Positions 1 through 64,000 of a stretch of DNA of 64,000 nt are shown in pieces. Position 1 is the first letter of the stretch, and every line of letters starts with the position of its first letter. Source of the stretch: Powellomyces hirtus (taxonomy: Eukaryota; Chytridiomycota; Chytridiomycetes; Spizellomycetales; Powellomycetaceae); assembly GCA_025526995.1 (NCBI GenBank), contig JAHLKG010000002.1:930001-994000 (forward strand). Reading direction: 5' to 3'. The notes below the pieces were generated by a model. That model saw only the letters and a list, made by a program, of their open reading frames with translations, did not search any database and had not been told where the DNA came from. Made by a program: the position numbers and the translations under genes.

Positions 1-2456
1 GCTTGATGTAGAGTGCGGTGTCAAATTCTGATACTGAAAACCCGAGCTGTTGAAGGAAAGAGTCAAGGACCTTGTTCTATAGGCACGGTGATTGTTTAAG
101 GCCGTAAAGGGAATGGCGAAGTTTGACGACGTTGTCAGTGATGCCGGCTGGGAGCCGCATCCAGATCTCTACATCAAGATCTCCGTTAAGGAATGCGGTG
201 ATCACATCAATCTGATGGAGATGAAGATCGAGCTTGGCAGCAAGCACGAGTAGCGCCCGCAAGGTGTTAAACTTGACGACAGGCATGTATGTCTTGTTGG
301 AATGAATGCCTTCAGGCTGCGGGAAACCTTGAGCGACGAGGCAGGCTTTGAACTTTTTGATTGAACCACTGGCGTTGCGTTTAACTTTGAAGACCCATTT
401 AGACTCAACAAGATGAGTGCCGGGCGGTGTTTGTGTGGTATCCGTGTCCCACATCTTGTTGGTGCAGTGAGCTGAGAGTTAGGCGTCGATTGCCTGTTTC
501 CACTCTTTTGTGTATGGCGAGTTGGCCACCTCCTGGTAAGTGACGGGCTCGTCGATGTCAGTGCTGCATGCGGCATGCAATTCGGCGCTCACGGGAGTGC
601 CGTCATCTTCGATTCCGGTGAATCGTGTCAAGGCCTCTGAATCCTTGACGTTGTTGAGAGGTTCCCATGTTGGTTCGTTGTAGCCAAGCCACTTAACCAG
701 GAATTCCTCTCCCCCTTCACCGTTGCGAGAGAGTAAGATGCGCTCGACCACGTATTCGGGAATGATGTCGCTCTGAGCGACAGGGCTGATGTAATCAGTC
801 TCGTTGATTGTGACGTCTCGTGCGTCAATGATCGAATTGGTCGATGCATTCTAGAGGCGATTGTTGCCTTGTTTGGTGGGATGATATCCCACTAGTCAGA
901 ACGGTCCGACAGCGCGAGCTCCGTGCTTGCGGTGTGTGCGACAGCACACAGGCTGATGCATATAGGCCTCGCTCCAGCTGGTGCGGAGGTTTGATACATT
1001 GGCAGGGGTCCCAAACCAACATTGGTATGGGGTCTCTCCATTTGAGAGACGTTGACAGCGCCCGTTGACACCGATAGTTGACAGCCATAGCGAGCTCTCC
1101 CCAAAGTTTGAAAGGAGCGCAACTGTCATGAAGAATCGCTCGGACCTGATCCATGAGCGTACGGTTGAATCGTTCAGCAATGCCATTTTGCGGAGAGAGT
1201 ACGGGTGAGTGGGGTTTAACGTCATCCCATCGGCGAGCAGCTCAGCCTGCAGGGGATAGTATTTGCCTCCGTTATCGCAGCACAGCTCCTTGATCTTGGA
1301 GTCGAGATGACGTTCAGCGTGCGCGTGATAGTTTTGCCAGTAATCGATGGTTTGATCTTCGGCCTTGAGGAGGTAGGTGACGGAATACCGTGTGTATCGG
1401 TCGATGAATGTGAGGATGTAGCGGACGCCAGAGAGAGAGAGAAGACTGGCGCCCATGTCGAGGATGTCCGAATGTATGCGATCAAGGGGTTTGGTTGCAG
1501 GTCCAGGGTTTTGTCCATTGAAGGGCAGCCGGGTGGATTTACCGAGAGAGCAGCCGGAGCACAACGCGTGCTCCGGTTCGAAGTGTTTGGCAGATCGAAA
1601 TAATAGATCAGATTTGCAGCTTGAAGCGCTCGTTGTCCAATGTGCCCAAAGCGTTGATGCCATAGTTTATAGACATTGCGGTCCTTTGTTTTGCAGCTTC
1701 AATCGGGAAAGCAGCGGCGGTGGTTTCAACATAACCATCGATAAATGGCAGGTTTCCGTTGTGGCTGAGCGGCGAATGACGCAGCCGCCCTTTAAAATAG
1801 AGGAACCGTTAGTCGAGAACATGATTTCATAACCCTTCTGGTTCAAGGGTGATGTGGAAACCAGGTTGCGGCTTGCTTCAGGTATGTAGAGCACGTCAAT
1901 GCAGACTATAGCTTCTTCATCTGTGTTGTTATTGCTGATAGTAAGCGTGCCTGCTTGACAAGCGATAAGGTTTTCACCATTTGCAACGCTGATTTGAACT
2001 GCCGGGATGGGTCGCAGGTCGGTGAGAAGGATAGCATCCTTGATGATGTGCTGCGTTGTGCAAGAGTCAAGAGCAATTGAGTGCGAGGATCTGTGGTTAG
2101 TTGCCAAAACGAGGTTTGCTTCAGCAGCGGGTTCTTGCTGATGTTGTTTGAGGAGCTCACGCGCGTCCTTCATTTTCGGGCAGTTCTTCATCCAATGACC
2201 GGTTTGTTCACAGAGGAGACAGGCAGACCCTGGAACTGAGCGACGACATTGTTTTTTCCATGATTTTCGATGCGTGTGTTCATTGGTGTTGGCATCCGGG
2301 TCGCCGTGCATCACATGAGCCTCAACGTGAGACTCGGTTTTGAGTGCACGGGCGTCCCGCTCTGAGGTAAGCTGTTCCTGACAAATTGCAGCTTCCTGCG
2401 TGACGTCCAGATCAAAGAAAACCTTCGATATGATGACCGAGTAGATAGAACATTTG
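1..2456 (-). mobile_element. Copia element A1, 3' part of internal region (cut by window start)
   Basis: This stretch matches, on the minus strand, the internal region of element A2 (about 35850-38290) from integrase and RT back to the end of gag. It breaks off at 2456, where the LTR of element B2 begins, and resumes at 24967 beyond the B insertions. The B2 insertion is flanked by ATTTG (2452-2456) and GTTTG (24967-24971), a decayed 5-bp target duplication of the GCTTG seen in A2. Most differences from A2 are C-to-T or G-to-A changes, many at CpG, so this is an old, inactive copy. Confidence 0.88.
77..2314 (-). pseudogene. A1 broken gag-pol (protease, integrase, chromodomain, RT)
   Basis: Four open pieces in different frames make up a decayed Copia polyprotein. 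Read from the right, 2314-1667 holds the CX2CX4HX4C zinc knuckle (CLLCEQTGHWMKNC) and a protease region in which the usual DSG reads DSC (ALDSCTTQH). The piece 1663-896 holds the integrase zinc-binding region (ALCSGCSLGK) and catalytic region (CCDNGG). The piece 751-479 contains a chromodomain (VERILLSR, FLVKWLGY, PTWEPL) and the linker to RT. The piece 454-77 is the RT fingers and palm start (KWVFKVKR, DVITAFLNGD, LYGLKQSP). Frameshifts and stops separate them. The encoded enzymes would copy element RNA to DNA and integrate it, but this copy cannot make them. Confidence 0.85.
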
Positions 2457-2527
2457 TGTTGAGAGGTCTTGACATCTACAAACAGGAACTCAGCATACCA
2501 GATAGCTTGCTAGGTTGTTGTCAAGAC
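2457..2527 (-). repeat. B2 3' LTR, left fragment
   Basis: The first 71 bp of a family B LTR (TGTTGAGAGGTCTTG...) end in AAGAC exactly where element B1's LTR starts. The rest of this LTR lies at 7872-8298. It was split by the insertion of B1. Confidence 0.9.
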
Positions 2528-3027
2528 TGTTGAGACGTCTTGACATCTACAAACAGGAACTCAGCATACCAGATAGGTTGCTAGGTTGTTGTCAAGACTT
2601 GCAGAGGGTCTGAAGGTGCTTCCCAAGGTAGGGAAGGTCGCCTGTAGTGTTTGGCAGAGTGTACTAGACAAGTAGAGTGTGTTGGACTGTTATTATATTG
2701 GTTGGGGATGCCCAGAGGGCGTCCTTTTATAACAATTTGGATCATAGTACATGTGTAGTGACAATCTAACTGTGCCCTAGCTTGGCGAAGACGGCCCTGG
2801 CCTGGCGTAGTATTGTTCCCAATCGCAGGGTGTCTTTTTGCCTTTTCTTGGCGTTTCTATCAGCGCTCCAGACGTGTTCTAGGCCTTCCCAGGCCCTCTC
2901 CAGCTATTCTGGATCGTTCTAGACCATTCTGGACCATTCCAGACCATTCTAGACACAAGTGGATGTCCTCCCACATGTCCTGTGTGCTCTAAGTCCTCCC
3001 AGAGGCGCCCACAGGTAGATTCCAACA
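2528..3027 (-). repeat. B1 3' LTR
   Basis: A 500-bp LTR ending in CCAACA at 3027, followed by the element's polypurine tract and the end of gag-pol. It is nearly identical to 7367-7866. Confidence 0.95.
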
Positions 3028-3034
3028 CTCCCAC

Positions 3035-6000
3035 TCACGAAACATGTTTTGTGATCCCACAGGCGTCCCTCAGTTTCAAGAACTGATCCCTAGCCAGTGG
3101 TTTTGTCAAGATGTCTGCAACCATGTCCTGAGTCGAGAGATACTCTAATGCAATCTCCAAGCGTCCTAGTGCTTCTCTGATAAAGTGGTACCTCACTTCA
3201 ATGTGTTTGGTGCTGGCATGCAATGTCGGGTTCTTAGCAAGAGCAATGGCACCCTGGTTGTCCTCAAAGAGCATTGTGGGTCCATCCTGCTTGAATCCAA
3301 GCTCCCCTGCAAGCAGACGAAGCCAAACAGCTTCCTTGGTGCACTGGGCTAGTGCCATGTACTCTGCTTCCGTGCTTGAAAGAGCTACAGTGGTCTGCCG
3401 CTTGGATTGCCAGGTGATAGGCCCGTTGAACATGAAGATGAATCCAGTGGTTGATCTCCTTGTGTCCAAACATCCAGCATAGTCGGAATCCGAGTATCCA
3501 ACCAGCTTCCTAGGCTCAGAGACATTCTCTTTGCCTCCCAGAAGGATTCCAAGTTCGCTTGTGCCCTTCAGGTATCTGATGATCCGCTTGGCAGCACTCC
3601 AATGCTCCTTTCCAGGCTTTGCAAGGTACTTGGACACAATTCCAACTGCAGCAGCAATGTCAGGGCGTGTTCCTAGCATGGCATAGATCAAACTGCCCAC
3701 TGCATTCCTGTATGGCACAGAGCTCATCTCCAGCTCCTCCGTCTCATTCTGAGGTGCCATGTTGTTTCTGAGGTGCAGTCCATGTTCCATAGGCGTGGCA
3801 TGAACCTTGGCATCTCCCATGTTGAATTTCGAAACGACCTCTTCAACATACTTCTTCTGAGACAACCAGATGGTGCGGGTGCTTCTGCTCCGTCTGATGT
3901 GAATCCCAAGGAAGTAATTCAGCTCTCCAAGGTCTGTCATCTCAAAAGCTCGCCTCAGCTCCTTCTTGACATCCCCCAGCTGTTCCTTGCTTGATGAGGC
4001 CACAATGAGGTCGTCCACATAGATCAGAATGTACTCTGTTGTCCCATTCTGACTCCTGTAGTACATGCAAGGCTCTGCAGTCGACTGCACAAAGCCCATA
4101 GACTTCAGTTTGTGGTCTATCTTGTGGTTAAAGCGCCTTGCTGATTGCTTGAGGCCGTAGAGGGGTCTCCCAAGCTTGCAGACCCGTCCTGGATGCTTGG
4201 AATCCTCAAAGCCCTCCGGTTGGCGCATGTAGATCACATAGTCCAGATCCCCTTGCAAGAATGCTGTCTTCACGTCCATCTGATGTGCCTCCAAGTCATC
4301 TGTGGCAATGATGGAGAACAGCAGTCTCATGGGACCAAACTTGGCAACAGGAGCAAACGTCTCCTGATAGTCCAATCCCTCTCTCTGAGAGAATCCCTTG
4401 GCAACAAGTCTTGCCTTGTATCTGTCAAGCTCTCCTGTGTCCTTCAGCTTTCGTTTGAAGACCCACTTGCATCCAATAGCTTTTCTGCCCGTTGGCAGAT
4501 CCACAAGTTGCCATGTCCCATTCTTGGCAAGAGCATCCATCTCTTCCTGAGCAGCCTGACGCCATTGTGAAGCATCTGGCATGGTCTGGCTCTCCTTGTA
4601 GCTTGTGGGCTCGTTTGAGACAAAGGAGACAGCATAGGCAACTGCAGCAACGTTTGCAGCGTTGCTTGAAGCCTTCCACCACTCTCCTGGCGGCTTCCTG
4701 AGTCTTTTGGGGGTTGGAGAAGGCTCTGCAGCACTCTCATAGTCAGAGGACGGCTCAGGGGTCCGTTCCCTCATGTTCTCCTCTCCCTCTGACATGTCTG
4801 TGTCCTCAGAGTCGTTACTGACATCCTGCAGCTCGTCACTGACATCCTGCAGCTCGTCACTGACATCCTGCAGCTTCATTTCGGGCCCAATTCCCACTTC
4901 CAGGCTCTCAGCAGGCACTTGGGGCGTCTGAGCAGACTGGAGGGATGGAATGAAGCTCTTCTCATCGAATTTGACACTTCTGGAGAACAGGATCTTCTTA
5001 GTCTGTATGTCCATAAGCCGGTATTCCTTGCTGTGGGAGCTATACCCCAGCATGATGCACTTGACAGCAGCATCATCCAGCTTCTGGCGCTTGTTGGGTT
5101 GAATGTAGGGATAGCCAATGCATCCAAACGTCCTCAAATGTCCCAGAGATGGTGGGATACCATGGAACATCTCATAAGGCGTCTTGGGGCATGCGACAGT
5201 GGGAGATCTGTTCCTCAGATAGACTGCTGTCATGATTGCTCCTCCCCAGAAACGCTTGTCCAAGCCTGACTGCTTCAACAAACATCTCCCCATCTCCACA
5301 AGGGTACGGTTGGCTCGTTCAGCAACACCATTTTGCTGTGGAGTATTTACTGAACTCCTCTGATGCTGTGTGCCCTTCTCCTTGAAGTGGTCCCTTAGCA
5401 AGTTGCTCATGTACTCGCCTCCTGGGTCGGATCTGACAGCTTTGATCTGCTTTCCATGTAGGGGGACAAGTGCTGCTTCCAGCTCCTGATAGTGCCTAGC
5501 AACTTCTCCCTTGGTCTTCATAAGGCAAACATGGAAATATCTTGTCTTGTCATCAATGAATGTGACAAAATAGCGATATCCAGTGATCGTGGGTGGTTCA
5601 ACTGGTCCCCAGACATCTGTGTGGATCAATCCCAGCTTCTCTGATGCTCTGGAGGCCTGTGCCTTGGGGAATGGCGCTCTGCTTGCTTTGCTGAGTGCAC
5701 AAGTGTCACAAATGCTCAAGCTCCCACTAGTTTGAACGCCCTTGGCAAGCTTGGTGAGCCTTCCAATGTCTGCAACGTTCAAATGGCCGAGTCTCTGATG
5801 CCATAGGGACAAGTCCTGACTTGTTGTGTCCCTTCCAACATTGTGGGCAATCCCAGCATTTGCCTGCCCATGTGTTGTCTCGAATGTGTAGACAAATTGG
5901 TTCTCTTTGGCAAGGAAAGCCATCCCATCCTTTGCAATGATCCGAGCAGCCTGTGGTCCCACTTCAAAACAAGCTCCAGCTTTGGCAAGGCAAGCCAGTG

Positions 6001-7087
6001 ATAGGAGGTTCTTGGTCATCTTGGGGACGTGCCAGCAGTTCTGGATTTGCAGGGGCACTGTCTTCCCCTCTGTGTTGATCACCCATGTGTGAAGCGTTCC
6101 ATGCCCCACAGCTTCCAATGTGTGATTGTCTGCCATCTCAATGGCGACAGGAGACATCTTCTCATAGTCCCCAAACAGCTCTCTGCGGCCAGTCATGTGC
6201 TGAGAGGCTCCTGAGTCCAAAATCCAAGTGTTGGATGTCAGGGATGGCATCTGAGTTCCAATGGTGGTGAAAGCAAAGCCTCCAGGCGTCTGTTGAGTCG
6301 AGTTGGCCTGGTTTAGGCCCTTCTTCTCGTCTGCTGCCCTCTTGTGGCATTCCTTCTTGATGTGGCCCTTCTTGTTGCAGTAGTGACAGACCACCTCCTT
6401 CTTCCAATCTGGCTTTCCCCCAGCCTTGTTGGCCTTCTGAGCATTCCCTTTGGCGTCAGCTTGTGTGGAGAAGGCTTTTGCTGCCTTTTTAGAGTTCTTC
6501 TTTCCATCTGCACGCCTCATTTCCTCCTGCAACAGCCTGGATGTCACAAAAGCCAAGTCCAGCTTCTCACTGGTCGACTCCAGAGTCATCACAAGGGTGT
6601 CAAAGGCTTCTGGAAGGGAAGAGAGCAAGGAGAACACATGGTCCTCCTCAGAAACGGGAGCTCCGATGGCTGCAAGTTCCTGGGTCATCCTCTTGATCTT
6701 GTTGATGTGGATGGTCATGGAATCAGTTGGGTCCATTGTCACAGTGAGGAACCGACGTCTCAGGAAGTGTCTGTTGGCAACCCCCTTCTTCTCATGCACC
6801 TCCCTCAGCTTTTCCCATGCTTCAAGGGCGGATTCGGCCTCATGAACATGCATCAATTGCTCATCATTCAAAGACATGATCAGCAGAGCCAGAGCTCTCT
6901 CATCTTGATGTATCCAGTCGTCTGATGCTGTGTTGGTGGCCTTGGCAGTTCCAGAGCCGTCCTTGATGTCAATGGCATCCCAAAGTCCCTTCTCAATCAA
7001 CAGCATCTTCATTTTCAACTTCCAATGGTGAAAGTTCTCCCCAGTGAACCTCTCAATGGACACTCGGATGTCAGAGTCGCCAGCCAT
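3035..7087 (-). CDS. B1 gag-pol polyprotein (Copia), intact
   Basis: A single frame of 1350 codons. I start at the ATG of MAGDSD (7087), because the upstream open stretch has only a TTG. Domains by approximate residue: gag 1-230; zinc knuckle CHYCNKKGHIKKEC 234-247; aspartic protease WILDSGASQH (DSG 291-293); GAG-pre-integrase and HHCC (LWHQRLGH ... CDTC) 428-463; integrase DDE at D491 (IHTDVWG), D554 (RSDPGGEY) and E590 (NGVAERAN); an acidic linker with three LQDVS(D/N) repeats and no chromodomain; RT about 860-1110 with YVDDLIVA at 1023-1026; RNase H with acidic residues near 1200, 1241 and 1276. All key catalytic residues are present. The polyprotein forms the particle, matures it, reverse-transcribes the RNA and integrates the cDNA. 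Stop at 3035, eight bases from the 3' LTR. Confidence 0.95.
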   Translation of the reverse strand: MAGDSDIRVSIERFTGENFHHWKLKMKMLLIEKGLWDAIDIKDGSGTAKATNTASDDWIHQDERALALLIMSLNDEQLMHVHEAESALEAWEKLREVHEKKGVANRHFLRRRFLTVTMDPTDSMTIHINKIKRMTQELAAIGAPVSEEDHVFSLLSSLPEAFDTLVMTLESTSEKLDLAFVTSRLLQEEMRRADGKKNSKKAAKAFSTQADAKGNAQKANKAGGKPDWKKEVVCHYCNKKGHIKKECHKRAADEKKGLNQANSTQQTPGGFAFTTIGTQMPSLTSNTWILDSGASQHMTGRRELFGDYEKMSPVAIEMADNHTLEAVGHGTLHTWVINTEGKTVPLQIQNCWHVPKMTKNLLSLACLAKAGACFEVGPQAARIIAKDGMAFLAKENQFVYTFETTHGQANAGIAHNVGRDTTSQDLSLWHQRLGHLNVADIGRLTKLAKGVQTSGSLSICDTCALSKASRAPFPKAQASRASEKLGLIHTDVWGPVEPPTITGYRYFVTFIDDKTRYFHVCLMKTKGEVARHYQELEAALVPLHGKQIKAVRSDPGGEYMSNLLRDHFKEKGTQHQRSSVNTPQQNGVAERANRTLVEMGRCLLKQSGLDKRFWGGAIMTAVYLRNRSPTVACPKTPYEMFHGIPPSLGHLRTFGCIGYPYIQPNKRQKLDDAAVKCIMLGYSSHSKEYRLMDIQTKKILFSRSVKFDEKSFIPSLQSAQTPQVPAESLEVGIGPEMKLQDVSDELQDVSDELQDVSNDSEDTDMSEGEENMRERTPEPSSDYESAAEPSPTPKRLRKPPGEWWKASSNAANVAAVAYAVSFVSNEPTSYKESQTMPDASQWRQAAQEEMDALAKNGTWQLVDLPTGRKAIGCKWVFKRKLKDTGELDRYKARLVAKGFSQREGLDYQETFAPVAKFGPMRLLFSIIATDDLEAHQMDVKTAFLQGDLDYVIYMRQPEGFEDSKHPGRVCKLGRPLYGLKQSARRFNHKIDHKLKSMGFVQSTAEPCMYYRSQNGTTEYILIYVDDLIVASSSKEQLGDVKKELRRAFEMTDLGELNYFLGIHIRRSRSTRTIWLSQKKYVEEVVSKFNMGDAKVHATPMEHGLHLRNNMAPQNETEELEMSSVPYRNAVGSLIYAMLGTRPDIAAAVGIVSKYLAKPGKEHWSAAKRIIRYLKGTSELGILLGGKENVSEPRKLVGYSDSDYAGCLDTRRSTTGFIFMFNGPITWQSKRQTTVALSSTEAEYMALAQCTKEAVWLRLLAGELGFKQDGPTMLFEDNQGAIALAKNPTLHASTKHIEVRYHFIREALGRLEIALEYLSTQDMVADILTKPLARDQFLKLRDACGITKHVS

Positions 7088-7351
7088 CTTGTGCAAAGAG
7101 TGTGGCAAAATGGGATAGTCCCGGTGTTCAACCGCAAGTGGTCAGAACCTGCTCCAGAAAATCCACTCCAGTCCAGTCCAGTCCAGACAATAGCTCGTTT
7201 GATGGTCAGACGCAGGTGTCCTATGCCTGCTATCTAGGCTTCTCGAGTGCTCAAACAGTTCTCCAAGTCCTCAGCAGTACCAGTGATAGGCACAGTGACG
7301 TGTTTCCCAGATAGGGATAGAGGTGGAGTCAGTAATGTTCAGACAGCTGTG

Positions 7352-7366
7352 TCAGGGCTCATAACC
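7352..7366 (-). promoter_or_regulatory. B1 primer-binding site (initiator tRNA-Met anticodon arm)
   Basis: Directly next to the 5' LTR, the minus strand reads GGTTATGAGCCCTGA. Its complement (TCAGGGCTCATAACC) is the conserved anticodon stem-loop of eukaryotic initiator tRNA, with CAT as the anticodon. This is the half-tRNA priming arrangement known for Drosophila copia and yeast Ty5. Confidence 0.85.
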
Positions 7367-7866
7367 TGTTGAGACGTCTTGACATCTACAAACAGGAACT
7401 CAGCATACCAGATAGGTTGCTAGGTTGTTGTCAAGACTTGCAGAGGGTCTGAAGGTGCTTCCCAAGGTAGGGAAGGTCGCCTGTAGTGTTTGGCAGAGTG
7501 TACTAGACAAGTAGAGTGTGTTGGACTGTTATTATATTGGTTGGGGATGCCCAGAAGGCGTCCTTTTATAACAATTTGGATCATAGTACATGTGTAGTGA
7601 CAATCTAACTGTGCCCTAGCTTGGCCAAGACGGCCCTGGCCTGGCCTAGTATTGTTCCCAATCGCAGGGTGTCTTTTTGCCTTTTCTTGGCGTTTCTATC
7701 AGCGCTCCAGACGTGTTCTAGGCCTTCCCAGGCCCTCTCCAGCTATTCTGGATCGTTCTAGACCATTCTGGACCATTCCAGACCATTCTAGACACAAGTG
7801 GATGTCCTCCCACATGTCCTGTGTGCTCTAAGTCCTCCCAGAGGCGCCCACAGGTAGATTCCAACA
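7367..7866 (-). repeat. B1 5' LTR
   Basis: A 500-bp LTR that abuts the primer-binding site at 7366. Read in the element's sense it carries CCAATATAATAA, a plausible CCAAT/TATA promoter core. About 265 bp of untranslated leader separates it from the gag ATG. Confidence 0.93.
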
Positions 7867-8298
7867 AAGACTTGCAGAGGGTCTGAAGGTGCTTCCCAAG
7901 GTAGGGAAGGTCACCTGTAGTGTTTGGCTGAGTGTACTAGACAAGTAGAGTGTGTTGAAATGTTGTTTCATTGTTTGGGGATGCCCAGAGGGAATCCTTT
8001 ATAACAATTTGGATCATAGTACATGTGTAGTGACAATATAACTGTGCCTAGCTTGGCCAAGACAGCCTTGGCCTGGCCTAGTATTGTTCCCAATCCCAGG
8101 GTGTCTTTTTGCCTTTTCTTGGCGCTTATATCAGTGCTCCAGATGTGTTCTAGGCCTTCCCAGGCCCTCTCCAGCTATTCTGGATTGTTCTAGACCATTC
8201 TGGATCATTCCAGACCATTCTAGACACAAGTGAATGTCCTCCCACATGTCCTGTGTGCTCTAAGTCCTCCCAGAGGCGCCCACAGGTAGATTCCAACA
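7867..8298 (-). repeat. B2 3' LTR, right fragment
   Basis: After the repeated target AAGAC (7867-7871), this stretch continues the LTR broken at 2527 and ends in TTCCAACA at 8298. It differs from the young B LTRs at many positions, so B2 is older. Confidence 0.9.
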
Positions 8299-9198
8299 CT
8301 CCCACTCACGAAACATGTTTTGTGATCCCACAGGCGTCTCTCAGTTTCAAGAACTGATCCCTAGCCAGTGGTTTTGTCAAGATGTCTGCCACCATGCCCT
8401 GAGTTGGGAGATACTCTAATGCAATCTCTGAGCGTCCTAGTGCTTCTCTGATAAAGTGGTACCTCACTTCAATGTGTTTGGTGCTGGCATGCAGTGTTGG
8501 GTTCCTAGCAAGAGCAATGGCACCTTGGTTGTCCTCAAAGAGCATTGTGGGTCCATCCTGCTTGAATCCGAGCTCCCCTGCAAGCAGACAAAGCCAAACA
8601 GCTTCCTGGTGCACTAGGCTAGTGCCATGTACTCTGCTTCTGTGCTTGAAAGAGCTACAGTGGTCTGCCACTTGGATTGCCAGGTGATAGGCCCGTTGAA
8701 CATGAAGATGAATCCAGTGGTTGATCTCCTTGTGTCCAAACATCCAGCATAGTCAGAATCCGAGTATCCAATCAGCTCCCTAGGCTCAGAGGCATTCTCT
8801 TTGCCTCCCAGAAGGATTCCAAGTTTGCTTGTGCCCTTTGGGTATCTGATGATCCGCTTGGCAGCACTCCAATGCTCCTTTCCAGGCTTTGCAAGGTACT
8901 GGGACACAATTCTGCTCCGTCTGATGTGAATCCCAAGGAAGTAATTCAGCTCTCCAAGGTCTGTCATCTCAAAAGCTCGCCTCAGCTCCTTCTTGACATC
9001 CCTTAGCTGTTCCTTGCTTGATGAGGCCACAATGAGGTCATCCACATAGATCAGAATGTATTCTGTAGTCCCATTCTGGCTCCTGTAGTACATGCAAGGC
9101 TCTGCAGTGGACTGCACAAAGCCCATGGATTTCAGTTTGTGGTCCATCTTGTGCTTGAAACGCCTTGCTGATTCCTTGAGGCCGTAGAGGGGTCTCCC
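8299..9198 (-). pseudogene. B2 gag-pol fragment: RNase H and RT end
   Basis: This follows the B2 3' LTR and matches the end of the B1 polyprotein. The piece 8306-8743 covers the RNase H end (LFEDNQGAIALA). The piece 8614-9147 covers the RT palm with YVDDLIVA and part of RNase H (GYSDSDYAGC). A deletion of roughly 250 bp relative to B1 joins HIRRSRI directly to VSQYLAKP, and the two pieces are in different frames. The fragment stops at 9198 (CTCCC), the target at which B5 inserted. The rest of B2 resumes at 20834. Confidence 0.85.
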
Positions 9199-9698
9199 TG
9201 TTGAGACGTCTTGACATCTACAAACAGGAACTCAGCATACCAGATAGGTTGCTAGGTTGTTGTCAAGACTTGCAGAGGGTCTGAAGGTGCTTCCCAAGGT
9301 AGGGAAGGTCGCCTATAGTGTTTGGCAGAGTGTACTAGACAAGTAGAGTGTGTTGGACTGTTATTATATTGGTTGGGGATGCCCAGAGGGCGTCCTTTAA
9401 TAACAATTTGGATCATAGTACATGTGTAGTGACAATCTAACTGTGCCCTAGCTTGGCCAAGACGGCCCTGGCCTGGCCTAGTATTGTTCCCAATCACAGG
9501 GTGTCTTTTTGCCTTTTCTTGGCGCTTCTATCAGCGCTCCAGACGTGTTCTAGGCCTTCCCAGGCCCTCTCCAGCTATTCTGGATCGTTCTAGACCATTC
9601 TGGACCATTCCAGACCATTCTAGACACAAGTGGATGTCCTCCCACATGTCCCGTGTGCTCTAAGTCCTCCCAGAGGCGCCCACAGGTAGATTCCAACA
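9199..9698 (-). repeat. B5 3' LTR
   Basis: A 500-bp family B LTR. Its left flank CTCCC (9194-9198) recurs right after the LTR ending at 20828, which marks these two LTRs as the outer ends of one insertion into B2. Confidence 0.9.
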
Positions 9699-10142
9699 CT
9701 CCCACTCACGAAACATGTTTTGTGATCCCACAGGCGTCCCTCAGTTTCAAGAACTGATCCCTAGCCAGTGGTTTTGTCAAGATGTCTGCAACCATGTCCT
9801 GAGTCGAGAGATACTCTAATGCAATCTCCAAGCGTCCTAGTGCTTCTCTGATAAAGTGGTACCTCACTTCAATGTGTTTGGTGCTGGCATGCAATGTTGG
9901 GTTCTTAGCGAGAGCGATGGCACCCTGGTTGTCCTCAAAGAGCATTGTGGGTCCATCCTGCTTGAATCCAAGCTCCCCTGCAAGCAGACGAAGCCAAACA
10001 GCTTCCTTGGTGCACTGGGCTAGTGCCATGTACTCTGCTTCCGTGCTTGAAAGAGCTACAGTGGTCTGCCGCTTGGATTGCCAGGTGATAGGCCCGTTGA
10101 ACATGAAGATGAATCCAGTGGTTGATCTCCTTGTGTCCAAAC
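9699..10142 (-). pseudogene. B5 truncated internal region (RNase H end only)
   Basis: Only the last 444 bp of a B internal region remain: the polypurine tract and the C-terminal RNase H (open 9706-10161 with STTGFIFMFNG, STEAEYMA and FEDNQGAIA). It breaks off inside the LDTRRS segment at 10142, where the B4 3' LTR starts. The remaining B5 gag-pol is absent from the window. I infer deletion by recombination between the B4 and B5 5' LTRs. Confidence 0.85.
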
Positions 10143-10642
10143 TGTTGAGACGTCTTGACATCTACAAACAGGAACTCAGCATACCAGATAGGTTGCTAGG
10201 TTGTTGTCAAGACTTGCAGAGGGTCTGAAGGTGCTTCCCAAGGTAGGGAAGGTCGCCTGTAGTGTTTGGCAGAGTGTACTAGACAAGTAGAGTGTGTTGG
10301 ACTGTTATTATATTGGTTGGGGATGCCCAGAGGGCGTCCTTTAATAACAATTTGGATCATAGTACATGTGTAGTGACAATCTAACTGTGCCCTAGCTTGG
10401 CCAAGACGGCCCTGGCCTGGCCTAGTATTGTTCCCAATCACAGGGTGTCTTTTTGCCTTTTCTTGGCGCTTCTATCAGCGCTCCAGACGTGTTCTAGGCC
10501 TTCCCAGGCCCTCTCCAGCTATTCTGGATCGTTCTAGACCATTCTGGACCAGTCCAGACCATTCTAGACACAAGTGGATGTCCTCCCACATGTCCCGTGT
10601 GCTCTAAGTCCTCCCAGAGGCGCCCACAGGTAGATTCCAACA
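10143..10642 (-). repeat. B4 3' LTR
   Basis: A 500-bp family B LTR. Its left flank is CAAAC (10138-10142). No matching CAAAC follows the 5' LTR at 20828, so the right duplication of this insertion was lost. It shares variants (GCCTGTAG, GGACCAGTCC) with the B3 3' LTR at 16877. Confidence 0.9.
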
Positions 10643-12037
10643 CTCCCACTCACGAAACATGTTTTGTGATCCCACAGGCGTCCCTCAGTTTCAAGAACTG
10701 ATCCCTAGCCAGTGGTTTTGTCAAGATGTCTGCAACCATGTCCTGAGTCGAGAGATACTCTAATGCAATCTCCAAGCGTCCTAGTGCTTCTCTGATAAAG
10801 TGGTACCTCACTTCAATGTGTTTGGTGCTGGCATGCAATGTCGGGTTCTTAGCAAGAGCGATGGCACCCTGGTTGTCCTCAAAGAGCATTGTGGGTCCAT
10901 CCTGCTTGAATCCAAGCTCCCCTGCAAGCAGACGAAGCCAAACAGCTTCCTTGGTGCACTGGGCTAGTGCCATGTACTCTGCTTCCGTGCTTGAAAGAGC
11001 TACAGTGGTCTGCCGCTTGGATTGCCAGGTGATAGGCCCGTTGAACATGAAGATGAATCCAGTGGTTGATCTCCTTGTGTCCAAACATCCAGCATAGTCG
11101 GAATCCGAGTATCCAACCAGCTTCCTAGGCTCAGAGACATTCTCTTTGCCTCCCAGAAGGATTCCAAGTTCGCTTGTGCCCTTCAGGTATCTGATGATCC
11201 GCTTGGCAGCACTCCAATGCTCCTTTCCAGGCTTTGCAAGGTACTTGGACACAATTCCAACTGCAGCAGCAATGTCAGGGCGTGTTCCTAGCATGGCCTA
11301 GATCAAACTGCCCACTGCATTCCTGTATGGCACAGAGCTCATCTCCAGCTCCTCCGTCTCATTCTGAGGTGCCATGTTGTTTCTGAGGTGCAGTCCATGT
11401 TCCATAGGCGTGGCATGAACCTTGGCATCTCCCATGTTGAATTTCGAAACGACCTCTTCAACATACTTCTTCTGAGACAACCAGATGGTGCGGGTGCTTC
11501 TGCTCCGTCTGATGTGAATCCCAAGGAAGTAATTCAGCTCTCCAAGGTCTGTCATCTCAAAAGCTCGCCTCAGCTCCTTCTTGACATCCCCCAGCTGTTC
11601 CTTGCTTGATGAGGCCACAATGAGGTCGTCCACATAGATCAGAATGTACTCTGTTGTCCCATTCTGACTCCTGTAGTACATGCAAGGCTCTGCAGTCGAC
11701 TGCACAAAGCCCATAGACTTCAGTTTGTGGTCTATCTTGTGGTTGAAGCGCCTTGCTGATTGCTTGAGGCCGTAGAGGGGTCTCCCAAGCTTGCAGACCC
11801 GTCCTGGATGCTTGGAATCCTCAAAGCCCTCCGGTTGGCGCATGTAGATCACATAGTCCAGATCCCCTTGCAAGAATGCTGTCTTCACGTCCATCTGATG
11901 TGCCTCCAAGTCATCTGTGGCAATGATGGAGAACAGCAGTCTCATGGGACCAAACTTGGCAACAGGAGCAAACGTCTCCTGATAGTCCAATCCCTTTCTC
12001 TGAGAGAATCCCTTGGCAACAAGTCTTGCCTTGTATC
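10643..12037 (-). pseudogene. B4 gag-pol, 3' part (RT and RNase H) with nonsense codon
   Basis: This is the C-terminal part of a B polyprotein, open from the B3 insertion point to a TAG at 11295-11297 and then open again to 10650. The first piece holds RT (DVKTAFLQGD, YVDDLIVA) and ends at RNAVGSLI. The second begins MLGTRPDIA and holds RNase H. B1 has TAT (Tyr) where this copy has TAG. The same nonsense is present in B3. The piece ends at target GTATC (12033-12037) and continues at 17382. Confidence 0.9.
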
Positions 12038-12537
12038 TGTTGGAATCTACCTGTGGGCGCCTCTGGGAGGACTTAGAGCACACGGGACATGTGGGAGGAC
12101 ATCCACTTGTGTCTAGAATGGTCTGGAATGGTCCAGAATGGTCTAGAACGATCCAGAATAGCTGGAGAGGGCCTGGGAAGGCCTAGAACACGTCTGGAGC
12201 GCTGATAGAAGCGCCAAGAAAAGGCAAAAAGACACCCTGTGATTGGGAACAATACTAGGCCAGGCCAGGGCCGTCTTGGCCAAGCTAGGGCACAGTTAGA
12301 TTGTCACTACACATGTACTATGATCCAAATTGTTATTAAAGGACGCCCTCTGGGCATCCCCAACCAATATAATAACAGTCCAACACACTCTACTTGTCTA
12401 GTACACTCTGCCAAACACTATAGGCGACCTTCCCTACCTTGGGAAGCACCTTCAGACCCTCTGCAAGTCTTGACAACAACCTAGCAACCTATCTGGTATG
12501 CTGAGTTCCTGTTTGTAGATGTCAAGACGTCTCAACA
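12038..12537 (+). repeat. B3 5' LTR
   Basis: A 500-bp LTR from TGTTGGAATC to CTCAACA. The core CCAATATAATAA lies near 12364-12375. It shares variants with the LTRs at 9199 and 20329 rather than with the element's own 3' LTR. Confidence 0.95.
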
Positions 12538-12552
12538 GGTTATGAGCCCTGA
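12538..12552 (+). promoter_or_regulatory. B3 primer-binding site
   Basis: GGTTATGAGCCCTGA follows the 5' LTR immediately and is complementary to the initiator tRNA-Met anticodon arm. Its ATG opens only a seven-codon reading frame here, so it is a short upstream ORF in the 280-nt leader. Confidence 0.85.
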
Positions 12553-12816
12553 CACAGCTGTCTGAACATTACTGACTCCACCTCTATCCCTATCTGGGAA
12601 ACACGTCACTGTGCCTATCACTGGTGCTGCTGAGGACTTGGAGAACTGTTTGAGCACTCGAGAAGCCTAGATAGCAGGCATAGGACACCTGCGTCTGACC
12701 ATCAAACGAGCTATTGTCTGGACTGGACTGGACTGGAGTGGATTTTCTGGAGCAGGTTCTGACCACTTGCGGTTGAACACCGGGACTATCCCATTTTGCC
12801 ACACTCTTTGCACAAG

Positions 12817-15800
12817 ATGGCTGGCGACTCTGACAGCCGAGTGTCCATTGAGAGGTTCACTGGGGAGAACTTTCACCTTTGGAAGTTGAAAATGAAGATG
12901 CTGTTGATTGAGAAGGGACTTTGGGATGCCATTGACATCAAGGACGGCTCAGGAACTGCCAAGGCCACCAACACAGCATCAGACGACTGGATACGTCGAG
13001 ATGAGAGAGCTCTGGCTCTGCTGATCATGTCTTTGAATGATGAGCAATTGATGCATGTTCATGAGGCTGAATCCGCCCTTGAAGCATGGGAAAAGCTGAG
13101 GGAGGTGCATGAGAAGAAGGGGGTTGCCAACAGACACTTCCTGAGACGTCGGTTCCTCACTGTGACAATGGACCCAACTGATTCCATGACCATCCACATC
13201 AACAAGATCAAGAGGATGACCCAGGAACTTGCAGCCATCGGAGCTCCCGTTTCTGAGGAGGACCATGTGTTCTCCTTGCTCTCTTCCCTTCCAGAAGCCT
13301 TTGACACCCTTGTGATGACTCTGGAGTCGACCAGTGAGAAGCTGGACTTGGCTTTTGTGACATCCAGGCTGTTGCAGGAGGAAATGAGGCGTGCAGATGG
13401 AAAGAAGAACTCTGGAAAGGCAGCAAAAGCCTTCTTCACACAAGCTGACACCAAAGGGAATGCTCAGAAGACCAACAAGGCTGGGGGAAAGCCAGATTGG
13501 AAGAAGGAGGCAGTCTGTCACTACTGCAACAAGAAGGGCCACATCAAGAAGGAATGCCACAAGAGGGCAGCAGACGAGAAGAAGGGCCTAAACCAGGCCA
13601 ACTCAACTCAACAGACGCCTGGAGGCTTTGCTTTCACCACCATTGGAACTCAGATGCCATCCCTGACATCCAACACTTGGATTTTGGACTCAGGAGCCTC
13701 TCAGCACATGACTGGCCGCAGAGAGCTGTTTGGGGACTATGAGAAGATGTCTCCTGTCGCCATTGAGATGGCAGACAATCACACATTGGAAGCTGTGGGG
13801 CATGGAACGCTTCACACATGGGTGATCAACACAGAGGGGAAGACAGTGCCCCTGCAAATCCAGAACTGCTGGCACGTCCCCAAGATGACCAAGAACCTCC
13901 TATCACTGGCTCGCCTTGCCAAAGCTGGAGCTTGTTTTGAAGTGGGACCACAGGCTGCTCGGATCATTGCAAAGGATGGGATGGCTTTCCTTGCCAAAGA
14001 GAACCAATTTGTCTACACATTCGAGACAACACATGGGCAGGCAAATGCTGGGATTGCCCACAATGTTGGAAGGGACACAACAAGTCAGGACTTGTCCCTA
14101 TGGCATCAGAGACTCGGCCATTTGAACGTTGCAGACATTGGAAGGCTCACCAAGCTTGCCAAGGGCGTTCAAACTAGTGGGAGCTTGAGCATTTGTGACA
14201 CTTGTGCACTCAGCAAAGCAAGCAGAGCGCCATTCCCCAAGGCACAGGCCTCCAGAGCATCAGAGAAGCTGGGATTGATCCACACAGATGTCTGGGGACC
14301 AGTTGAACCACCCACGATCACTGGATATCGCTATTTTGTCACATTCATTGATGACAAGACAAGATATTTCCATGTTTGCCTTATGAAGACCAAGGGAGAA
14401 GTTGCTAGGCACTATCAGGAGCTGGAAGCAGCACTTGTCCCCCTACATGGAAAGCAGATCAAAGCTGTCAGATCCGACCCAGGAGGCGAGTACATGAGCA
14501 ACTTGCTAAGGGACCACTTCAAGGAGAAGGGCACACAGCATCAGAGGAGTTCAGTAAATACTCCACAGCAAAATGGTGTTGCTGAACGAGCCAACCGTAC
14601 CCTTGTGGAGATGGGGAGATGTTTGTTGAAGCAGTCAGGCTTGGACAAGCGTTTCTGGGGAGAAGCAATCATGACAGCAGTCTATCTGAGGAACAGATCT
14701 CCCACTGTTGCATGCCCCAAGACGCCTTATGAGATGTTCCTTGGTATCCCACCATCTCTGGGACATTTGAGGACGTTTGGATGCATTGCCTATGCCTACA
14801 TTCAACCCAACAAGCGCCAGAAGCTGGATGATGCTGCTGTCAAGTGCATCATGCTGGGGTATAGCTCCCACAGCAAGGAATACCGGCTTATGGACATACA
14901 GACTAAGAAGATCCTGTTCTCCAGAAGTGTCAAATTCGATGAGAAGAGCTTCATTCCATCCCTCCAGTCTGCTCAGACGCCCCAAGTGCCTGCTGAGAGC
15001 CTGGAAGTGGGAATTGGGCCCGAAATGAAGCTGCAGGATGTCAGTGACGAGCTGCAGGATGTCAGTGACGAGCTGCAGGATGTCAGTAACGACTCTGAGG
15101 ACACAGACATGTCAGAGGGAGAGGAGAACATGAGGGAACGGACCCCTGAGCCGTCCTCTGACTATGAGAGTGCTGCAGAGCCTTCTCCAACCCCCAAAAG
15201 ACTCAGGAAGCCGCCAGGAGAGTGGTGGAAGGCTTCAAGCAACGCTGCAAACGTTGCTGCAGTTGCCTATGCTGTCTCCTTTGTCTCAAACGAGCCCACA
15301 AGCTACAAGGAGAGCCAGACCATGCCAGATGCTTCACCATGGCGTCAGGCTGCTCAGGAAGAGATGGATGCTCTTGCCAAGAATGGGACATGGCAACTTG
15401 TGGATCTGCCAACGGGCAGAAAAGCTATTGGATGCAAGTGGGTCTTCAAACGAGAGCTGAAGGACACAGGAGAGCTTGACAGATACAAGGCAAGACTTGT
15501 TGCCAAGGGATTCTCTCAGAGAAAGGGATTGGACTATCAGGAGACGTTTGCTCCTGTTGCCAAGTTTGGTCCCATGAGACTGCTGTTCTCCATCATTGCC
15601 ACAGATGACTTGGAGGCACATCAGATGGACGTGAAGACAGCATTCTTGCAAGGGGATCTGGACTATGTGATCTACATGCGCCAACCGGAGGGCTTTGAGG
15701 ATTCCAAGCATCCAGGACGGGTCTGCAAGCTTGGGAGACCCCTCTACGGCCTCAAGCAATCAGCAAGGCGCTTCAACCACAAGATAGACCACAAACTGAA

Positions 15801-16869
15801 GTCTATGGGCTTTGTGCAGTCGACTGCAGAGCCTTGCATGTACTACAGGAGTCAGAATGGGACAACAGAGTACATTCTGATCTATGTGGACGACCTCATT
15901 GTGGCCTCATCAAGCAAGGAACAGCTGGGGGATGTCAAGAAGGAGCTGAGGCGAGCTTTTGAGATGACAGACCTTGGAGAGCTGAATTACTTCCTTGGGA
16001 TTCACATCAGACGGAGCAGAAGCACCCGCACCATCTGGTTGTCTCAGAAGAAGTATGTTGAAGAGGTCGTTTCGAAATTCAACATGGGAGATGCCAAGGT
16101 TCATGCCACGCCTATGGAACATGGACTGCACCTCAGAAACAACATGGCACCTCAGAATGAGACGGAGGAGCTGGAGATGAGCTCTGTGCCATACAGGAAT
16201 GCAGTGGGCAGTTTGATCTAGGCCATGCTAGGAACACGCCCTGACATTGCTGCTGCAGTTGGAATTGTGTCCAAGTACCTTGCAAAGCCTGGAAAGGAGC
16301 ATTGGAGTGCTGCCAAGCGGATCATCAGATACCTGAAGGGCACAAGCGAACTTGGAATCCTTCTGGGAGGCAAAGAGAATGTCTCTGAGCCTAGGAAGCT
16401 GGTTGGATACTCGGATTCCGACTATGCTGGATGTTTGGACACAAGGAGATCAACCACTGGATTCATCTTCATGTTCAACGGGCCTATCACCTGGCAATCC
16501 AAGCGGCAGACCACTGTAGCTCTTTCAAGCACGGAAGCAGAGTACATGGCACTAGCCCAGTGCACCAAGGAAGCTGTTTGGCTTCGTCTGCTTGCAGGGG
16601 AGCTTGGATTCAAGCAGGATGGACCCACAATGCTCTTTGAGGACAACCAGGGTGCCATCGCTCTTGCTAAGAACCCGACATTGCATGCCAGCACCAAACA
16701 CATTGAAGTGAGGTACCACTTTATCAGAGAAGCACTAGGACGCTTGGAGATTGCATTAGAGTATCTCTCGACTCAGGACATGGTTGCAGACATCTTGACA
16801 AAACCACTGGCTAGGGATCAGTTCTTGAAACTGAGGGACGCCTGTGGGATCACAAAACATGTTTCGTGA
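12817..16869 (+). pseudogene. B3 gag-pol polyprotein with one in-frame TAG
   Basis: This has the same domain order as B1: gag, zinc knuckle, DSGASQH protease, integrase (IHTDVWG, RSDPGGEY, NGVAERAN), triple LQDVS(D/N) linker, RT (YVDDLIVA) and RNase H. The start is the ATG of MAGDSDSR. The frame is open to TAG at 16219-16221, after GSLI, where B1 has TAT, and then continues in the same frame as MLGTRPDIA to 16869. The stop lies between RT and RNase H, so the predicted product would lack RNase H. Nothing else looks broken. Confidence 0.92.
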
Positions 16870-16876
16870 GTGGGAG

Positions 16877-17376
16877 TGTTGGAATCTACCTGTGGGCGCC
16901 TCTGGGAGGACTTAGAGCACACGGGACATGTGGGAGGACATCCACTTGTGTCTAGAATGGTCTGGACTGGTCCAGAATGGTCTAGAACGATCCAGAATAG
17001 CTGGAGAGGGCCTGGGAAGGCCTAGAACACGTCTGGAGCGCTGATAGAAGCGCCAAGAAAAGGCAAAAAGACACCCTGTGATTGGGAACAATACTAGGCC
17101 AGGCCAGGGCCGTCTTGGCCAAGCTAGGGCACAGTTAGATTGTCACTACACATGTACTATGATCCAAATTGTTATTAAAGGACGCCCTCTGGGCATCCCC
17201 AACCAATATAATAACAGTCCAACACACTCTACTTGTCTGGTACACTCTGCCAAACACTACAGGCGACCTTCCCTACCTTGGGAAGCACCTTCAGACCCTC
17301 TGCAAGTCTTGACAACAACCTAGCAACCTATCTGGTATGCTGAGTTCCTGTTTGTAGATGTCAAGACGTCTCAACA
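16877..17376 (+). repeat. B3 3' LTR
   Basis: A 500-bp LTR preceded by the polypurine tract GTGAGTGGGAG and ending in CTCAACA at 17376. It matches the B4 3' LTR variants (GGACTGGTCC, CTACAGGCG) better than the B3 5' LTR. Confidence 0.95.
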
Positions 17377-17381
17377 GTATC

Positions 17382-20049
17382 TGTCAAGCTCTCCTGTGTC
17401 CTTCAGCTTTCGTTTGAAGACCCACTTGCATCCAATAGCTTTTCTGCCCGTTGGCAGATCCACAAGTTGCCATGTCCCATTCTTGGCAAGAGCATCCATC
17501 TCTTCCTGAGCAGCCTGACGCCATTGTGAAGCATCTGGCATGGTCTGGCTCTCCTTGTAGCTTGTGGGCTCGTTTGAGACAAAGGAGACAGCATAGGCAA
17601 CTGCAGCAACGTTTGCAGCGTTGCTTGAAGCCTTCCACCACTCTCCTGGCGGCTTCCTGAGTCTTTTGGGGGTTGGAGAAGGCTCTGCAGCACTCTCATA
17701 GTCAGAGGACGGCTCAGGGGTCCGTTCCCTCATGTTCTCCTCTCCCTCTGACATGTCTGTGTCCTCAGAGTCGTTACTGACATCCTGCAGCTCGTCACTG
17801 ACATCCTGCAGCTCGTCACTGACATCCTGCAGCTTCATTTCGGGCCCAATTCCCACTTCCAGGCTCTCAGCAGGCACTTGGGGCGTCTGAGCAGACTGGA
17901 GGGATGGAATGAAGCTCTTCTCATCGAATTTGACACTTCTGGAGAACAGGATCTTCTTAGTCTGTATGTCCATAAGCCGGTATTCCTTGCTGTGGGAGCT
18001 ATACCCCAGCATGATGCACTTGACAGCAGCATCATCCAGCTTCTGGCGCTTGTTGGGTTGAATGTAGGCATAGGCAATGCATCCAAACGTCCTCAAATGT
18101 CCCAGAGATGGTGGGATACCATGGAACATCTCATAAGGCGTCTTGGGGCATGCAACAGTGGGAGATCTGTTCCTCAGATAGACTGCTGTCATGATTGCTT
18201 CTCCCCAGAAACGCTTGTCCAAGCCTGACTGCTTCAACAAACATCTCCCCATCTCCACAAGGGTACGGTTGGCTCGTTCAGCAACACCATTTTGCTGTGG
18301 AGTATTTACTGAACTCCTCTGATGCTGTGTGCCCTTCTCCTTGAAGTGGTCCCTTAGCAAGTTGCTCATGTACTCGCCTCCTGGGTCGGATCTGACAGCT
18401 TTGATCTGCTTTCCATGTAGGGGGACAAGTGCTGCTTCCAGCTCCTGATAGTGCCTAGCAACTTCTCCCTTGGTCTTCATAAGGCAAACATGGAAATATC
18501 TTGTCTTGTCATCAATGAATGTGACAAAATAGCGATATCCAGTGATCGTGGGTGGTTCAACTGGTCCCCAGACATCTGTGTGGATCAATCCCAGCTTCTC
18601 TGATGCTCTGGAGGCCTGTGCCTTGGGGAATGGCGCTCTGCTTGCTTTGCTGAGTGCACAAGTGTCACAAATGCTCAAGCTCCCACTAGTTTGAACGCCC
18701 TTGGCAAGCTTGGTGAGCCTTCCAATGTCTGCAACGTTCAAATGGCCGAGTCTCTGATGCCATAGGGACAAGTCCTGACTTGTTGTGTCCCTTCCAACAT
18801 TGTGGGCAATCCCAGCATTTGCCTGCCCATGTGTTGTCTCGAATGTGTAGACAAATTGGTTCTCTTTGGCAAGGAAAGCCGTCCCATCCTTTGCAATGAT
18901 CCGAGCAGCTTGTGGTCCCACTTCAAAACAAGCTCCAGCTTTGGCAAGGCGAGCCAGTGATAGGAGGTTCTTGGTCATCTTGGGGACGTGCCAGCAGTTC
19001 TGGATTTGCAGGGGCACTGTCTTCCCCTCTGTGTTGATCACCCATGTGTGAAGCGTTCCATGCCCCACAGCTTCCAATGTGTGATTGTCTGCCATCTCAA
19101 TGGCGACAGGAGACATCTTCTCATAGTCCTCAAACAGCTCTCTGCGGCCAGTCATGTGCTGAGAGGCTCCTGAGTCCAAAATCCAAGTGTTGGATGTCAG
19201 GGATGGCATCTGAGTTCCAATGGTGGTGAAAGCAAAGCCTCCTCCAGGCGTCTGTTGAGTCGAGTTGGCCTGGTTTAGGCCCTTCTTCTCGTCTGCTGCC
19301 CTCTTGTGGCATTCCTTCTTGATGTGGCCCTTCTTGTTGCAGTAGTGACAGACTGCCTCCTTCTTCCAATCTGGCTTTCCCCCAGCCTTGTTGGTCTTCT
19401 GAGCATTCCCTTTGGTGTCAGCTTGTGTGAAGAAGGCTTTTGCTGCCTTTCCAGAGTTCTTCTTTCCATCTGCACGCCTCATTTCCTCCTGCAACAGCCT
19501 GGATGTCACAAAAGCCAAGTCCAGCTTCTCACTGGTCGACTCCAGAGTCATCACAAGGGTGTCAAAGGCTTCTGGAAGGGAAGAGAGCAAGGAGAACACA
19601 TGGTCCTCCTCAGAAACGGGAGCTCCGATGGCTGCAAGTTCCTGGGTCATCCTCTTGATCTTGTTGATGTGGATGGTCATGGAATCAGTTGGGTCCATTG
19701 TCACAGTGAGGAACCGACGTCTCAGGAAGTGTCTGTTGGCAACCCCCTTCTTCTCATGCACCTCCCTCAGCTTTTCCCATGCTTCAAGGGCGGATTCAGC
19801 CTCATGAACATGCATCAATTGCTCATCATTCAAAGACATGATCAGCAGAGCCAGAGCTCTCTCATCTCGACGTATCCAGTCGTCTGATGCTGTGTTGGTG
19901 GCCTTGGCAGTTCCTGAGCCGTCCTTGATGTCAATGGCATCCCAAAGTCCCTTCTCAATCAACAGCATCTTCATTTTCAACTTCCAAAGGTGAAAGTTCT
20001 CCCCAGTGAACCTCTCAATGGACACTCGGCTGTCAGAGTCGCCAGCCAT
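17382..20049 (-). pseudogene. B4 gag-pol, 5' part (gag to start of RT)
   Basis: This continues the polyprotein interrupted at 12037. It is open from the ATG at 20049 (MAGDSDSR) through gag, the zinc knuckle, DSGASQH protease, integrase (IHTDVWG, RSDPGGEY, NGVAERAN), triple LQDVS(D/N) linker and RT start (KWVFKRKLKDTGELDRY), where B3 inserted. No stop lies inside this part. It differs from B3 at several residues (QTPGGGFAF against QTPGGFAF, ELFEDYEK against ELFGDYEK, MFHG against MFLG), whereas the 3' part of B4 is almost indistinguishable from B3. Confidence 0.92.
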
Positions 20050-20313
20050 CTTGTGCAAAGAGTGTGGCAAAATGGGATAGTCCCGGTGTTCAACCGCAAG
20101 TGGTCAGAACCTGCTCCAGAAAATCCACTCCAGTCCAGTCCAGTCCAGACAATAGCTCGTTTGATGGTCAGACGCAGGTGTCCTATGCCTGCTATCTAGG
20201 CTTCTCGAGTGCTCAAACAGTTCTCCAAGTCCTCAGCAGCACCAGTGATAGGCACAGTGACGTGTTTCCCAGATAGGGATAGAGGTGGAGTCAGTAATGT
20301 TCAGACAGCTGTG

Positions 20314-20328
20314 TCAGGGCTCATAACC
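20314..20328 (-). promoter_or_regulatory. B4 primer-binding site
   Basis: GGTTATGAGCCCTGA on the minus strand, directly inside the 5' LTR, with the same initiator-tRNA complementarity as in B1. Confidence 0.85.
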
Positions 20329-20828
20329 TGTTGAGACGTCTTGACATCTACAAACAGGAACTCAGCATACCAGATAGGTTGCTAGGTTGTTGTCAAGACT
20401 TGCAGAGGGTCTGAAGGTGCTTCCCAAGGTAGGGAAGGTCGCCTATAGTGTTTGGCAGAGTGTACTAGACAAGTAGAGTGTGTTGGACTGTTATTATATT
20501 GGTTGGGGATGCCCAGAGGGCGTCCTTTAATAACAATTTGGATCATAGTACATGTGTAGTGACAATCTAACTGTGCCCTAGCTTGGCCAAGACGGCCCTG
20601 GCCTGGCCTAGTATTGTTCCCAATCACAGGGTGTCTTTTTGCCTTTTCTTGGCGCTTCTATCAGCGCTCCAGACGTGTTCTAGGCCTTCCCAGGCCCTCT
20701 CCAGCTATTCTGGATCGTTCTAGACCATTCTGGACCATTCCAGACCATTCTAGACACAAGTGGATGTCCTCCCACATGTCCCGTGTGCTCTAAGTCCTCC
20801 CAGAGGCGCCCACAGGTAGATTCCAACA
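20329..20828 (-). repeat. 5' LTR shared by B4 and B5 (probable recombinant)
   Basis: A 500-bp LTR next to the B4 primer-binding site. Its outer flank CTCCC (20829-20833) matches the left flank of the B5 LTR at 9199, not that of B4. The simplest reading is a hybrid LTR made when the B4 and B5 5' LTRs recombined. Confidence 0.85.
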
Positions 20829-20833
20829 CTCCC

Positions 20834-23378
20834 AAGCTTGCAGACCTGTCCTGGATGCTTGGAATCCTCAAAGCCCTCCAGTTGGCGCCTGTAGATCACA
20901 TAGCCCAGATCCCCTTGCAAGAATGCTGTCTTCACATCCATCTGATGTGCCTCCAAGTCGTCTGTGGCAATGGAGGAGAACAGCAGTCTCATGGGACCAA
21001 ACTTGGCAATGGGAGCAAATGTCTCCTGATAGTCCAATCCCTCTCTCTGAGAGAATCCTTTGGCAACAAATCGTGCCTTGTATCTATCAAGCTCTCCTGT
21101 GTCCTTCAGCTTTCGCTTGAAGACCCACTTGCATCCAATAGCTTCTCTGCCCGTTGGCAGATCCACAAGTTGCCATGTCCCATTCTTGGCAAGAGCATCC
21201 GTCTCTTCCTGAGCAGCCTGACGCCATTGTAAAGCATCTGGCATGGTCTGGCTCTCCTTGTAGCTTGTGGGCTCGTTTGTGACAAAGGAGACAGCACAGG
21301 CAACTGCAGCAACGTTTGCAGCATTGCTTGAAACCTTCCACCACTCTCCTGATGGCTTCCTGAGTCTTTTGGGGGTTGGAGAATGCTCTGCAGCACTCTC
21401 ATAGTCAGAGTACGGCTCAGCGGTCCGTTCCCTCATGTTCTCCTCTCCCTCTGACATGTCTGTGTCCTCAGAGTGGTCACTGACATCCTGCAGCTCGTCA
21501 CTGACATCCTGCAGCTTCATTTCAGGCCCAATTCCCACTTCCAGGCTCTCAGCAGGCATTTGGGACGTCTGAGCAGACTGGAGGGATGGAATGAAGCTCT
21601 TCTCATCGAATTTGACACTTCTGGAGAACAGGATCTTCTTAGTCTGTACATCCATAAGTCAGTATTCCTTGCTGTGGGAGCTATATCCCAGCATGATGCA
21701 CTTGACGGCAGCATCATCCAGCTTCTGGCGCTTGTTGGGTTGAATGTAGGGATAGCCAATGCATCCAAACGTCCTCAAATGTCCCAGAGATGGTGGGATA
21801 CCATGGAACATCTCATAAGGCGTCTTGGGGCATGCGACAGTGGGAGATCTGTTCCTCAGATAGACTGCTGTCATGATTGCTCCTCCCCAGGAACGCTTGT
21901 CCAAGCCTGACTGCTTCAACAAACATCTCTCCATCTCCACAAGGGTATGATTGGCTCGTTCAGCAACACCATTTTGCTGTGGAGTATTTACTGAACTCCT
22001 CTGATGCTGTGTGCCCTTCTCCTTGAAGTGGTCCCTTAGCAAGTTGCTCATGTACTCGCCTCCTGGGTCGGATCTGACAGCTTTGATCTGCTTTCCATGT
22101 AGGGGGACAAGTGCTGCTTCCAGCTCCTGATAGTGCCTAGCAACTTCTCCCTTGGTCTTCATAAGGCAAACATGGAAATATCTCGTCTTGTCATCAATGA
22201 ATGTGACAAAATAGCGATATCCAGTGATTGTGGGTGGTTCAACTGGTCCCCAGACATCTGGGTGGATCAATCCCTGCTTCTCTGATGCTCTGGAGGCCTG
22301 TGCCTTGGGGAATGGCGCTCTGCTTGCTTTGCTGAGTGCACAAGTGTCACAAATGCTCAAGCTCCCACTGGTTTGAACGCCCTTGGCAAGCTTGGTGAGC
22401 CTTCCATTGTCTGCAACGTTCAAATGGCCGAGTCTCTGATGCCATAGGGACAAGTCCTGACTTGTTGTGTCCCTTCCAACATTGTGGGCAATCCCAGCAT
22501 TTGCCTGCCCATGTGTTGTCTCGAATGTGTAGACAAATTGATTCTCTTTGGCAAGGAAAGCCGTCCCATCCTTTGCAATGATCCGAGCAGCCTGTGGTCC
22601 CACTTCAAAACAAGCTCCAGCTTTGGCAAGGCAAGCCAGTGATAGGAGGTTCTTGGTCATCTTGGGGACGTGCCAGCAGTTCTGGATTTGCAGGGGCACT
22701 GTTTTCCCCTCTGTGTTGATTACCCCTGTGTGAAGCCTTCCATGCCCCACAGCTTCCGCTATGTGATTGTCTGCCATCTCAATGGCGACAGGAGACATCT
22801 TCTCATAGTCCCCAAACAGCTCTCTGCAGCCAGTCATGTGCTGAGAGGCTCCTGAGTCCAAAATCCAAGTGTTGGATGTCAGGGATGGCATCTGAGTCCC
22901 AATGGTGGTGAAAGCAAAGCCTCCAGGCGTCTGTGGAGTCGAGTTGGCCTGGTTTAGGCCCTTCTTCTTGTCTGCTGCCCTCTTGTGGCATTCCTTCTTG
23001 ATGTGGCCCTTCTTGTTGCAGTAGTGACAGACCACCTCCTTCTTCCAATCTGGCTTTCCCCCAGCCTTGTTGGTCTTCTGAGCATTCCTTTTGGCGTCAG
23101 CTTGCGTGGAGAAGGCTTTTGCTGCCTTTCCAGAGTTCTTCTTTCCATCTGCACGCCTCATTTCCTCCTGCAACAGCCTGGATGTCACAAAAGCCAAGTC
23201 CAGCTTCTCACTGGTCGACTCCAGAGTCATCACAATGGTGTCAAAGGCTTCAGGAAGGGAAGAGAGCAAGGAGAACACATGGTCCTCCTCAGAAACGGGA
23301 GCTCCAATGGCAGCAAGTTCCTGGGTCATCCTCTTGATCTTGTTGATGTGGATGGTCATGAAATCAGTTGGGTCCATT
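20834..23378 (-). pseudogene. B2 gag-pol, middle part (gag end to RT start)
   Basis: This continues B2 beyond the B4/B5 insertions. The piece 23377-21659 holds the gag end, the zinc knuckle, DSGASQH protease and integrase (NGVAERAN). It ends at TGA, where B1 has the Arg codon CGG in KEYRLMD, a change that includes a CpG transition. The piece 21655 to about 20834 holds the linker, with two LQDVS repeats instead of three, and the RT start (KWVFKRKLKDTG, DVKTAFLQGD). Other CpG-type changes are frequent. At 23378 the frame is interrupted by the MITE-like insert. Confidence 0.87.
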
Positions 23379-23836
23379 AGGGAGTTTCAATTATTCGATG
23401 AAACGCGATTTTTTCCCCACAAACGAAAGGATTTTTTGTCGCCGATGAAATGACGAATACCGGGTAGAGGGTATTTGTAGCTAGATCGGAGAGCTCTGAT
23501 AGGCCCCCGCAAAATTGGGCATCTTTCATTGTCTCAATTCAACTTCCGCAACCTGCGACTCCAGAGGTGCTTTTTGCTCCATTTCAACGTCAAAACGCGG
23601 TCTAGCAACCCCTGTGCAACGTTGCAACTTGCTGGTTTTGTCATTCTTTTCAACAAGCTTTTCAACGTCGAAACAAATCCGGCTGTTCAAACCTCAACCG
23701 CCATTCATCGTTTGTGCAATGGCATGCTAGCTCACTCATTGGCTGGCCAGAAGCAAACACAAGAGCACAGCATTTTGTGTAATATTCAGGGTGTGGACGT
23801 TAAGGGCGAATATTCGTCGAATGATTGAAACTCCCT
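23379..23836. mobile_element. MITE-like DNA transposon insert
   Basis: A 458-bp insert in the B2 gag. It starts AGGGAGTTTCAAT and ends ATTGAAACTCCCT, giving a 13-bp perfect terminal inverted repeat that extends imperfectly to about 23 bp (next bases TATTCGATGAA against CATTCGACGAA). It is flanked by ATT (23376-23378 and 23837-23839), and removing it plus one ATT restores the sequence of other B copies. It has no credible coding capacity. The superfamily is unclear: a 3-bp duplication occurs in several DNA transposon groups. Confidence 0.85.
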
Positions 23837-23839
23837 ATT

Positions 23840-24467
23840 GTCACAGTGAGGAACTGACGTCTCAGGAAGTGTCTGTTGGCAACCCCCTTCTTGTCATGCA
23901 CCTCCCTCCGCTTTTCCCATGCTTCAAGGGCAGATTCGGCCTCATGGACATGCATCAGTTGCTCATCATTCAAAGACATGATCAGCAGAGCTAGAGCTCT
24001 CTCATCTCCATGTATCCAGTCATCTGATGCTGTGTTGGTGGCCTTGGCAGTTCCAGAGCTGTCCTTGATGTCAATGGCATCCCAAAGTCCCTTCTCAATC
24101 AACAGCATCTTCATTTTCAACTTCCAAAGGTGAAAGTTCTCCCCAGTGAACCTCGCAATGGACACTCAAATGTCAGAGTTGCTAGCCATCTTGTGCAAAG
24201 AGTGTGGCAAAATGGGATAGTCCCGGTTTTCAACCGCAAGTGGTCAGAACCTGCTCCAGAAAATCCACTTCAGTCCAGTCCAGTTCAGACAATAGCTCGT
24301 TCAATGGTCAGACGCAGGTGTCCTATGCCTGCTATCTAGGCTCTCGAGTGCTCAAACAGTTCTCCAAGTTCTCAGCAGTACCAGTGGTAGGCACAGTGAT
24401 GTGTTTCCCTTCGAGGGATAGAGGTGGAGTCAGTAATGTTCAGACAGCTGTGTCAGGGCTCATAACC
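23840..24467 (-). pseudogene. B2 gag start and leader
   Basis: The gag N-terminus of B2 (RFTGENFHLWKLKMKML, ALALLIMSLNDEQLM) lies at 24165-23840, followed by the leader and, at 24453-24467, the primer-binding site GGTTATGAGCCCTGA on the minus strand. The expected start codon survives as ATG within the CAAGATGGCTAGC context near 24189, but the frame changes soon after, where the codon after GACATT reads TGA. Confidence 0.8.
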
Positions 24468-24966
24468 TGTTGAGACATCTTGACATCTACAAACAGGAAC
24501 TCAGCATACCAGATAGGTTGCTAGGTTGTTGTCAAGACTTGCAGAGGGCCTGAAGGTGCTTCCCAAGGTAGGGAAGGTTGCCTGTAGTGTTTGGCAGAGT
24601 GTACTAGACAAGTAGAGTGTGTTGAACTGTTGTTTGATTGGTTGGGGATGCCCAGAGGGCGTCCTTTATAACAATTTGGATCATAGTACATGTGTAGTGA
24701 CAATCTAACTGTGCCCTAGCTTGGCCAAGATGGCCCTGGCCTGGCCTAGTATTGTTCCCAATCCCAGGGTGACTTTTTGCCTTTTCTTGGCGCTTATATC
24801 AGCGCTCCAGACGTGTTCTAGGCCTTCCCAGGCCCTCTCCAGCTATTCTGGATTGTTCTAGACCATTCTGGGTCATTCCAGACCATCCTAGACACAAGTG
24901 AATGTCCTCCCACATGTCCTGTGTGCTCTAAGTCCTCCCAGAGGCGCCCACAGGTAGATTCCAACA
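24468..24966 (-). repeat. B2 5' LTR
   Basis: A 499-bp diverged LTR of family B, ending in CCAACA at 24966. GTTTG (24967-24971) is the right target duplication in element A1. Confidence 0.92.
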
Positions 24967-25797
24967 GTTTGAGTCCCTTGAGATAGCGGTGCTCGATCTC
25001 CCCTTTGTTCATGTCAGGGATCTGCATGACAAGCTTGTTGAATGCATTGTTGTATGCAATAACTGATGTGGTTTGCGCGAGATCATCCAGCTTATCACGG
25101 ATCATCGAACCGAATGCTGGTGGTGAGAACCTCAGGTGTAGTGTGGTTTTGAGAAGGTTCCACATTTGGGGTGCGGTCCCCTGGCTTTCCTGAGGCCTCC
25201 ACCAGATGTGAGCAGTGGATGTGAGTTTGCTTACTGCCGTCTTTGTTTCGAGAAGCGGCGGGAGGTATGCAACCACAAAGAAGTCGTCCAGTTTTGCAAT
25301 GAATTTGAGAAGCTGTTGCAGACTACTCATATTGCCGTTGAAGTTGGGAATCTGCTTAGGAAGCTCCTTCGTGACAGGATTCATCGATGATGACGTGGGA
25401 GAAGAATTCTCCAATGGTCAAGAGCGTGGGCGGTCTTCCCGGAAGGCCTGAGAGTTTGCAGCGGTGGCCATCTGCATTTGCAATTGTGCAAGGATGGAAA
25501 TCATCTTTTCCATCATCTCCCGTTGGGCCTCAGCTGCAAGGTGCTGAGACTCTCTTTGTGACTCGGTGACGAGTCGCTGCGATTCGAGCAGCAGGCGGTC
25601 CTGCATTTCGGCAATAATGTGTTGGGATTCCAACAGCGCCTTCTCAAAATACTCGTTAGTGCCGACCTCATCATCAGGTCGAGCGGCTCGACCCTTGTCA
25701 TCCTCACTGTGAGGACCCTCATCTGCAGAATCCTGCGTCAGCACAGAGGCGGTGTTTGTTCCGGACCTGGTCCAACGGGGCTATGGGACAATGGCAT
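24967..25797 (-). pseudogene. A1 gag, N-terminal part
   Basis: This is homologous to the A2 gag at 38290-39115. Pieces 25744-25418 (coiled-coil-like repeats such as LLESQRLVTESQRESQ) and 25414 to about 24967 (capsid-like: IYNAF-type IAYNNAFNKLVM, IEHRYLKGLK) are in different frames. The break at 24967 continues at 2456. It is inactive. Confidence 0.85.
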
Positions 25798-25878
25798 GAT
25801 TGAGTAATGAACAACGAGAAGAAGGATACAGGATGCTTGTCGTTTTAAGCATTGAGCAGGCTATCAGGGCTCGTAACC

Positions 25879-26141
25879 TGTTGTGCATAGGGCCGGTTCA
25901 GGTGTAGTACAACAGAAGGAAGCTAGCTCGACACTCTCCATGGCAATGGTACTTTGTATTGTGTTGTTGTTAAGTGTAAACAATGGGTGGAAAAAGATCT
26001 ACGCTAAGAAGGAGAAAAAGTGGCTGTGCAAGCTATCTGAGCATACGCGGTTAAATGAAGCACCAGTGCGCAGCAGAAGTGGCGTGGAGTCTTGGAGCAC
26101 TGTCGATTTGACAGGTTTATCTCATAAGTCCAATCTCAACA
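25879..26141 (-). repeat. A1 5' LTR
   Basis: A 263-bp LTR, TGTTGTGCATAGG to CTCAACA, homologous to the 257-bp LTRs of A2. The primer-binding site just inside it (25864-25878) reads GGTTACGAGCCCTGA, one change from the shared site. Confidence 0.88.
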
Positions 26142-26208
26142 CTCCCAACGCGTCCGGAAACCTCATGACAATCAACTTCATGACAATATACACAAGAAAA
26201 AGTTGACG
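26142..26208. other. Unassigned 67-bp spacer
   Basis: This lies between the A1 LTR and an older LTR fragment. It contains a short repeat of CATGACAAT. I recognise nothing else in it. Confidence 0.4.
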
Positions 26209-26337
26209 AAAAAGTGGCTGTGCAAGCTATCTGATCATACGTGGTTAGATGGATTATAGGATGTGCAGCAGAGGTGGCGTGGAGTCTTGGGGCGCCGTCG
26301 ATTTGACAGGTTTGTCTCACAAGTCCAAAACTCAACA
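26209..26337 (-). repeat. Family A LTR fragment, older
   Basis: About 129 bp matching the last half of LTR A (AAAAAGTGGCTGTGC through GATTTGACAGG to CTCAACA), with many differences from the adjacent A1 LTR. Confidence 0.75.
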
Positions 26338-26340
26338 TTT

Positions 26341-26436
26341 GTAACCCCCTTATGCAGGCCATACAAGTAGTGTGACTCACATTTGGCCATTCCTCTGCAT
26401 ATCAATAAAGTACTGGAAATGCCGATATCTTCAATA
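26341..26436 (-). repeat. Family H LTR fragment
   Basis: Read on the minus strand, this 96-bp piece resembles the first 96 bp of the solo LTR at 43705 (shared TTTCCAGTACTTTATTG and ATGCAGAGGA, ending near GGGGGTTAC). It links to family C sequence on its right. Confidence 0.65.
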
Positions 26437-26439
26437 GCG

Positions 26440-27722
26440 TCTATTGTGGGAAGGAAGGGCACCTCAAAAAAGAGTGCCGGAAGAGGCTGGCAGCAGAGCA
26501 GCTGAGCTCAGAGGCGAACCAGGCTTCTGGACATGAGGCGTTTGCCTTCTCGGCCACCAGCAGCAGGGATGGCCATTGGATCATCGACTCAGGTGCATCA
26601 CAGCACATGACCAGCAACAGAGCCTGGTTGAGCAACTTGCAACCTCTCAACAATGCTAGGGTGCATGGGGCCAACAACAGGACAGTGGAGGCAACTGAGA
26701 AGGGCACAGCAACCATCCAGACAGCTCTGCCTAATGGCAAGATGACCACCTGCTCCTTCAAGGATGTCTGGCTTGTGCTCAAACTCGAGAGAAGCCTTCT
26801 GTCAGTTGCTCAGCTGGAGGGAGCAGGAGCCAACATCCAGTTTGTTGGGGGAAGATGCGAAATCAGGACCAGGAAGGGTGCGCTTGCCCTCAGCTGCGAC
26901 TGTCAGGAGGGGCTTTATGCCCTGGGACAACCTCTGGATGCTGCTGCCCAGTGCCATGCTGTTGCCATCAGCACAACTTCAGCAACTCTGGAGACCTGGC
27001 ATCGACGCCTGGGGCATCTCAACCGTCAGAGCGTCCAGCTCATGCCAGGAAGGGCCTGGTCCAGGGCATGGAAGCAGTAGGGGCACTGGAAACGGCACCC
27101 TGCTGCCACCAAGCTGCACTTCCTTAAGGAGCGCTCATCCAGGGCTTCAGAAGGCTTGGAACTGGTGCATTCAGATGTCTGTGGGCCAATGAGGATGCTC
27201 CCAAGGGGAGGAGCTCGCTATTTTGTCCACTTCATTGACGACAAGAGCAGGGCAGTCTTCCCCTATCTGCTCAAGACCAAGGCAGAAAGGCTTTCCACCT
27301 TCAAGATCTTTGCTGCAGCGGCTGCAACAGAGACAGGACGCTCGCGCAAGGTCCTTCAGTCAGACCATGGTGGAGAATACCTGTCCAAGGCATTCTCAAA
27401 CTTCACTCAGTCCTTGGGTATCCGACACCAGCTCAGTTCTGTTGCCGCACCTCAGCAGAATGGTGTTGCAGAGCACATGAACAGGACCCTTGTTGAGATG
27501 GCTCGATGCCTGCTGCTCCAAGCTCGCCTTCTCTACAAGTTCTGCTGCATACCTGAGGAACCGAAGCCCCACTCAAGCTCTCCATAACAAGGCCACACCC
27601 TGGCAGATCTGGACAGGCAGTCGTCCAAACGTTCAGCACCTTCACATCACTGGCTGCACAGCCTATGCTTCCATTCTCAAGAAGAACCAGCACAAGCTAG
27701 GTCCAAATGCCACCAGATGCAT
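26440..27722 (+). pseudogene. Copia C1 fragment: zinc knuckle, protease, integrase
   Basis: Plus-strand pieces match family C. They include a zinc knuckle (YCGKEGHLKKEC, 26443 on), protease DSGASQHMTS (26607 frame), the GAG-pre-integrase region (TWHRRLGHLNR), integrase (ELVHSDVCGP, QSDHGGEY, NGVAEHMN) and the target-joining end near 27720. Several frameshifts break it. It lacks gag, RT and LTRs. At about 27722 it joins minus-strand D sequence through a short CACAATGC-like microhomology. Confidence 0.82.
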
Positions 27723-28973
27723 TGTGTGCTTCTGCAATGTTGGCATTAGCATCGGGTTTTAAGGCTTTGACAGCCTTGGCTTTGGGGGGACAATTGAATG
27801 GAGTATGTTCATTCGAATTGCATAACCAACAGGGGAAGTTTTCCTTCTTCTTTGAGTTTGTGGTGTTCTTTGTGTCGGTCTTCTTGTGACTTGAGCCGTC
27901 TTTCTTCGAAGGTTGGGCTTTGAGCGTGATGTTTTCACTCTTCTTGGCAAAACGGTTGTTTTGGTTACTCTGGTGGTTTCCGTTATCCAAACGTTTGGCT
28001 GCTGCTTGTAGCCTTTCCAGATCATCGAAACTTTGTGTTCTGACAAGCTCCGCTTGATGTTCGTTCATGCCTCGAAGGTAAAACCATTTGTAGACTAGGA
28101 ACGGGATGTCCGAGACGGTCTGACTGTTAATCTTTGTGAACAAGGTATTGTACTGTGAGATGGTATGGCTTCCTTTTCGCAACCTTTCTAGTTGAGTGAG
28201 TAGGACTTCCTCGTGATCGGTTGGTTGATAACGCCAGAGGAACGATCGCTTGCAAGTTTGCCAATTCGTGATGGGGTCAGCATTCCCCTTTTCGGCCTCT
28301 TTGCAGTAGTTTCGATACCATTGCTTGGCATTGCCAGTAAGCTTGCTGAATACAAAGGAAAGTTGTTCTTCTCCAGGTACAGATTTGAGGCAAAAGAACA
28401 CATCGACTTGATCAACAAAATCGACAAGTTTGGAAACATTTCCCGTGCCATTGTATTTCATGACTTCATTGATCGCTGATTCAAAGAATTTGAATGACAG
28501 GCGCTGGGCTTCACGGTCTTCACTTTGGCTGCTTGTAGTTGTAGTGCTCTCCGTTGGGGAAGGCGGACAAAAGTGAGGGGCAACTGGGGCTTCAACTTTG
28601 CTGTGAGTAACGAGATTTCGTGCAAAAGGATACTCAGGGCCCGCTTTTGGGCTTCTCATTGGTGAAACGGGTAGATTGTAACTGCCAACGTGAGTATTTC
28701 TATTTTTGAACTTTTCATGTTGATGGGAAGGCGATGTAGCGAGAGGATTTGACTTAGTCAAAAGAGTCTTCTCCAACTTCTCCATCCAATGGTCAAACTT
28801 TTTGTTCACATCCATTTTGAACCTCTGCAAAAGGTGCATGACTGTGTCAGTTTGCAGTCTGGACAGTTCTGTTGCTGGTTCTGTATGCATTTCTCTAGGA
28901 TCCATCTCATCTGCAACGGCATTTTTGTTGTGGGAATCATGGTAGATTGAGGCTTCATTGTTAATGTCTCCTT
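27723..28973 (-). pseudogene. Copia D (left copy) gag
   Basis: A long open gag frame on the minus strand (open 29058-27697), covering the capsid region (SFKFFESAINEVMKYNG, KQWYRNYC, GSHTISQYNTLFTKI, WFYLRGMNEHQAELV) and a zinc knuckle CWLCNSNEHTPFNC. It ends just after the knuckle at the junction with C1. Upstream it is fused to a 92-bp piece of family C, so its own start is missing. From the N-terminal end to about 28338 it is almost identical to the right copy at 40070. Beyond that the two clearly diverge. Confidence 0.85.
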
Positions 28974-29065
28974 CTGTTGGAGTCTGTATCTCTGCCTGTA
29001 GGCACCCGATCCCCAGCCTGTGGGCAGCGTTGAATATCCCGGGTTGTGCGGCAGCCATCGAACCT
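28974..29065 (-). repeat. 92-bp C-tail segment, left copy
   Basis: This 92-bp unit (CTGTTGGAGTCTG... to ...AACCT) is the decayed end of the family C internal region (AVGSL-like and GTR-like remains at the RT/RNase H border). It recurs at 31082-31173 and 39978-40069. Each copy directly abuts a C LTR. Confidence 0.75.
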
Positions 29066-29352
29066 TGTTAGAGTTAGATAGAGCCACAGCTGACTGATTC
29101 GTGGCGGGTTACATCCTGAGGCTGTGTTGTTTGAGCTGAGACTCTGCCAAGGATCTAGGCAATGGTCAGCACAGCCTCAGAGTGCCAACAGAGAACTCAG
29201 CATTGCTTGGCGCTGCTCAGCCAGGGTCTGCCAAGACGAGGCACAGCCATGCCAAAGGACTTGGCATCCTTGGCAGGGTACAGATAGTCTCCTATAAATG
29301 ACCAGTGATTCCTGGCCCCTCCCTCTAAAGTAATAAGACAGCCTATTTAACA
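29066..29352 (+). repeat. C LTR, left copy
   Basis: A 287-bp LTR, TGTTAGAGTTAG to CTATTTAACA. It is followed by the primer-binding site and C gag on the right and preceded by the C tail on the left, so it served as both a 3' and a 5' LTR. Its inverted twin is 39691-39977. Confidence 0.88.
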
Positions 29353-29366
29353 GGTTATGAGCCCTG
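29353..29366 (+). promoter_or_regulatory. C primer-binding site, left copy
   Basis: GGTTATGAGCCCTG directly after the LTR, complementary to the initiator tRNA-Met anticodon arm. Confidence 0.8.
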
Positions 29367-29474
29367 CATCTGCAACTCATTGATCAATCAACATCAACCT
29401 CAACCACAACCACCCATTCCCTTTACTATTATTCCCATCTTCTCTCCACCTCCCACCACCTCAACGAACTCATC

Positions 29475-30752
29475 ATGTCCTCTGACCATGATACTGGCCG
29501 CCTCACCATCAACAAGTTCACTGGCAAAAACTTCCACCTCTGGAAGTTCAAGATGCAGGCCATGCTGAAAGCCAACAGCTTGTGGAGTGCGATCAAACGG
29601 ACGCTCCCTCTGGACACCTCCGACCAGGATGCTTGCAGGAAGGAGGAGAAGGCTATGACTGCCTTGGTGCTTTCATTGGGAGGTGAGCAACTCATGCATG
29701 TGCAGAACGCTGCAGCTGCTGATGAGGTCTGGAGGAAGCTGAGGAAGTGCATGAGAGGATGGAGATTGCGAACAAGCTCTATCTGAAATGCAAGTTCCTG
29801 ACAGTGGTGATGGACGATGGAGAGAGGATGCTGGAACACATCAACAAGGTCAAAATGATGGCTCAACAGCTGGAAACAATTGGGGCAAAGGTGGACAGTG
29901 AGGACATTGTTGCCACACTGATCTACAGCCTGCCAGAGAGCTTTGAGTCACTCATTGTGTCTCTGGAGTCCAGGGCGGATGACCTGACTCTGGAGCTCCT
30001 CACTGCAAGGCTTCTGCATGGTGAGACACGCTGCTCTGAAGGACAGGATGGTGGTTGAAAGGACAGCAGGGCCTTCTAAGGCAGGAGCTGGATCAGCAAC
30101 ACCACTATGAAGAAGGCAGGAGGGCCTTACTTCTATTGCGGAAAGGAAGGACACTTCAAGAAGGAGTGCAGGAAGAGGCAGGCAGCAGAGCAGCAGAGCT
30201 TAGAGGCGAACCAGGTCTCTGGACATGAGGCCTTTGCCTTCTCGGCACCAGCAGAAGGATGGCCATTGGATCATTGACTCAGGTGCATCACAGCACATGA
30301 CCAGCAACAGAGCCTGGTTGAGCAACTTGCAACCTCTCAACAATGATAGGGTGCATGTGGCCAACAACAGGACAGTGGAGGCGACTGAGAAGGGCACAGC
30401 AACCATCCAGACAGCTCTTGCTAGCGGCAGGATGACTACCTCACCTCCAAGGATGTCTGGCTTGTGCCCAAACTCGAGGGAAGCCTTCTGTCAGTTGCTC
30501 AGCTGGAGGGAGTAGGAGCCTACATCCAGTTTGTTGGGGGAAGATGCAAAATCAGGACCAGTAAGGGCACGCTTGCTCTCTCCTGCGACCGTTTGGAGGG
30601 GCTTTATGTCCTGGGACTACCTCTGGATGCTGCTGCCCAGTGCCATGCTGTTGCCATCAGCACAACTGCAGCAAGTCTGGAGACCTGGCATCAAGGCCTA
30701 GAGCATCTCAACCGTCAGAGTGTCCAGCTTATGGCCAGGAAGGGCCTGGTCC
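29475..30752 (+). pseudogene. Copia C (left copy) gag and protease
   Basis: Gag starts at the ATG of MSSDHDTGRL (29475), with the KFTGKNFHLWKFKMQAML motif of the gag N-terminus. A small deletion near 29745 shifts the frame (KLRKCMRGW where KLEEVHERM is expected), and the same lesion is present in the right copy. The second gag part (29747-30056), zinc knuckle (YCGKEGHFKKEC) and protease (DSGASQHMTS) follow in changing frames. The copy ends at 30752 in the GAG-pre-integrase region, where a C LTR in the opposite orientation begins. Confidence 0.82.
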
Positions 30753-31081
30753 TGTTGAAAAGGTTTGATCAGGAAGCTCTGCAATGGGTTGATTGTGTGT
30801 GGAAACTGTCTTATTACTTTAAAGGGAGGGGCCAGGAATCACTGGTCTTTTATAGAAGACTATCTCTACCACGCCAAGGATGTAAAGTCCCTTGGCATGG
30901 CTGTGCCTGGTCTTGGCAGACCCTGGCTGAGCAGCGCCAAGCAATGCTGAGTTCTCTATTGGCACTCTGAGGCTGCTCTGGGCATTGCCAAGATCCTTGG
31001 CAGAGGCTCAGCTCAAACAACACAGCCTCAGTATGTAACCTGCCACAACTGGGTCAGCTGTGGCTCCATGTAACTCTAACA
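30753..31081 (-). repeat. C 3' LTR, right element (variant end)
   Basis: This matches the C LTR on the minus strand from GTCTTATTACTTT to CTCTAACA. The outer end differs (TGTTGAAAAGG and about 45 further bases instead of TGTTAAATAG), giving about 329 bp. It joins the C tail at 31082. Confidence 0.75.
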
Positions 31082-34080
31082 AGGCTCGTTGGCTGCCGCA
31101 CAACCCGGGCTATTCAACGCTGCCCACAGTCTGGGGATCGGGTGCCTACAGACAGAGATACAGACTCCAACAGCCCTCTCCTCATTGCTTTGGGGCTCCA
31201 TCGCCTTGGTCAAGCGAGTGGAGGTCTCCATTGATGTGCTGACTGGTTTGCAGTTGTCCATGCCAAAGCTGGCAAGGACCTTTTGGAGATAGTGAGAGAG
31301 CAACAGGCAATAGCAGGGGCGGACCCTGGTAATATCCACTCTACGAAACAGGTCCAAAGCACCCATGTCTGTCATCTTAAACAGCTTGGACAGAGCGGTC
31401 TTGATGCATTGATCTGCACCATGGATTTGGATGTCAGAATCATGTTGTCCACATAAGCCAGTAGATACAGGGCACTCTTGGAGTCTTGAGCATGCATAGT
31501 GTAGATGCAATGGTCAGCATTGCTCTGCACAAAGCCCAGCTGCTTGAGGTAGGCATTGAGAAGCTGATTCCGGTTGAGAGGCAACTGTTTGGGACGGTAC
31601 TGGCTGCGACAATGTCTGCAAATCTGATGCCGCTGCCCACCAATGGCAAAGCCCCCAGGCTGCTCCATATAGATCTCTTCCTCAATGTCAGGGTTGAAGA
31701 ATGCTGTCACAGCATGCATCTGCTCCAGGTCCATGTCCTCAATGGCTGCATTAGCCAGAACCGTCCTGACAGAGCCGAACTTGGCCACAGGGGCAAAGGT
31801 TTCCCCATAATCAACTCCCTCTCATTGAGAGAAGCCTTTGGCAATGAGATGGGCCTTGTAGCGCTGGAGAGAGCCGTCTGCTGCTCTCTTGATCTTGAAG
31901 ACCCACTTGCACTTGATAGATCCCAGGTGTGGTTGGCATGCAGGCTGTCGAGTTTGGTTTGAGCTGCTTGCTCCCACGGTCTTGCATCAGGGGCTTTGAG
32001 AGCAGCCTTGAGGGAGGCAGGTTCGTCCTCTCCAGGTGCAATAGCCTCAGCCAGCAGGCCAGTTGCCTCAGCCGGCAGACCAGTCCCTGACTTCCAGTAC
32101 TCTCGAGGTCGCTCTCGGATGTGGGTTGACCTCCGTTCAGGCACTTTGGAGGCCTTAGGCTTCCTGGGAGCGGATGGGATTGCTCCCACATGGCTGGGCT
32201 GGTGCTCCTGAGCATCCTCAAAGTCCTCCCCTTGCTCAGAGCCACCATTCAGCTTGTCTCTCTGCTCCGAGGCATCCTCCCGTGCCTCCCCTTGCTGAGA
32301 AAAGTCATCTTCAGCATGTGACAGCTCATCTGGAAGCCTGGGCAGCAGGATCTGGCTTGCCAGGATCTCCAGCAACGGACTGCTCATCAAACCGGATGTC
32401 TCTGCTTTCAATCAGCTTGAAAGCAGCCTTGTCCCAGAGTCGATAGCCCTTTCTAGTCTGGCTGTAGCCCAGAAAGATGCATCTGGTGGCATTTGGACCA
32501 AGCTTGTGCTGATTCTTCTTGAGAATGGAAGCATAGGCTGTGCAGCCAGAGGTGTGAAGGTGCTGAATGTTTGGACGACTGCCTGTCCAGATCTGCAAGG
32601 GTGTGGCCTTGTTATGGAGAGCTTGAGTGGGGCTTTGGTTCCTCAGGTATGCAGCTGTCATGAGTGCTTCACCCCAGAACTTGTAGGGAAGGCCAGCTTG
32701 GAGCAGCAGGCATCGAGCCATCTCAACAAGGGTCCTGTTCATGTGCTCCGCAACACCATTCTGCTGAGGTGCGGCAACAGAACTGAGCTGGTGTCGGATA
32801 CCCAAGGACTGAGTGAAGTTTGAGAATGCCTTGGACAGGTATTCTCCACCATGGTCTGACTGAAGGACCTTGAGCGAGCATCCTGTCTCTGTTGCAGCCG
32901 CTGCAGCAGAGATCTTGAAGGTGGAAAGCGTCTCTGCCTTGGTCTTGAGCAGATAGGGGAAGACTGCCCAGCTCTTGTCGTCAATGAAGTGGACAAAATA
33001 GCGAGCTCCTCCAAATGGGAGCGTCCTCATTGGCCCACAGACATCTGAATGCACCAGTTCCAAGACTTCTGAAGCCCTGGATGAGCACTCCTTAGGGAAG
33101 TGCAGCTTGGTGGCCTTGCCTAGAGCACAGGTTGAGCAGGGTGCCATTTCCAGTGCCCCTACTGCTTCCATGCTCTAGACCAGGCCCTTCCTGGCATGAG
33201 CTGGACGCTCTGACGGTTGAGATGCCGCAGGCGTCGATGCCAGATCTCCAGAGTTGCTGAAGTTGTGCTGATGGCAACAGCATGGCACTGGGCAGCAGCA
33301 TCCAGAAGTTGTCCCACAGCATAATGCCCCTCCTGACAGTCGCAGCTGAGGGCAAGCGCACCCTCCTGGTCCTGATTTCGCATCTTCCCCCAACAAACTG
33401 GATGGTGGCTCCTGCTCCCTCCAGCTGAGCAACTGACAGAAGGCTTCTCTCGAGTTCGCCTCTGAGCTCTGCTGCTCTGCTGCCAGCCTCTTCCTGCACT
33501 CCTTCTTGAAGTGTCCTTCCTTTCCACAATAGAAGTAAGGCCCTCCTGCCTTCTTCATAGTGGTGTTGCTGATCCAGCTCCTGCCTTTGAAGGCCCTGCT
33601 GTCCTTTCAACCACCAACCTGTCCTTCAGAGCAGCGTGTCTCACCATGCAGAAGCCTTGCAGTGAGGAGCTCCAGAGTCAGGTCATCCGCCCTGGACTCC
33701 AGAGACACAATGAGTGACTCAAAGCTCTCTGGCAGGCTGTCGATCAGTGTGGCAACAATGTCCTCACTGTCCACCTTTGCCCCAATTGTTTCCAGCTGTT
33801 GAGCCATCATTTTGACCTTGTTGATGTGTTCCAGCATCCTCTCTCCATTGTCCATCACCACTGTCAGGAACTTGCATTTCAGATAGAGCTTGTTCGCAAT
33901 CTCCATCCTCTCATGCACTTCCTCAGCTTCCTCCAGACCTCATCAGCAGCTGCAGCGTTCTGCACATGCATGAGTTGCTCACCTCCCAATGAAAGCACCA
34001 AGGCAGTCATAGCCTTCTCCTCCTTCCTGCAAGCATCCTGGTCGGAGGTGTCCAGAGGGAGCGTCCGTTTGATCACACTC
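31082..34080 (-). pseudogene. Copia C (right copy) gag-pol, main part
   Basis: The minus-strand remnant runs from gag (34076-33607), zinc knuckle (YCGKEGHFKKEC) and GAG-pre-integrase through integrase (33171-32326: ELVHSDVCGP, QSDHGGEY, NGVAEHMN, KFWGEALMTAAYLRN), a Glu-rich linker without chromodomain (QRDKLNGGSEQGEDFED) and RT (EQMHAVTAFF; YVDN in place of YVDD). The protease is deleted: SSEAN joins directly to the sequence after the protease at a short GAAC repeat. RNase H is missing apart from the 92-bp tail. Many frameshifts. At 34080 element A2 interrupts gag. Confidence 0.85.
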
Positions 34081-34337
34081 TGTTGTGCGTAGGTCCGGTT
34101 AAGGTGTAGTGCAACAGAGGAAAGCTAGCTCGACACTCTCAATGACAATGGGATGATTGTGTTGTTGTTAAGTGTAAACGATGGGTGAAAGAGATCTACA
34201 CTACGAAGAAGAAAGGTGGCTGTGCAAGCTATCTAAGCATACGCGGTCAGATGAGGCACCATTGCGCAGCGGGGGTCACGTGGAGTCTTGGAGCGCTGTC
34301 GATTTGACAGGTTTATCTCAAAAGTCCAATCTCAACA
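34081..34337 (-). repeat. A2 3' LTR
   Basis: A 257-bp LTR, TGTTGTGCGTAGG to CTCAACA. The polypurine tract of the element abuts it at 34338. Confidence 0.94.
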
Positions 34338-34361
34338 CTCCCCCGACTTTGGAGACCAAAC

Positions 34362-34802
34362 ATGCCACAAAACGGTCGAGCTCCGAAGTGTCCCGTTTGT
34401 CTTTTTCGAGATGCCGAATTCTGTGGGGACTGCGGGCACCTGCTGTGCTTTCGGTGTTTGAAGTACATTTGGGTGACACCTGACAACGCCGCACGCAGAT
34501 GTGTTATCTGCAGGTGAGGAAGGAGCCCCGTTGTGCTGGTTTCAGGGTACTGATATCTTGCATTGCACAGAAAAGAGTGGATTAACCTCTTTGAAGGGGA
34601 AGTAACAAGAAGGCGGTGTGACAGGTGTTACGAGAGAAAGGACTGTCGGACGCCGCACGCCTGTGGAGAAAGAAACCCCTGTTTTCTGTGTGAGAGCTGT
34701 TCACGGGGTCTGGTGCATCGAAGTGGAGAGATACGTTGCCCGAAATGCAACAAGTCGGACCGTCGATTGAGATGGTGGTTGCGGCGGGTGTATTTCAACT
34801 AG
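34362..34802 (+). CDS. Antisense RING-type Cys/His gene inside A2 (one intron)
   Basis: This is read against the element. Exon 1 is 34362-34513, the intron 34514-34570 (57 nt, GTGAGG...TACTGAT...CACAG) and exon 2 34571-34802. Splicing keeps the frame and gives a 127-residue protein. Residues C10, C13, C24, H26, C29, C32, C47 and C50 fit a RING-HC finger (CX2CX10CXHX2CX2CX14CX2C; core GHLLCFRC, CVIC). A second Cys/His cluster follows (C67, C70, C76, C82, C88, C91, C94, H100, C107, C110; ending CPKC). RING proteins are usually ubiquitin ligases; that function here is inference. It starts 24 nt from the LTR and ends 18 nt before the pol stop, tail to tail. It could be a captured host gene or an element accessory gene. 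Confidence 0.75.
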
Positions 34803-34820
34803 ACTTATAACGGGTGTATA

Positions 34821-37530
34821 TCAATGAGATTTGGCGTAATCTGATTTCGTTCGGAGTCCAGTTCGGTGTCGCAGATCATCAAGTAATGGGCGAGGTAGCG
34901 GTTTCGTCAGGGCGTCAGCCAGCATGAGCTTGGACTCAATGTACTGTAGGTGAATGCGCTCGTTACCGACGAGGTCTCACAGGAAGTGATAACGGACATC
35001 AATGTGTTTGGTTCGTTGGTGATGCGTCGGATTGGCAGCAAGCGTGATAGCGGCCTGATTGTCCTCATAGATGAGAACTGCTGTCTGCTCCGTTGCTGAC
35101 AGTTCGGATAGGAGACCCTGGATCCAGAGAGCTTCCTTTGCACATTCCGCGAGTGCAATGTATTCTGCTTCTGCTGTGGATAGCGCCGTTGATTTTTGAC
35201 GTTGAGATTTCCATGAAATGGCAGCTCCGTTGAGCATGAATACATAGCCGGAGGTTGAGCGACGCGTGTCCGTACAGCGTGCGTAGTCGGCATCTGAATA
35301 TCCGACAATATCTCCCCCATCTTTGAAGACAAGAGAGAGATCACTGGTTGTGTTTGTGTACGCGCAAACTTTCTTTGCGGCCGTCATGTGTACGGCCGTT
35401 GGTGCTGCCAGAAACTGAGATAAGTGGGAGACTGAGTAGGCCAGGTCAGGGCGAGTCCCTAACATCAGATACATTAGTGTTCCAATGATCGACTGATATT
35501 CCTTGATTCCTGATGCATCGAGGACGTCGGCTCCATCGTGCGCATTTAGATGTGAGGTCGGGTCCATCGGGATGTGATGCGGCCGCATGCCGTTAAGGTT
35601 AAACTTGTCGATCATGTCTTTGATGTACTTCTGTTGGCCGATGGTAATGCATCGCTCTGACCGGTCGTGCGTAATCTGAAGACCGAGAAGGAAAGAGATC
35701 TCCCCCATGTCCTCCATCTTGAAGCATTCGGCAAGCGCGGATTTGAGAGCGAGCAGGTCATCGAGGTCTGATGCGAAAATCGTGAGGTCATCCACGTTGA
35801 CGGCAACAATCAGGATCTTTGTGTTGTCAGTCCGCTTAATGTAGAGCGCGGTGTCGAGTTCTGATACTGAGAACCCGAGCTGTTGAAGAAAGGAGTCGAG
35901 AACCTTGTTCCATAGGCGCGGCGATTGTTTAAGGCCGTAAAGGGAACGGCGTAGTTTGACGACGTCGTCAGCGACGCCGGCTGGGAGCCGCATCCAGATT
36001 TCTACGTCGAGATCTCCGTTGAGAAATGCGGTGATGACATCCATCTGATGGACGTGAAGGTGGAGCTTAGCGGCAAGCGCGAGTAGCGCCCGCAAGGTGT
36101 TAAACTTGACGACGGGCGCATATGTTTTGTTGAAGTCAATGCCTTCACGCTGCGTGAAGCCTCGGGCGACGAGGCGGGCTTTGAACTTCTTGATGGAACC
36201 ATCGGCATTGCGTTTGACTTTGAAGACCCATTTAGAATCAACAAGGTGAGTGCCAGACGGTGTTTGCGTGGTGTCCGTGTCCCACGTCTTGTTAGTGCGG
36301 TGAGATGAGAGTTCAGCGTCGATCGCTTGTTTCCACTCTTTCGCGTACGGTGAGTTGATTGCCGCCTGGTAAGTGGCGGGCTCGTCAATGTCAGTGCTGC
36401 ATGCGGCATGCAGTTTGGCAATTGCGGGTGTGCCGTCATCTTCGATTCCGGTGAATCGCGTCGGGGCCTCTGAATCCTTGACGTTGTCGAGGGGTTCCCA
36501 TGTTGGTTCGTCGTAGCCAAGCCACTTGACCAGGAATTCCTCTCCCCCTTCACCGTTGCGAGAGAGTAAGATGCGCTCAACCACATATTCGGGAGTGGTG
36601 TCGCTCTGAGCGACAGGGCTGACGTAATCAGCCTTGTTAATTGTGACGTCTCGTGCGTCGATGATCGAATCCGTCGATGCATCATAAAAGCGATAGTTGC
36701 CTTGTTTTGTGGGGTGATATCCCACTAGTCGGAACGGTCCGACAGCGCGAGCTCCGAGCTTGCGGTGTGTGCGACGGCGCACAGGTTGATGCATATAGGC
36801 CACGCTCCAGATGGTGCGGAGGTTTGATACATCGGCAGGGGTCCCAAACCAACGTTGGTATGGGGTCTCTCCGTTGAGAGACGTTGATGGCGTCCGTTGA
36901 CGCAGGTAGTTGACGGCCATAGCGAGTTCTCCCCAAAGTTTGAAAGGAGCGCGGCTGTCATGAAGAATCGCTCGGACCTGGTCCATGAGCATACGGTTGA
37001 ACCGTTCAGCAATGCCATTTTGCTGAGAGGAGTACGGGTGAGTAGGGTTTAACGTGATCCCATCGGCGAGCAGCTCAGCCTGTAGGGGATAGTATTCACC
37101 GCCGTTATCGCAGCGCAGCTCCTTGATCTTGGAGTCGAGATGGCGTTCAGCGTACGCGCAATAGTTTTGCCAATAATCGTTGGTTTGATCTTTGGTCTTG
37201 AGGAGGTAGATGACGGAGTACCGTGTGTATTCGTCAATGAACGTGAGGATGTAGCGGGCGCCAGAGAGGGAGAGAAGATTGGCGCCCATGTCAAGAATGT
37301 CCGAGTGTATGCGATCAAGTGGTTTGGTTGCAGGTCGAGAGTTTTGCCCATTGAAGGGCAGCCGAGTGGATTTACCGAGGGAGCAGCCGGAGCACAGCGC
37401 GTGTTCCGGTTCGACGTTGTTTGGCAGATTGAGAGAATAGATCAGATTCGCAGCTTGAAGCGCTCGTTGTCCAATGTGCCCAAAGCGTTGATGCCATAGT
37501 TTATAGACATTGCGGTCCTTTGTTTTGCAG
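34821..37530 (-). pseudogene. A2 pol: integrase, chromodomain, RT, RNase H
   Basis: This is open from the integrase zinc region (LWHQRFGH, ALCSGCSLGK; frame open above 37442) to TGA at 34974-34976, where a CGA codon is expected. It then stays open to TGA at 34821 (MLADALTKPL). Integrase motifs are IHSDILDMG, CDNGGEYY and NGIAERFN. A chromodomain lies near 36470-36595 (EYVVERILLSR, EEFLVKWLGY, PTWEPLDNV), with the aromatic cage positions Y, W and Y kept. RT has DVITAFLNGD and NVDDLTIFA (YVDD changed to NVDD). RNase H has GYSDADYA, STAEAEYIAL and YEDNQAAITLA. One nonsense codon and the frame difference from gag-protease are the visible lesions. Confidence 0.88.
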
Positions 37531-39115
37531 CTTTGGTCGCAAAAGCAGCGGCGGTGGTTTCAACATAACCATCGATAAATGGCAGGTTTCCGTTGTGGCG
37601 GAGCGGTAGGATAACGCGGCCGTTCTTTAAGATGGAGGAACCGTTAGTTGAGAACGTGATTTCGTAACCGTCCCGGTTCAGTGGCGATGTGGAAACCAAG
37701 TTGCGGCTCGCTTCAGGTACGTAGAGCACGTCGACCCAGACAATGGCTTCGTCCGTGTCGTTATTGCTGATGGTGAGTGTGCCTGCTTCGCGAGCAGTAA
37801 GGTTTTCGCCGTTTGCGACGCCGATTTGGACTGCCGGGATGGGTCGCAAGTCAGTAAGGAGAATAGCGTCCTTGATAATGTGGTGCGTTGCGCAAGAGTC
37901 AAGGGCGATTGAATGCGAGGACCTGTGGTTAGTTGCCAAAACGAGGTTTGCTTCGGTAGCGGGTTCTTGCTGATGTTGTTTAAGGAGCTCGCGCGTGTCC
38001 TTCATTTTCGGGCAGTCCTTCATCCAATGACCGGTTTGTTCGCAGAAGAGACAGGGAGATCCTGGAACTGAGCGGCGGCGTTGTTTTTTCCACGATTTTC
38101 GGGTCGCGTGTTCATTGGTGTTGGCATCCGAATTGCCATGCATCACATGGGCTTCAACGTGAGACTCGGTTTTGGGCACACGAGCGCCCCGTTCTGAGGT
38201 AAGCTGTTCCTGTCGGATTGCGGCTTCCTGCATGGCGTCCAGATCCAAGAGATCCTTTGAGATGATGGCCGAGTAGATAGGACGCTTGAGTCCCTTGAGA
38301 TAGCGATGCTCGATTTCTCCTTTGTTCATGTCGGGGATCTGCATGACGAGTTTGTTGAATGCATTGTTGTATGCAATGACCGACGTGGTCTGTGAAAGAT
38401 CATCCAGTTTATCACGAATCATCGAGCTGAACGCTGGTGGTGTGAATCTCAGGCGTAGCGTTGTTTTGAGATGGTTCCATGTTCGAGGGGCGGTCCCCTG
38501 GCTTTCCTGGGTCCTCCACCAGATGTGAGCGGTAGATGTGAGTTTGCTTACCGCCATTTTTGCTTCGAGAAGTGGCGGAAGGTATGCAACCTCGAAAAAA
38601 TTGTCCAGTTTTGCAATGAATTCGAGAAGTAATTGCGGACTACTCATATCGCCATCGAAGTTGGGAACTTGTTTAAGGAGCTCCTTTGCGACGGAATTCA
38701 TTGAGGACGACGTGGGAGAAGAATTCTCCGATGAGCGAGAGTGTCGGCGGTCCTCCGGGAAGACATGAGGGTTTGCAGCGGCGGCCGTCTGCATTTGCAT
38801 TTGTGCGAAGGTAGAGATCATCTTCTCCATCATCTCTCGTTGGGATTCAGCCGCAAGGTGCTGAGACTCCCTTTGTGACTCGGCGGCGAGTCGCTGCGAT
38901 TCCAGCAGCATGCGTTCCTGCATTTCGGCGATAATGCGTTGGGATTCCAACAGCGCCTTCTCCAAATACTTCTTGGTGACGATCTCGTTGTCAGGTCGAG
39001 CGGCTCGACTCTTGTCGTCCTCACTGTGAGGACCCTCATCTGCAGAATCCTGCGTCGGCGCAGGGGCAGTGTTTGTTCCGGACCTGGTCCGAATGGGGCT
39101 ACGGGACAATGGCAT
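37442..39115 (-). CDS. A2 gag-protease
   Basis: An open frame of 557 codons starting MPLSRSPIRTRSG. An N-terminal Glu/Gln-rich coiled-coil segment has repeats of the type LLESQRLAAESQRESQ (about residues 50-100). The capsid region (SVIAYNNAFNKLVMQI, IEHRYLKGLKRPIYS) follows, then the zinc knuckle CLFCEQTGHWMKDC, then a protease-like segment with ALDSCATHH where DSG is usual. The frame ends 37442 in sequence that in the -1 frame encodes the GAG-pre-integrase motif, so pol is reached only by a -1 shift or after an old one-base loss in an A-run near 37530. A1 has the same A-run length. Confidence 0.85.
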   Translation of the reverse strand: MPLSRSPIRTRSGTNTAPAPTQDSADEGPHSEDDKSRAARPDNEIVTKKYLEKALLESQRIIAEMQERMLLESQRLAAESQRESQHLAAESQREMMEKMISTFAQMQMQTAAAANPHVFPEDRRHSRSSENSSPTSSSMNSVAKELLKQVPNFDGDMSSPQLLLEFIAKLDNFFEVAYLPPLLEAKMAVSKLTSTAHIWWRTQESQGTAPRTWNHLKTTLRLRFTPPAFSSMIRDKLDDLSQTTSVIAYNNAFNKLVMQIPDMNKGEIEHRYLKGLKRPIYSAIISKDLLDLDAMQEAAIRQEQLTSERGARVPKTESHVEAHVMHGNSDANTNEHATRKSWKKQRRRSVPGSPCLFCEQTGHWMKDCPKMKDTRELLKQHQQEPATEANLVLATNHRSSHSIALDSCATHHIIKDAILLTDLRPIPAVQIGVANGENLTAREAGTLTISNNDTDEAIVWVDVLYVPEASRNLVSTSPLNRDGYEITFSTNGSSILKNGRVILPLRHNGNLPFIDGYVETTAAAFATKAAKQRTAMSINYGINALGTLDNERFKLRI

Positions 39116-39181
39116 GATTGAGTATTGAACAACGTGAAGAAGGATGCAGGATGCTTGTCGTTTTAAGCGTTGAGCGGGCTG

Positions 39182-39196
39182 ACAGGGCTCATAACC
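39182..39196 (-). promoter_or_regulatory. A2 primer-binding site
   Basis: GGTTATGAGCCCTG (plus one non-matching base) directly inside the 5' LTR. It is the same initiator-tRNA anticodon-arm site as in B, C, E and G. Confidence 0.83.
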
Positions 39197-39453
39197 TGTT
39201 GTGCGTAGGTCCGGTTAAGGTGTAGTGCAACAGAGGAAAGCTAGCTCGACACTCTCAATGACAATGGGATGATTGTGTTATTGTTAAGTGTAAACGATGG
39301 GTGAGGGAGATCTACACTACGAAGAAGAAAGGTGGCTGTGCAAGCTATCTAAGCATACGCGGTCAGATGAAGCACCATTGCGCAGCGGGGGTCACGTGGA
39401 GTCTTGGAGCGCTGTCGATTTGACAGGTTTATCTCAAAAGTCCAATCTCAACA
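39197..39453 (-). repeat. A2 5' LTR
   Basis: A 257-bp LTR nearly identical to 34081-34337. Right flank CACTC is the target duplication. Confidence 0.94.
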
Positions 39454-39690
39454 CACTCCACAAGCTGTTGGCTTTCAGCATGGCCTGCATCTTGAACTTC
39501 CAGAGGTGGAAGTTTTTGCCAGTGAACTTGTTGATGGTGAGGCGGCCAGTATCATGGTCAGAGGACATGATGAGTTCGTTGAGGTGGTGGGAGGTGGAGA
39601 GAAGATGGGAATAATAGTAAAGGGAATGGGTGGTTGTGGTTGAGGTTGATGTTGATTGATCAATGAGTTGCAGATGCAGGGCTCATAACC
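39454..39690 (-). pseudogene. C (right copy) gag start, leader and primer-binding site
   Basis: This continues the C gag broken at 34080, with the start MSSDHDTGRL at 39568. The leader and primer-binding site (39677-39690, GGTTATGAGCCCTG on the minus strand) run up to the LTR. By eye the sequence is identical to the left copy. Confidence 0.85.
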
Positions 39691-39977
39691 TGTTAAATAG
39701 GCTGTCTTATTACTTTAGAGGGAGGGGCCAGGAATCACTGGTCATTTATAGGAGACTATCTGTACCCTGCCAAGGATGCCAAGTCCTTTGGCATGGCTGT
39801 GCCTCGTCTTGGCAGACCCTGGCTGAGCAGCGCCAAGCAATGCTGAGTTCTCTGTTGGCACTCTGAGGCTGTGCTGACCATTGCCTAGATCCTTGGCAGA
39901 GTCTCAGCTCAAACAACACAGCCTCAGGATGTAACCCGCCACGAATCAGTCAGCTGTGGCTCTATCTAACTCTAACA
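39691..39977 (-). repeat. C LTR, right copy
   Basis: A 287-bp inverted twin of 29066-29352. It has the primer-binding site on one side and a C tail on the other, which indicates a former tandem pair of C elements sharing this LTR. Confidence 0.88.
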
Positions 39978-40069
39978 AGGTTCGATGGCTGCCGCACAAC
40001 CCGGGATATTCAACGCTGCCCACAGGCTGGGGATCGGGTGCCTACAGGCAGAGATACAGACACCAACAG
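39978..40069 (+). repeat. 92-bp C-tail segment, right copy
   Basis: The inverted copy of 28974-29065. One base differs (CACCAACAG against CTCCAACAG). It is fused to D gag on its right. Confidence 0.75.
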
Positions 40070-43000
40070 AAGGAGACATTAACAATGAAGCCTCAATCTA
40101 CCATGATTCCCACAACAAAAATGCCGTTGCAGATGAGATGGATCCTAGAGAAATGCATACAGAACCAGCAACAGAACTGTCCAGACTGCAAACTGACACA
40201 GTCATGCACCTTTTGCAGAGGTTCAAAATGGATGTGAACAAAAAGTTTGACCATTGGATGGAGAAGTTGGAGAAGACTCTTTTGACTAAGTCAAATCCTC
40301 TCGCTACATCGCCTTCCCATCAACATGAAAAGTTCAAAAATAGAAATACTCACGTTGGCAGTTACAATCTACCCGTTTCACCAATGAGAAGCCCAAAAGC
40401 GGGCCCTGAGTATCCTTTTGCACGAAATCTCGTTACTCACAGCAAAGTTGAAGCCCCAGTTGCCCCTCACTTTTGTCCGCCTTCCCCAACGGAGAGCACT
40501 ACAACTACAAGCAGCCAAAGTGAAGACCGTGAAGCCCAGCGCCTGTCATTCAAATTCTTTGAATCAGCGATCAATGAAGTCATGAAATACAATGGCACGG
40601 GAAATGTTTCCAAACTTGTCGATTTTGTTGATCAAGTCGATGTGTTCTTTTGCCTCAAATCTGTACCTGGAGAAGAACAACTTTCCTTTGTATTCAGCAA
40701 GCTTACTGGCGATGCAAAGCAATGGTACCGGAACTACTGCAAGAAGGCCAATGACGAGAAATATGCTCCCATTACCAATTGGCCAACTTTCAAGCGACCT
40801 TTCCTCCAGCTTTACCAACCTCACAATCACAAGGAGACCCTACTCACTCAGCTGGAAAGAATACGACAAGGAAGCCATACCATTTCACAGTACAATCCTC
40901 TTTCACGAATATTACCAGCCAGTTCATCATGGAGATTCCGTTCCTGGTCTACAAGTGGTTCTACCTTCGAGGAATGAACAAACATCAAGCTGAACTCGTC
41001 AGAACTAATCATTTTGATGATCTGGAAAGCCTACAAGCAGCAGCCAAATGTTTGGATAACGGAAACCACAAGAGTAACCAAAACAACCGTTTTGCCAAGA
41101 AGAGCAAAAACATCATGCTCAAAGCCCAACCTTCAAAGAAAGACGGCTCAAGTCACAAGAAGACCAACACAAAGAACACCACAAACTCAAAGAAGAAGGA
41201 AAACTTCCCCTGTTGGTTATGCAATTCGAATGAACATACTCCATTCAATCGTCCCCTCAAAGCCAAGGCTGTCAAAGCCTTAAAACCCCCTGCTAATGCC
41301 AACATTGCAGAAGCTCACAATGCCACTACATTGGCTTACCTGGATTCAGGCTGCTCACAGCACATGACGAATGACATTTCCATTCTCGAATCCTCAGAGC
41401 ACTTGACACATGTCAGATTTGGAAACAACGCCTTTCTGGAGACCGAAGCAAAAAAGAACGCTACCTTGAAGCTTTCAGATGGAGATGTACCTCTCACCAA
41501 TGTTCTCTATGTTCCAAAACTCGCCAAAACCCTCATCCCTGTCTCTGCACTCGCCAAAGATGGAAAGAGAGTTACCTTTGAAGATGAGAGCGCCGTCATT
41601 CAAGACTGCAACGGCACTACAAATGACATCACCATACCTCTCGTTCAAGAAAAATGTATCACATCTCACCAACTCCGATGGCTTTCGTCACCCAAACTCG
41701 CAGACAGGTCTGGCTGCCTGGGGGTCTGGCTGCCCCTGGTGGGGCGGCCGGACCCCGTGCCATCTCGGCCGCAGTGTTGGCTGCTTTGTCGGCCTCTTCT
41801 GGGGCTGGTTCTGGTTGCTCTTCCTTTGTCAACAAAGGAACCCTCTGGCATCACTGTTTGGGCCAACCCGGCATCCACATTATGAAGAAACTCAAGCTCC
41901 CAATGACCAACAAAGTCTGCAAAGGATGCGAGTTTGGTAAGCACAAGCGCTCACCATTCAACGGTACAATGACACAGTCCAAGATGCCACTCGATCGCCT
42001 ACATTTTGACCCTAACAGGCTGCACATACTCGCGGTTGGCAATGAGAAATATGCCCTTGTTGTGATCGATGACTATTCATGCTTCACATGGATCTTCTTC
42101 TTGAAGACAAAGAGCAAATCTACTGCAAAGTTGATTGAATTCATCAACTTCATCGAAAATCAGACCAACGAATGGGTCAGACGACTTCATTCCGATCGAG
42201 GGGGGGAGTTTGTCAATCACAATCTGAAAGCATTCATTTCAAAAAAGGGCATCCTGCATGAACTCACCGCTGCAGATCCCCTCAGTCCAACAGTGTAGCA
42301 GAAAGGTTCAACCTCATCCTGTTCAACACCATTCGTTCATTGGAACACTCATACGGCATCCTGAAACAACTCTGGACCAAGTTAGCAGCTACATCAGTCT
42401 ACTTACGGAATCGCCTCCCCCACAAGTCCAATGACAAGATTCCACCGTACGAACGGCTCAACAGCAAAGAGCCCTCACTTTCTCACCTTCTTGTGATTTG
42501 GGCCAATGCTTTTGTGCATCTTGTCAAGAGAAAACAAGTCTCAAAGTTGGCACCGTGCGCTACACGTCTCAAACTCATTGGTTACAAATTTGACGGCGCT
42601 TACCGCTGTTGGGATCACAACCCTCAAGAAATAGTCATTTCTTGTGATGTAACCTTTGACAAAACCTCAGCACCCGAACTAGCAAAAGACTACATCCCAC
42701 CCAAAGAACTCTATAAAGTTGAAGAGATTCTCAACTCACGTGACGGTCCGGAAGGCCCCCAATTCCTCTGCAAATGGCTGGGATTCAAAGACGAAGACAA
42801 CACATGGGAACCGATCAAAAATGTAAATCATTTGACGGTCTTTGCAGACTACATCAATGAGAAGACGGCAATCGCTCTTTTGGCTGCAAGTACCAAAAAA
42901 CCCCAGACCTACAAACAAGCGCTCTCATTGGACGATGCGCTGAAGTGGATCAAGGAGATAAATGCCGAGTTGAAGTCCCTTCACACCAATGAAACATGTA

Positions 43001-43704
43001 TAGTCATTAACCCCAAATCCTTAGCGCAAGATCGACGGCCCATCTGCACCAAACGTGTCTTCAAGATTAAGCAAGACCTGAATGGCAACCTCAACAATAC
43101 AAGGCTCGGTTTGCTGTGAAAGGCTTCGATCAATGCTACGGTATCAACTACAATGAAACCCACGCTCCGGTTGCCAAGATAGCTATCCAACACGTCCTTC
43201 CCGCTCTTGCAGCCAGTCTAGGCTTGAAATGCCATCAAACGGATATAGTAACCACATTCCTGAATGGGATTGTTACCGAGACCATCCTAATCTATGCCCC
43301 TGAAGGCTCTGGCTTTCCGCCCGGGACCATCCTTTGACTCCGAAAGGCCCTCTATGGTCTGAAACAAGCCCCACGCAAATGGTACTCCCTGCTTCACAAG
43401 GAACTGACCTCCTTGGGATTCAAGCGCCTGGCAAATGACAATGCCATTTACATCAGAACTCTACCTCAAAGTGACTCATCGCAGTACATCTCCGTCTACG
43501 TCGACAATCTTCTCATCTTCGCAAAGACCAAATCGGAAATCTTGTCAATCAAGGCATCCCTGCGCAACAAGTTCAACATGACCAACCTAGGCAAGGTTAA
43601 CCACTACCTGGGGATGAGAGTTTGACGCAACTACTCTCAGCGTGTCATCTTCCTCAATCAAGAGTCATATGTAAATGACATCCTTGAGCGCTTTGGTATG
43701 CAAG
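40070..43704 (+). pseudogene. Copia D (right copy) gag-pol with chromodomain, first part
   Basis: Gag is open 39985-40977, then shifts frame (40779-41885: zinc knuckle region CWLCNSNEHTPFN, in which the final Cys has become Arg, and protease with YLDSGCSQHMTND). An Ala/Gly-rich stretch near 41690-41850 precedes LWHHCLGQPG. Integrase follows (LHFDPNRL, LHSDRGGEF), then a stop at 42298. The piece 42340-43119 ends integrase and carries a chromodomain near 42700-42835 (LYKVEEILNSRDG, FLCKWLGF, NTWEPIKNV). RT pieces 43116-43337 and 43413-43625 have IVTTFLNG, a degraded palm and YVDNLLIFA. Multiple stops and shifts make it inactive. It is interrupted at 43704 by the solo LTR H. Confidence 0.85.
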
Positions 43705-44072
43705 TCTTGGAAATATCAGCGTTTCCAGTACTTTATTGGAAATGCAGAGGATTGGACGAATTTGAGGCAGTCTGCTTGTATTGCCTTCATAGGGGGTTTA
43801 CAGAGCTCTTCCGCGATGCAGATGACAATGTAGCGTTGTCAGATGCATGGAGATGTAATGTATGTGAATGTATTATTATGTCTCAAGTCTTATCGGTAAT
43901 GTCTCGCTTGTCGAGCGTTCTAATCTATTTTTTCTCCAATCACGTGAGCACACGTGATCCAATTCAGCTCTTAGCGTTACCGGTATGACGGTCACGCGTT
44001 CTAGCCGGAGATTCCAAGTTAGGATCTAATGTAAGGACTAACATTGAGTACGCAAGGCTCAACATTCCAATA
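43705..44072 (+). repeat. Solo LTR of a further family (H)
   Basis: A 368-bp insert in the D pol, flanked by GCAAG (43700-43704 and 44073-44077). Its ends, TCTTGGAAATATC and CAACATTCCAATA, look like a mutated TG...CA LTR with an inverted TTGGAA. It contains two CACGTG boxes exactly 10 bp apart (43941 and 43951). No internal region is left, so it is probably a solo LTR. A related fragment lies at 26341-26436. Confidence 0.78.
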
Positions 44073-44077
44073 GCAAG

Positions 44078-44825
44078 ACTGCAAGCCCGTCAATACCCTA
44101 ATGGACCAGACCAAGCTTGAACCCTACAAAGTCGAAAATACAAAGACTTCACCTAACTTGCAAGAAGGAGAATATTGCGGAATCGTTGGCTCTCTCATGT
44201 ACCTGATGATTTGCATGCGCCCTGACATTGCTGTCGCTGTTGGTATGCTTTTTTGCTTCCCAAGCAACCCCTCACCTCAACATCTGCCCGCTGCAAAGCA
44301 TGCTCTTTGCTACCTACGTGGGACATCCGCTTACAGCCTCTGCATTGGCGGAAACAACGTTACCCTTCACTGCTTTGGCAACGCTGACTGTGGAAACAAC
44401 ATCATTGATCAACAGTCAATCACTGAGTACCTTTTCTACATTGAAAATGCGGGCCCCGTTACATGGGTTTCGAAGCACCAACCCACCGTTGCTCTCTCAT
44501 CTACCGAAGCTGAATACATGGCACTTTCCTTTGCCACTCAAGAAACAATCTGGCTCTGCTCACTTCTGCAAGAACCCCAAATCCCCAAATATCTCGATGA
44601 AAATGCTTGACCCACAATATTCTATGAAGATCAGTCATGCATTTCATTGGCAATGAACCCCGTGCATCACGCCCGTACCAAGCTCATTGACATTAGGCAT
44701 CATTTCATCCGTGATCACATCAACAAGGAGATTCTTCTGGAGTACTTACCCACAGCCGAAATGGTCGCCGACTGACTTATGAAGCGTCTACCGGCACCGG
44801 GATTCAAGTACCATCGCAAAAACAT
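44078..44825 (+). pseudogene. D (right copy) pol end: RNase H
   Basis: This continues the polyprotein after the solo LTR. The piece 44101-44610 has VGSLMYLMICMRPDIAVAVG and STEAEYMALSF; a broken DQSC-like motif, HARTKLIDIRHHFI and LLEYLPTAEMVAD follow, with stops. It ends at 44825, where the LTR of E begins. No D LTR is visible, so the 3' end of D probably lies beyond E outside the window. Confidence 0.8.
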
Positions 44826-45330
44826 TGTTGGGATACCGAGGAGCTCCGGCCGGTGACTCAGAAGCCTTTATTCCTTTGCTTCTATTCTTTTATCTTGGAC
44901 ACTATCGTACTGTACCATCCACAATTCCTTGGACGGTACATGGCTATTTCCATCACTCTGCTACCTACGAACTGTGCCACCTTCACGTCTTATGTGGCAC
45001 ACGGTTCCATGATTAACCCTCTACCACCACGCATCTTTGGTGGCACGGTTCCCACTTGATTCCCATTGTTCTCCTTGCATTGTGACATTAGGCCCCTTGC
45101 GTTCCTTTCATTTGCACAGCTCTTTCATTTCCCATTGTTCTAGAGCCGCTGCTGTCTTCACCCATTTTGCTCTTAAGCCCGGGGGCTCCTTACTCCCGCC
45201 CCCTGCTCTGAGAGAAATTTATGAAAGACTTGTTATACTATCGGCAATACACTACCTTTTGCTCTTTGCTACTTGCACCTTTAAGCTTGGCCGTCTAAGC
45301 AATTACTTTCCAGCGTGCCTACTTGCAACT
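44826..45330 (+). repeat. E 5' LTR
   Basis: About 505 bp, TGTTGGGATACC to TTGCAACT. The last base is T where A is expected. The primer-binding site follows at once. Left flank AACAT is the predicted target duplication. Confidence 0.78.
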
Positions 45331-45344
45331 GGTTATGAGCCCTG
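45331..45344 (+). promoter_or_regulatory. E primer-binding site overlapping the first gag ATG
   Basis: GGTTATGAGCCCTG, complementary to the initiator tRNA-Met anticodon arm. The ATG at 45335-45337 opens a frame that runs without a stop into gag. Confidence 0.8.
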
Positions 45345-46628
45345 CTCCTGACGACGTAGCTACTTTTGCTCAGTATGCATTTGAGCACCCTACACGTGCT
45401 TTGCCTTTAGCAGCTTTCACCTTTACACCCTCCCTTCTACCTTCGGTCACCCACCTCATCTACCAACCCACATACTACTTCAATATGGCGGACACCTCAG
45501 GAAATGGAGATCAGCATCTAGAAGATTGGGTCAGGGACAATCAGTATCGAATTCCTGATCCAGTGCGTCCACCTACCGTCAAGTGGGCAGATCCTTTGGA
45601 AGGACCTTCTTCTCCCAGGAGAGAACGTGCAGCTACTTTCACTGACAAGGGAAAGGCATCTGCATCTGATCTCAAACCCTCTGCACCCCTACCTGACAAA
45701 CGGCATGTTGCACACCCTGTTGATGAACCCAAAGAAACTGACAATACATCGTCAGGTTCTGAGGGGGACCAGTCCGAACCAAGCGATCCCCAGGACACTG
45801 CTTCTGAGGGGGAACCTCCCCGTTGGGCACCCCGCCTGGCTAAGGACATCAACACACTCAAAAAGGCTTTCAGTATCCAACGTGAAATCACTGACAGTCT
45901 TCGGGCAGCCCTCATTGAGACCCACGACTTTATTGAAACGGTCATGTCTCTTGCAATGAGGGGCACTTCTCCAACTAAAGCACCGGAGGAGGAACCTAAC
46001 CGTGCCATACAGCATGAGGGCAGCACTTATCCCTTAGCTGAGCCAATGCATTTGGCCAGTCCTCACAAACACTTTAGCGTTGTCAGCCCTACACCCTTAG
46101 CTGTACCCGCACCTATGTTTCATGAAGAGACTACTAGACCCGCAAGCCTGACGACTAGTAGCTATCTCGCCCATGTGGGTCCACCCCTGTCTACTGCAAG
46201 CCAGGGCGACCCCAATGCCATCAAAGCAATAATCGCTTCTCTTTCCAAGAACCTGAAGAACTTCTCTAGACGCAACAACAGTGGCCAACCTGACTATCAG
46301 AGTCTCTTTGACTACATCCGTGCGTTCAACAACTACTTTTCAGTTGCCCAACTCAGTGACGCCAACCAAGTACTTCTGGCTGTATCTTACCTGACTGGCG
46401 AAGTGGGTCAACGTTACCAATCCTACCAATTGGCAATGAATGCTGGCACTGAACCTTTGATTGCGACTTGGGAACAATAACAGACTTACCTCAAGAAAGC
46501 CCACTGCCCTATCGATCATCAGGACTTTATCCTTGAAAAGTTCTATAATCTTAAACAGGGGAAGCGTTCAGTGGATCAGCTTATCAAGGCATTTCTGGAT
46601 CTGCGGATCCAACTCCCTCGTCCTCTCA
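45335..46628 (+). pseudogene. E gag, first part
   Basis: This is open from the primer-site ATG (MSPAPDDVA) through a second candidate start at 45485 (MADTSGNGDQ) to TAA at 46478-46480. The same frame continues beyond the stop (TYLKKAHCPIDHQDF) to the F1 insertion. It has a Ser/Glu/Pro-rich N-terminus and a capsid-like part (DYIRAFNNYFSVAQLSD, LLAVSYLTGEVGQRYQSY). A single nonsense codon breaks it. Which ATG is used cannot be settled from sequence. Confidence 0.8.
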
Positions 46629-46903
46629 TGTAATAATACTAGGTCCGTTGCCAGAGTCTAGTCTTCTATTCGGGAATTCCCTATGTCTAGTTCTACTGTA
46701 AGATCTCTAAGTCCTGAATACGCCCTTGTCGGAGTATTCCTACTTTTCTTCTGGACCGCAGGGCGGTCCCGGTCACGTGATGGCCATCCGTGGCCATCCC
46801 TAAGGTCTAGTACCCTTCGGGATGCTGACGCTAGCATCCATCTTGCGCGGGGTCCTTCCCGATGCGTGTCTAGGCTTAGGTTGGCGAGCCACGCCTCATT
46901 ACA
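46629..46903 (-). repeat. F1 3' LTR
   Basis: A 275-bp LTR containing a CACGTG box (46774) and tandem GGCCATCC. The polypurine tract of the element abuts it at 46904. Confidence 0.94.
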
Positions 46904-47318
46904 CCCCCCTTAGATTCGCGACTATCTGTTAGGCTCGAATCTCTTCAGCGAGGCGAAGCTTGCCTAAGCCGGGCGGCGGCGGGTTAACGGATGCTGACGT
47001 GGTTGTGGGAAGATGAGGCTGGGGAGGCGGCCCTGGTGCGGGTCGCGTCGCGGTAGTCTCCGGCGGGTAGTCTCCGCCCTTCGTGGTGCGCGAAGTCATC
47101 AGAAAGTCTATTTCTCTCTTCGCAGGGGCCCTAGATGAATCACGAGTAGCTTCCTCCATGCAGATTTCGATAAGTAACATCTGCTGCGCTCCGTAGGGGA
47201 TGAAACACTAACACCTGAATTTCCGAGCGTTCCCAGGCAGATCGAGCCTTTAAAAAGGTACTGCCCGTTGAATCTCCCCCTCTCGCTCTTCTTTTCTTTG
47301 TAGCTCGACAAACTCACA

Positions 47319-47355
<37 letters not shown>

Positions 47356-47414
47356 ATGGCTGACACCCCCAACAACTCTCCTCCCCCCCCCCCCCCCCCG
47401 ACACCACCACCACC
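46904..47414. other. F1 3' non-coding stretch, upstream of the antisense gene
   Basis: This is shared with F2 (63628-64000) and therefore a fixed part of the family. It is GC-rich without convincing coding content: an 83-codon minus-strand frame at 46929-47180 recurs in F2 with several replacements and lacks any known motif. Towards the antisense gene it holds an (AC)n microsatellite (47320-47355), an ATG at 47356, a run of 17 C (47383-47399) and CAC repeats. The C-run puts the ATG at 47356 out of frame with the ATG at 47415, so the true start may depend on slippage in that run. Confidence 0.6.
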
Positions 47415-48124
47415 ATGGGCAAGCGCCGGCCCGCCCAACAACTTGCGAAAGGCGCAACCAAGCGGGCCCAGCCCGCCCGGGTAAGTAGGGGTCGGGGCTC
47501 ATCCTCGGGTGTGGCAACTCGTCTCATGTTGCCCGTCTTCCTTTGTTACCTACAGGACCCCTCGGTCCATGAAAAGTCCACCCCCAAGGGGTCGGCCGAC
47601 TTGCCCGCTTGCTGGAAGTGCCATCTTTTCCGCAAGGGCAAGATGTTCACGTCGGAATGCCACCATCTGGTGTGCCGGCCCTGCATCGTGGCGGCGGCCG
47701 ACGACACGGTATGTTCTCCTTTCGCTGAGGGGCGGCCTGATGCCTTCCTAACGGTGTGGTTCCTTTGTTCCTTTGCTTTCCAGAACGACGGCCCTCAGGG
47801 CCAGTTGACGTGCGGCGCCCCCCACTGCGGCCGGGTCCTCTTCTTTGCGGCCATCCCCGCCGGGTGCCAGTTCGCTGGCTGCAACCATGTCGGAGCGGAC
47901 CTCCGCATGTTCCCATGCAACCATCTCCACTGCATGGGCCACGTCCGCGCGAAAGTAGTACTCTTCGGCCTGCTGCTGTCTTACCTGATTAACTCAGCTC
48001 TCTTCGCAGCAAGATGAACGTGGCAAATTACACCCCCCTCTGGTGCGGGTTGGGCGACCGGTGCGGGTTGGGCGACCGGTGCCACGGCAACCGGTGCCAG
48101 TTCTCCTTCACCAAGATTGGTTGA
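47415..48124 (+). CDS. Antisense RING-type Cys/His gene inside F1 (three introns)
   Basis: This is read against the element. Exons 47415-47480, 47556-47708, 47784-47954 and about 48014-48124; introns of 75, 75 and 55-59 nt with GTAAGT, GTATGT and GTAGTA donors, CTAAC in intron 2 and CAG/AAG acceptors. All junctions are phase 0. The last acceptor is ambiguous (CAG at 48009 or AAG at 48013); the second gives a Cys-rich end and a prompt TGA. The product is about 166 residues. C41, C44, C57, H59, C62, C65, C83 and C88 fit a RING finger (CWKC, CHHLVCRPC), followed by another Cys/His cluster (CQFAGC, CNHLHC). The N-terminus is basic (MGKRRPAQQ). A ubiquitin-ligase role is only inferred. Same position and orientation as the A2 gene. 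Confidence 0.75.
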
Positions 48125-48340
48125 TTAGTTCTCCCCCCCCCTCTTTCTTGTATATACTTTCGATTGTTGTCTGTTGCTCCCTTGGGGCCTGGCCTCCGGG
48201 CCGTAATCAAATTCAGTACCAAAATCTCATCGCTGTACTTGCCTTCTCATCGCTGTGCTCCTTTGAGCCTTGTAGCATTTCGTATGCGTCCGCTGTGTCC
48301 AATGTCACTCGGCTTCTTCCCGGCTATGGTGCTCATGGTA
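48125..48340. other. F1 non-coding stretch between antisense gene and hairpin array
   Basis: About 215 bp, likely the 3' untranslated region and terminator of the antisense gene. It holds pyrimidine-rich tracts. I see no further feature. Confidence 0.4.
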
Positions 48341-49185
48341 GATGCCCTGCATCACACTTCCCCGTTGGGAAGACCGCCCAGCGGTTCCCCGGCCATCGTC
48401 CAACGATGCCGGTATCTCACCTAGTGAGGTCTACTGCCTCGCAGTTTTCGGCTCATCGCCCAGCGATCCCGGCATCTCGCCCAGCGAGGTATGCTGCCCA
48501 GCAGCCTTCGGCCATCGTCCAACGATGCCGGCATCTCACCTCGTGAGGTCTACTGCCTCGCAGTCTTCGGCTCATCGCCCAGCGATCCCGGCATCTCGCC
48601 CAGCGAGGTATGCCGCCCAGCGACCTTCGGCCCATCGTCAAACAATGCCGGTATCTTGGCCGAAGCCCTTCTCTTCCCCTTCGCGTGGGTATGTACTGCG
48701 GCCATGGTCCCCGCGGGTCTCGAGGTACGCTGCCATGCAAATCTGGTGCCGGTCACCTTGCATCGGCAAGCCGGTCGATGCCCAGCATCACCCTTCTCAC
48801 CCAGTGAGGTATGCCGCCCAGCGGCCTTCGGCCCATCGTCAAACGATGCCGGTATCTTGGCCGAAGCCCTTCTCTTCCCCTTCGCGTAGGTATGTACCAC
48901 GGCCATGGTCCCCGCGGGTCTCGAGGTACGCTGCCATGCAAATCTGGTGCCGGTCACCTTGCATCGGCAAGCCGTCGGCTCATCGCCCAGCGATCCCGGC
49001 ATCTCACCCAGTGAGGTATGCTGCCCAGCAGCCTTCGGCCATCGTCCAACGATGCCGGCATCTCGCCCAGCGAGGTATGCTGCCCAGCAGCCTTCGGCCA
49101 TCGTCCAACGATGCCGGCATCTCGCCCAGCGAGGTATGCTGCCCAGCAGCCTTCGGCCATCGTCCAACGATGCCGGAATCTCGCA
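48341..49185. repeat. Tandem array of triloop hairpins (about 59-bp unit)
   Basis: About 845 bp built from a unit of roughly 59 bp in which nearly every segment is a small dyad: ATCGT-CCA-ACGAT, the palindrome GATGCCGGCATC, CTCGC-CCA-GCGAG and GCTGC-CCA-GCAGC. Variant units change both sides of a stem together (ATCGC/GCGAT, CTCAC/GTGAG, ACTGC/GCAGT, GCCGC/GCGGC). A longer block with the TTGGCCGAAGCCC and CTGCCATGCAAATC segments interrupts the array twice (about 48653-48776 and 48856-48973). It lies in the 3' region of F1 between the antisense gene and the pol stop. Confidence 0.9.
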
Positions 49186-49245
49186 CTGTAATGTCCTCTA
49201 CCTCAAGTAGCATCTCTCTTGTTAATTTACGGTACAGCTCGCAAT

Positions 49246-51074
49246 CTAGGTTCTCTTACGTCGCCTGGCTGCTAGCCTTTGGCCGCGGTCCTCTCCGGGG
49301 TGCTCCCGGAGCCATTCTTCCAGTGCGGTCGTTCCCTTCACGTGTGCATACGGCTCCCACGTGTTCTGGGTGTTGTCGTAACCTGTCCACTTGACTAAGA
49401 ACTGCTCGGTGTTCCTGTGCCATCTGGCATTTAGGATCTTGTCCACTTGGTAGGTCTCCTGACCGACTTCATCCTTCTCGGGCTCAGGCGGGGCGGTGAC
49501 CTGTCTGTACGGGGTACCGTCCGGGTCGTGGTAACGTCTCAGAATGCTGACATGAAAGACTGGGTGCAACCCGGTGAACTCCTTGGGTAGTTCGAGCTCG
49601 TAGGTGTCAGGATGCGGGCCCTTGCCGCGTACTGTGAATGGCCCAATCCATTGCTCAGCCAGCTTTTTGTTCCTTGTGGTGACGCTGGCAATCGCGATAC
49701 CCTCGCGATGAAGTAAGACCTTGTCACCCTCTCGGTATGCTTCCGCGTGCTTCTTGCGGTTGTAGTACTTTGCCTGCTGGTCCTGTGCGTCTCGGAGCCG
49801 TTGCTGCACGATGCGACTCACGTCGGCGAATTCCTTAATCCGTCTCTCCACGGTGGTTCGTGCCGATTGCCTTATCATCTCCCCGGGGTTAGGTGCTACC
49901 CATTGGTTCGGTACACGGGGAACGCGGCCTAGGTCAATCTCGAAAGGGGATAGTCCCGTCGATGTCTGCGGCGTTCGGTTGTAGTTGTACTCGAGGGTGG
50001 GGAGTAAACTCTTCCAGTTGGAGCCGGCATAGTCGAGATAGGGGCCCATGATTCCCTTGATCGTCTTGATGGCGTTCTCCGCCTTGCCGTCGGTCTGTTG
50101 GTGTCGTGCCGACGAGAGTTCCTGCTTGACGTCGAGTGCCCGCATCAGGTACCGCCAGAATTCTGATAGCCACTTGGGGTCCCGATCGCTCACGATGGTG
50201 TGGGGTAACCCCGTGTGGCGGAATGCCTGTTTCAGAAAGAGTTGAGCCGTCTCCTGAGCTGTAGCGCATGTATTAGTAGGTAGAAGTATCACGCGGCATG
50301 AAAGATAGTCAACGATGAGGAGTACGGCGTCCGCCGTCTTGGTCAGTCTCTTGCCGGTGTGGTGCGAAGGGTTCTTCGTCACGTCGGGCTCTACCCGAGG
50401 TTCCCCACCCTTAGAGCCTGACGTGGGGAAGAATATATCCATGCCGATTTGTTGCCAACGAGCGTCGGGGATCGGTAAGCTGCGGAGGAAGCCGATCGGC
50501 GCGGCGCACTTGTGACGTTGGCATGTAGGGCAAGTGCGGACATATTGGTACACATCACGCTTCATGTGAGGCCAATAGTACGACTCCAGAAGTTTGGCGA
50601 GCGTCCGTTGTACACCGGAGTGGCCGCCGTTCGCGAGGGAGTCGTGATGGGTCTGAAGAAGTGGCCCCCGTAGACTGTCGGGGACGTACCGACAGTCGTG
50701 GTACATCAAGAATCGGTCCGGAGGGGAGTCCACTGCCCGGAATCGGCGTGCATGGCCGGACAGGTTCTCCTGTGGGCCGTCAAGGGTTAGTAGGATGTTT
50801 TGGCCAAAATCATCGGATGCGAGCGCTCGGGTCCAGTCCGCATCGGTCGGCATGTGCGTCGTTGCGGTTATCTCCGGTTGCACAATGGCGGTGACCACAT
50901 CGATCTTGGCCTGGCAGGTCGCACACTTGGGGGCGTAAGTCGGGTCGCGACTTAGGAAGTCGGCGATCGAGTTCCATGTGCCGGGGAGGTATTCCACTGA
51001 AAAATCGAACTGTTGGAGGAACTCGACCCAGCCCGCTTGGCGATGTGACAGGTGGGGTTGTTCCTGAAGGTAGA
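49246..51074 (-). pseudogene. F1 pol, second part: integrase and chromodomain
   Basis: This is open 50997-49246 (MEYLPGTWNSIADFLSRDP). The N-terminal H2C2 zinc region of integrase (THHDSLANGGHSG ... CPTCQRHKC) is followed by the catalytic core (GMDIFFPT, IVSDRDPKW, TDGKAENAIKTIKG), the GPF-like C-terminal region (AEQWIGPFTVRGKG, GLHPVFHVSILRRY) and a chromodomain near 49330-49470 (TYQVDKILNARWH, EQFLVKWTGY, NTWEPYAHV). It is separated from the RT frame by one missing base near 51090, where the expected RAFVDHKSL motif is read out of frame. Otherwise it looks undamaged. Confidence 0.9.
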
Positions 51075-53174
51075 TCAGGGATTTGTGGTCGACAAAAGCA
51101 CGGAAGGGCGGCCGATGAGGTAATGGCGGTTGGCGCGTATAGATTTGACCAGTCCCAGTAGTTCTTGTTCATGTACGGGGTATCGGGTCTCGGCGGGTTG
51201 CATCTTGCGGGAGTAGTATGTCACCGGGCGAAGTTGTGGAAGGTTAGCCAAGCCTGATTTGGTGGTAGGTAGTGGATGAGGGTATGGGAAATCCCCTGCG
51301 GCCGGCTGTGCCAGCCATCCACCATAGGCGTAGCCCGATGCGTCGGTAAACAAGTAGGTGTCGAGCGCCGGGTCGAAATACGCTAGGGTAGGTGCCGAAG
51401 AGCATAATTCCTTTAAGCGACTGAACGCCTTGTCCTCCTCGTCGCCCCATTGCCATGGGCGATTGCCGGATTGTAGGTTCGTTAACAGTAGGGCGATCTG
51501 TGCATACTCCGGGATGTATTCTTTGACGTAGTTGACAAGGCCCATAAAACTAAGGAGTTCCAGGGAGTTGGTCGGGCGAGGTCGTTCCCGGACCGCAGTC
51601 ACCTTGGAGGAGGCGATACTCAGGCCATCCTTGCCGACTCGGTGGCCGCAGAACTCGACTTCGTCAACCGCCCATTGACATTTGCTGGGTTTGACGTGGA
51701 GGCGATGTTCCGCCAAGGTCTTGAGCACCTCGTCGACGTGCTGAATGTGCGAACTCATGTCGGTGCTGAATATGAGAATATCGTCGAGGTATGAGATCAC
51801 GTAGGCGTCGTACTTGTCGCCCAAGAGTTTGTTGGTTAGTCGCTGGAATGTAGCAGGTGCATTAGTTAAGCCGAAAGGTAGAACATTGTATTCGAAATGT
51901 CCAAAACGTGTTCGGAACGCTGTTTTCTCCCTATCTTCCAGTCGGATCATGATGCAGTGGTACGCGTCGCGGATGTCGATCGCGGTGAATACCCGCATGT
52001 TGACAAGCCTGTCGCGCAGCTCCGAGAGGTTCGGAAGTGGCGTGGCATCCTTGTGAGTCATCTTGTTCAGTGCCCGGTAGTCAATGCAGCAGCGTAGGCC
52101 GCCGTCCTTCTTTGGGGCAAATAGGACGGGCGCGCCCCACGGACTGCGAGAGTGTGAGATCCATCCCTTGTCCATTAAACGCTGCATCTGCTGGCCAAGC
52201 TTGTCCAGTTCGTCAGGGCTCAAATGCCGGAGTGGCTGCATCACGGGCTTCGAGCCGGGTTTGAGCCGAATAGTGAAATTGTCCTCGCCTCGGTCCGGAG
52301 GCATGCCTGACTGCTCGGTGAATAGCGTCGTGACATATTTCTCTAGGGTCAGTCGGAGTGGATGGTCGGCTGCCAGCGCCTCTAGCGGGTCCTCTTGATC
52401 TACCGCCTTGGCTTCAGTGTTGGTGTGGCGTCGTTCCTCCAAGATTGCCCTTTTCTTGGCGTCGGCCGTCCGTACGAATTGAGCCTCTGCGACTGGAATC
52501 GCATCTACGATGTGTATCTCGAAAACTCCAGTGATCTCGCCCTTCTTCATCAAGCGTTTCCATTGCTTGGCTGTGTAGATTCCCTCTGCATTGAGTGCTG
52601 GCTTCGCCGGCTGGAATCTGCGAGGCCGTACCTCTCGTGGGGAGAGTAGGCGGGCGGCGCACGCGGACGGTGCTTCCCAATGGCGGTTGGTCGATTTGGC
52701 TCGAAGGCTAAGGGTCTGGCCGTCGTGGTAGAACGTCATCGTTGGAAAGCCCCCTTGGTCGAAGAGCCCTCGGACGTCCAGCCCCAATATGAATGGCAAG
52801 CCCAGTATGGCATCGACCCTGATCGGCACGACCACGAACGGTACGGTATCCTCCCGGTAAGTGATCTTCTCCTCGGTGAACACCGAGAGGTCCCCACAGG
52901 TCATCTTTGTTGCCCCGTAGTTTCCCGCTCTGTCGCCCCACCGGACCTCCAGCGGAGTTGGAGAGGTGTAGGTCCAGAGGCCGTGTTTGGCGGCCCAAGT
53001 GTTGCTGATGATCAGCGTGTTACATCCGGTATCGATTAGGATGCGGGCAAAGTGCCCTTGTACCTTCCCGTGGACCACAAATGTCTTCCTGTGAATGCGG
53101 GGTCCCGGTCTGTCCGTGGGGATCTTGTCTTGCATCCGGGGTTGGGGTACTGAGACAGTGCAAGCGTTCAGCAC
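51075..53174 (-). pseudogene. F1 pol, first part: protease, RT, RNase H
   Basis: This is open 53174-51075. Protease has LIDTGCNTLIIS, RT has the Ty3-type YLDDILIF palm (DAYVISYLDDILIFS) with FTAIDIRDAYH and the CIDYRALNK fingers, and RNase H begins TYLFTDASGYAYGG. It overlaps the end of gag by seven bases in the -1 frame, so pol is probably expressed by -1 frameshifting or a similar recoding step. It ends at a premature stop caused by the one-base loss that displaces the rest of pol. Confidence 0.9.
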
Positions 53175-54394
53175 CCGGGGCGAAAATCCGAGCTGTTGAC
53201 TGAGCCCCCATCGCTGACCGCCTCGTCTCCGGACCCTTCGGTGATCTCTACAGGGGCGGCGAACGTCCTATGCTCACCGGCTTTGCCTTTACTTGCTGGG
53301 CACCCACGGGCGTAGTGCCCCTTGCCCCCGCAATTGAAGCATTCGTTGCGCTCCCGGCGTTCATTGTAGATGGTGTGCTCACGGTGTGAAGTCCCTTGGT
53401 AGTTGTCCATACCGCGTGTGGGACGGCCTGAGCCGTAGGGTGTGTGGCGCCCCCGTTCTCGTGTTTGATAGTTCCCTCGGTGGACCTGGGCCGGCTGGAC
53501 TGCGGCGTACTGACGTCTTCTCCCGTTGGGGGTCACCCGCACGAGGTCGTCCGCATAGCCTCGAATCTTGTAGCATAACAGGGCTTCGTTCTGTAGCTCG
53601 GTGATCGGAATCTCGGCGCCGTTGTTCCTCATGATCGCGGTATAGCAGTGGTCTCGAATGCGCTGGCCAACGTGGTTGGTCGAGAATCCGGTCAAGAAGT
53701 AGTTGCGCTCTTGCTGTGGGGTAAGTCGCTCCTTATCGTCGAGCGTTGCGATCTGGGCCCAAAGGGTATTGAACTTGGCGATGTACTCCGATATGCTATT
53801 AGTGAAAACCAGACGCTTCATCTTTGCCTCCGCGGTGTTTCGTAAGTTGGCAGGATAGAAGCGGGTGCGGAGTGTCCTCGTGAACTCTTCCAATGTCGTG
53901 GGCAGGTTGCCGGCATCTCTGAGCATTTGCCACCACTCGTCGGCGGTCTCCTTGAGGTACCCCGAGATGTGGTCGACATCCCGGTGGTCCGTCCTGAAGT
54001 CGGTTGCCTCAAGGTAGCGCGTGTGGACCTTCAAGAACTCATCGACCTTCGACACCATTTCTTCACTGTTCCCTTTTCCGTCGAAGTGTGTCAGCTGCTT
54101 GCGAAGGTTCTCACGGCGTTCCTTCTCGGCTTGCATTCGTGCGCGGTTTTCTTCCGCCAGGATGATGTCGACGTGCGGTGTTGCAACCGCTGGTTGGACT
54201 GGGGTTGGAATCCTTGAGAGAAGGGCTTCGAAGCGGGCCTCTCCCATTGCGATCTGTTCCTGCAGTAGGCGTTGGGTCTCCGCCAATTGTGCAGCCAACA
54301 TTGCAACGGGGTTGCCGATCGGTGTGTCAACTTCGGGTTCTCCTACTGCCGGGCTTTCCCCTGCCATTGGGCTGTTCCTGGTGCTACGTGCCAT
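53168..54394 (-). CDS. F1 gag
   Basis: 408 codons from MARSTRNSPMAG. A coiled-coil-like N-terminus (AQLAETQRLLQEQIAMGEA) leads into a Ty3-type capsid (FLKVHTRYLEATDF, HISGYLKETADEWWQ, YFLTGFSTNHVGQRI) and a CCHC zinc knuckle CFNCGGKGHYARGC near residue 360. Gag forms the particle and packages RNA. No lesion is visible. Confidence 0.92.
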   Translation of the reverse strand: MARSTRNSPMAGESPAVGEPEVDTPIGNPVAMLAAQLAETQRLLQEQIAMGEARFEALLSRIPTPVQPAVATPHVDIILAEENRARMQAEKERRENLRKQLTHFDGKGNSEEMVSKVDEFLKVHTRYLEATDFRTDHRDVDHISGYLKETADEWWQMLRDAGNLPTTLEEFTRTLRTRFYPANLRNTAEAKMKRLVFTNSISEYIAKFNTLWAQIATLDDKERLTPQQERNYFLTGFSTNHVGQRIRDHCYTAIMRNNGAEIPITELQNEALLCYKIRGYADDLVRVTPNGRRRQYAAVQPAQVHRGNYQTRERGRHTPYGSGRPTRGMDNYQGTSHREHTIYNERRERNECFNCGGKGHYARGCPASKGKAGEHRTFAAPVEITEGSGDEAVSDGGSVNSSDFRPGC

Positions 54395-54406
54395 TGTTGT
54401 CGTCTA

Positions 54407-54422
54407 CGGGGTGGTGCTACCA
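54407..54422 (-). promoter_or_regulatory. F1 primer-binding site (tRNA 3' end)
   Basis: Next to the 5' LTR the minus strand reads TGGTAGCACCACCCCG, which begins with the complement of a CCA tail. This is ordinary full-length tRNA priming, unlike the Copia elements here. The tRNA cannot be named with certainty. Confidence 0.65.
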
Positions 54423-54697
54423 TGTAATAATACTAGGTCCGTTGCCAGAGTCTAGTCTTCTACTCGGGAATTCCCTATGTCTAGTTCTACTGTTAGATCT
54501 CTAAGTCCTGGATACGCCCTCGTCGGAGTATTCCTACTTTTCTTCTGGACCGCGGGGCGGTCCCGGTCACGTGATGGCCATCCGTGGCCATCCCTAAGGT
54601 CTAGTACCCTTCGGGCTGCTGACGCTAGCATCCATCTCGCGCGGGGTCCTTCCCGACGCGTGTCTAGGCTTAGGTTGGCGAGCCAAGCCTCATTACA
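54423..54697 (-). repeat. F1 5' LTR
   Basis: A 275-bp LTR, TGTAATAATACTAGG to CATTACA. Right flank TCTCA matches the left flank of the 3' LTR. Confidence 0.94.
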
Positions 54698-54702
54698 TCT
54701 CA

Positions 54703-54843
54703 CCTCTGAAGAAGAACGCAACTTCTACAAGAGGGCCCGTGATCCCCATTACCTCCTGTCAATCACGGCTGGCAATACCAATTGTCAGCTTAGTCTGGCC
54801 GAACTTCAAGCCACTGCCTTACGATTGGAGGCTTTAAACAAGC
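54703..54843 (+). pseudogene. E gag, second part
   Basis: A 141-bp continuation of the E gag between F1 and G (TSEEERNFYKRARDP, LQATALRLEALNK). It is in frame with both neighbouring E pieces once the insertions are removed. Confidence 0.85.
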
Positions 54844-55083
54844 TGTTAGCACGTACAGACTCTGTCATCGAGTCACAACTGCGCCATCGCAGGGCGCATT
54901 ACGCGATCACGTGAACCCACGTGATCAACTCCGATATAAGTAGTTTTCCTTCCATACTTAATATATCGGTGGGACTTTTCTCTTTTTCTCCAATAAGAGC
55001 GGGATTAAGTTACTTCGTTGTTCTGCTCAGTCAACTACCCTAAAGCTTTCTCAATCATCTACTCAGATACTCTCAGACCAACA
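54844..55083 (+). repeat. G 5' LTR
   Basis: A 240-bp LTR, TGTTAGCACG to GACCAACA. Promoter-like parts are two CACGTG boxes exactly 10 bp apart (54908 and 54918), forming the dyad GATCACGTG-AACC-CACGTGATC, then TATAAG at 54935. Confidence 0.94.
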
Positions 55084-55098
55084 GGTTATGAGCCCTGA
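55084..55098 (+). promoter_or_regulatory. G primer-binding site containing the gag start codon
   Basis: GGTTATGAGCCCTGA, complementary to the initiator tRNA-Met anticodon arm. The ATG at 55088-55090 is the first codon of the gag frame (MSPEMVGNE). Confidence 0.83.
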
Positions 55099-58000
55099 AA
55101 TGGTAGGCAACGAAACGAGCCCCCGGTACACTCGTAGTATGTTAAGACGCCTAGCGGGTCGACGGACCCCAGGGTCCAATATGCTACAACGAGCCGTAGA
55201 TCGTGCCGCAAAGAAAAGCGCACGAGTGCCTGGTGAATGGACATCACCAAGCAATGGAGGGAACTCTGCCGATAACGAGACACTGGCAGAGCCAACGCCC
55301 TTGAGTGTCGATGCCAACAAGGGCGACGACGCATTGGAAGGGCGTACCCGAAACATCGACCGACGCGATGGCAAGGTCGATACCCGTCCCCTATCAAGCA
55401 GTACGGATGATCACAGAACGATCAGCTACAGTACTCCAGCGGCATTCCCAAGTGGGGAATCAGCGAACACCGTGCATGTACGCCCGCGTGGGGCGGACAT
55501 GGATAGGATAGATAGGCTTGAGAATTCTCTAGCCCAACTAACGGAAATGCTCCAAATGAAATGGCGCATGGATCAGGATGTGAACATCCCGATCAACCCT
55601 CAGGTACGTACGGCGCAACGGCGCGTACGCACACCATCACCCACTCGCAACGACGGGTTCGCTGCACCGTGGACAGAGTACAATCAGGAGATTGGAGCTC
55701 AACAGGAATACCAACGTTCTCCAATCGAACGCCGCCCTACGTCACCGACATCGAGCATACACAGCGTGACGACCAAAATCATCGACAGTCGAGGTGCGAA
55801 GGCTTTCGTGGATGGAACGCTGAAAGATATTGGGTCCTAAAATGGAGAATCCAATATGGTAAAACTTCGAACGTTCATCGACAAGATTGAGACAGTTGTG
55901 AAGTACGAAATGGTTCCGTCCGAGTTTCTCGTAGATTTTGTGGCTACGAAACTCACAGGATGGGCATACACTTGGTGGCAGTCGCTCTCCCCAAGTAAAA
56001 GGAACAAAATTCCGACGTGGCATGACTTTGAAGACGTTGATTCAGGAAGAACCAACACCGGTCTTAGGTCCGCCCTTCTGGCGCGCTTCGCGCCACGAAA
56101 CCACACTAGAGATTCGCTGCAGAAACTACGGGAATTGCGTCCCAAAGGCCGCATGGATGAGTACATCACTCAGTTCAACATGCTGGCATTTTCTCTGCCG
56201 AAGACACCGGATTACGTCCTTCAGGATTACTTCATTAACGCGCTAACACCAGACCTTGCGGCCTTGGTTCAGGCTAATGAAGAAAACATAACTGATTTGA
56301 GCAGTTTACAGGCCGCCACATCCAGGATCGCCGCCAACATGGCTAAGAAACCTAGCGGGACCGCAACGGATACGCGACCAGGTGCCGCATACACTGACGC
56401 CTCTAAGAAACCAAAGGGTGGCAAGAACCACAGGGAGAAGTCAACGGACGGCAAGAAGGACAAGGAATCCACTCCATCAAACAAAGGCCAACCACACAAG
56501 TCGGGTTGTTGGGCCTGTGGAGACCCTAAACACCGGACACAGGAGTGTCAAGTGTTAAAGAAGTTCAAATCCGAGATGGAGAAGAACAAGACGAAGGAGT
56601 CGTCTGATGGTGCTGTTAGCACAAATGCTGTGGAAGCATTACATGTCTGGGTCCGCCAGGATCAACCGTATGAAGCCCTCATTGACTCTGGCGCGACGGA
56701 CCACATGACACCCCACAAAGCGACCTTGGATCACTCAACCGTGTACAGTGATGTCAGAGCTGTTATGCTGGCTGACAAAACATCACTACCCTCTACAGTT
56801 CGAGGTACGGTACGAGTTGAAGTTAACGGCTATCCAAATCCGCTCGAGCTGGGCGGAGTCCTACATGTGCCAGGATTACGACGAGATCTCGTATCGGTAG
56901 CGAAATGTAACGATCAAGGCGTTGACGTGCTCTTCAAATCAAATGGAGACGTCATTTTCACGCAAGACGGCAAAGATATCGCCAAAGGCGTACGCCGCAA
57001 CAACGCGTATTACCTGCAAGGTACGCTACTGTCTGAAAGTCTGTCGTCAGATTCAGAAGTATGCACGGTCAAAGTCTCTCCTACACTCGCCCATGCTTGT
57101 CTTGGACACGTTGGCAAACACGTCCTGGAGAAGATGGCATCGGTTACGGACGGTTGGTCCGTAGTGGGGGATCTAAGCGACTTCAAAGATTGTGAAGCCT
57201 GCGTGTTAGGAAAAGCCGCTCGTCTTCCATTCTCCCCTGGTAACGTTGAAACCAGGGAGATCTGTGAGCTGATTCATTCAGACGTACAAGGACCATTTCG
57301 CATCCCTGGTTACGAAGGATCACGCTATTCCTTGGAGTTCATTGAACACGCATCCAGATACGTGACTGTTTTCCCTATTCCTTCAAAGGATTCAGCAGTC
57401 ATACTCGACAAGTTTCTCATCTACAAGGCTTGGATTGAGAAACAGACTGATCGACAAATCAAGATCCTACGGACGGATCGAGGCACCGAATACTTTGGCG
57501 AGGTTCTAGAGTACCTATTGGAAAATGGTATCACTCATCAAAAGTCCGCGGCCTATTCGAGTCAGCAAAACGGGATTGCCGAACGATGGCATCTCACGGC
57601 GCTGGACAGGGTCCGCGCCACCTTCGCGGATACAAAACTACCTCGAAGATTCTGGCCTGCTTTACTGGTAGCGGCTGGATACATCTATTCCCTTACGTAC
57701 AACTGCATCAACAAGAAGACGCCGCATGAAATACTGTTTGGCCGGCGTCCTGATGTCGCCCATCTTAGGCGTATCGGTTGCGTGGTGTATTCCGTTCTAA
57801 CAAGCAAAGGACGCGATAAAATGGGAAATCGAGCAAAGAAGGCTTACTTGGTAGGCTATGCTCAACCCACAGGTACCAAGGGGTATCTGGTATGGGATCC
57901 TGTTACTGACAAGGTCAAAGTGTCACGAGACGTGATCTTCAAAGAAGACTTGGGACTCGAATCCAAATATCAGCAGGATCCAGCACATCTTGACCTTCTA

Positions 58001-59976
58001 GATGAAGAGAGTCAGGAGGATGACGTCGAATACACCGTGGAGGCGATTATCGACAAGCGCCGCAGTAAGGTGCACACAAAAGAGTACTTGGTTAAGTGGG
58101 AGGGATATCAAGAACCTACGTGGGAGTCCCGACTTTCACTACTCGATACTACAGCACTGGATGACTGGGAAAATCGAGTAGCCGCGTACGATGTCGGCAC
58201 ACGACGAAATGACCCCATCGCTGCATACGCCGCCCGCGCGCGGACTCAAGCAACAATCAACAAAGACGCCATGACATGGAAGCAAGCGATGAAAACCCCT
58301 CAGAAGGAGGAATTTCTCAAGGCTGCACGCATTGAGTACCAATCCCTGGTCGACAACGGTACATGGGAGCTCACCAAGCGTCCACGTAACAAGCGCGTGA
58401 TCAAGACAACATGGGTCTTTCGAACAAAGGTCAATCCCGATGGCACCTTTAACAAGTTCAAAGCCAGAGCAGTAGCTCAAGGCTTCTCTCAACAACCCGG
58501 TCGCGACTTTGGTGATACATATTCACCTACGCTACCATTCACAGCGCTACGCCTCTTCTTGGCGTATTGTGTCCAGCACGGGCTGGACATCCACAGTATG
58601 GATGCTGTCACCGCCTTCCTTAACAGCGATATTGATAAGGATATCTATATCGAGCAGTTTGAGGGATTCGAAGATCCGGATCACCCCAAAGGCGATTGGG
58701 TCCTGAAGCTACTGAAAGCTCTCTACGGCCTGAAGCAATCACCTCTTCTTTGGTATGAGACCTTGAAGACTGCACTGTTGAAGCTCGGCTACGAAGCGGT
58801 TTCTGTATGCCCGTGTATCTTTTTCAAGTACGCGACAGACGACCGTACACCTCCGTCGAACGACAATTTGGTCCTTATTCTCGTCTTCGTCGACGACCTG
58901 CTGATTGCAGCGAAGGATTCGGAGATTCTGGCGAACAGCAAAATGGAGTTACATTCGAAGTGCAAGTTTACGGAACAAGGTCGCGTCACCAGTCACCTTG
59001 GTCTTGTCTACAAATATGATTTCGACTCTCCTGTTCGTACCCTCGAAATCTCAAATGTCAAGTACAATCGACGACGCTCTTGCACAATTCGGCATGAGCG
59101 ACTGCCATCCTGTCTCCACCCCGTACGCCGTGTCAGCGCGTAACCAACAACCGGAGGATTCGACCCCATTCACGAATCTGAAAATGTATCAGGAAGCAGT
59201 GGGGGTCCTCACTTGGGCCTCCATCACATGGCGATGGGATATCGCCACTGCAGTCGGTTATGTTGCGCGACGCGTCGCCGCACCTACCAACTCCGACTGG
59301 AACAATGTTAAGCGCATTTTCCGCTATTTGAAGGGTACCCGCGAATATGCCCTCAAGTTTACATCCGAACGAAATGATCCGCGTGGCCTACGCGTATTCA
59401 CGGATGCGGATTATGCAGGAGAACTCACCGACCGGACGTCCACTACAGGTATTTTGGCCCTCTACAATGGGTTTCCTGTTCTGTGGAAAAGCAGCAAGCA
59501 GAAGTGCACCGTCCAAAGTACGACCGAAGCGGAGTATATAGCTGCCAGTACCGGTCACAACGAAGCCAAATGGCTACGCCAACTCTTGGCGGAAGTTCTG
59601 GGACCTCAACCGGATTACATATCTCGACCGGTCCCTCTCCATGTCGATAATCAGAGCGCCGGGGCCTTGATTCAGTCTAAGGCTATCAACCAACGCACCA
59701 AACACATCGACGTTCGGTACCACGCTATACGCGATTCGTTCGCGAAGCAAATTATCGAAATCATCGACACCAATACGGACGATCAACTGGCGGACATCTT
59801 TACAAAGCCTTTTCCCACTGTGAAACATAAGGACACTGTCCTGAGGATTACGAATGGGACTCATATATTTGATGAGAGAATACGCAATGAGGGCGCGCCT
59901 ACGGAAGCACACCGAGCCCAAGTGTTACTCGCTGAATGTCAGGAGAATTACTCACAACACTGGCTTACCTTGGCAA
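55088..59976 (+). pseudogene. G gag-pol with chromodomain; one stop and one frameshift
   Basis: Gag runs from the primer-site ATG to TAA at 55838-55840, then continues in the same frame (NGESNMVKLRTFIDKI) to 59143. Domains: zinc knuckle CWACGDPKHRTQEC; protease ALIDSGATDHMT; integrase LIHSDVQGP, RTDRGTEYF, NGIAERWH; chromodomain about 58027-58185 (EYTVEAIIDKR, EYLVKWEGY, PTWESRL); RT with DAVTAFLNSD and FVDDLLIAA (FVDD variant). A one-base loss near 59060 shifts the frame into the RNase H part (DDALAQFGMSDC, FTDADYAGEL, STTEAEYIAAS, HVDNQSAGAL, LADIFTKPF). The sense frame then stays open to 60620, but I regard that extension as the shadow of the antisense gene. Confidence 0.9.
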
Positions 59977-60666
59977 CTACACCGCAATTGCGGAACCCAA
60001 AGCAATGCCTCCCAAGGAGGATGGGCCTGCCCCTCCTCCATCCTCCTCATCGCTTGAGGGTGAGCGTCGGCTTGAAGAACCCGATGGTCCCTCCAACTCC
60101 TCAGCTGCCCTCTCCTCCTCCTCCTCTTCCTCATCATTATATGGAGCTTCACGCTCCAGGATGTCCCACATCCTCTTCACCTCCGCTGCAGACTTCTTGT
60201 CCGCAGTTCTCTTCTTCGCCTGGGCCGTATCCTTGCCCTTCCCAACCGCCAGCTTCCGGCTCCGCCGGTCCTCTAGTATGGACCTCAGTCCATCAAGCGT
60301 CCCGGTCGCCCGTGCGTGACCCAGAGGCGTACCAGACCTCGCCCGGTCTTTCACCCGGTCTTTCGCCTGCTCGATGTGATGTTCAAGGACCCCTTGACGG
60401 TCCTTGCGGTGGAACTGTCGGGCATGCGCCGCCAACATCGTTCGAATCTCCACTCGGGACAACCCCGCAGTGGGTGCGCCTCCCTGTGGCGCAGAGGGCA
60501 CCACTGACGACGGCACAGCAGGAGCTGTGGTCGTCGCCGGAGCAGTCACCGGCGGTCCTGTCTTTCTCGCCGTCTGCTTCGCTTTGCCCGACCCTGACAA
60601 CTACACCGGCACATAGTTAGAGCTTACGCCTCATTTGCGCGGATCTCATAGACGTACCCTAGCCAT
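59977..60666 (-). CDS. Antisense gene inside G (one intron), charged protein with acidic tail
   Basis: This is read against the element. A 9-nt first exon (60666-60658, ATG GCT AGG) joins through a 57-nt intron (60657-60601, GTACGT...CTAAC...GTAG) in phase 0 to exon 2 (60600-59977), giving about 210 residues. Without the intron the frame would start at a TTG just after a TAG. The protein has a basic N-terminus (KAKQTARKTG), a long charged, probably helical middle (QFHRKDRQGVLEHHIEQAK, KKRTADKKSAAEVKRMWDIL) and an acidic stretch (YNDEEEEEEER). No domain is recognised. It lies between RNase H and the polypurine tract, the same place and orientation as the A2 and F1 antisense genes, though unrelated in sequence. 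Confidence 0.65.
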
Positions 60667-60780
60667 TCCTCGTATTCTCAAAGTGTAATAAATGGGGGTG
60701 TTTGGGGGTGTGCGCGGGGCTGTGTAGTATGTTAGATAGAGTAACTCTCTCACTGCCAGACTGACAGGTCTGAGTGGGGG

Positions 60781-61020
60781 TGTTAGCACGTACAGACTCT
60801 GTCATCGAGTCACAACTGCGCCATTGCAGGGCGCATTACGCGATCACGTGAACCCACGTGATCAACTCCGATATAAGTAGTTTTCCTTCCATACTTAATA
60901 TATCGGTGGGACTTTTCTCTTTTTCTCCAATAAGAGCGGGATTAAGTTACTTCGTTGTTCTGCTCAGTCAACTACCCTAAAGCTTTCTCAATCATCTACT
61001 CAGATACTCTCAGACCAACA
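60781..61020 (+). repeat. G 3' LTR
   Basis: A 240-bp LTR preceded by the polypurine tract and followed by target CAAGC. It repeats the paired CACGTG boxes (60845 and 60855). Confidence 0.94.
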
Positions 61021-61025
61021 CAAGC

Positions 61026-61591
61026 GGATCAATCAGTTGGACTCATCATCTTCTTCAGCCCTTCAGTCTGGCAATAAGAAGAAACAGAAGTCATCTCCAG
61101 CTGCCAACACTGCACCTGTGCCGACTACTTATTCTGTCGCAGCTCCAGCCATGTCTGTGCCCCCTAAGAAACCTTCTAAGCGGGACGCTATTCCAGTTAA
61201 GGCTACTGTGACTTGTCCCTTTTGCTCTGCTACCGGCAAACACAACTATTGGGATTGCCTTAGGGCCACAGACTCCCAAAAGCGAGCCGAACGCAAAAAG
61301 CGCAAATTGGAATACCACCAGAAGCAACTGGCCTCCGCTAATGCCATGATGGCTACTTCCTCAGGCCTTCTAGTTGCCTCTACCGCTCCCACCTTTGCCT
61401 TGGAAGATTCCGCATCTTGTAAAGCATTTAGAACAGCCTCAAATTGCAAACTCAAATGGGTGGTTGATTCCGGCGCCTCTGACCACATGTGCTATCAGGA
61501 ATCCACCTTCCTACACCTCAAGCCTATCACCCACACTGTGGAAGTGGCTAACGGTGTTATTGTTGACGCTACTGGCTTTGGAGACATTTGA
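61026..61591 (+). pseudogene. E gag end and protease
   Basis: This continues the E gag after G (RINQLDSSSSSALQ). A zinc-knuckle variant CPFCSATGKHNYWDC has CX2CX5HX4C spacing, one residue longer than the usual CX2CX4HX4C. Protease follows with WVVDSGASDHMC. The frame ends at TGA at 61589-61591, where CGA is plausible, and the same frame continues into integrase. Confidence 0.82.
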
Positions 61592-63352
61592 GTGATGTAT
61601 CAAGTACATGGACTGATCATCCGGGCCGTACTTTTTGTCCCATCCTTTCACCACAACCTACTCTCTGAGCCTACCTTGTCAAAGCGGAGGATCAATCTTT
61701 CTTTCAAGCGTACCCATTGCTCTATGGACCTACCAGACGGGATCTCTCTTACCATCCCTTGCACGCCATCCGGTCAATTGCCCTTCACCTGCAAACTTAG
61801 AATGGCTGCACTGGCCTCCAGCTTGGCACTGGCTATTGGGGCTCCCACTATCCTGTCTCTGGGAGACTATCTCCTTTGGCATGCTCGACTTGGTCACCCT
61901 TCCTATGACCGCTTCAAAGAGCTGGCCACCACTTTACCTCTTGCCTTCACTTTACCGCCTTCAGACGACATTCCTCTTTATGCTGAATGTGCCGTCAGCA
62001 AGGGCCATGGAGTGGTCAAACCCAAAGTCAACCCCACCATCTATCCTGACAAATCCGGCCTGATCCACGTTGATCTCTTTGGCCCAGTTTCAACTCCTTC
62101 TCTGTCAGGAGCTACCTATTCTCTGGTTATCCTTGACCAAGACACACGTTATTCCAAAAGCTACTTCTTAAAGGGCAAGTCAGCCCATACCGTCCATTCC
62201 TGCCTATTGGATTATGCTGCCCTCTACAAAACCCAACGTAGCTATCTTATCAAGCAAGCCCACAAGGATCAAGGCTCTGAATTCCTCAACAAAGTGAATC
62301 AGGGTTGGAGTGCTTCTCAATGCATCATCTGGAACACCACGGCTGCTTATTCTTCCTTTCAGTATCCGGTTGAACGTATTTATCGTACCCTTGCGGACAT
62401 GGGACGTACACTGCTCCATGCAGCTCATTTCACTCTGGATTTCTGGGCTGAAGCTTGGAATACTGCAAACTATCTACGTAACCGTCTACCGGCCCGTGAA
62501 TATACCAAGACACCTTTTGAAGCTTGGACCGGCATTAAACCTAAGCTGGACCATCTTAAACTCATTGGGTGCGCCGCCTATGTAACCCCGGTTCTTATGA
62601 AGGACAAGCTCCTTCCACGTTCATGGACTGGCATTCTAGTTGGCTATGGCCTTTCCTCACCTACCTACCGTATTTGGAATCCGGCCACCTCTTCCATTGT
62701 GGAAACCCATGACATCCGCTTTGATGAATCTAAATTATTCTGGGACGCAGCTCTTTCCTTGGATCAACTCCAAGGCTTCAGGGTGGCTGAGCTTCCCATT
62801 GACAATCCCACTGGCAATGACCTTCCCACGTCTGGCTCTGCCGGCAGCTCCTCTGACGAGTCTTCCTTATCTGAGGATGAGTATGAAGTGGAGAAGATCA
62901 CACAGCATTGCCACCATTGTGACAAGCTCCAGTTCTACATCAAATGGAAAGGTTATCCATCTTCTGACAACACTTGGGAAGATGAAGACCGGCTTGATCA
63001 TTGTCACGAACTTCTCAATCAATACCTTGAGGACAATGACTTGGGCAACTCATCACACACCTGACACACCCATGCCTTCCAGACATCTGCTGCTACGTCT
63101 GAAGCCACTACTGTGCCTTGCGATTACGATGTGCCCAATACTCTCAAGCAGGTCCTTGCTTCTCTTCACCGTGTCTCTTGGGAAGCTGCCAGGAAAGCCG
63201 AACTTGACTCTCTGACCTTGAACAACACCTGGTCAGTTGTTGACCGTCCAGCACCCCCCACCAATGTTGTGGATTCCCGCTGGGGCATTTTCGACTTGGG
63301 ATGGACTTCCAACCTTCTCAGGACCCTTTTGGAGGGGGCGCCAGTGCCTCTT
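61592..63352 (+). pseudogene. E pol: integrase, chromodomain, RT start
   Basis: This is open 61592-63064. It has GAG-pre-integrase (LLWHARLGHPSYDRF), an integrase catalytic core with LIHVDLFGP and KDQGSEF, PVERIYRTLADMGRT in place of the usual NG(V/I)AER motif, and the C-terminal region LILVGYG-like ILVGYGLSS. A chromodomain lies near 62880-63045 (EYEVEKITQH, LQFYIKWKGY, NTWEDEDRL). After a TGA the RT start follows (LKQVLASLHRVSW, LNNTWSVVDRP), interrupted at 63352 by F2. Flank CTCTT (63348-63352) should recur beyond F2. Confidence 0.85.
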
Positions 63353-63627
63353 TGTAATAATACTAGGTCCGTTGCCAGAGTCTAGTCTTCTATTCGGGAA
63401 TTCCCTATGTCTAGTTCTACTGTAAGATCTCTGAGCCTTGAATACGCCCTCGTCGGAGTATTCCTACTTTTCTTCTGGACCGCGGGGCGGTCCCGGTCAC
63501 GTGATGGCCATCCGTGGCCATCCCTAAGGTCTAGTACCCTTCGGAATGCTGACGCTAGCATCCATCTCGCGCGGGGTCCTTCCCGACGCATGTCTAGGCT
63601 TAGGTTGGCGAGCCACGCCTCATTACA
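63353..63627 (-). repeat. F2 3' LTR
   Basis: TGTAATAATACTAGG to CATTACA, closely similar to both F1 LTRs. It contains the same CACGTG box. Confidence 0.93.
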
Positions 63628-64000
63628 CCCCCCTTAGATTCGCGACTATCTCTTAGGCTCGAATCTCTTCAGCGAGGTGAAGCTTGCCTAAGCCGGGCGG
63701 CGGCGGGTTAACGGATGCTGACGTGGTTGTGCGAAGATGAGGCTGGGGAGGCAGCCCTGGTGCGGGTCGCGTCGCGGTAGTCTCCGGCGGGTAGTATCCG
63801 CCCTTCGTGGTGCGCGAAGTTGTCGGAAAGTCTATTTCTCTCTTCGCAGGGGCCCTAGATGAATCACGAGTAGCTTCCTCCATGCGGATTTCGATAAGTA
63901 ACATCTGCTGCGCTCCGTAGGGGATGAAACACTAACACCTGAATTTCCGAGCGTTCCCAGGCAGATCGAGCCTTTACAAGGTACTGCCCGTTGAATCTCC
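63353..64000 (-). mobile_element. Ty3/gypsy element F2, 3' end (continues past window)
   Basis: A 275-bp LTR (63353-63627) followed by the polypurine tract and the same 3' non-coding region as F1 (46904 on), with scattered substitutions. Orientation is minus, so the coding part and any antisense gene lie beyond 64000. It inserted in the E RT region. Confidence 0.9.

What the first reader, a model, noticed from the sequence alone, without database searches (positions are those of the whole stretch)
34362..60666. Three unrelated retrotransposons carry a spliced antisense gene at the same spot
Copia A2 (34362-34802), gypsy F1 (47415-48124) and Copia G (60666-59977) each have, between the end of pol and the 3' LTR, a gene on the opposite strand. 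In all three, plausible introns (57; 75, 75 and 55-59; 57 nt) with good donors, branch sites and acceptors join exons in frame. A spliceable gene on the opposite strand can survive retrotransposition, because its introns are not removed from the element's own transcript. Extra antisense ORFs after pol are known in some plant LTR elements; recurrence in both Copia and gypsy of one genome, with RING-type products in two, suggests repeated capture or an accessory system acting on host silencing, proteolysis or copy control. That role is inference.
Basis: partly seen in the sequence, partly recalled or inferred. Interest (0 to 1): 0.92.

Follow-up and report, generated by a model that had tools for sequence, protein, structure and literature searches.

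The report
Spliced antisense genes in chytrid retrotransposons
Three different jumping-gene families in a chytrid fungus each carry an extra, intron-bearing gene on the opposite strand near one end, and natural selection has kept these genes working, so they probably help the elements spread; extra genes at this place were known before, but this intron-bearing, zinc-finger form looks new.

Summary
In a 29.3 Mb genome, probably Powellomyces (a chytrid), Copia A, gypsy F and Copia G each carry an antisense gene beside the 3' LTR in most copies fetched. In F, a subfamily 54% identical in protein keeps the same four exons without a gap while introns differ in length (59/74/62 vs 75/75/59 nt); dN/dS is about 0.3 at dS above 1. 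Variants shared between copies are poor in amino-acid changes (ratio to neutral: F 0.35, G 0.27, A 0.62-0.71); single-copy variants are near neutral in F and G. Control frames show no such signal. No spliced retrocopy was found.

A and F encode RING-like proteins, not detectably homologous; G a charged protein. Corrections: F probably starts at 47356, this F copy lost its third splice donor, and G's pol frame runs through its antisense gene. Expression, splicing and E3 activity are untested. Antisense genes at this place are known (plant Grande/Retand, Botrytis brtn, HTLV). Verdict: real; a new variant of a known kind.

The parts
34362..34513 (+). Copia A2 antisense gene, exon 1: RING (C-x2-C-x10-C-x-H-x2-C-x2-C-x14-C-x2-C)
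34514..34570 (+). A2 antisense intron, 57 nt; GT..AG in 30 of 30 copies; 67 nt in relative L090
34571..34802 (+). A2 antisense gene, exon 2: second module with 8 Cys invariant in 6 chosen sequences, and conserved tail
34073..34343 (-). A2 3' LTR, about 19 nt from the antisense ATG
34977..37559 (-). A2 pol (integrase, chromodomain, RVT_2)
37442..39214 (-). A2 gag (PF03732, Pol_BBD)
39189..39459 (-). A2 5' LTR
47356..47480 (+). gypsy F1 antisense gene, exon 1; the ATG at 47356 is in frame in most other copies, here only the ATG at 47415
47481..47555 (+). F1 antisense intron 1, 75 nt (59 nt in L119 and L121)
47556..47708 (+). F1 antisense exon 2: first part of RING-like module
47709..47783 (+). 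F1 antisense intron 2, 75 nt (74-79 nt in other copies)
47784..47950 (+). F1 antisense exon 3: rest of RING-like module and further Cys
47951..48009 (+). F1 antisense intron 3, 59 nt; donor changed in this copy (GAAAGT)
48010..48124 (+). F1 antisense exon 4, with an 18-nt duplication seen only in this copy among the 30
46629..46928 (-). F1 3' LTR
48329..49216 (.). F1 tandem repeat array between antisense gene and pol
49246..53267 (-). F1 pol ORFs (RVT_1, RNase H, integrase zinc-binding, C-terminal chromodomain)
53168..54403 (-). F1 gag
54423..54722 (-). F1 5' LTR
60658..60666 (-). Copia G antisense gene, exon 1 (9 nt)
60601..60657 (-). G antisense intron, 57 nt (58 or 61 nt in three copies)
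59977..60600 (-). G antisense gene, exon 2 (charged, partly low-complexity protein)
55841..60620 (+). G gag-pol (two frames, 55841-59143 and 58905-60620); the pol frame runs through the antisense gene
60781..61020 (+). G 3' LTR (5' LTR 54844-55083)
3035..7141 (-). Copia B gag-pol: comparison element, no chromodomain found; pol ends about 8 nt from the flanking LTR, so no room for an extra gene

Best explanation
Each family carries a true protein-coding accessory gene on the strand opposite to gag-pol. Shown: three conserved antisense genes beside the 3' LTR, intron models upheld by comparison, protein-level selection on the lineage that multiplies, and near-neutral change after insertion in F and G. 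Inferred: an antisense transcript starts in or beside the 3' LTR (in A the ATG is about 19 nt from the LTR, so the start probably lies in the LTR; F has a leader of about 430 nt), the introns are spliced out, and the protein acts for the element that encodes it. Introns persist because they are not removed from the sense genomic RNA. For A and F the likeliest activity is a RING E3 ubiquitin ligase acting on a host factor that limits the element (turnover or chromatin silencing), a role like that of retroviral accessory proteins. For G a nuclear or nucleic-acid-associated charged protein is a guess. My estimates: genes real and selected 0.95; spliced as modelled 0.9 for F and A, 0.8 for G; protein helps the element 0.6; RING acts as E3 0.5.
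For: F: exons 66/153/167/94-97 nt align without a gap between subfamilies 54% identical in protein while intron lengths differ by 16, 0-1 and 3 nt; dN/dS 0.24-0.36 at dS 1.15-1.60. Indels not a multiple of 3 in 30 F copies: 14 in 209 intron nt, 1 in 483 exon nt (several are inherited, so not independent). Shared variants: F N/S 29/36 vs null 45.3/19.7, G 16/35 vs 32.1/18.9, none of 500 shuffles as low; singletons 1.23 and 0.99. A: 0.71 (30 copies, P 0.04) and 0.62 (25 copies, P 0.02); L009 vs relative L090 Fisher 9e-14, intron at the same place but 67 nt. All 8 RING ligands invariant in the chosen sequences (6 of A, 5 of F). The A profile finds RNF4, COP1 and TRIM RINGs in the PDB. No intronless copy among 38 A loci and 40 scored F loci. 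Negative control: 0 of 6 frames of the F leader significant.
Against: No RNA evidence. Pfam RING matches are all below curated cut-offs. The best PDB match of A (8.7e-6) is a chain with two fused RINGs; single RINGs give 0.0036 at best; F's best is PCGF5 at 0.015. A is weakly constrained within the family: 12 of 30 copies broken, subsets of 19 and 11 copies give 0.51 (P 0.22, 11 variants) and 0.71 (P 0.07), and its singletons (0.55-0.78) are not clearly neutral; pol is lower (0.43). Relative L093 has lost several of the ligands and was not in the alignment. Pairwise dN/dS used chosen intact copies (A 7, F 7, G 8), which lowers it. The G intron hardly varies (0-5 differences in 57 nt), so it may have another function, and G's exon 1 is only 9 nt. 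In 18 distant G copies frame-breaking indels are commoner in exons (26) than in the intron (1). One opposite-strand frame sharing third positions also looks constrained (G 0.33, with 2 fixed stops; F 0.40). The shuffles do not model the tree.
Confidence: 0.6

Rival explanations
1. The antisense RNA, not the protein, is what matters: it pairs with the genomic RNA and limits copy number or feeds RNA interference.
For: Antisense transcripts of retroelements can do this (discussed in PMC7264820, passages). The very conserved G intron would fit RNA constraint.
Against: Constraint follows codons in the spliced frame: third positions vary most, Cys/His ligands are kept, dN/dS is about 0.3 in F. RNA pairing alone would not produce that.
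Confidence: 0.15
2. The protein restrains the element (self-limiting copy control, as Ty1 p22 does; recalled) rather than helping it.
For: Would also give selection on the protein at the level of lineages or host; in A 12 of 30 copies have a broken frame.
Against: Constraint on shared variants but not on singletons in F and G suggests that copies with an intact gene left more copies, which a plain self-inhibitor would not predict.
Confidence: 0.15
3. Host genes picked up as passengers or by nested insertion, with no use to the element.
For: A-type relatives L090 and L091 have no recognised pol within the 4.9 kb fetched and lie next to a dynein-light-chain-like ORF (recalled identification).
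Against: Same place in 29 of 30 A and 29 of 30 F copies, three lineages, and codon-level constraint during amplification.
Confidence: 0.04
4. For G only: the antisense gene arose by overprinting on a C-terminal extension of pol and was not captured.
For: In the window's register the pol frame is free of stops across the antisense gene in 20 of 21 close copies and 14 of 18 distant ones; only 0.6% of codon shuffles with the same protein are. The product is charged and partly low-complexity, with no Pfam hit above cut-off and no PDB match at E 0.1.
Against: The sense residues show no constraint (ratio 1.74); the openness may be inherited chance.
Confidence: 0.35

Closest known systems
Boty-like gypsy elements of Botrytis cinerea with antisense gene brtn (Zhao et al. 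2011, Virology; not read, cited in PMC7264820 and PMC8365987)
   Same: Fungal LTR element with a chromodomain (PMC4227169 passage) and an antisense gene between pol and 3' LTR (PMC7264820 section 5)
   Different: No RING or intron was mentioned in the passages I saw. Protein relation to A, F and G not tested
Plant antisense aORF-3R: Grande gene23, RIRE2, Retand TRP28 (PMC7264820: passages and section 5; PMC11963269: passages)
   Same: Same place and strand, in most copies, unknown function; about half of the Retand elements also have tandem arrays there, as F does
   Different: Retand codes for TRP28, not RING; the word 'intron' does not occur in either text, though PMC7264820 urges a search for antisense and spliced transcripts
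HTLV antisense genes such as HBZ (PMC7264820 and PMC11963269 passages; splicing and bZIP recalled)
   Same: Antisense gene with a promoter in the 3' LTR; HBZ is spliced (recalled)
   Different: A bZIP protein (recalled) of a retrovirus; no sequence relation claimed
RING E3 ligases such as RNF4, COP1, TRIM21
   Same: A's N-terminal module has the full C3HC4 spacing and aligns over it
   Different: Second 8-Cys module and tail have no convincing match; E3 activity unproven

Membership tests
Antisense additional ORF between pol and 3' LTR (aORF-3R) | ORF antisense to gag-pol | tested here: met
   A, F, G
Antisense additional ORF between pol and 3' LTR (aORF-3R), A and F | Located between end of pol and 3' LTR | tested here: met
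Antisense additional ORF between pol and 3' LTR (aORF-3R), G | Located between end of pol and 3' LTR | tested here: not met
   Beside the 3' LTR, but the pol frame has no stop before it and overlaps it
Antisense additional ORF between pol and 3' LTR (aORF-3R) | Present in most copies with conservation like gag-pol | tested here: inconclusive
   Conserved, A less than pol; but copies were found by the gene itself, so copies without it are not counted
Antisense additional ORF between pol and 3' LTR (aORF-3R) | Transcribed in antisense | not testable with these tools
   No RNA data
RING-type zinc finger (A) | Eight metal ligands with C3HC4 spacing, conserved | tested here: met
   All eight invariant in 6 chosen sequences; lost in part in L093
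RING-type zinc finger (A) | Profile match to known RINGs | tested here: inconclusive
   PDB: two-RING RNF4 chain 8.7e-6, single RINGs 0.0036 and weaker; Pfam below cut-off
RING-type zinc finger (F) | Eight metal ligands with C3HC4 spacing | tested here: inconclusive
   Eight conserved ligands, but last pair is C-x4-C; PDB best 0.015; Pfam below cut-off
RING E3 ubiquitin ligase | Ubiquitin transfer with an E2 | not testable with these tools
   Needs an assay
Spliceosomal intron | GT..AG ends, reading frame only when removed, length free to change | tested here: met
   Strong in F and A, weaker in G
Spliceosomal intron | Observed spliced RNA | not testable with these tools
   No RNA data; no spliced retrocopy found
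MELD virus 'oncoid' (name of public record P0003) | Gene of a virus genome, not of a retrotransposon | tested here: inconclusive
   Same gene sits in gypsy F with LTR and pol in place in 29 of 30 copies here; the record's own contig was not fetched

The most novel reading that the evidence does not exclude
One fungal genome has evolved the same solution at least three times: an antisense, spliceosomal accessory gene at the 3' end of an LTR retrotransposon, hidden from the element's own splicing. Two of the genes are independent RING ligases that disarm host control of the element, one of them exchanged between subfamilies by recombination, and the third was born by overprinting on pol.
Probability: 0.25. 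Interest if true: 0.82.

Novelty: new variant of a known kind. Interest (0 to 1): 0.62.

Why it matters
Antisense extra genes of LTR retrotransposons have stayed without known function. Here are three in one small fungal genome, with dozens to over a hundred matches each, protein-level selection and, in two, a recognisable zinc module. That makes the question 'what are these genes for' testable, and shows how introns can persist in an element that moves through RNA. It also warns annotators: one product is filed publicly as a virus 'oncoid'.

Tried and rejected
Chance ORFs: rejected by codon-level constraint and by the control region. Homology between the A and F RINGs: hhalign probability 1.9%, so no evidence. 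Relatives elsewhere: none for A (2 candidates, none scored), 2 proteins for G, 1 for F, all Powellomyces or unnamed (the search needs shared 5-residue words). IMG/VR gave none for F (which may leave out records of this genome); A and G were not searched there. Spliced retrocopies: none; one A match (C32:110484) runs 11 nt past the junction, but that locus is L093, which has the intron. The 571-aa + strand ORF of G as the coding frame there: not supported at residue level, but its openness is odd. Flanks of A relatives: 7 ORFs of L089-L091 gave no Pfam hit, so their carrier is unknown; L092 lies beside a Copia pol with about 1 kb between, so nested insertion cannot be excluded. Of 4 distant F loci fetched, L120 and L122 were degenerate and not used for dN/dS. 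Structure prediction of A exon 2 (ticket) had not finished; the G job was never accepted. In the first A analysis minus-strand loci were not turned and the result was discarded; the first F script failed part-way and was redone. The pol benchmark included five copies with partly non-homologous flanks (L019, L031, L033, L035, L036); without them is the one to use.
Full report
What was checked. The window is part of a 29.3 Mb assembly in 60 contigs. The host is probably Powellomyces or close kin (Chytridiomycota, Spizellomycetales), because the only database relatives with a name are Powellomyces records: one is the F gene read through its introns, with 127 of 129 residues outside them identical, and one is a DNA polymerase B fragment fused to G sequence. 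This identification is an inference.

The three genes. A2 (Copia, - strand) has on the + strand a two-exon gene 34362-34802 of 127 codons. F1 (gypsy, - strand) has on the + strand a four-exon gene ending at 48124. G (Copia, + strand) has on the - strand a two-exon gene 60666-59977 of 210 codons. Of 30 A copies fetched (40 of 43 candidates scored), all have the LTR 19-23 nt upstream and 29 have pol on the far side. Of 30 F copies (40 of 76 candidates scored), all have the LTR and 29 have pol; the missing one runs off its contig. For G, at least 16 of 40 LTR matches lie 115-118 nt from a G gene start (compared by eye). Copies were found through the gene, so elements that lost it altogether are not counted. 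In tblastn G gave 101 near full-length matches (129 candidates; some with internal stops), and F 253 exon matches from 150 scored of 236 candidates.

Are the introns real? In F, copies L119 and L121 (54% protein identity to L040) have exons of 66, 153, 167 and 94 nt that align codon by codon without a gap, while the introns measure 59/74-75/62 nt against 75/75/59. The frame can only be kept in both if the introns are removed. Within 30 F copies, indels that break the frame number 14 in 209 intron nt and 1 in 483 exon nt (Fisher 4e-7, but several indels are inherited, so this overstates). For A the numbers are 4 in 57 and 6 in 384, for 21 G sequences 2 in 57 and 2 in 633, and for 18 distant G copies 1 in 57 and 26 in 633, so the distant G copies do not show the pattern. 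In A the intron is GT..AG in 30 of 30 copies, 56-59 nt long, and 67 nt at the same codon in the relatives L090 and L091; the L090 product is 50% identical. In G the intron is 57 nt, but 58 in L075 and L088 and 61 in L103; it is otherwise very conserved and exon 1 has only 9 nt, so this model is the weakest. No intronless copy was found: among 38 A loci one match passes the junction, by 11 nt, and that locus (L093) has the intron; among 40 scored F loci (69 candidates) none passes it. That is what an antisense intron predicts, but it is not proof of splicing.

Are the proteins selected? I split variants into those found in one copy (mostly after insertion) and those shared by two or more (mostly from the lineage that multiplied), and compared amino-acid-changing to silent changes with 500 shuffles that keep the mutation spectrum and CpG context but not the tree. 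F: shared 0.35, single 1.23. G: shared 0.27, single 0.99. A: shared 0.71 (30 copies, P 0.04) or 0.62 (25 copies, P 0.02), single 0.70-0.78; pol of the same 25 copies gives 0.43 and 0.83. Smaller A subsets are not significant for shared variants (0.51, P 0.22; 0.71, P 0.07), and singletons of the close 19 copies give 0.55, so A does not show the clean contrast. The six frames of the untranslated F leader give 0.78-1.36 for shared variants, none significant. One opposite-strand frame that shares third positions also looks constrained in F (0.40) and G (0.33), as geometry predicts; in G it has two fixed stops. Pairwise dN/dS between chosen intact copies: F 0.24-0.36 between distant subfamilies and 0.12-0.59 between near ones (7 sequences); G 0.26-0.58 (8 sequences, 13 pairs shown; 7 of the 18 distant copies were open); A 0.30-0.79 among six copies, with dS saturated against L090 but amino acids kept (Fisher 9e-14 for L009). 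A pol for five pairs is 0.18-0.29. So A's gene is constrained, but less than pol.

What the products are. A: an N-terminal RING with all eight ligands invariant over 6 chosen sequences, then a module with eight invariant Cys and a conserved tail; the decayed relative L093 lacks several ligands. The profile finds RNF4, COP1 and many TRIM RINGs in the PDB: 8.7e-6 for a chain with two fused RINGs, 0.0036 and weaker for single ones; Pfam scores stay below cut-off. F: a RING-like module with eight conserved ligands, the last pair C-x4-C, and seven further invariant Cys over 5 chosen sequences; best PDB match PCGF5 at 0.015. A and F are not detectably homologous. G: charged, partly low-complexity; Pfam DUF6604 only at 0.011, below cut-off, with a provisional N-terminus; no PDB match.

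Origin. A has relatives down to about 50% identity. L090 and L091 share a duplicated block with no recognised pol in the stretch fetched, so they could be a parent host gene, an older element, or an escapee. In the A family, L034 and L037 differ from L009 by 13-15% in LTR and antisense gene but 5-6% in pol, which suggests that 3' ends are exchanged by recombination. In G the pol frame, counted in the window's register, is free of stops across the antisense gene in 20 of 21 close and 14 of 18 distant copies, and only 0.6% of codon shuffles are, which hints at overprinting; the sense residues themselves are not constrained.

Mechanism. The pattern 'selected while multiplying, near neutral after landing' in F and G suggests that the gene benefits the copy that carries it. 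The simplest scheme is an antisense transcript from the 3' LTR or its neighbourhood, spliced, giving an accessory protein; for A and F a RING ligase acting on a host factor. All of this beyond the selection is inference. All three elements have a chromodomain in pol; Copia B, where none was found, has no room for an antisense gene; Boty of Botrytis also has both. Four families in one window are too few to call that a rule.

Known ground. [quoted passage not shown] PMC11963269, PMC8365987, PMC4227169: passages). The word 'intron' does not occur in the two plant papers, nor 'antisense' in the 2011 survey of fungal LTR elements (PMC3248453, passages). The term 'oncoid' in the public record comes from a virus survey that defines it by short linear motifs alone (PMC11071296, passages; that it is the source of this record is inferred). 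Searches of the open library with retrotransposon, antisense, RING, additional ORF, Powellomyces, E3 ligase and intron terms (capped listings, titles and abstract starts only) showed no report of a spliced antisense RING gene in an LTR retrotransposon; subscription papers, including Zhao 2011, were not seen. Hence: a new variant of a known kind.

Noticed in passing
34977-37559 (A2), 55841-59143 (G), 61592-63064: Ty1/Copia pols with a chromodomain; in A and G it lies between the integrase/SH3 part and RT. PMC2774666 (2009, passages) knew a Copia chromodomain only from diatom CoDi-A elements.
   Followed up: partly
P0003 (relative of window 47356-47950): A public protein named 'oncoid' of 'Powellomyces chytrid fungus MELD virus 1' is the antisense gene of gypsy F read through its introns; it looks misfiled, but its contig was not seen.
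   Followed up: partly
P0002 (relative of G exon 2): A Powellomyces hirtus protein joins a DNA polymerase B domain (PF03175) to G antisense sequence, as if a G element had inserted into a Polinton-like gene.
   Followed up: no
58905-60620, + strand: G pol frame stays open through the whole antisense gene in most copies; possible overprinting.
   Followed up: yes
L090 and L091: Relative of the A RING gene head-to-head with an ORF resembling dynein light chain LC8 (recalled), in duplicated blocks (93-96%); L090 also has an ORF with a zinc-ribbon motif recalling Fanzor/TnpB (recalled; no Pfam hit).
   Followed up: partly
L034, L037 against L009: Mosaic A elements: LTR and antisense gene 13-15% apart, pol 5-6%, suggesting exchange of 3' ends.
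   Followed up: partly
48329-49216: Tandem array between the F antisense gene and pol; gene-to-pol gap varies from 856 to 1245 nt between copies.
   Followed up: no
2519-24966: Nest of many near-identical Copia B copies and LTRs inserted into each other.
   Followed up: no
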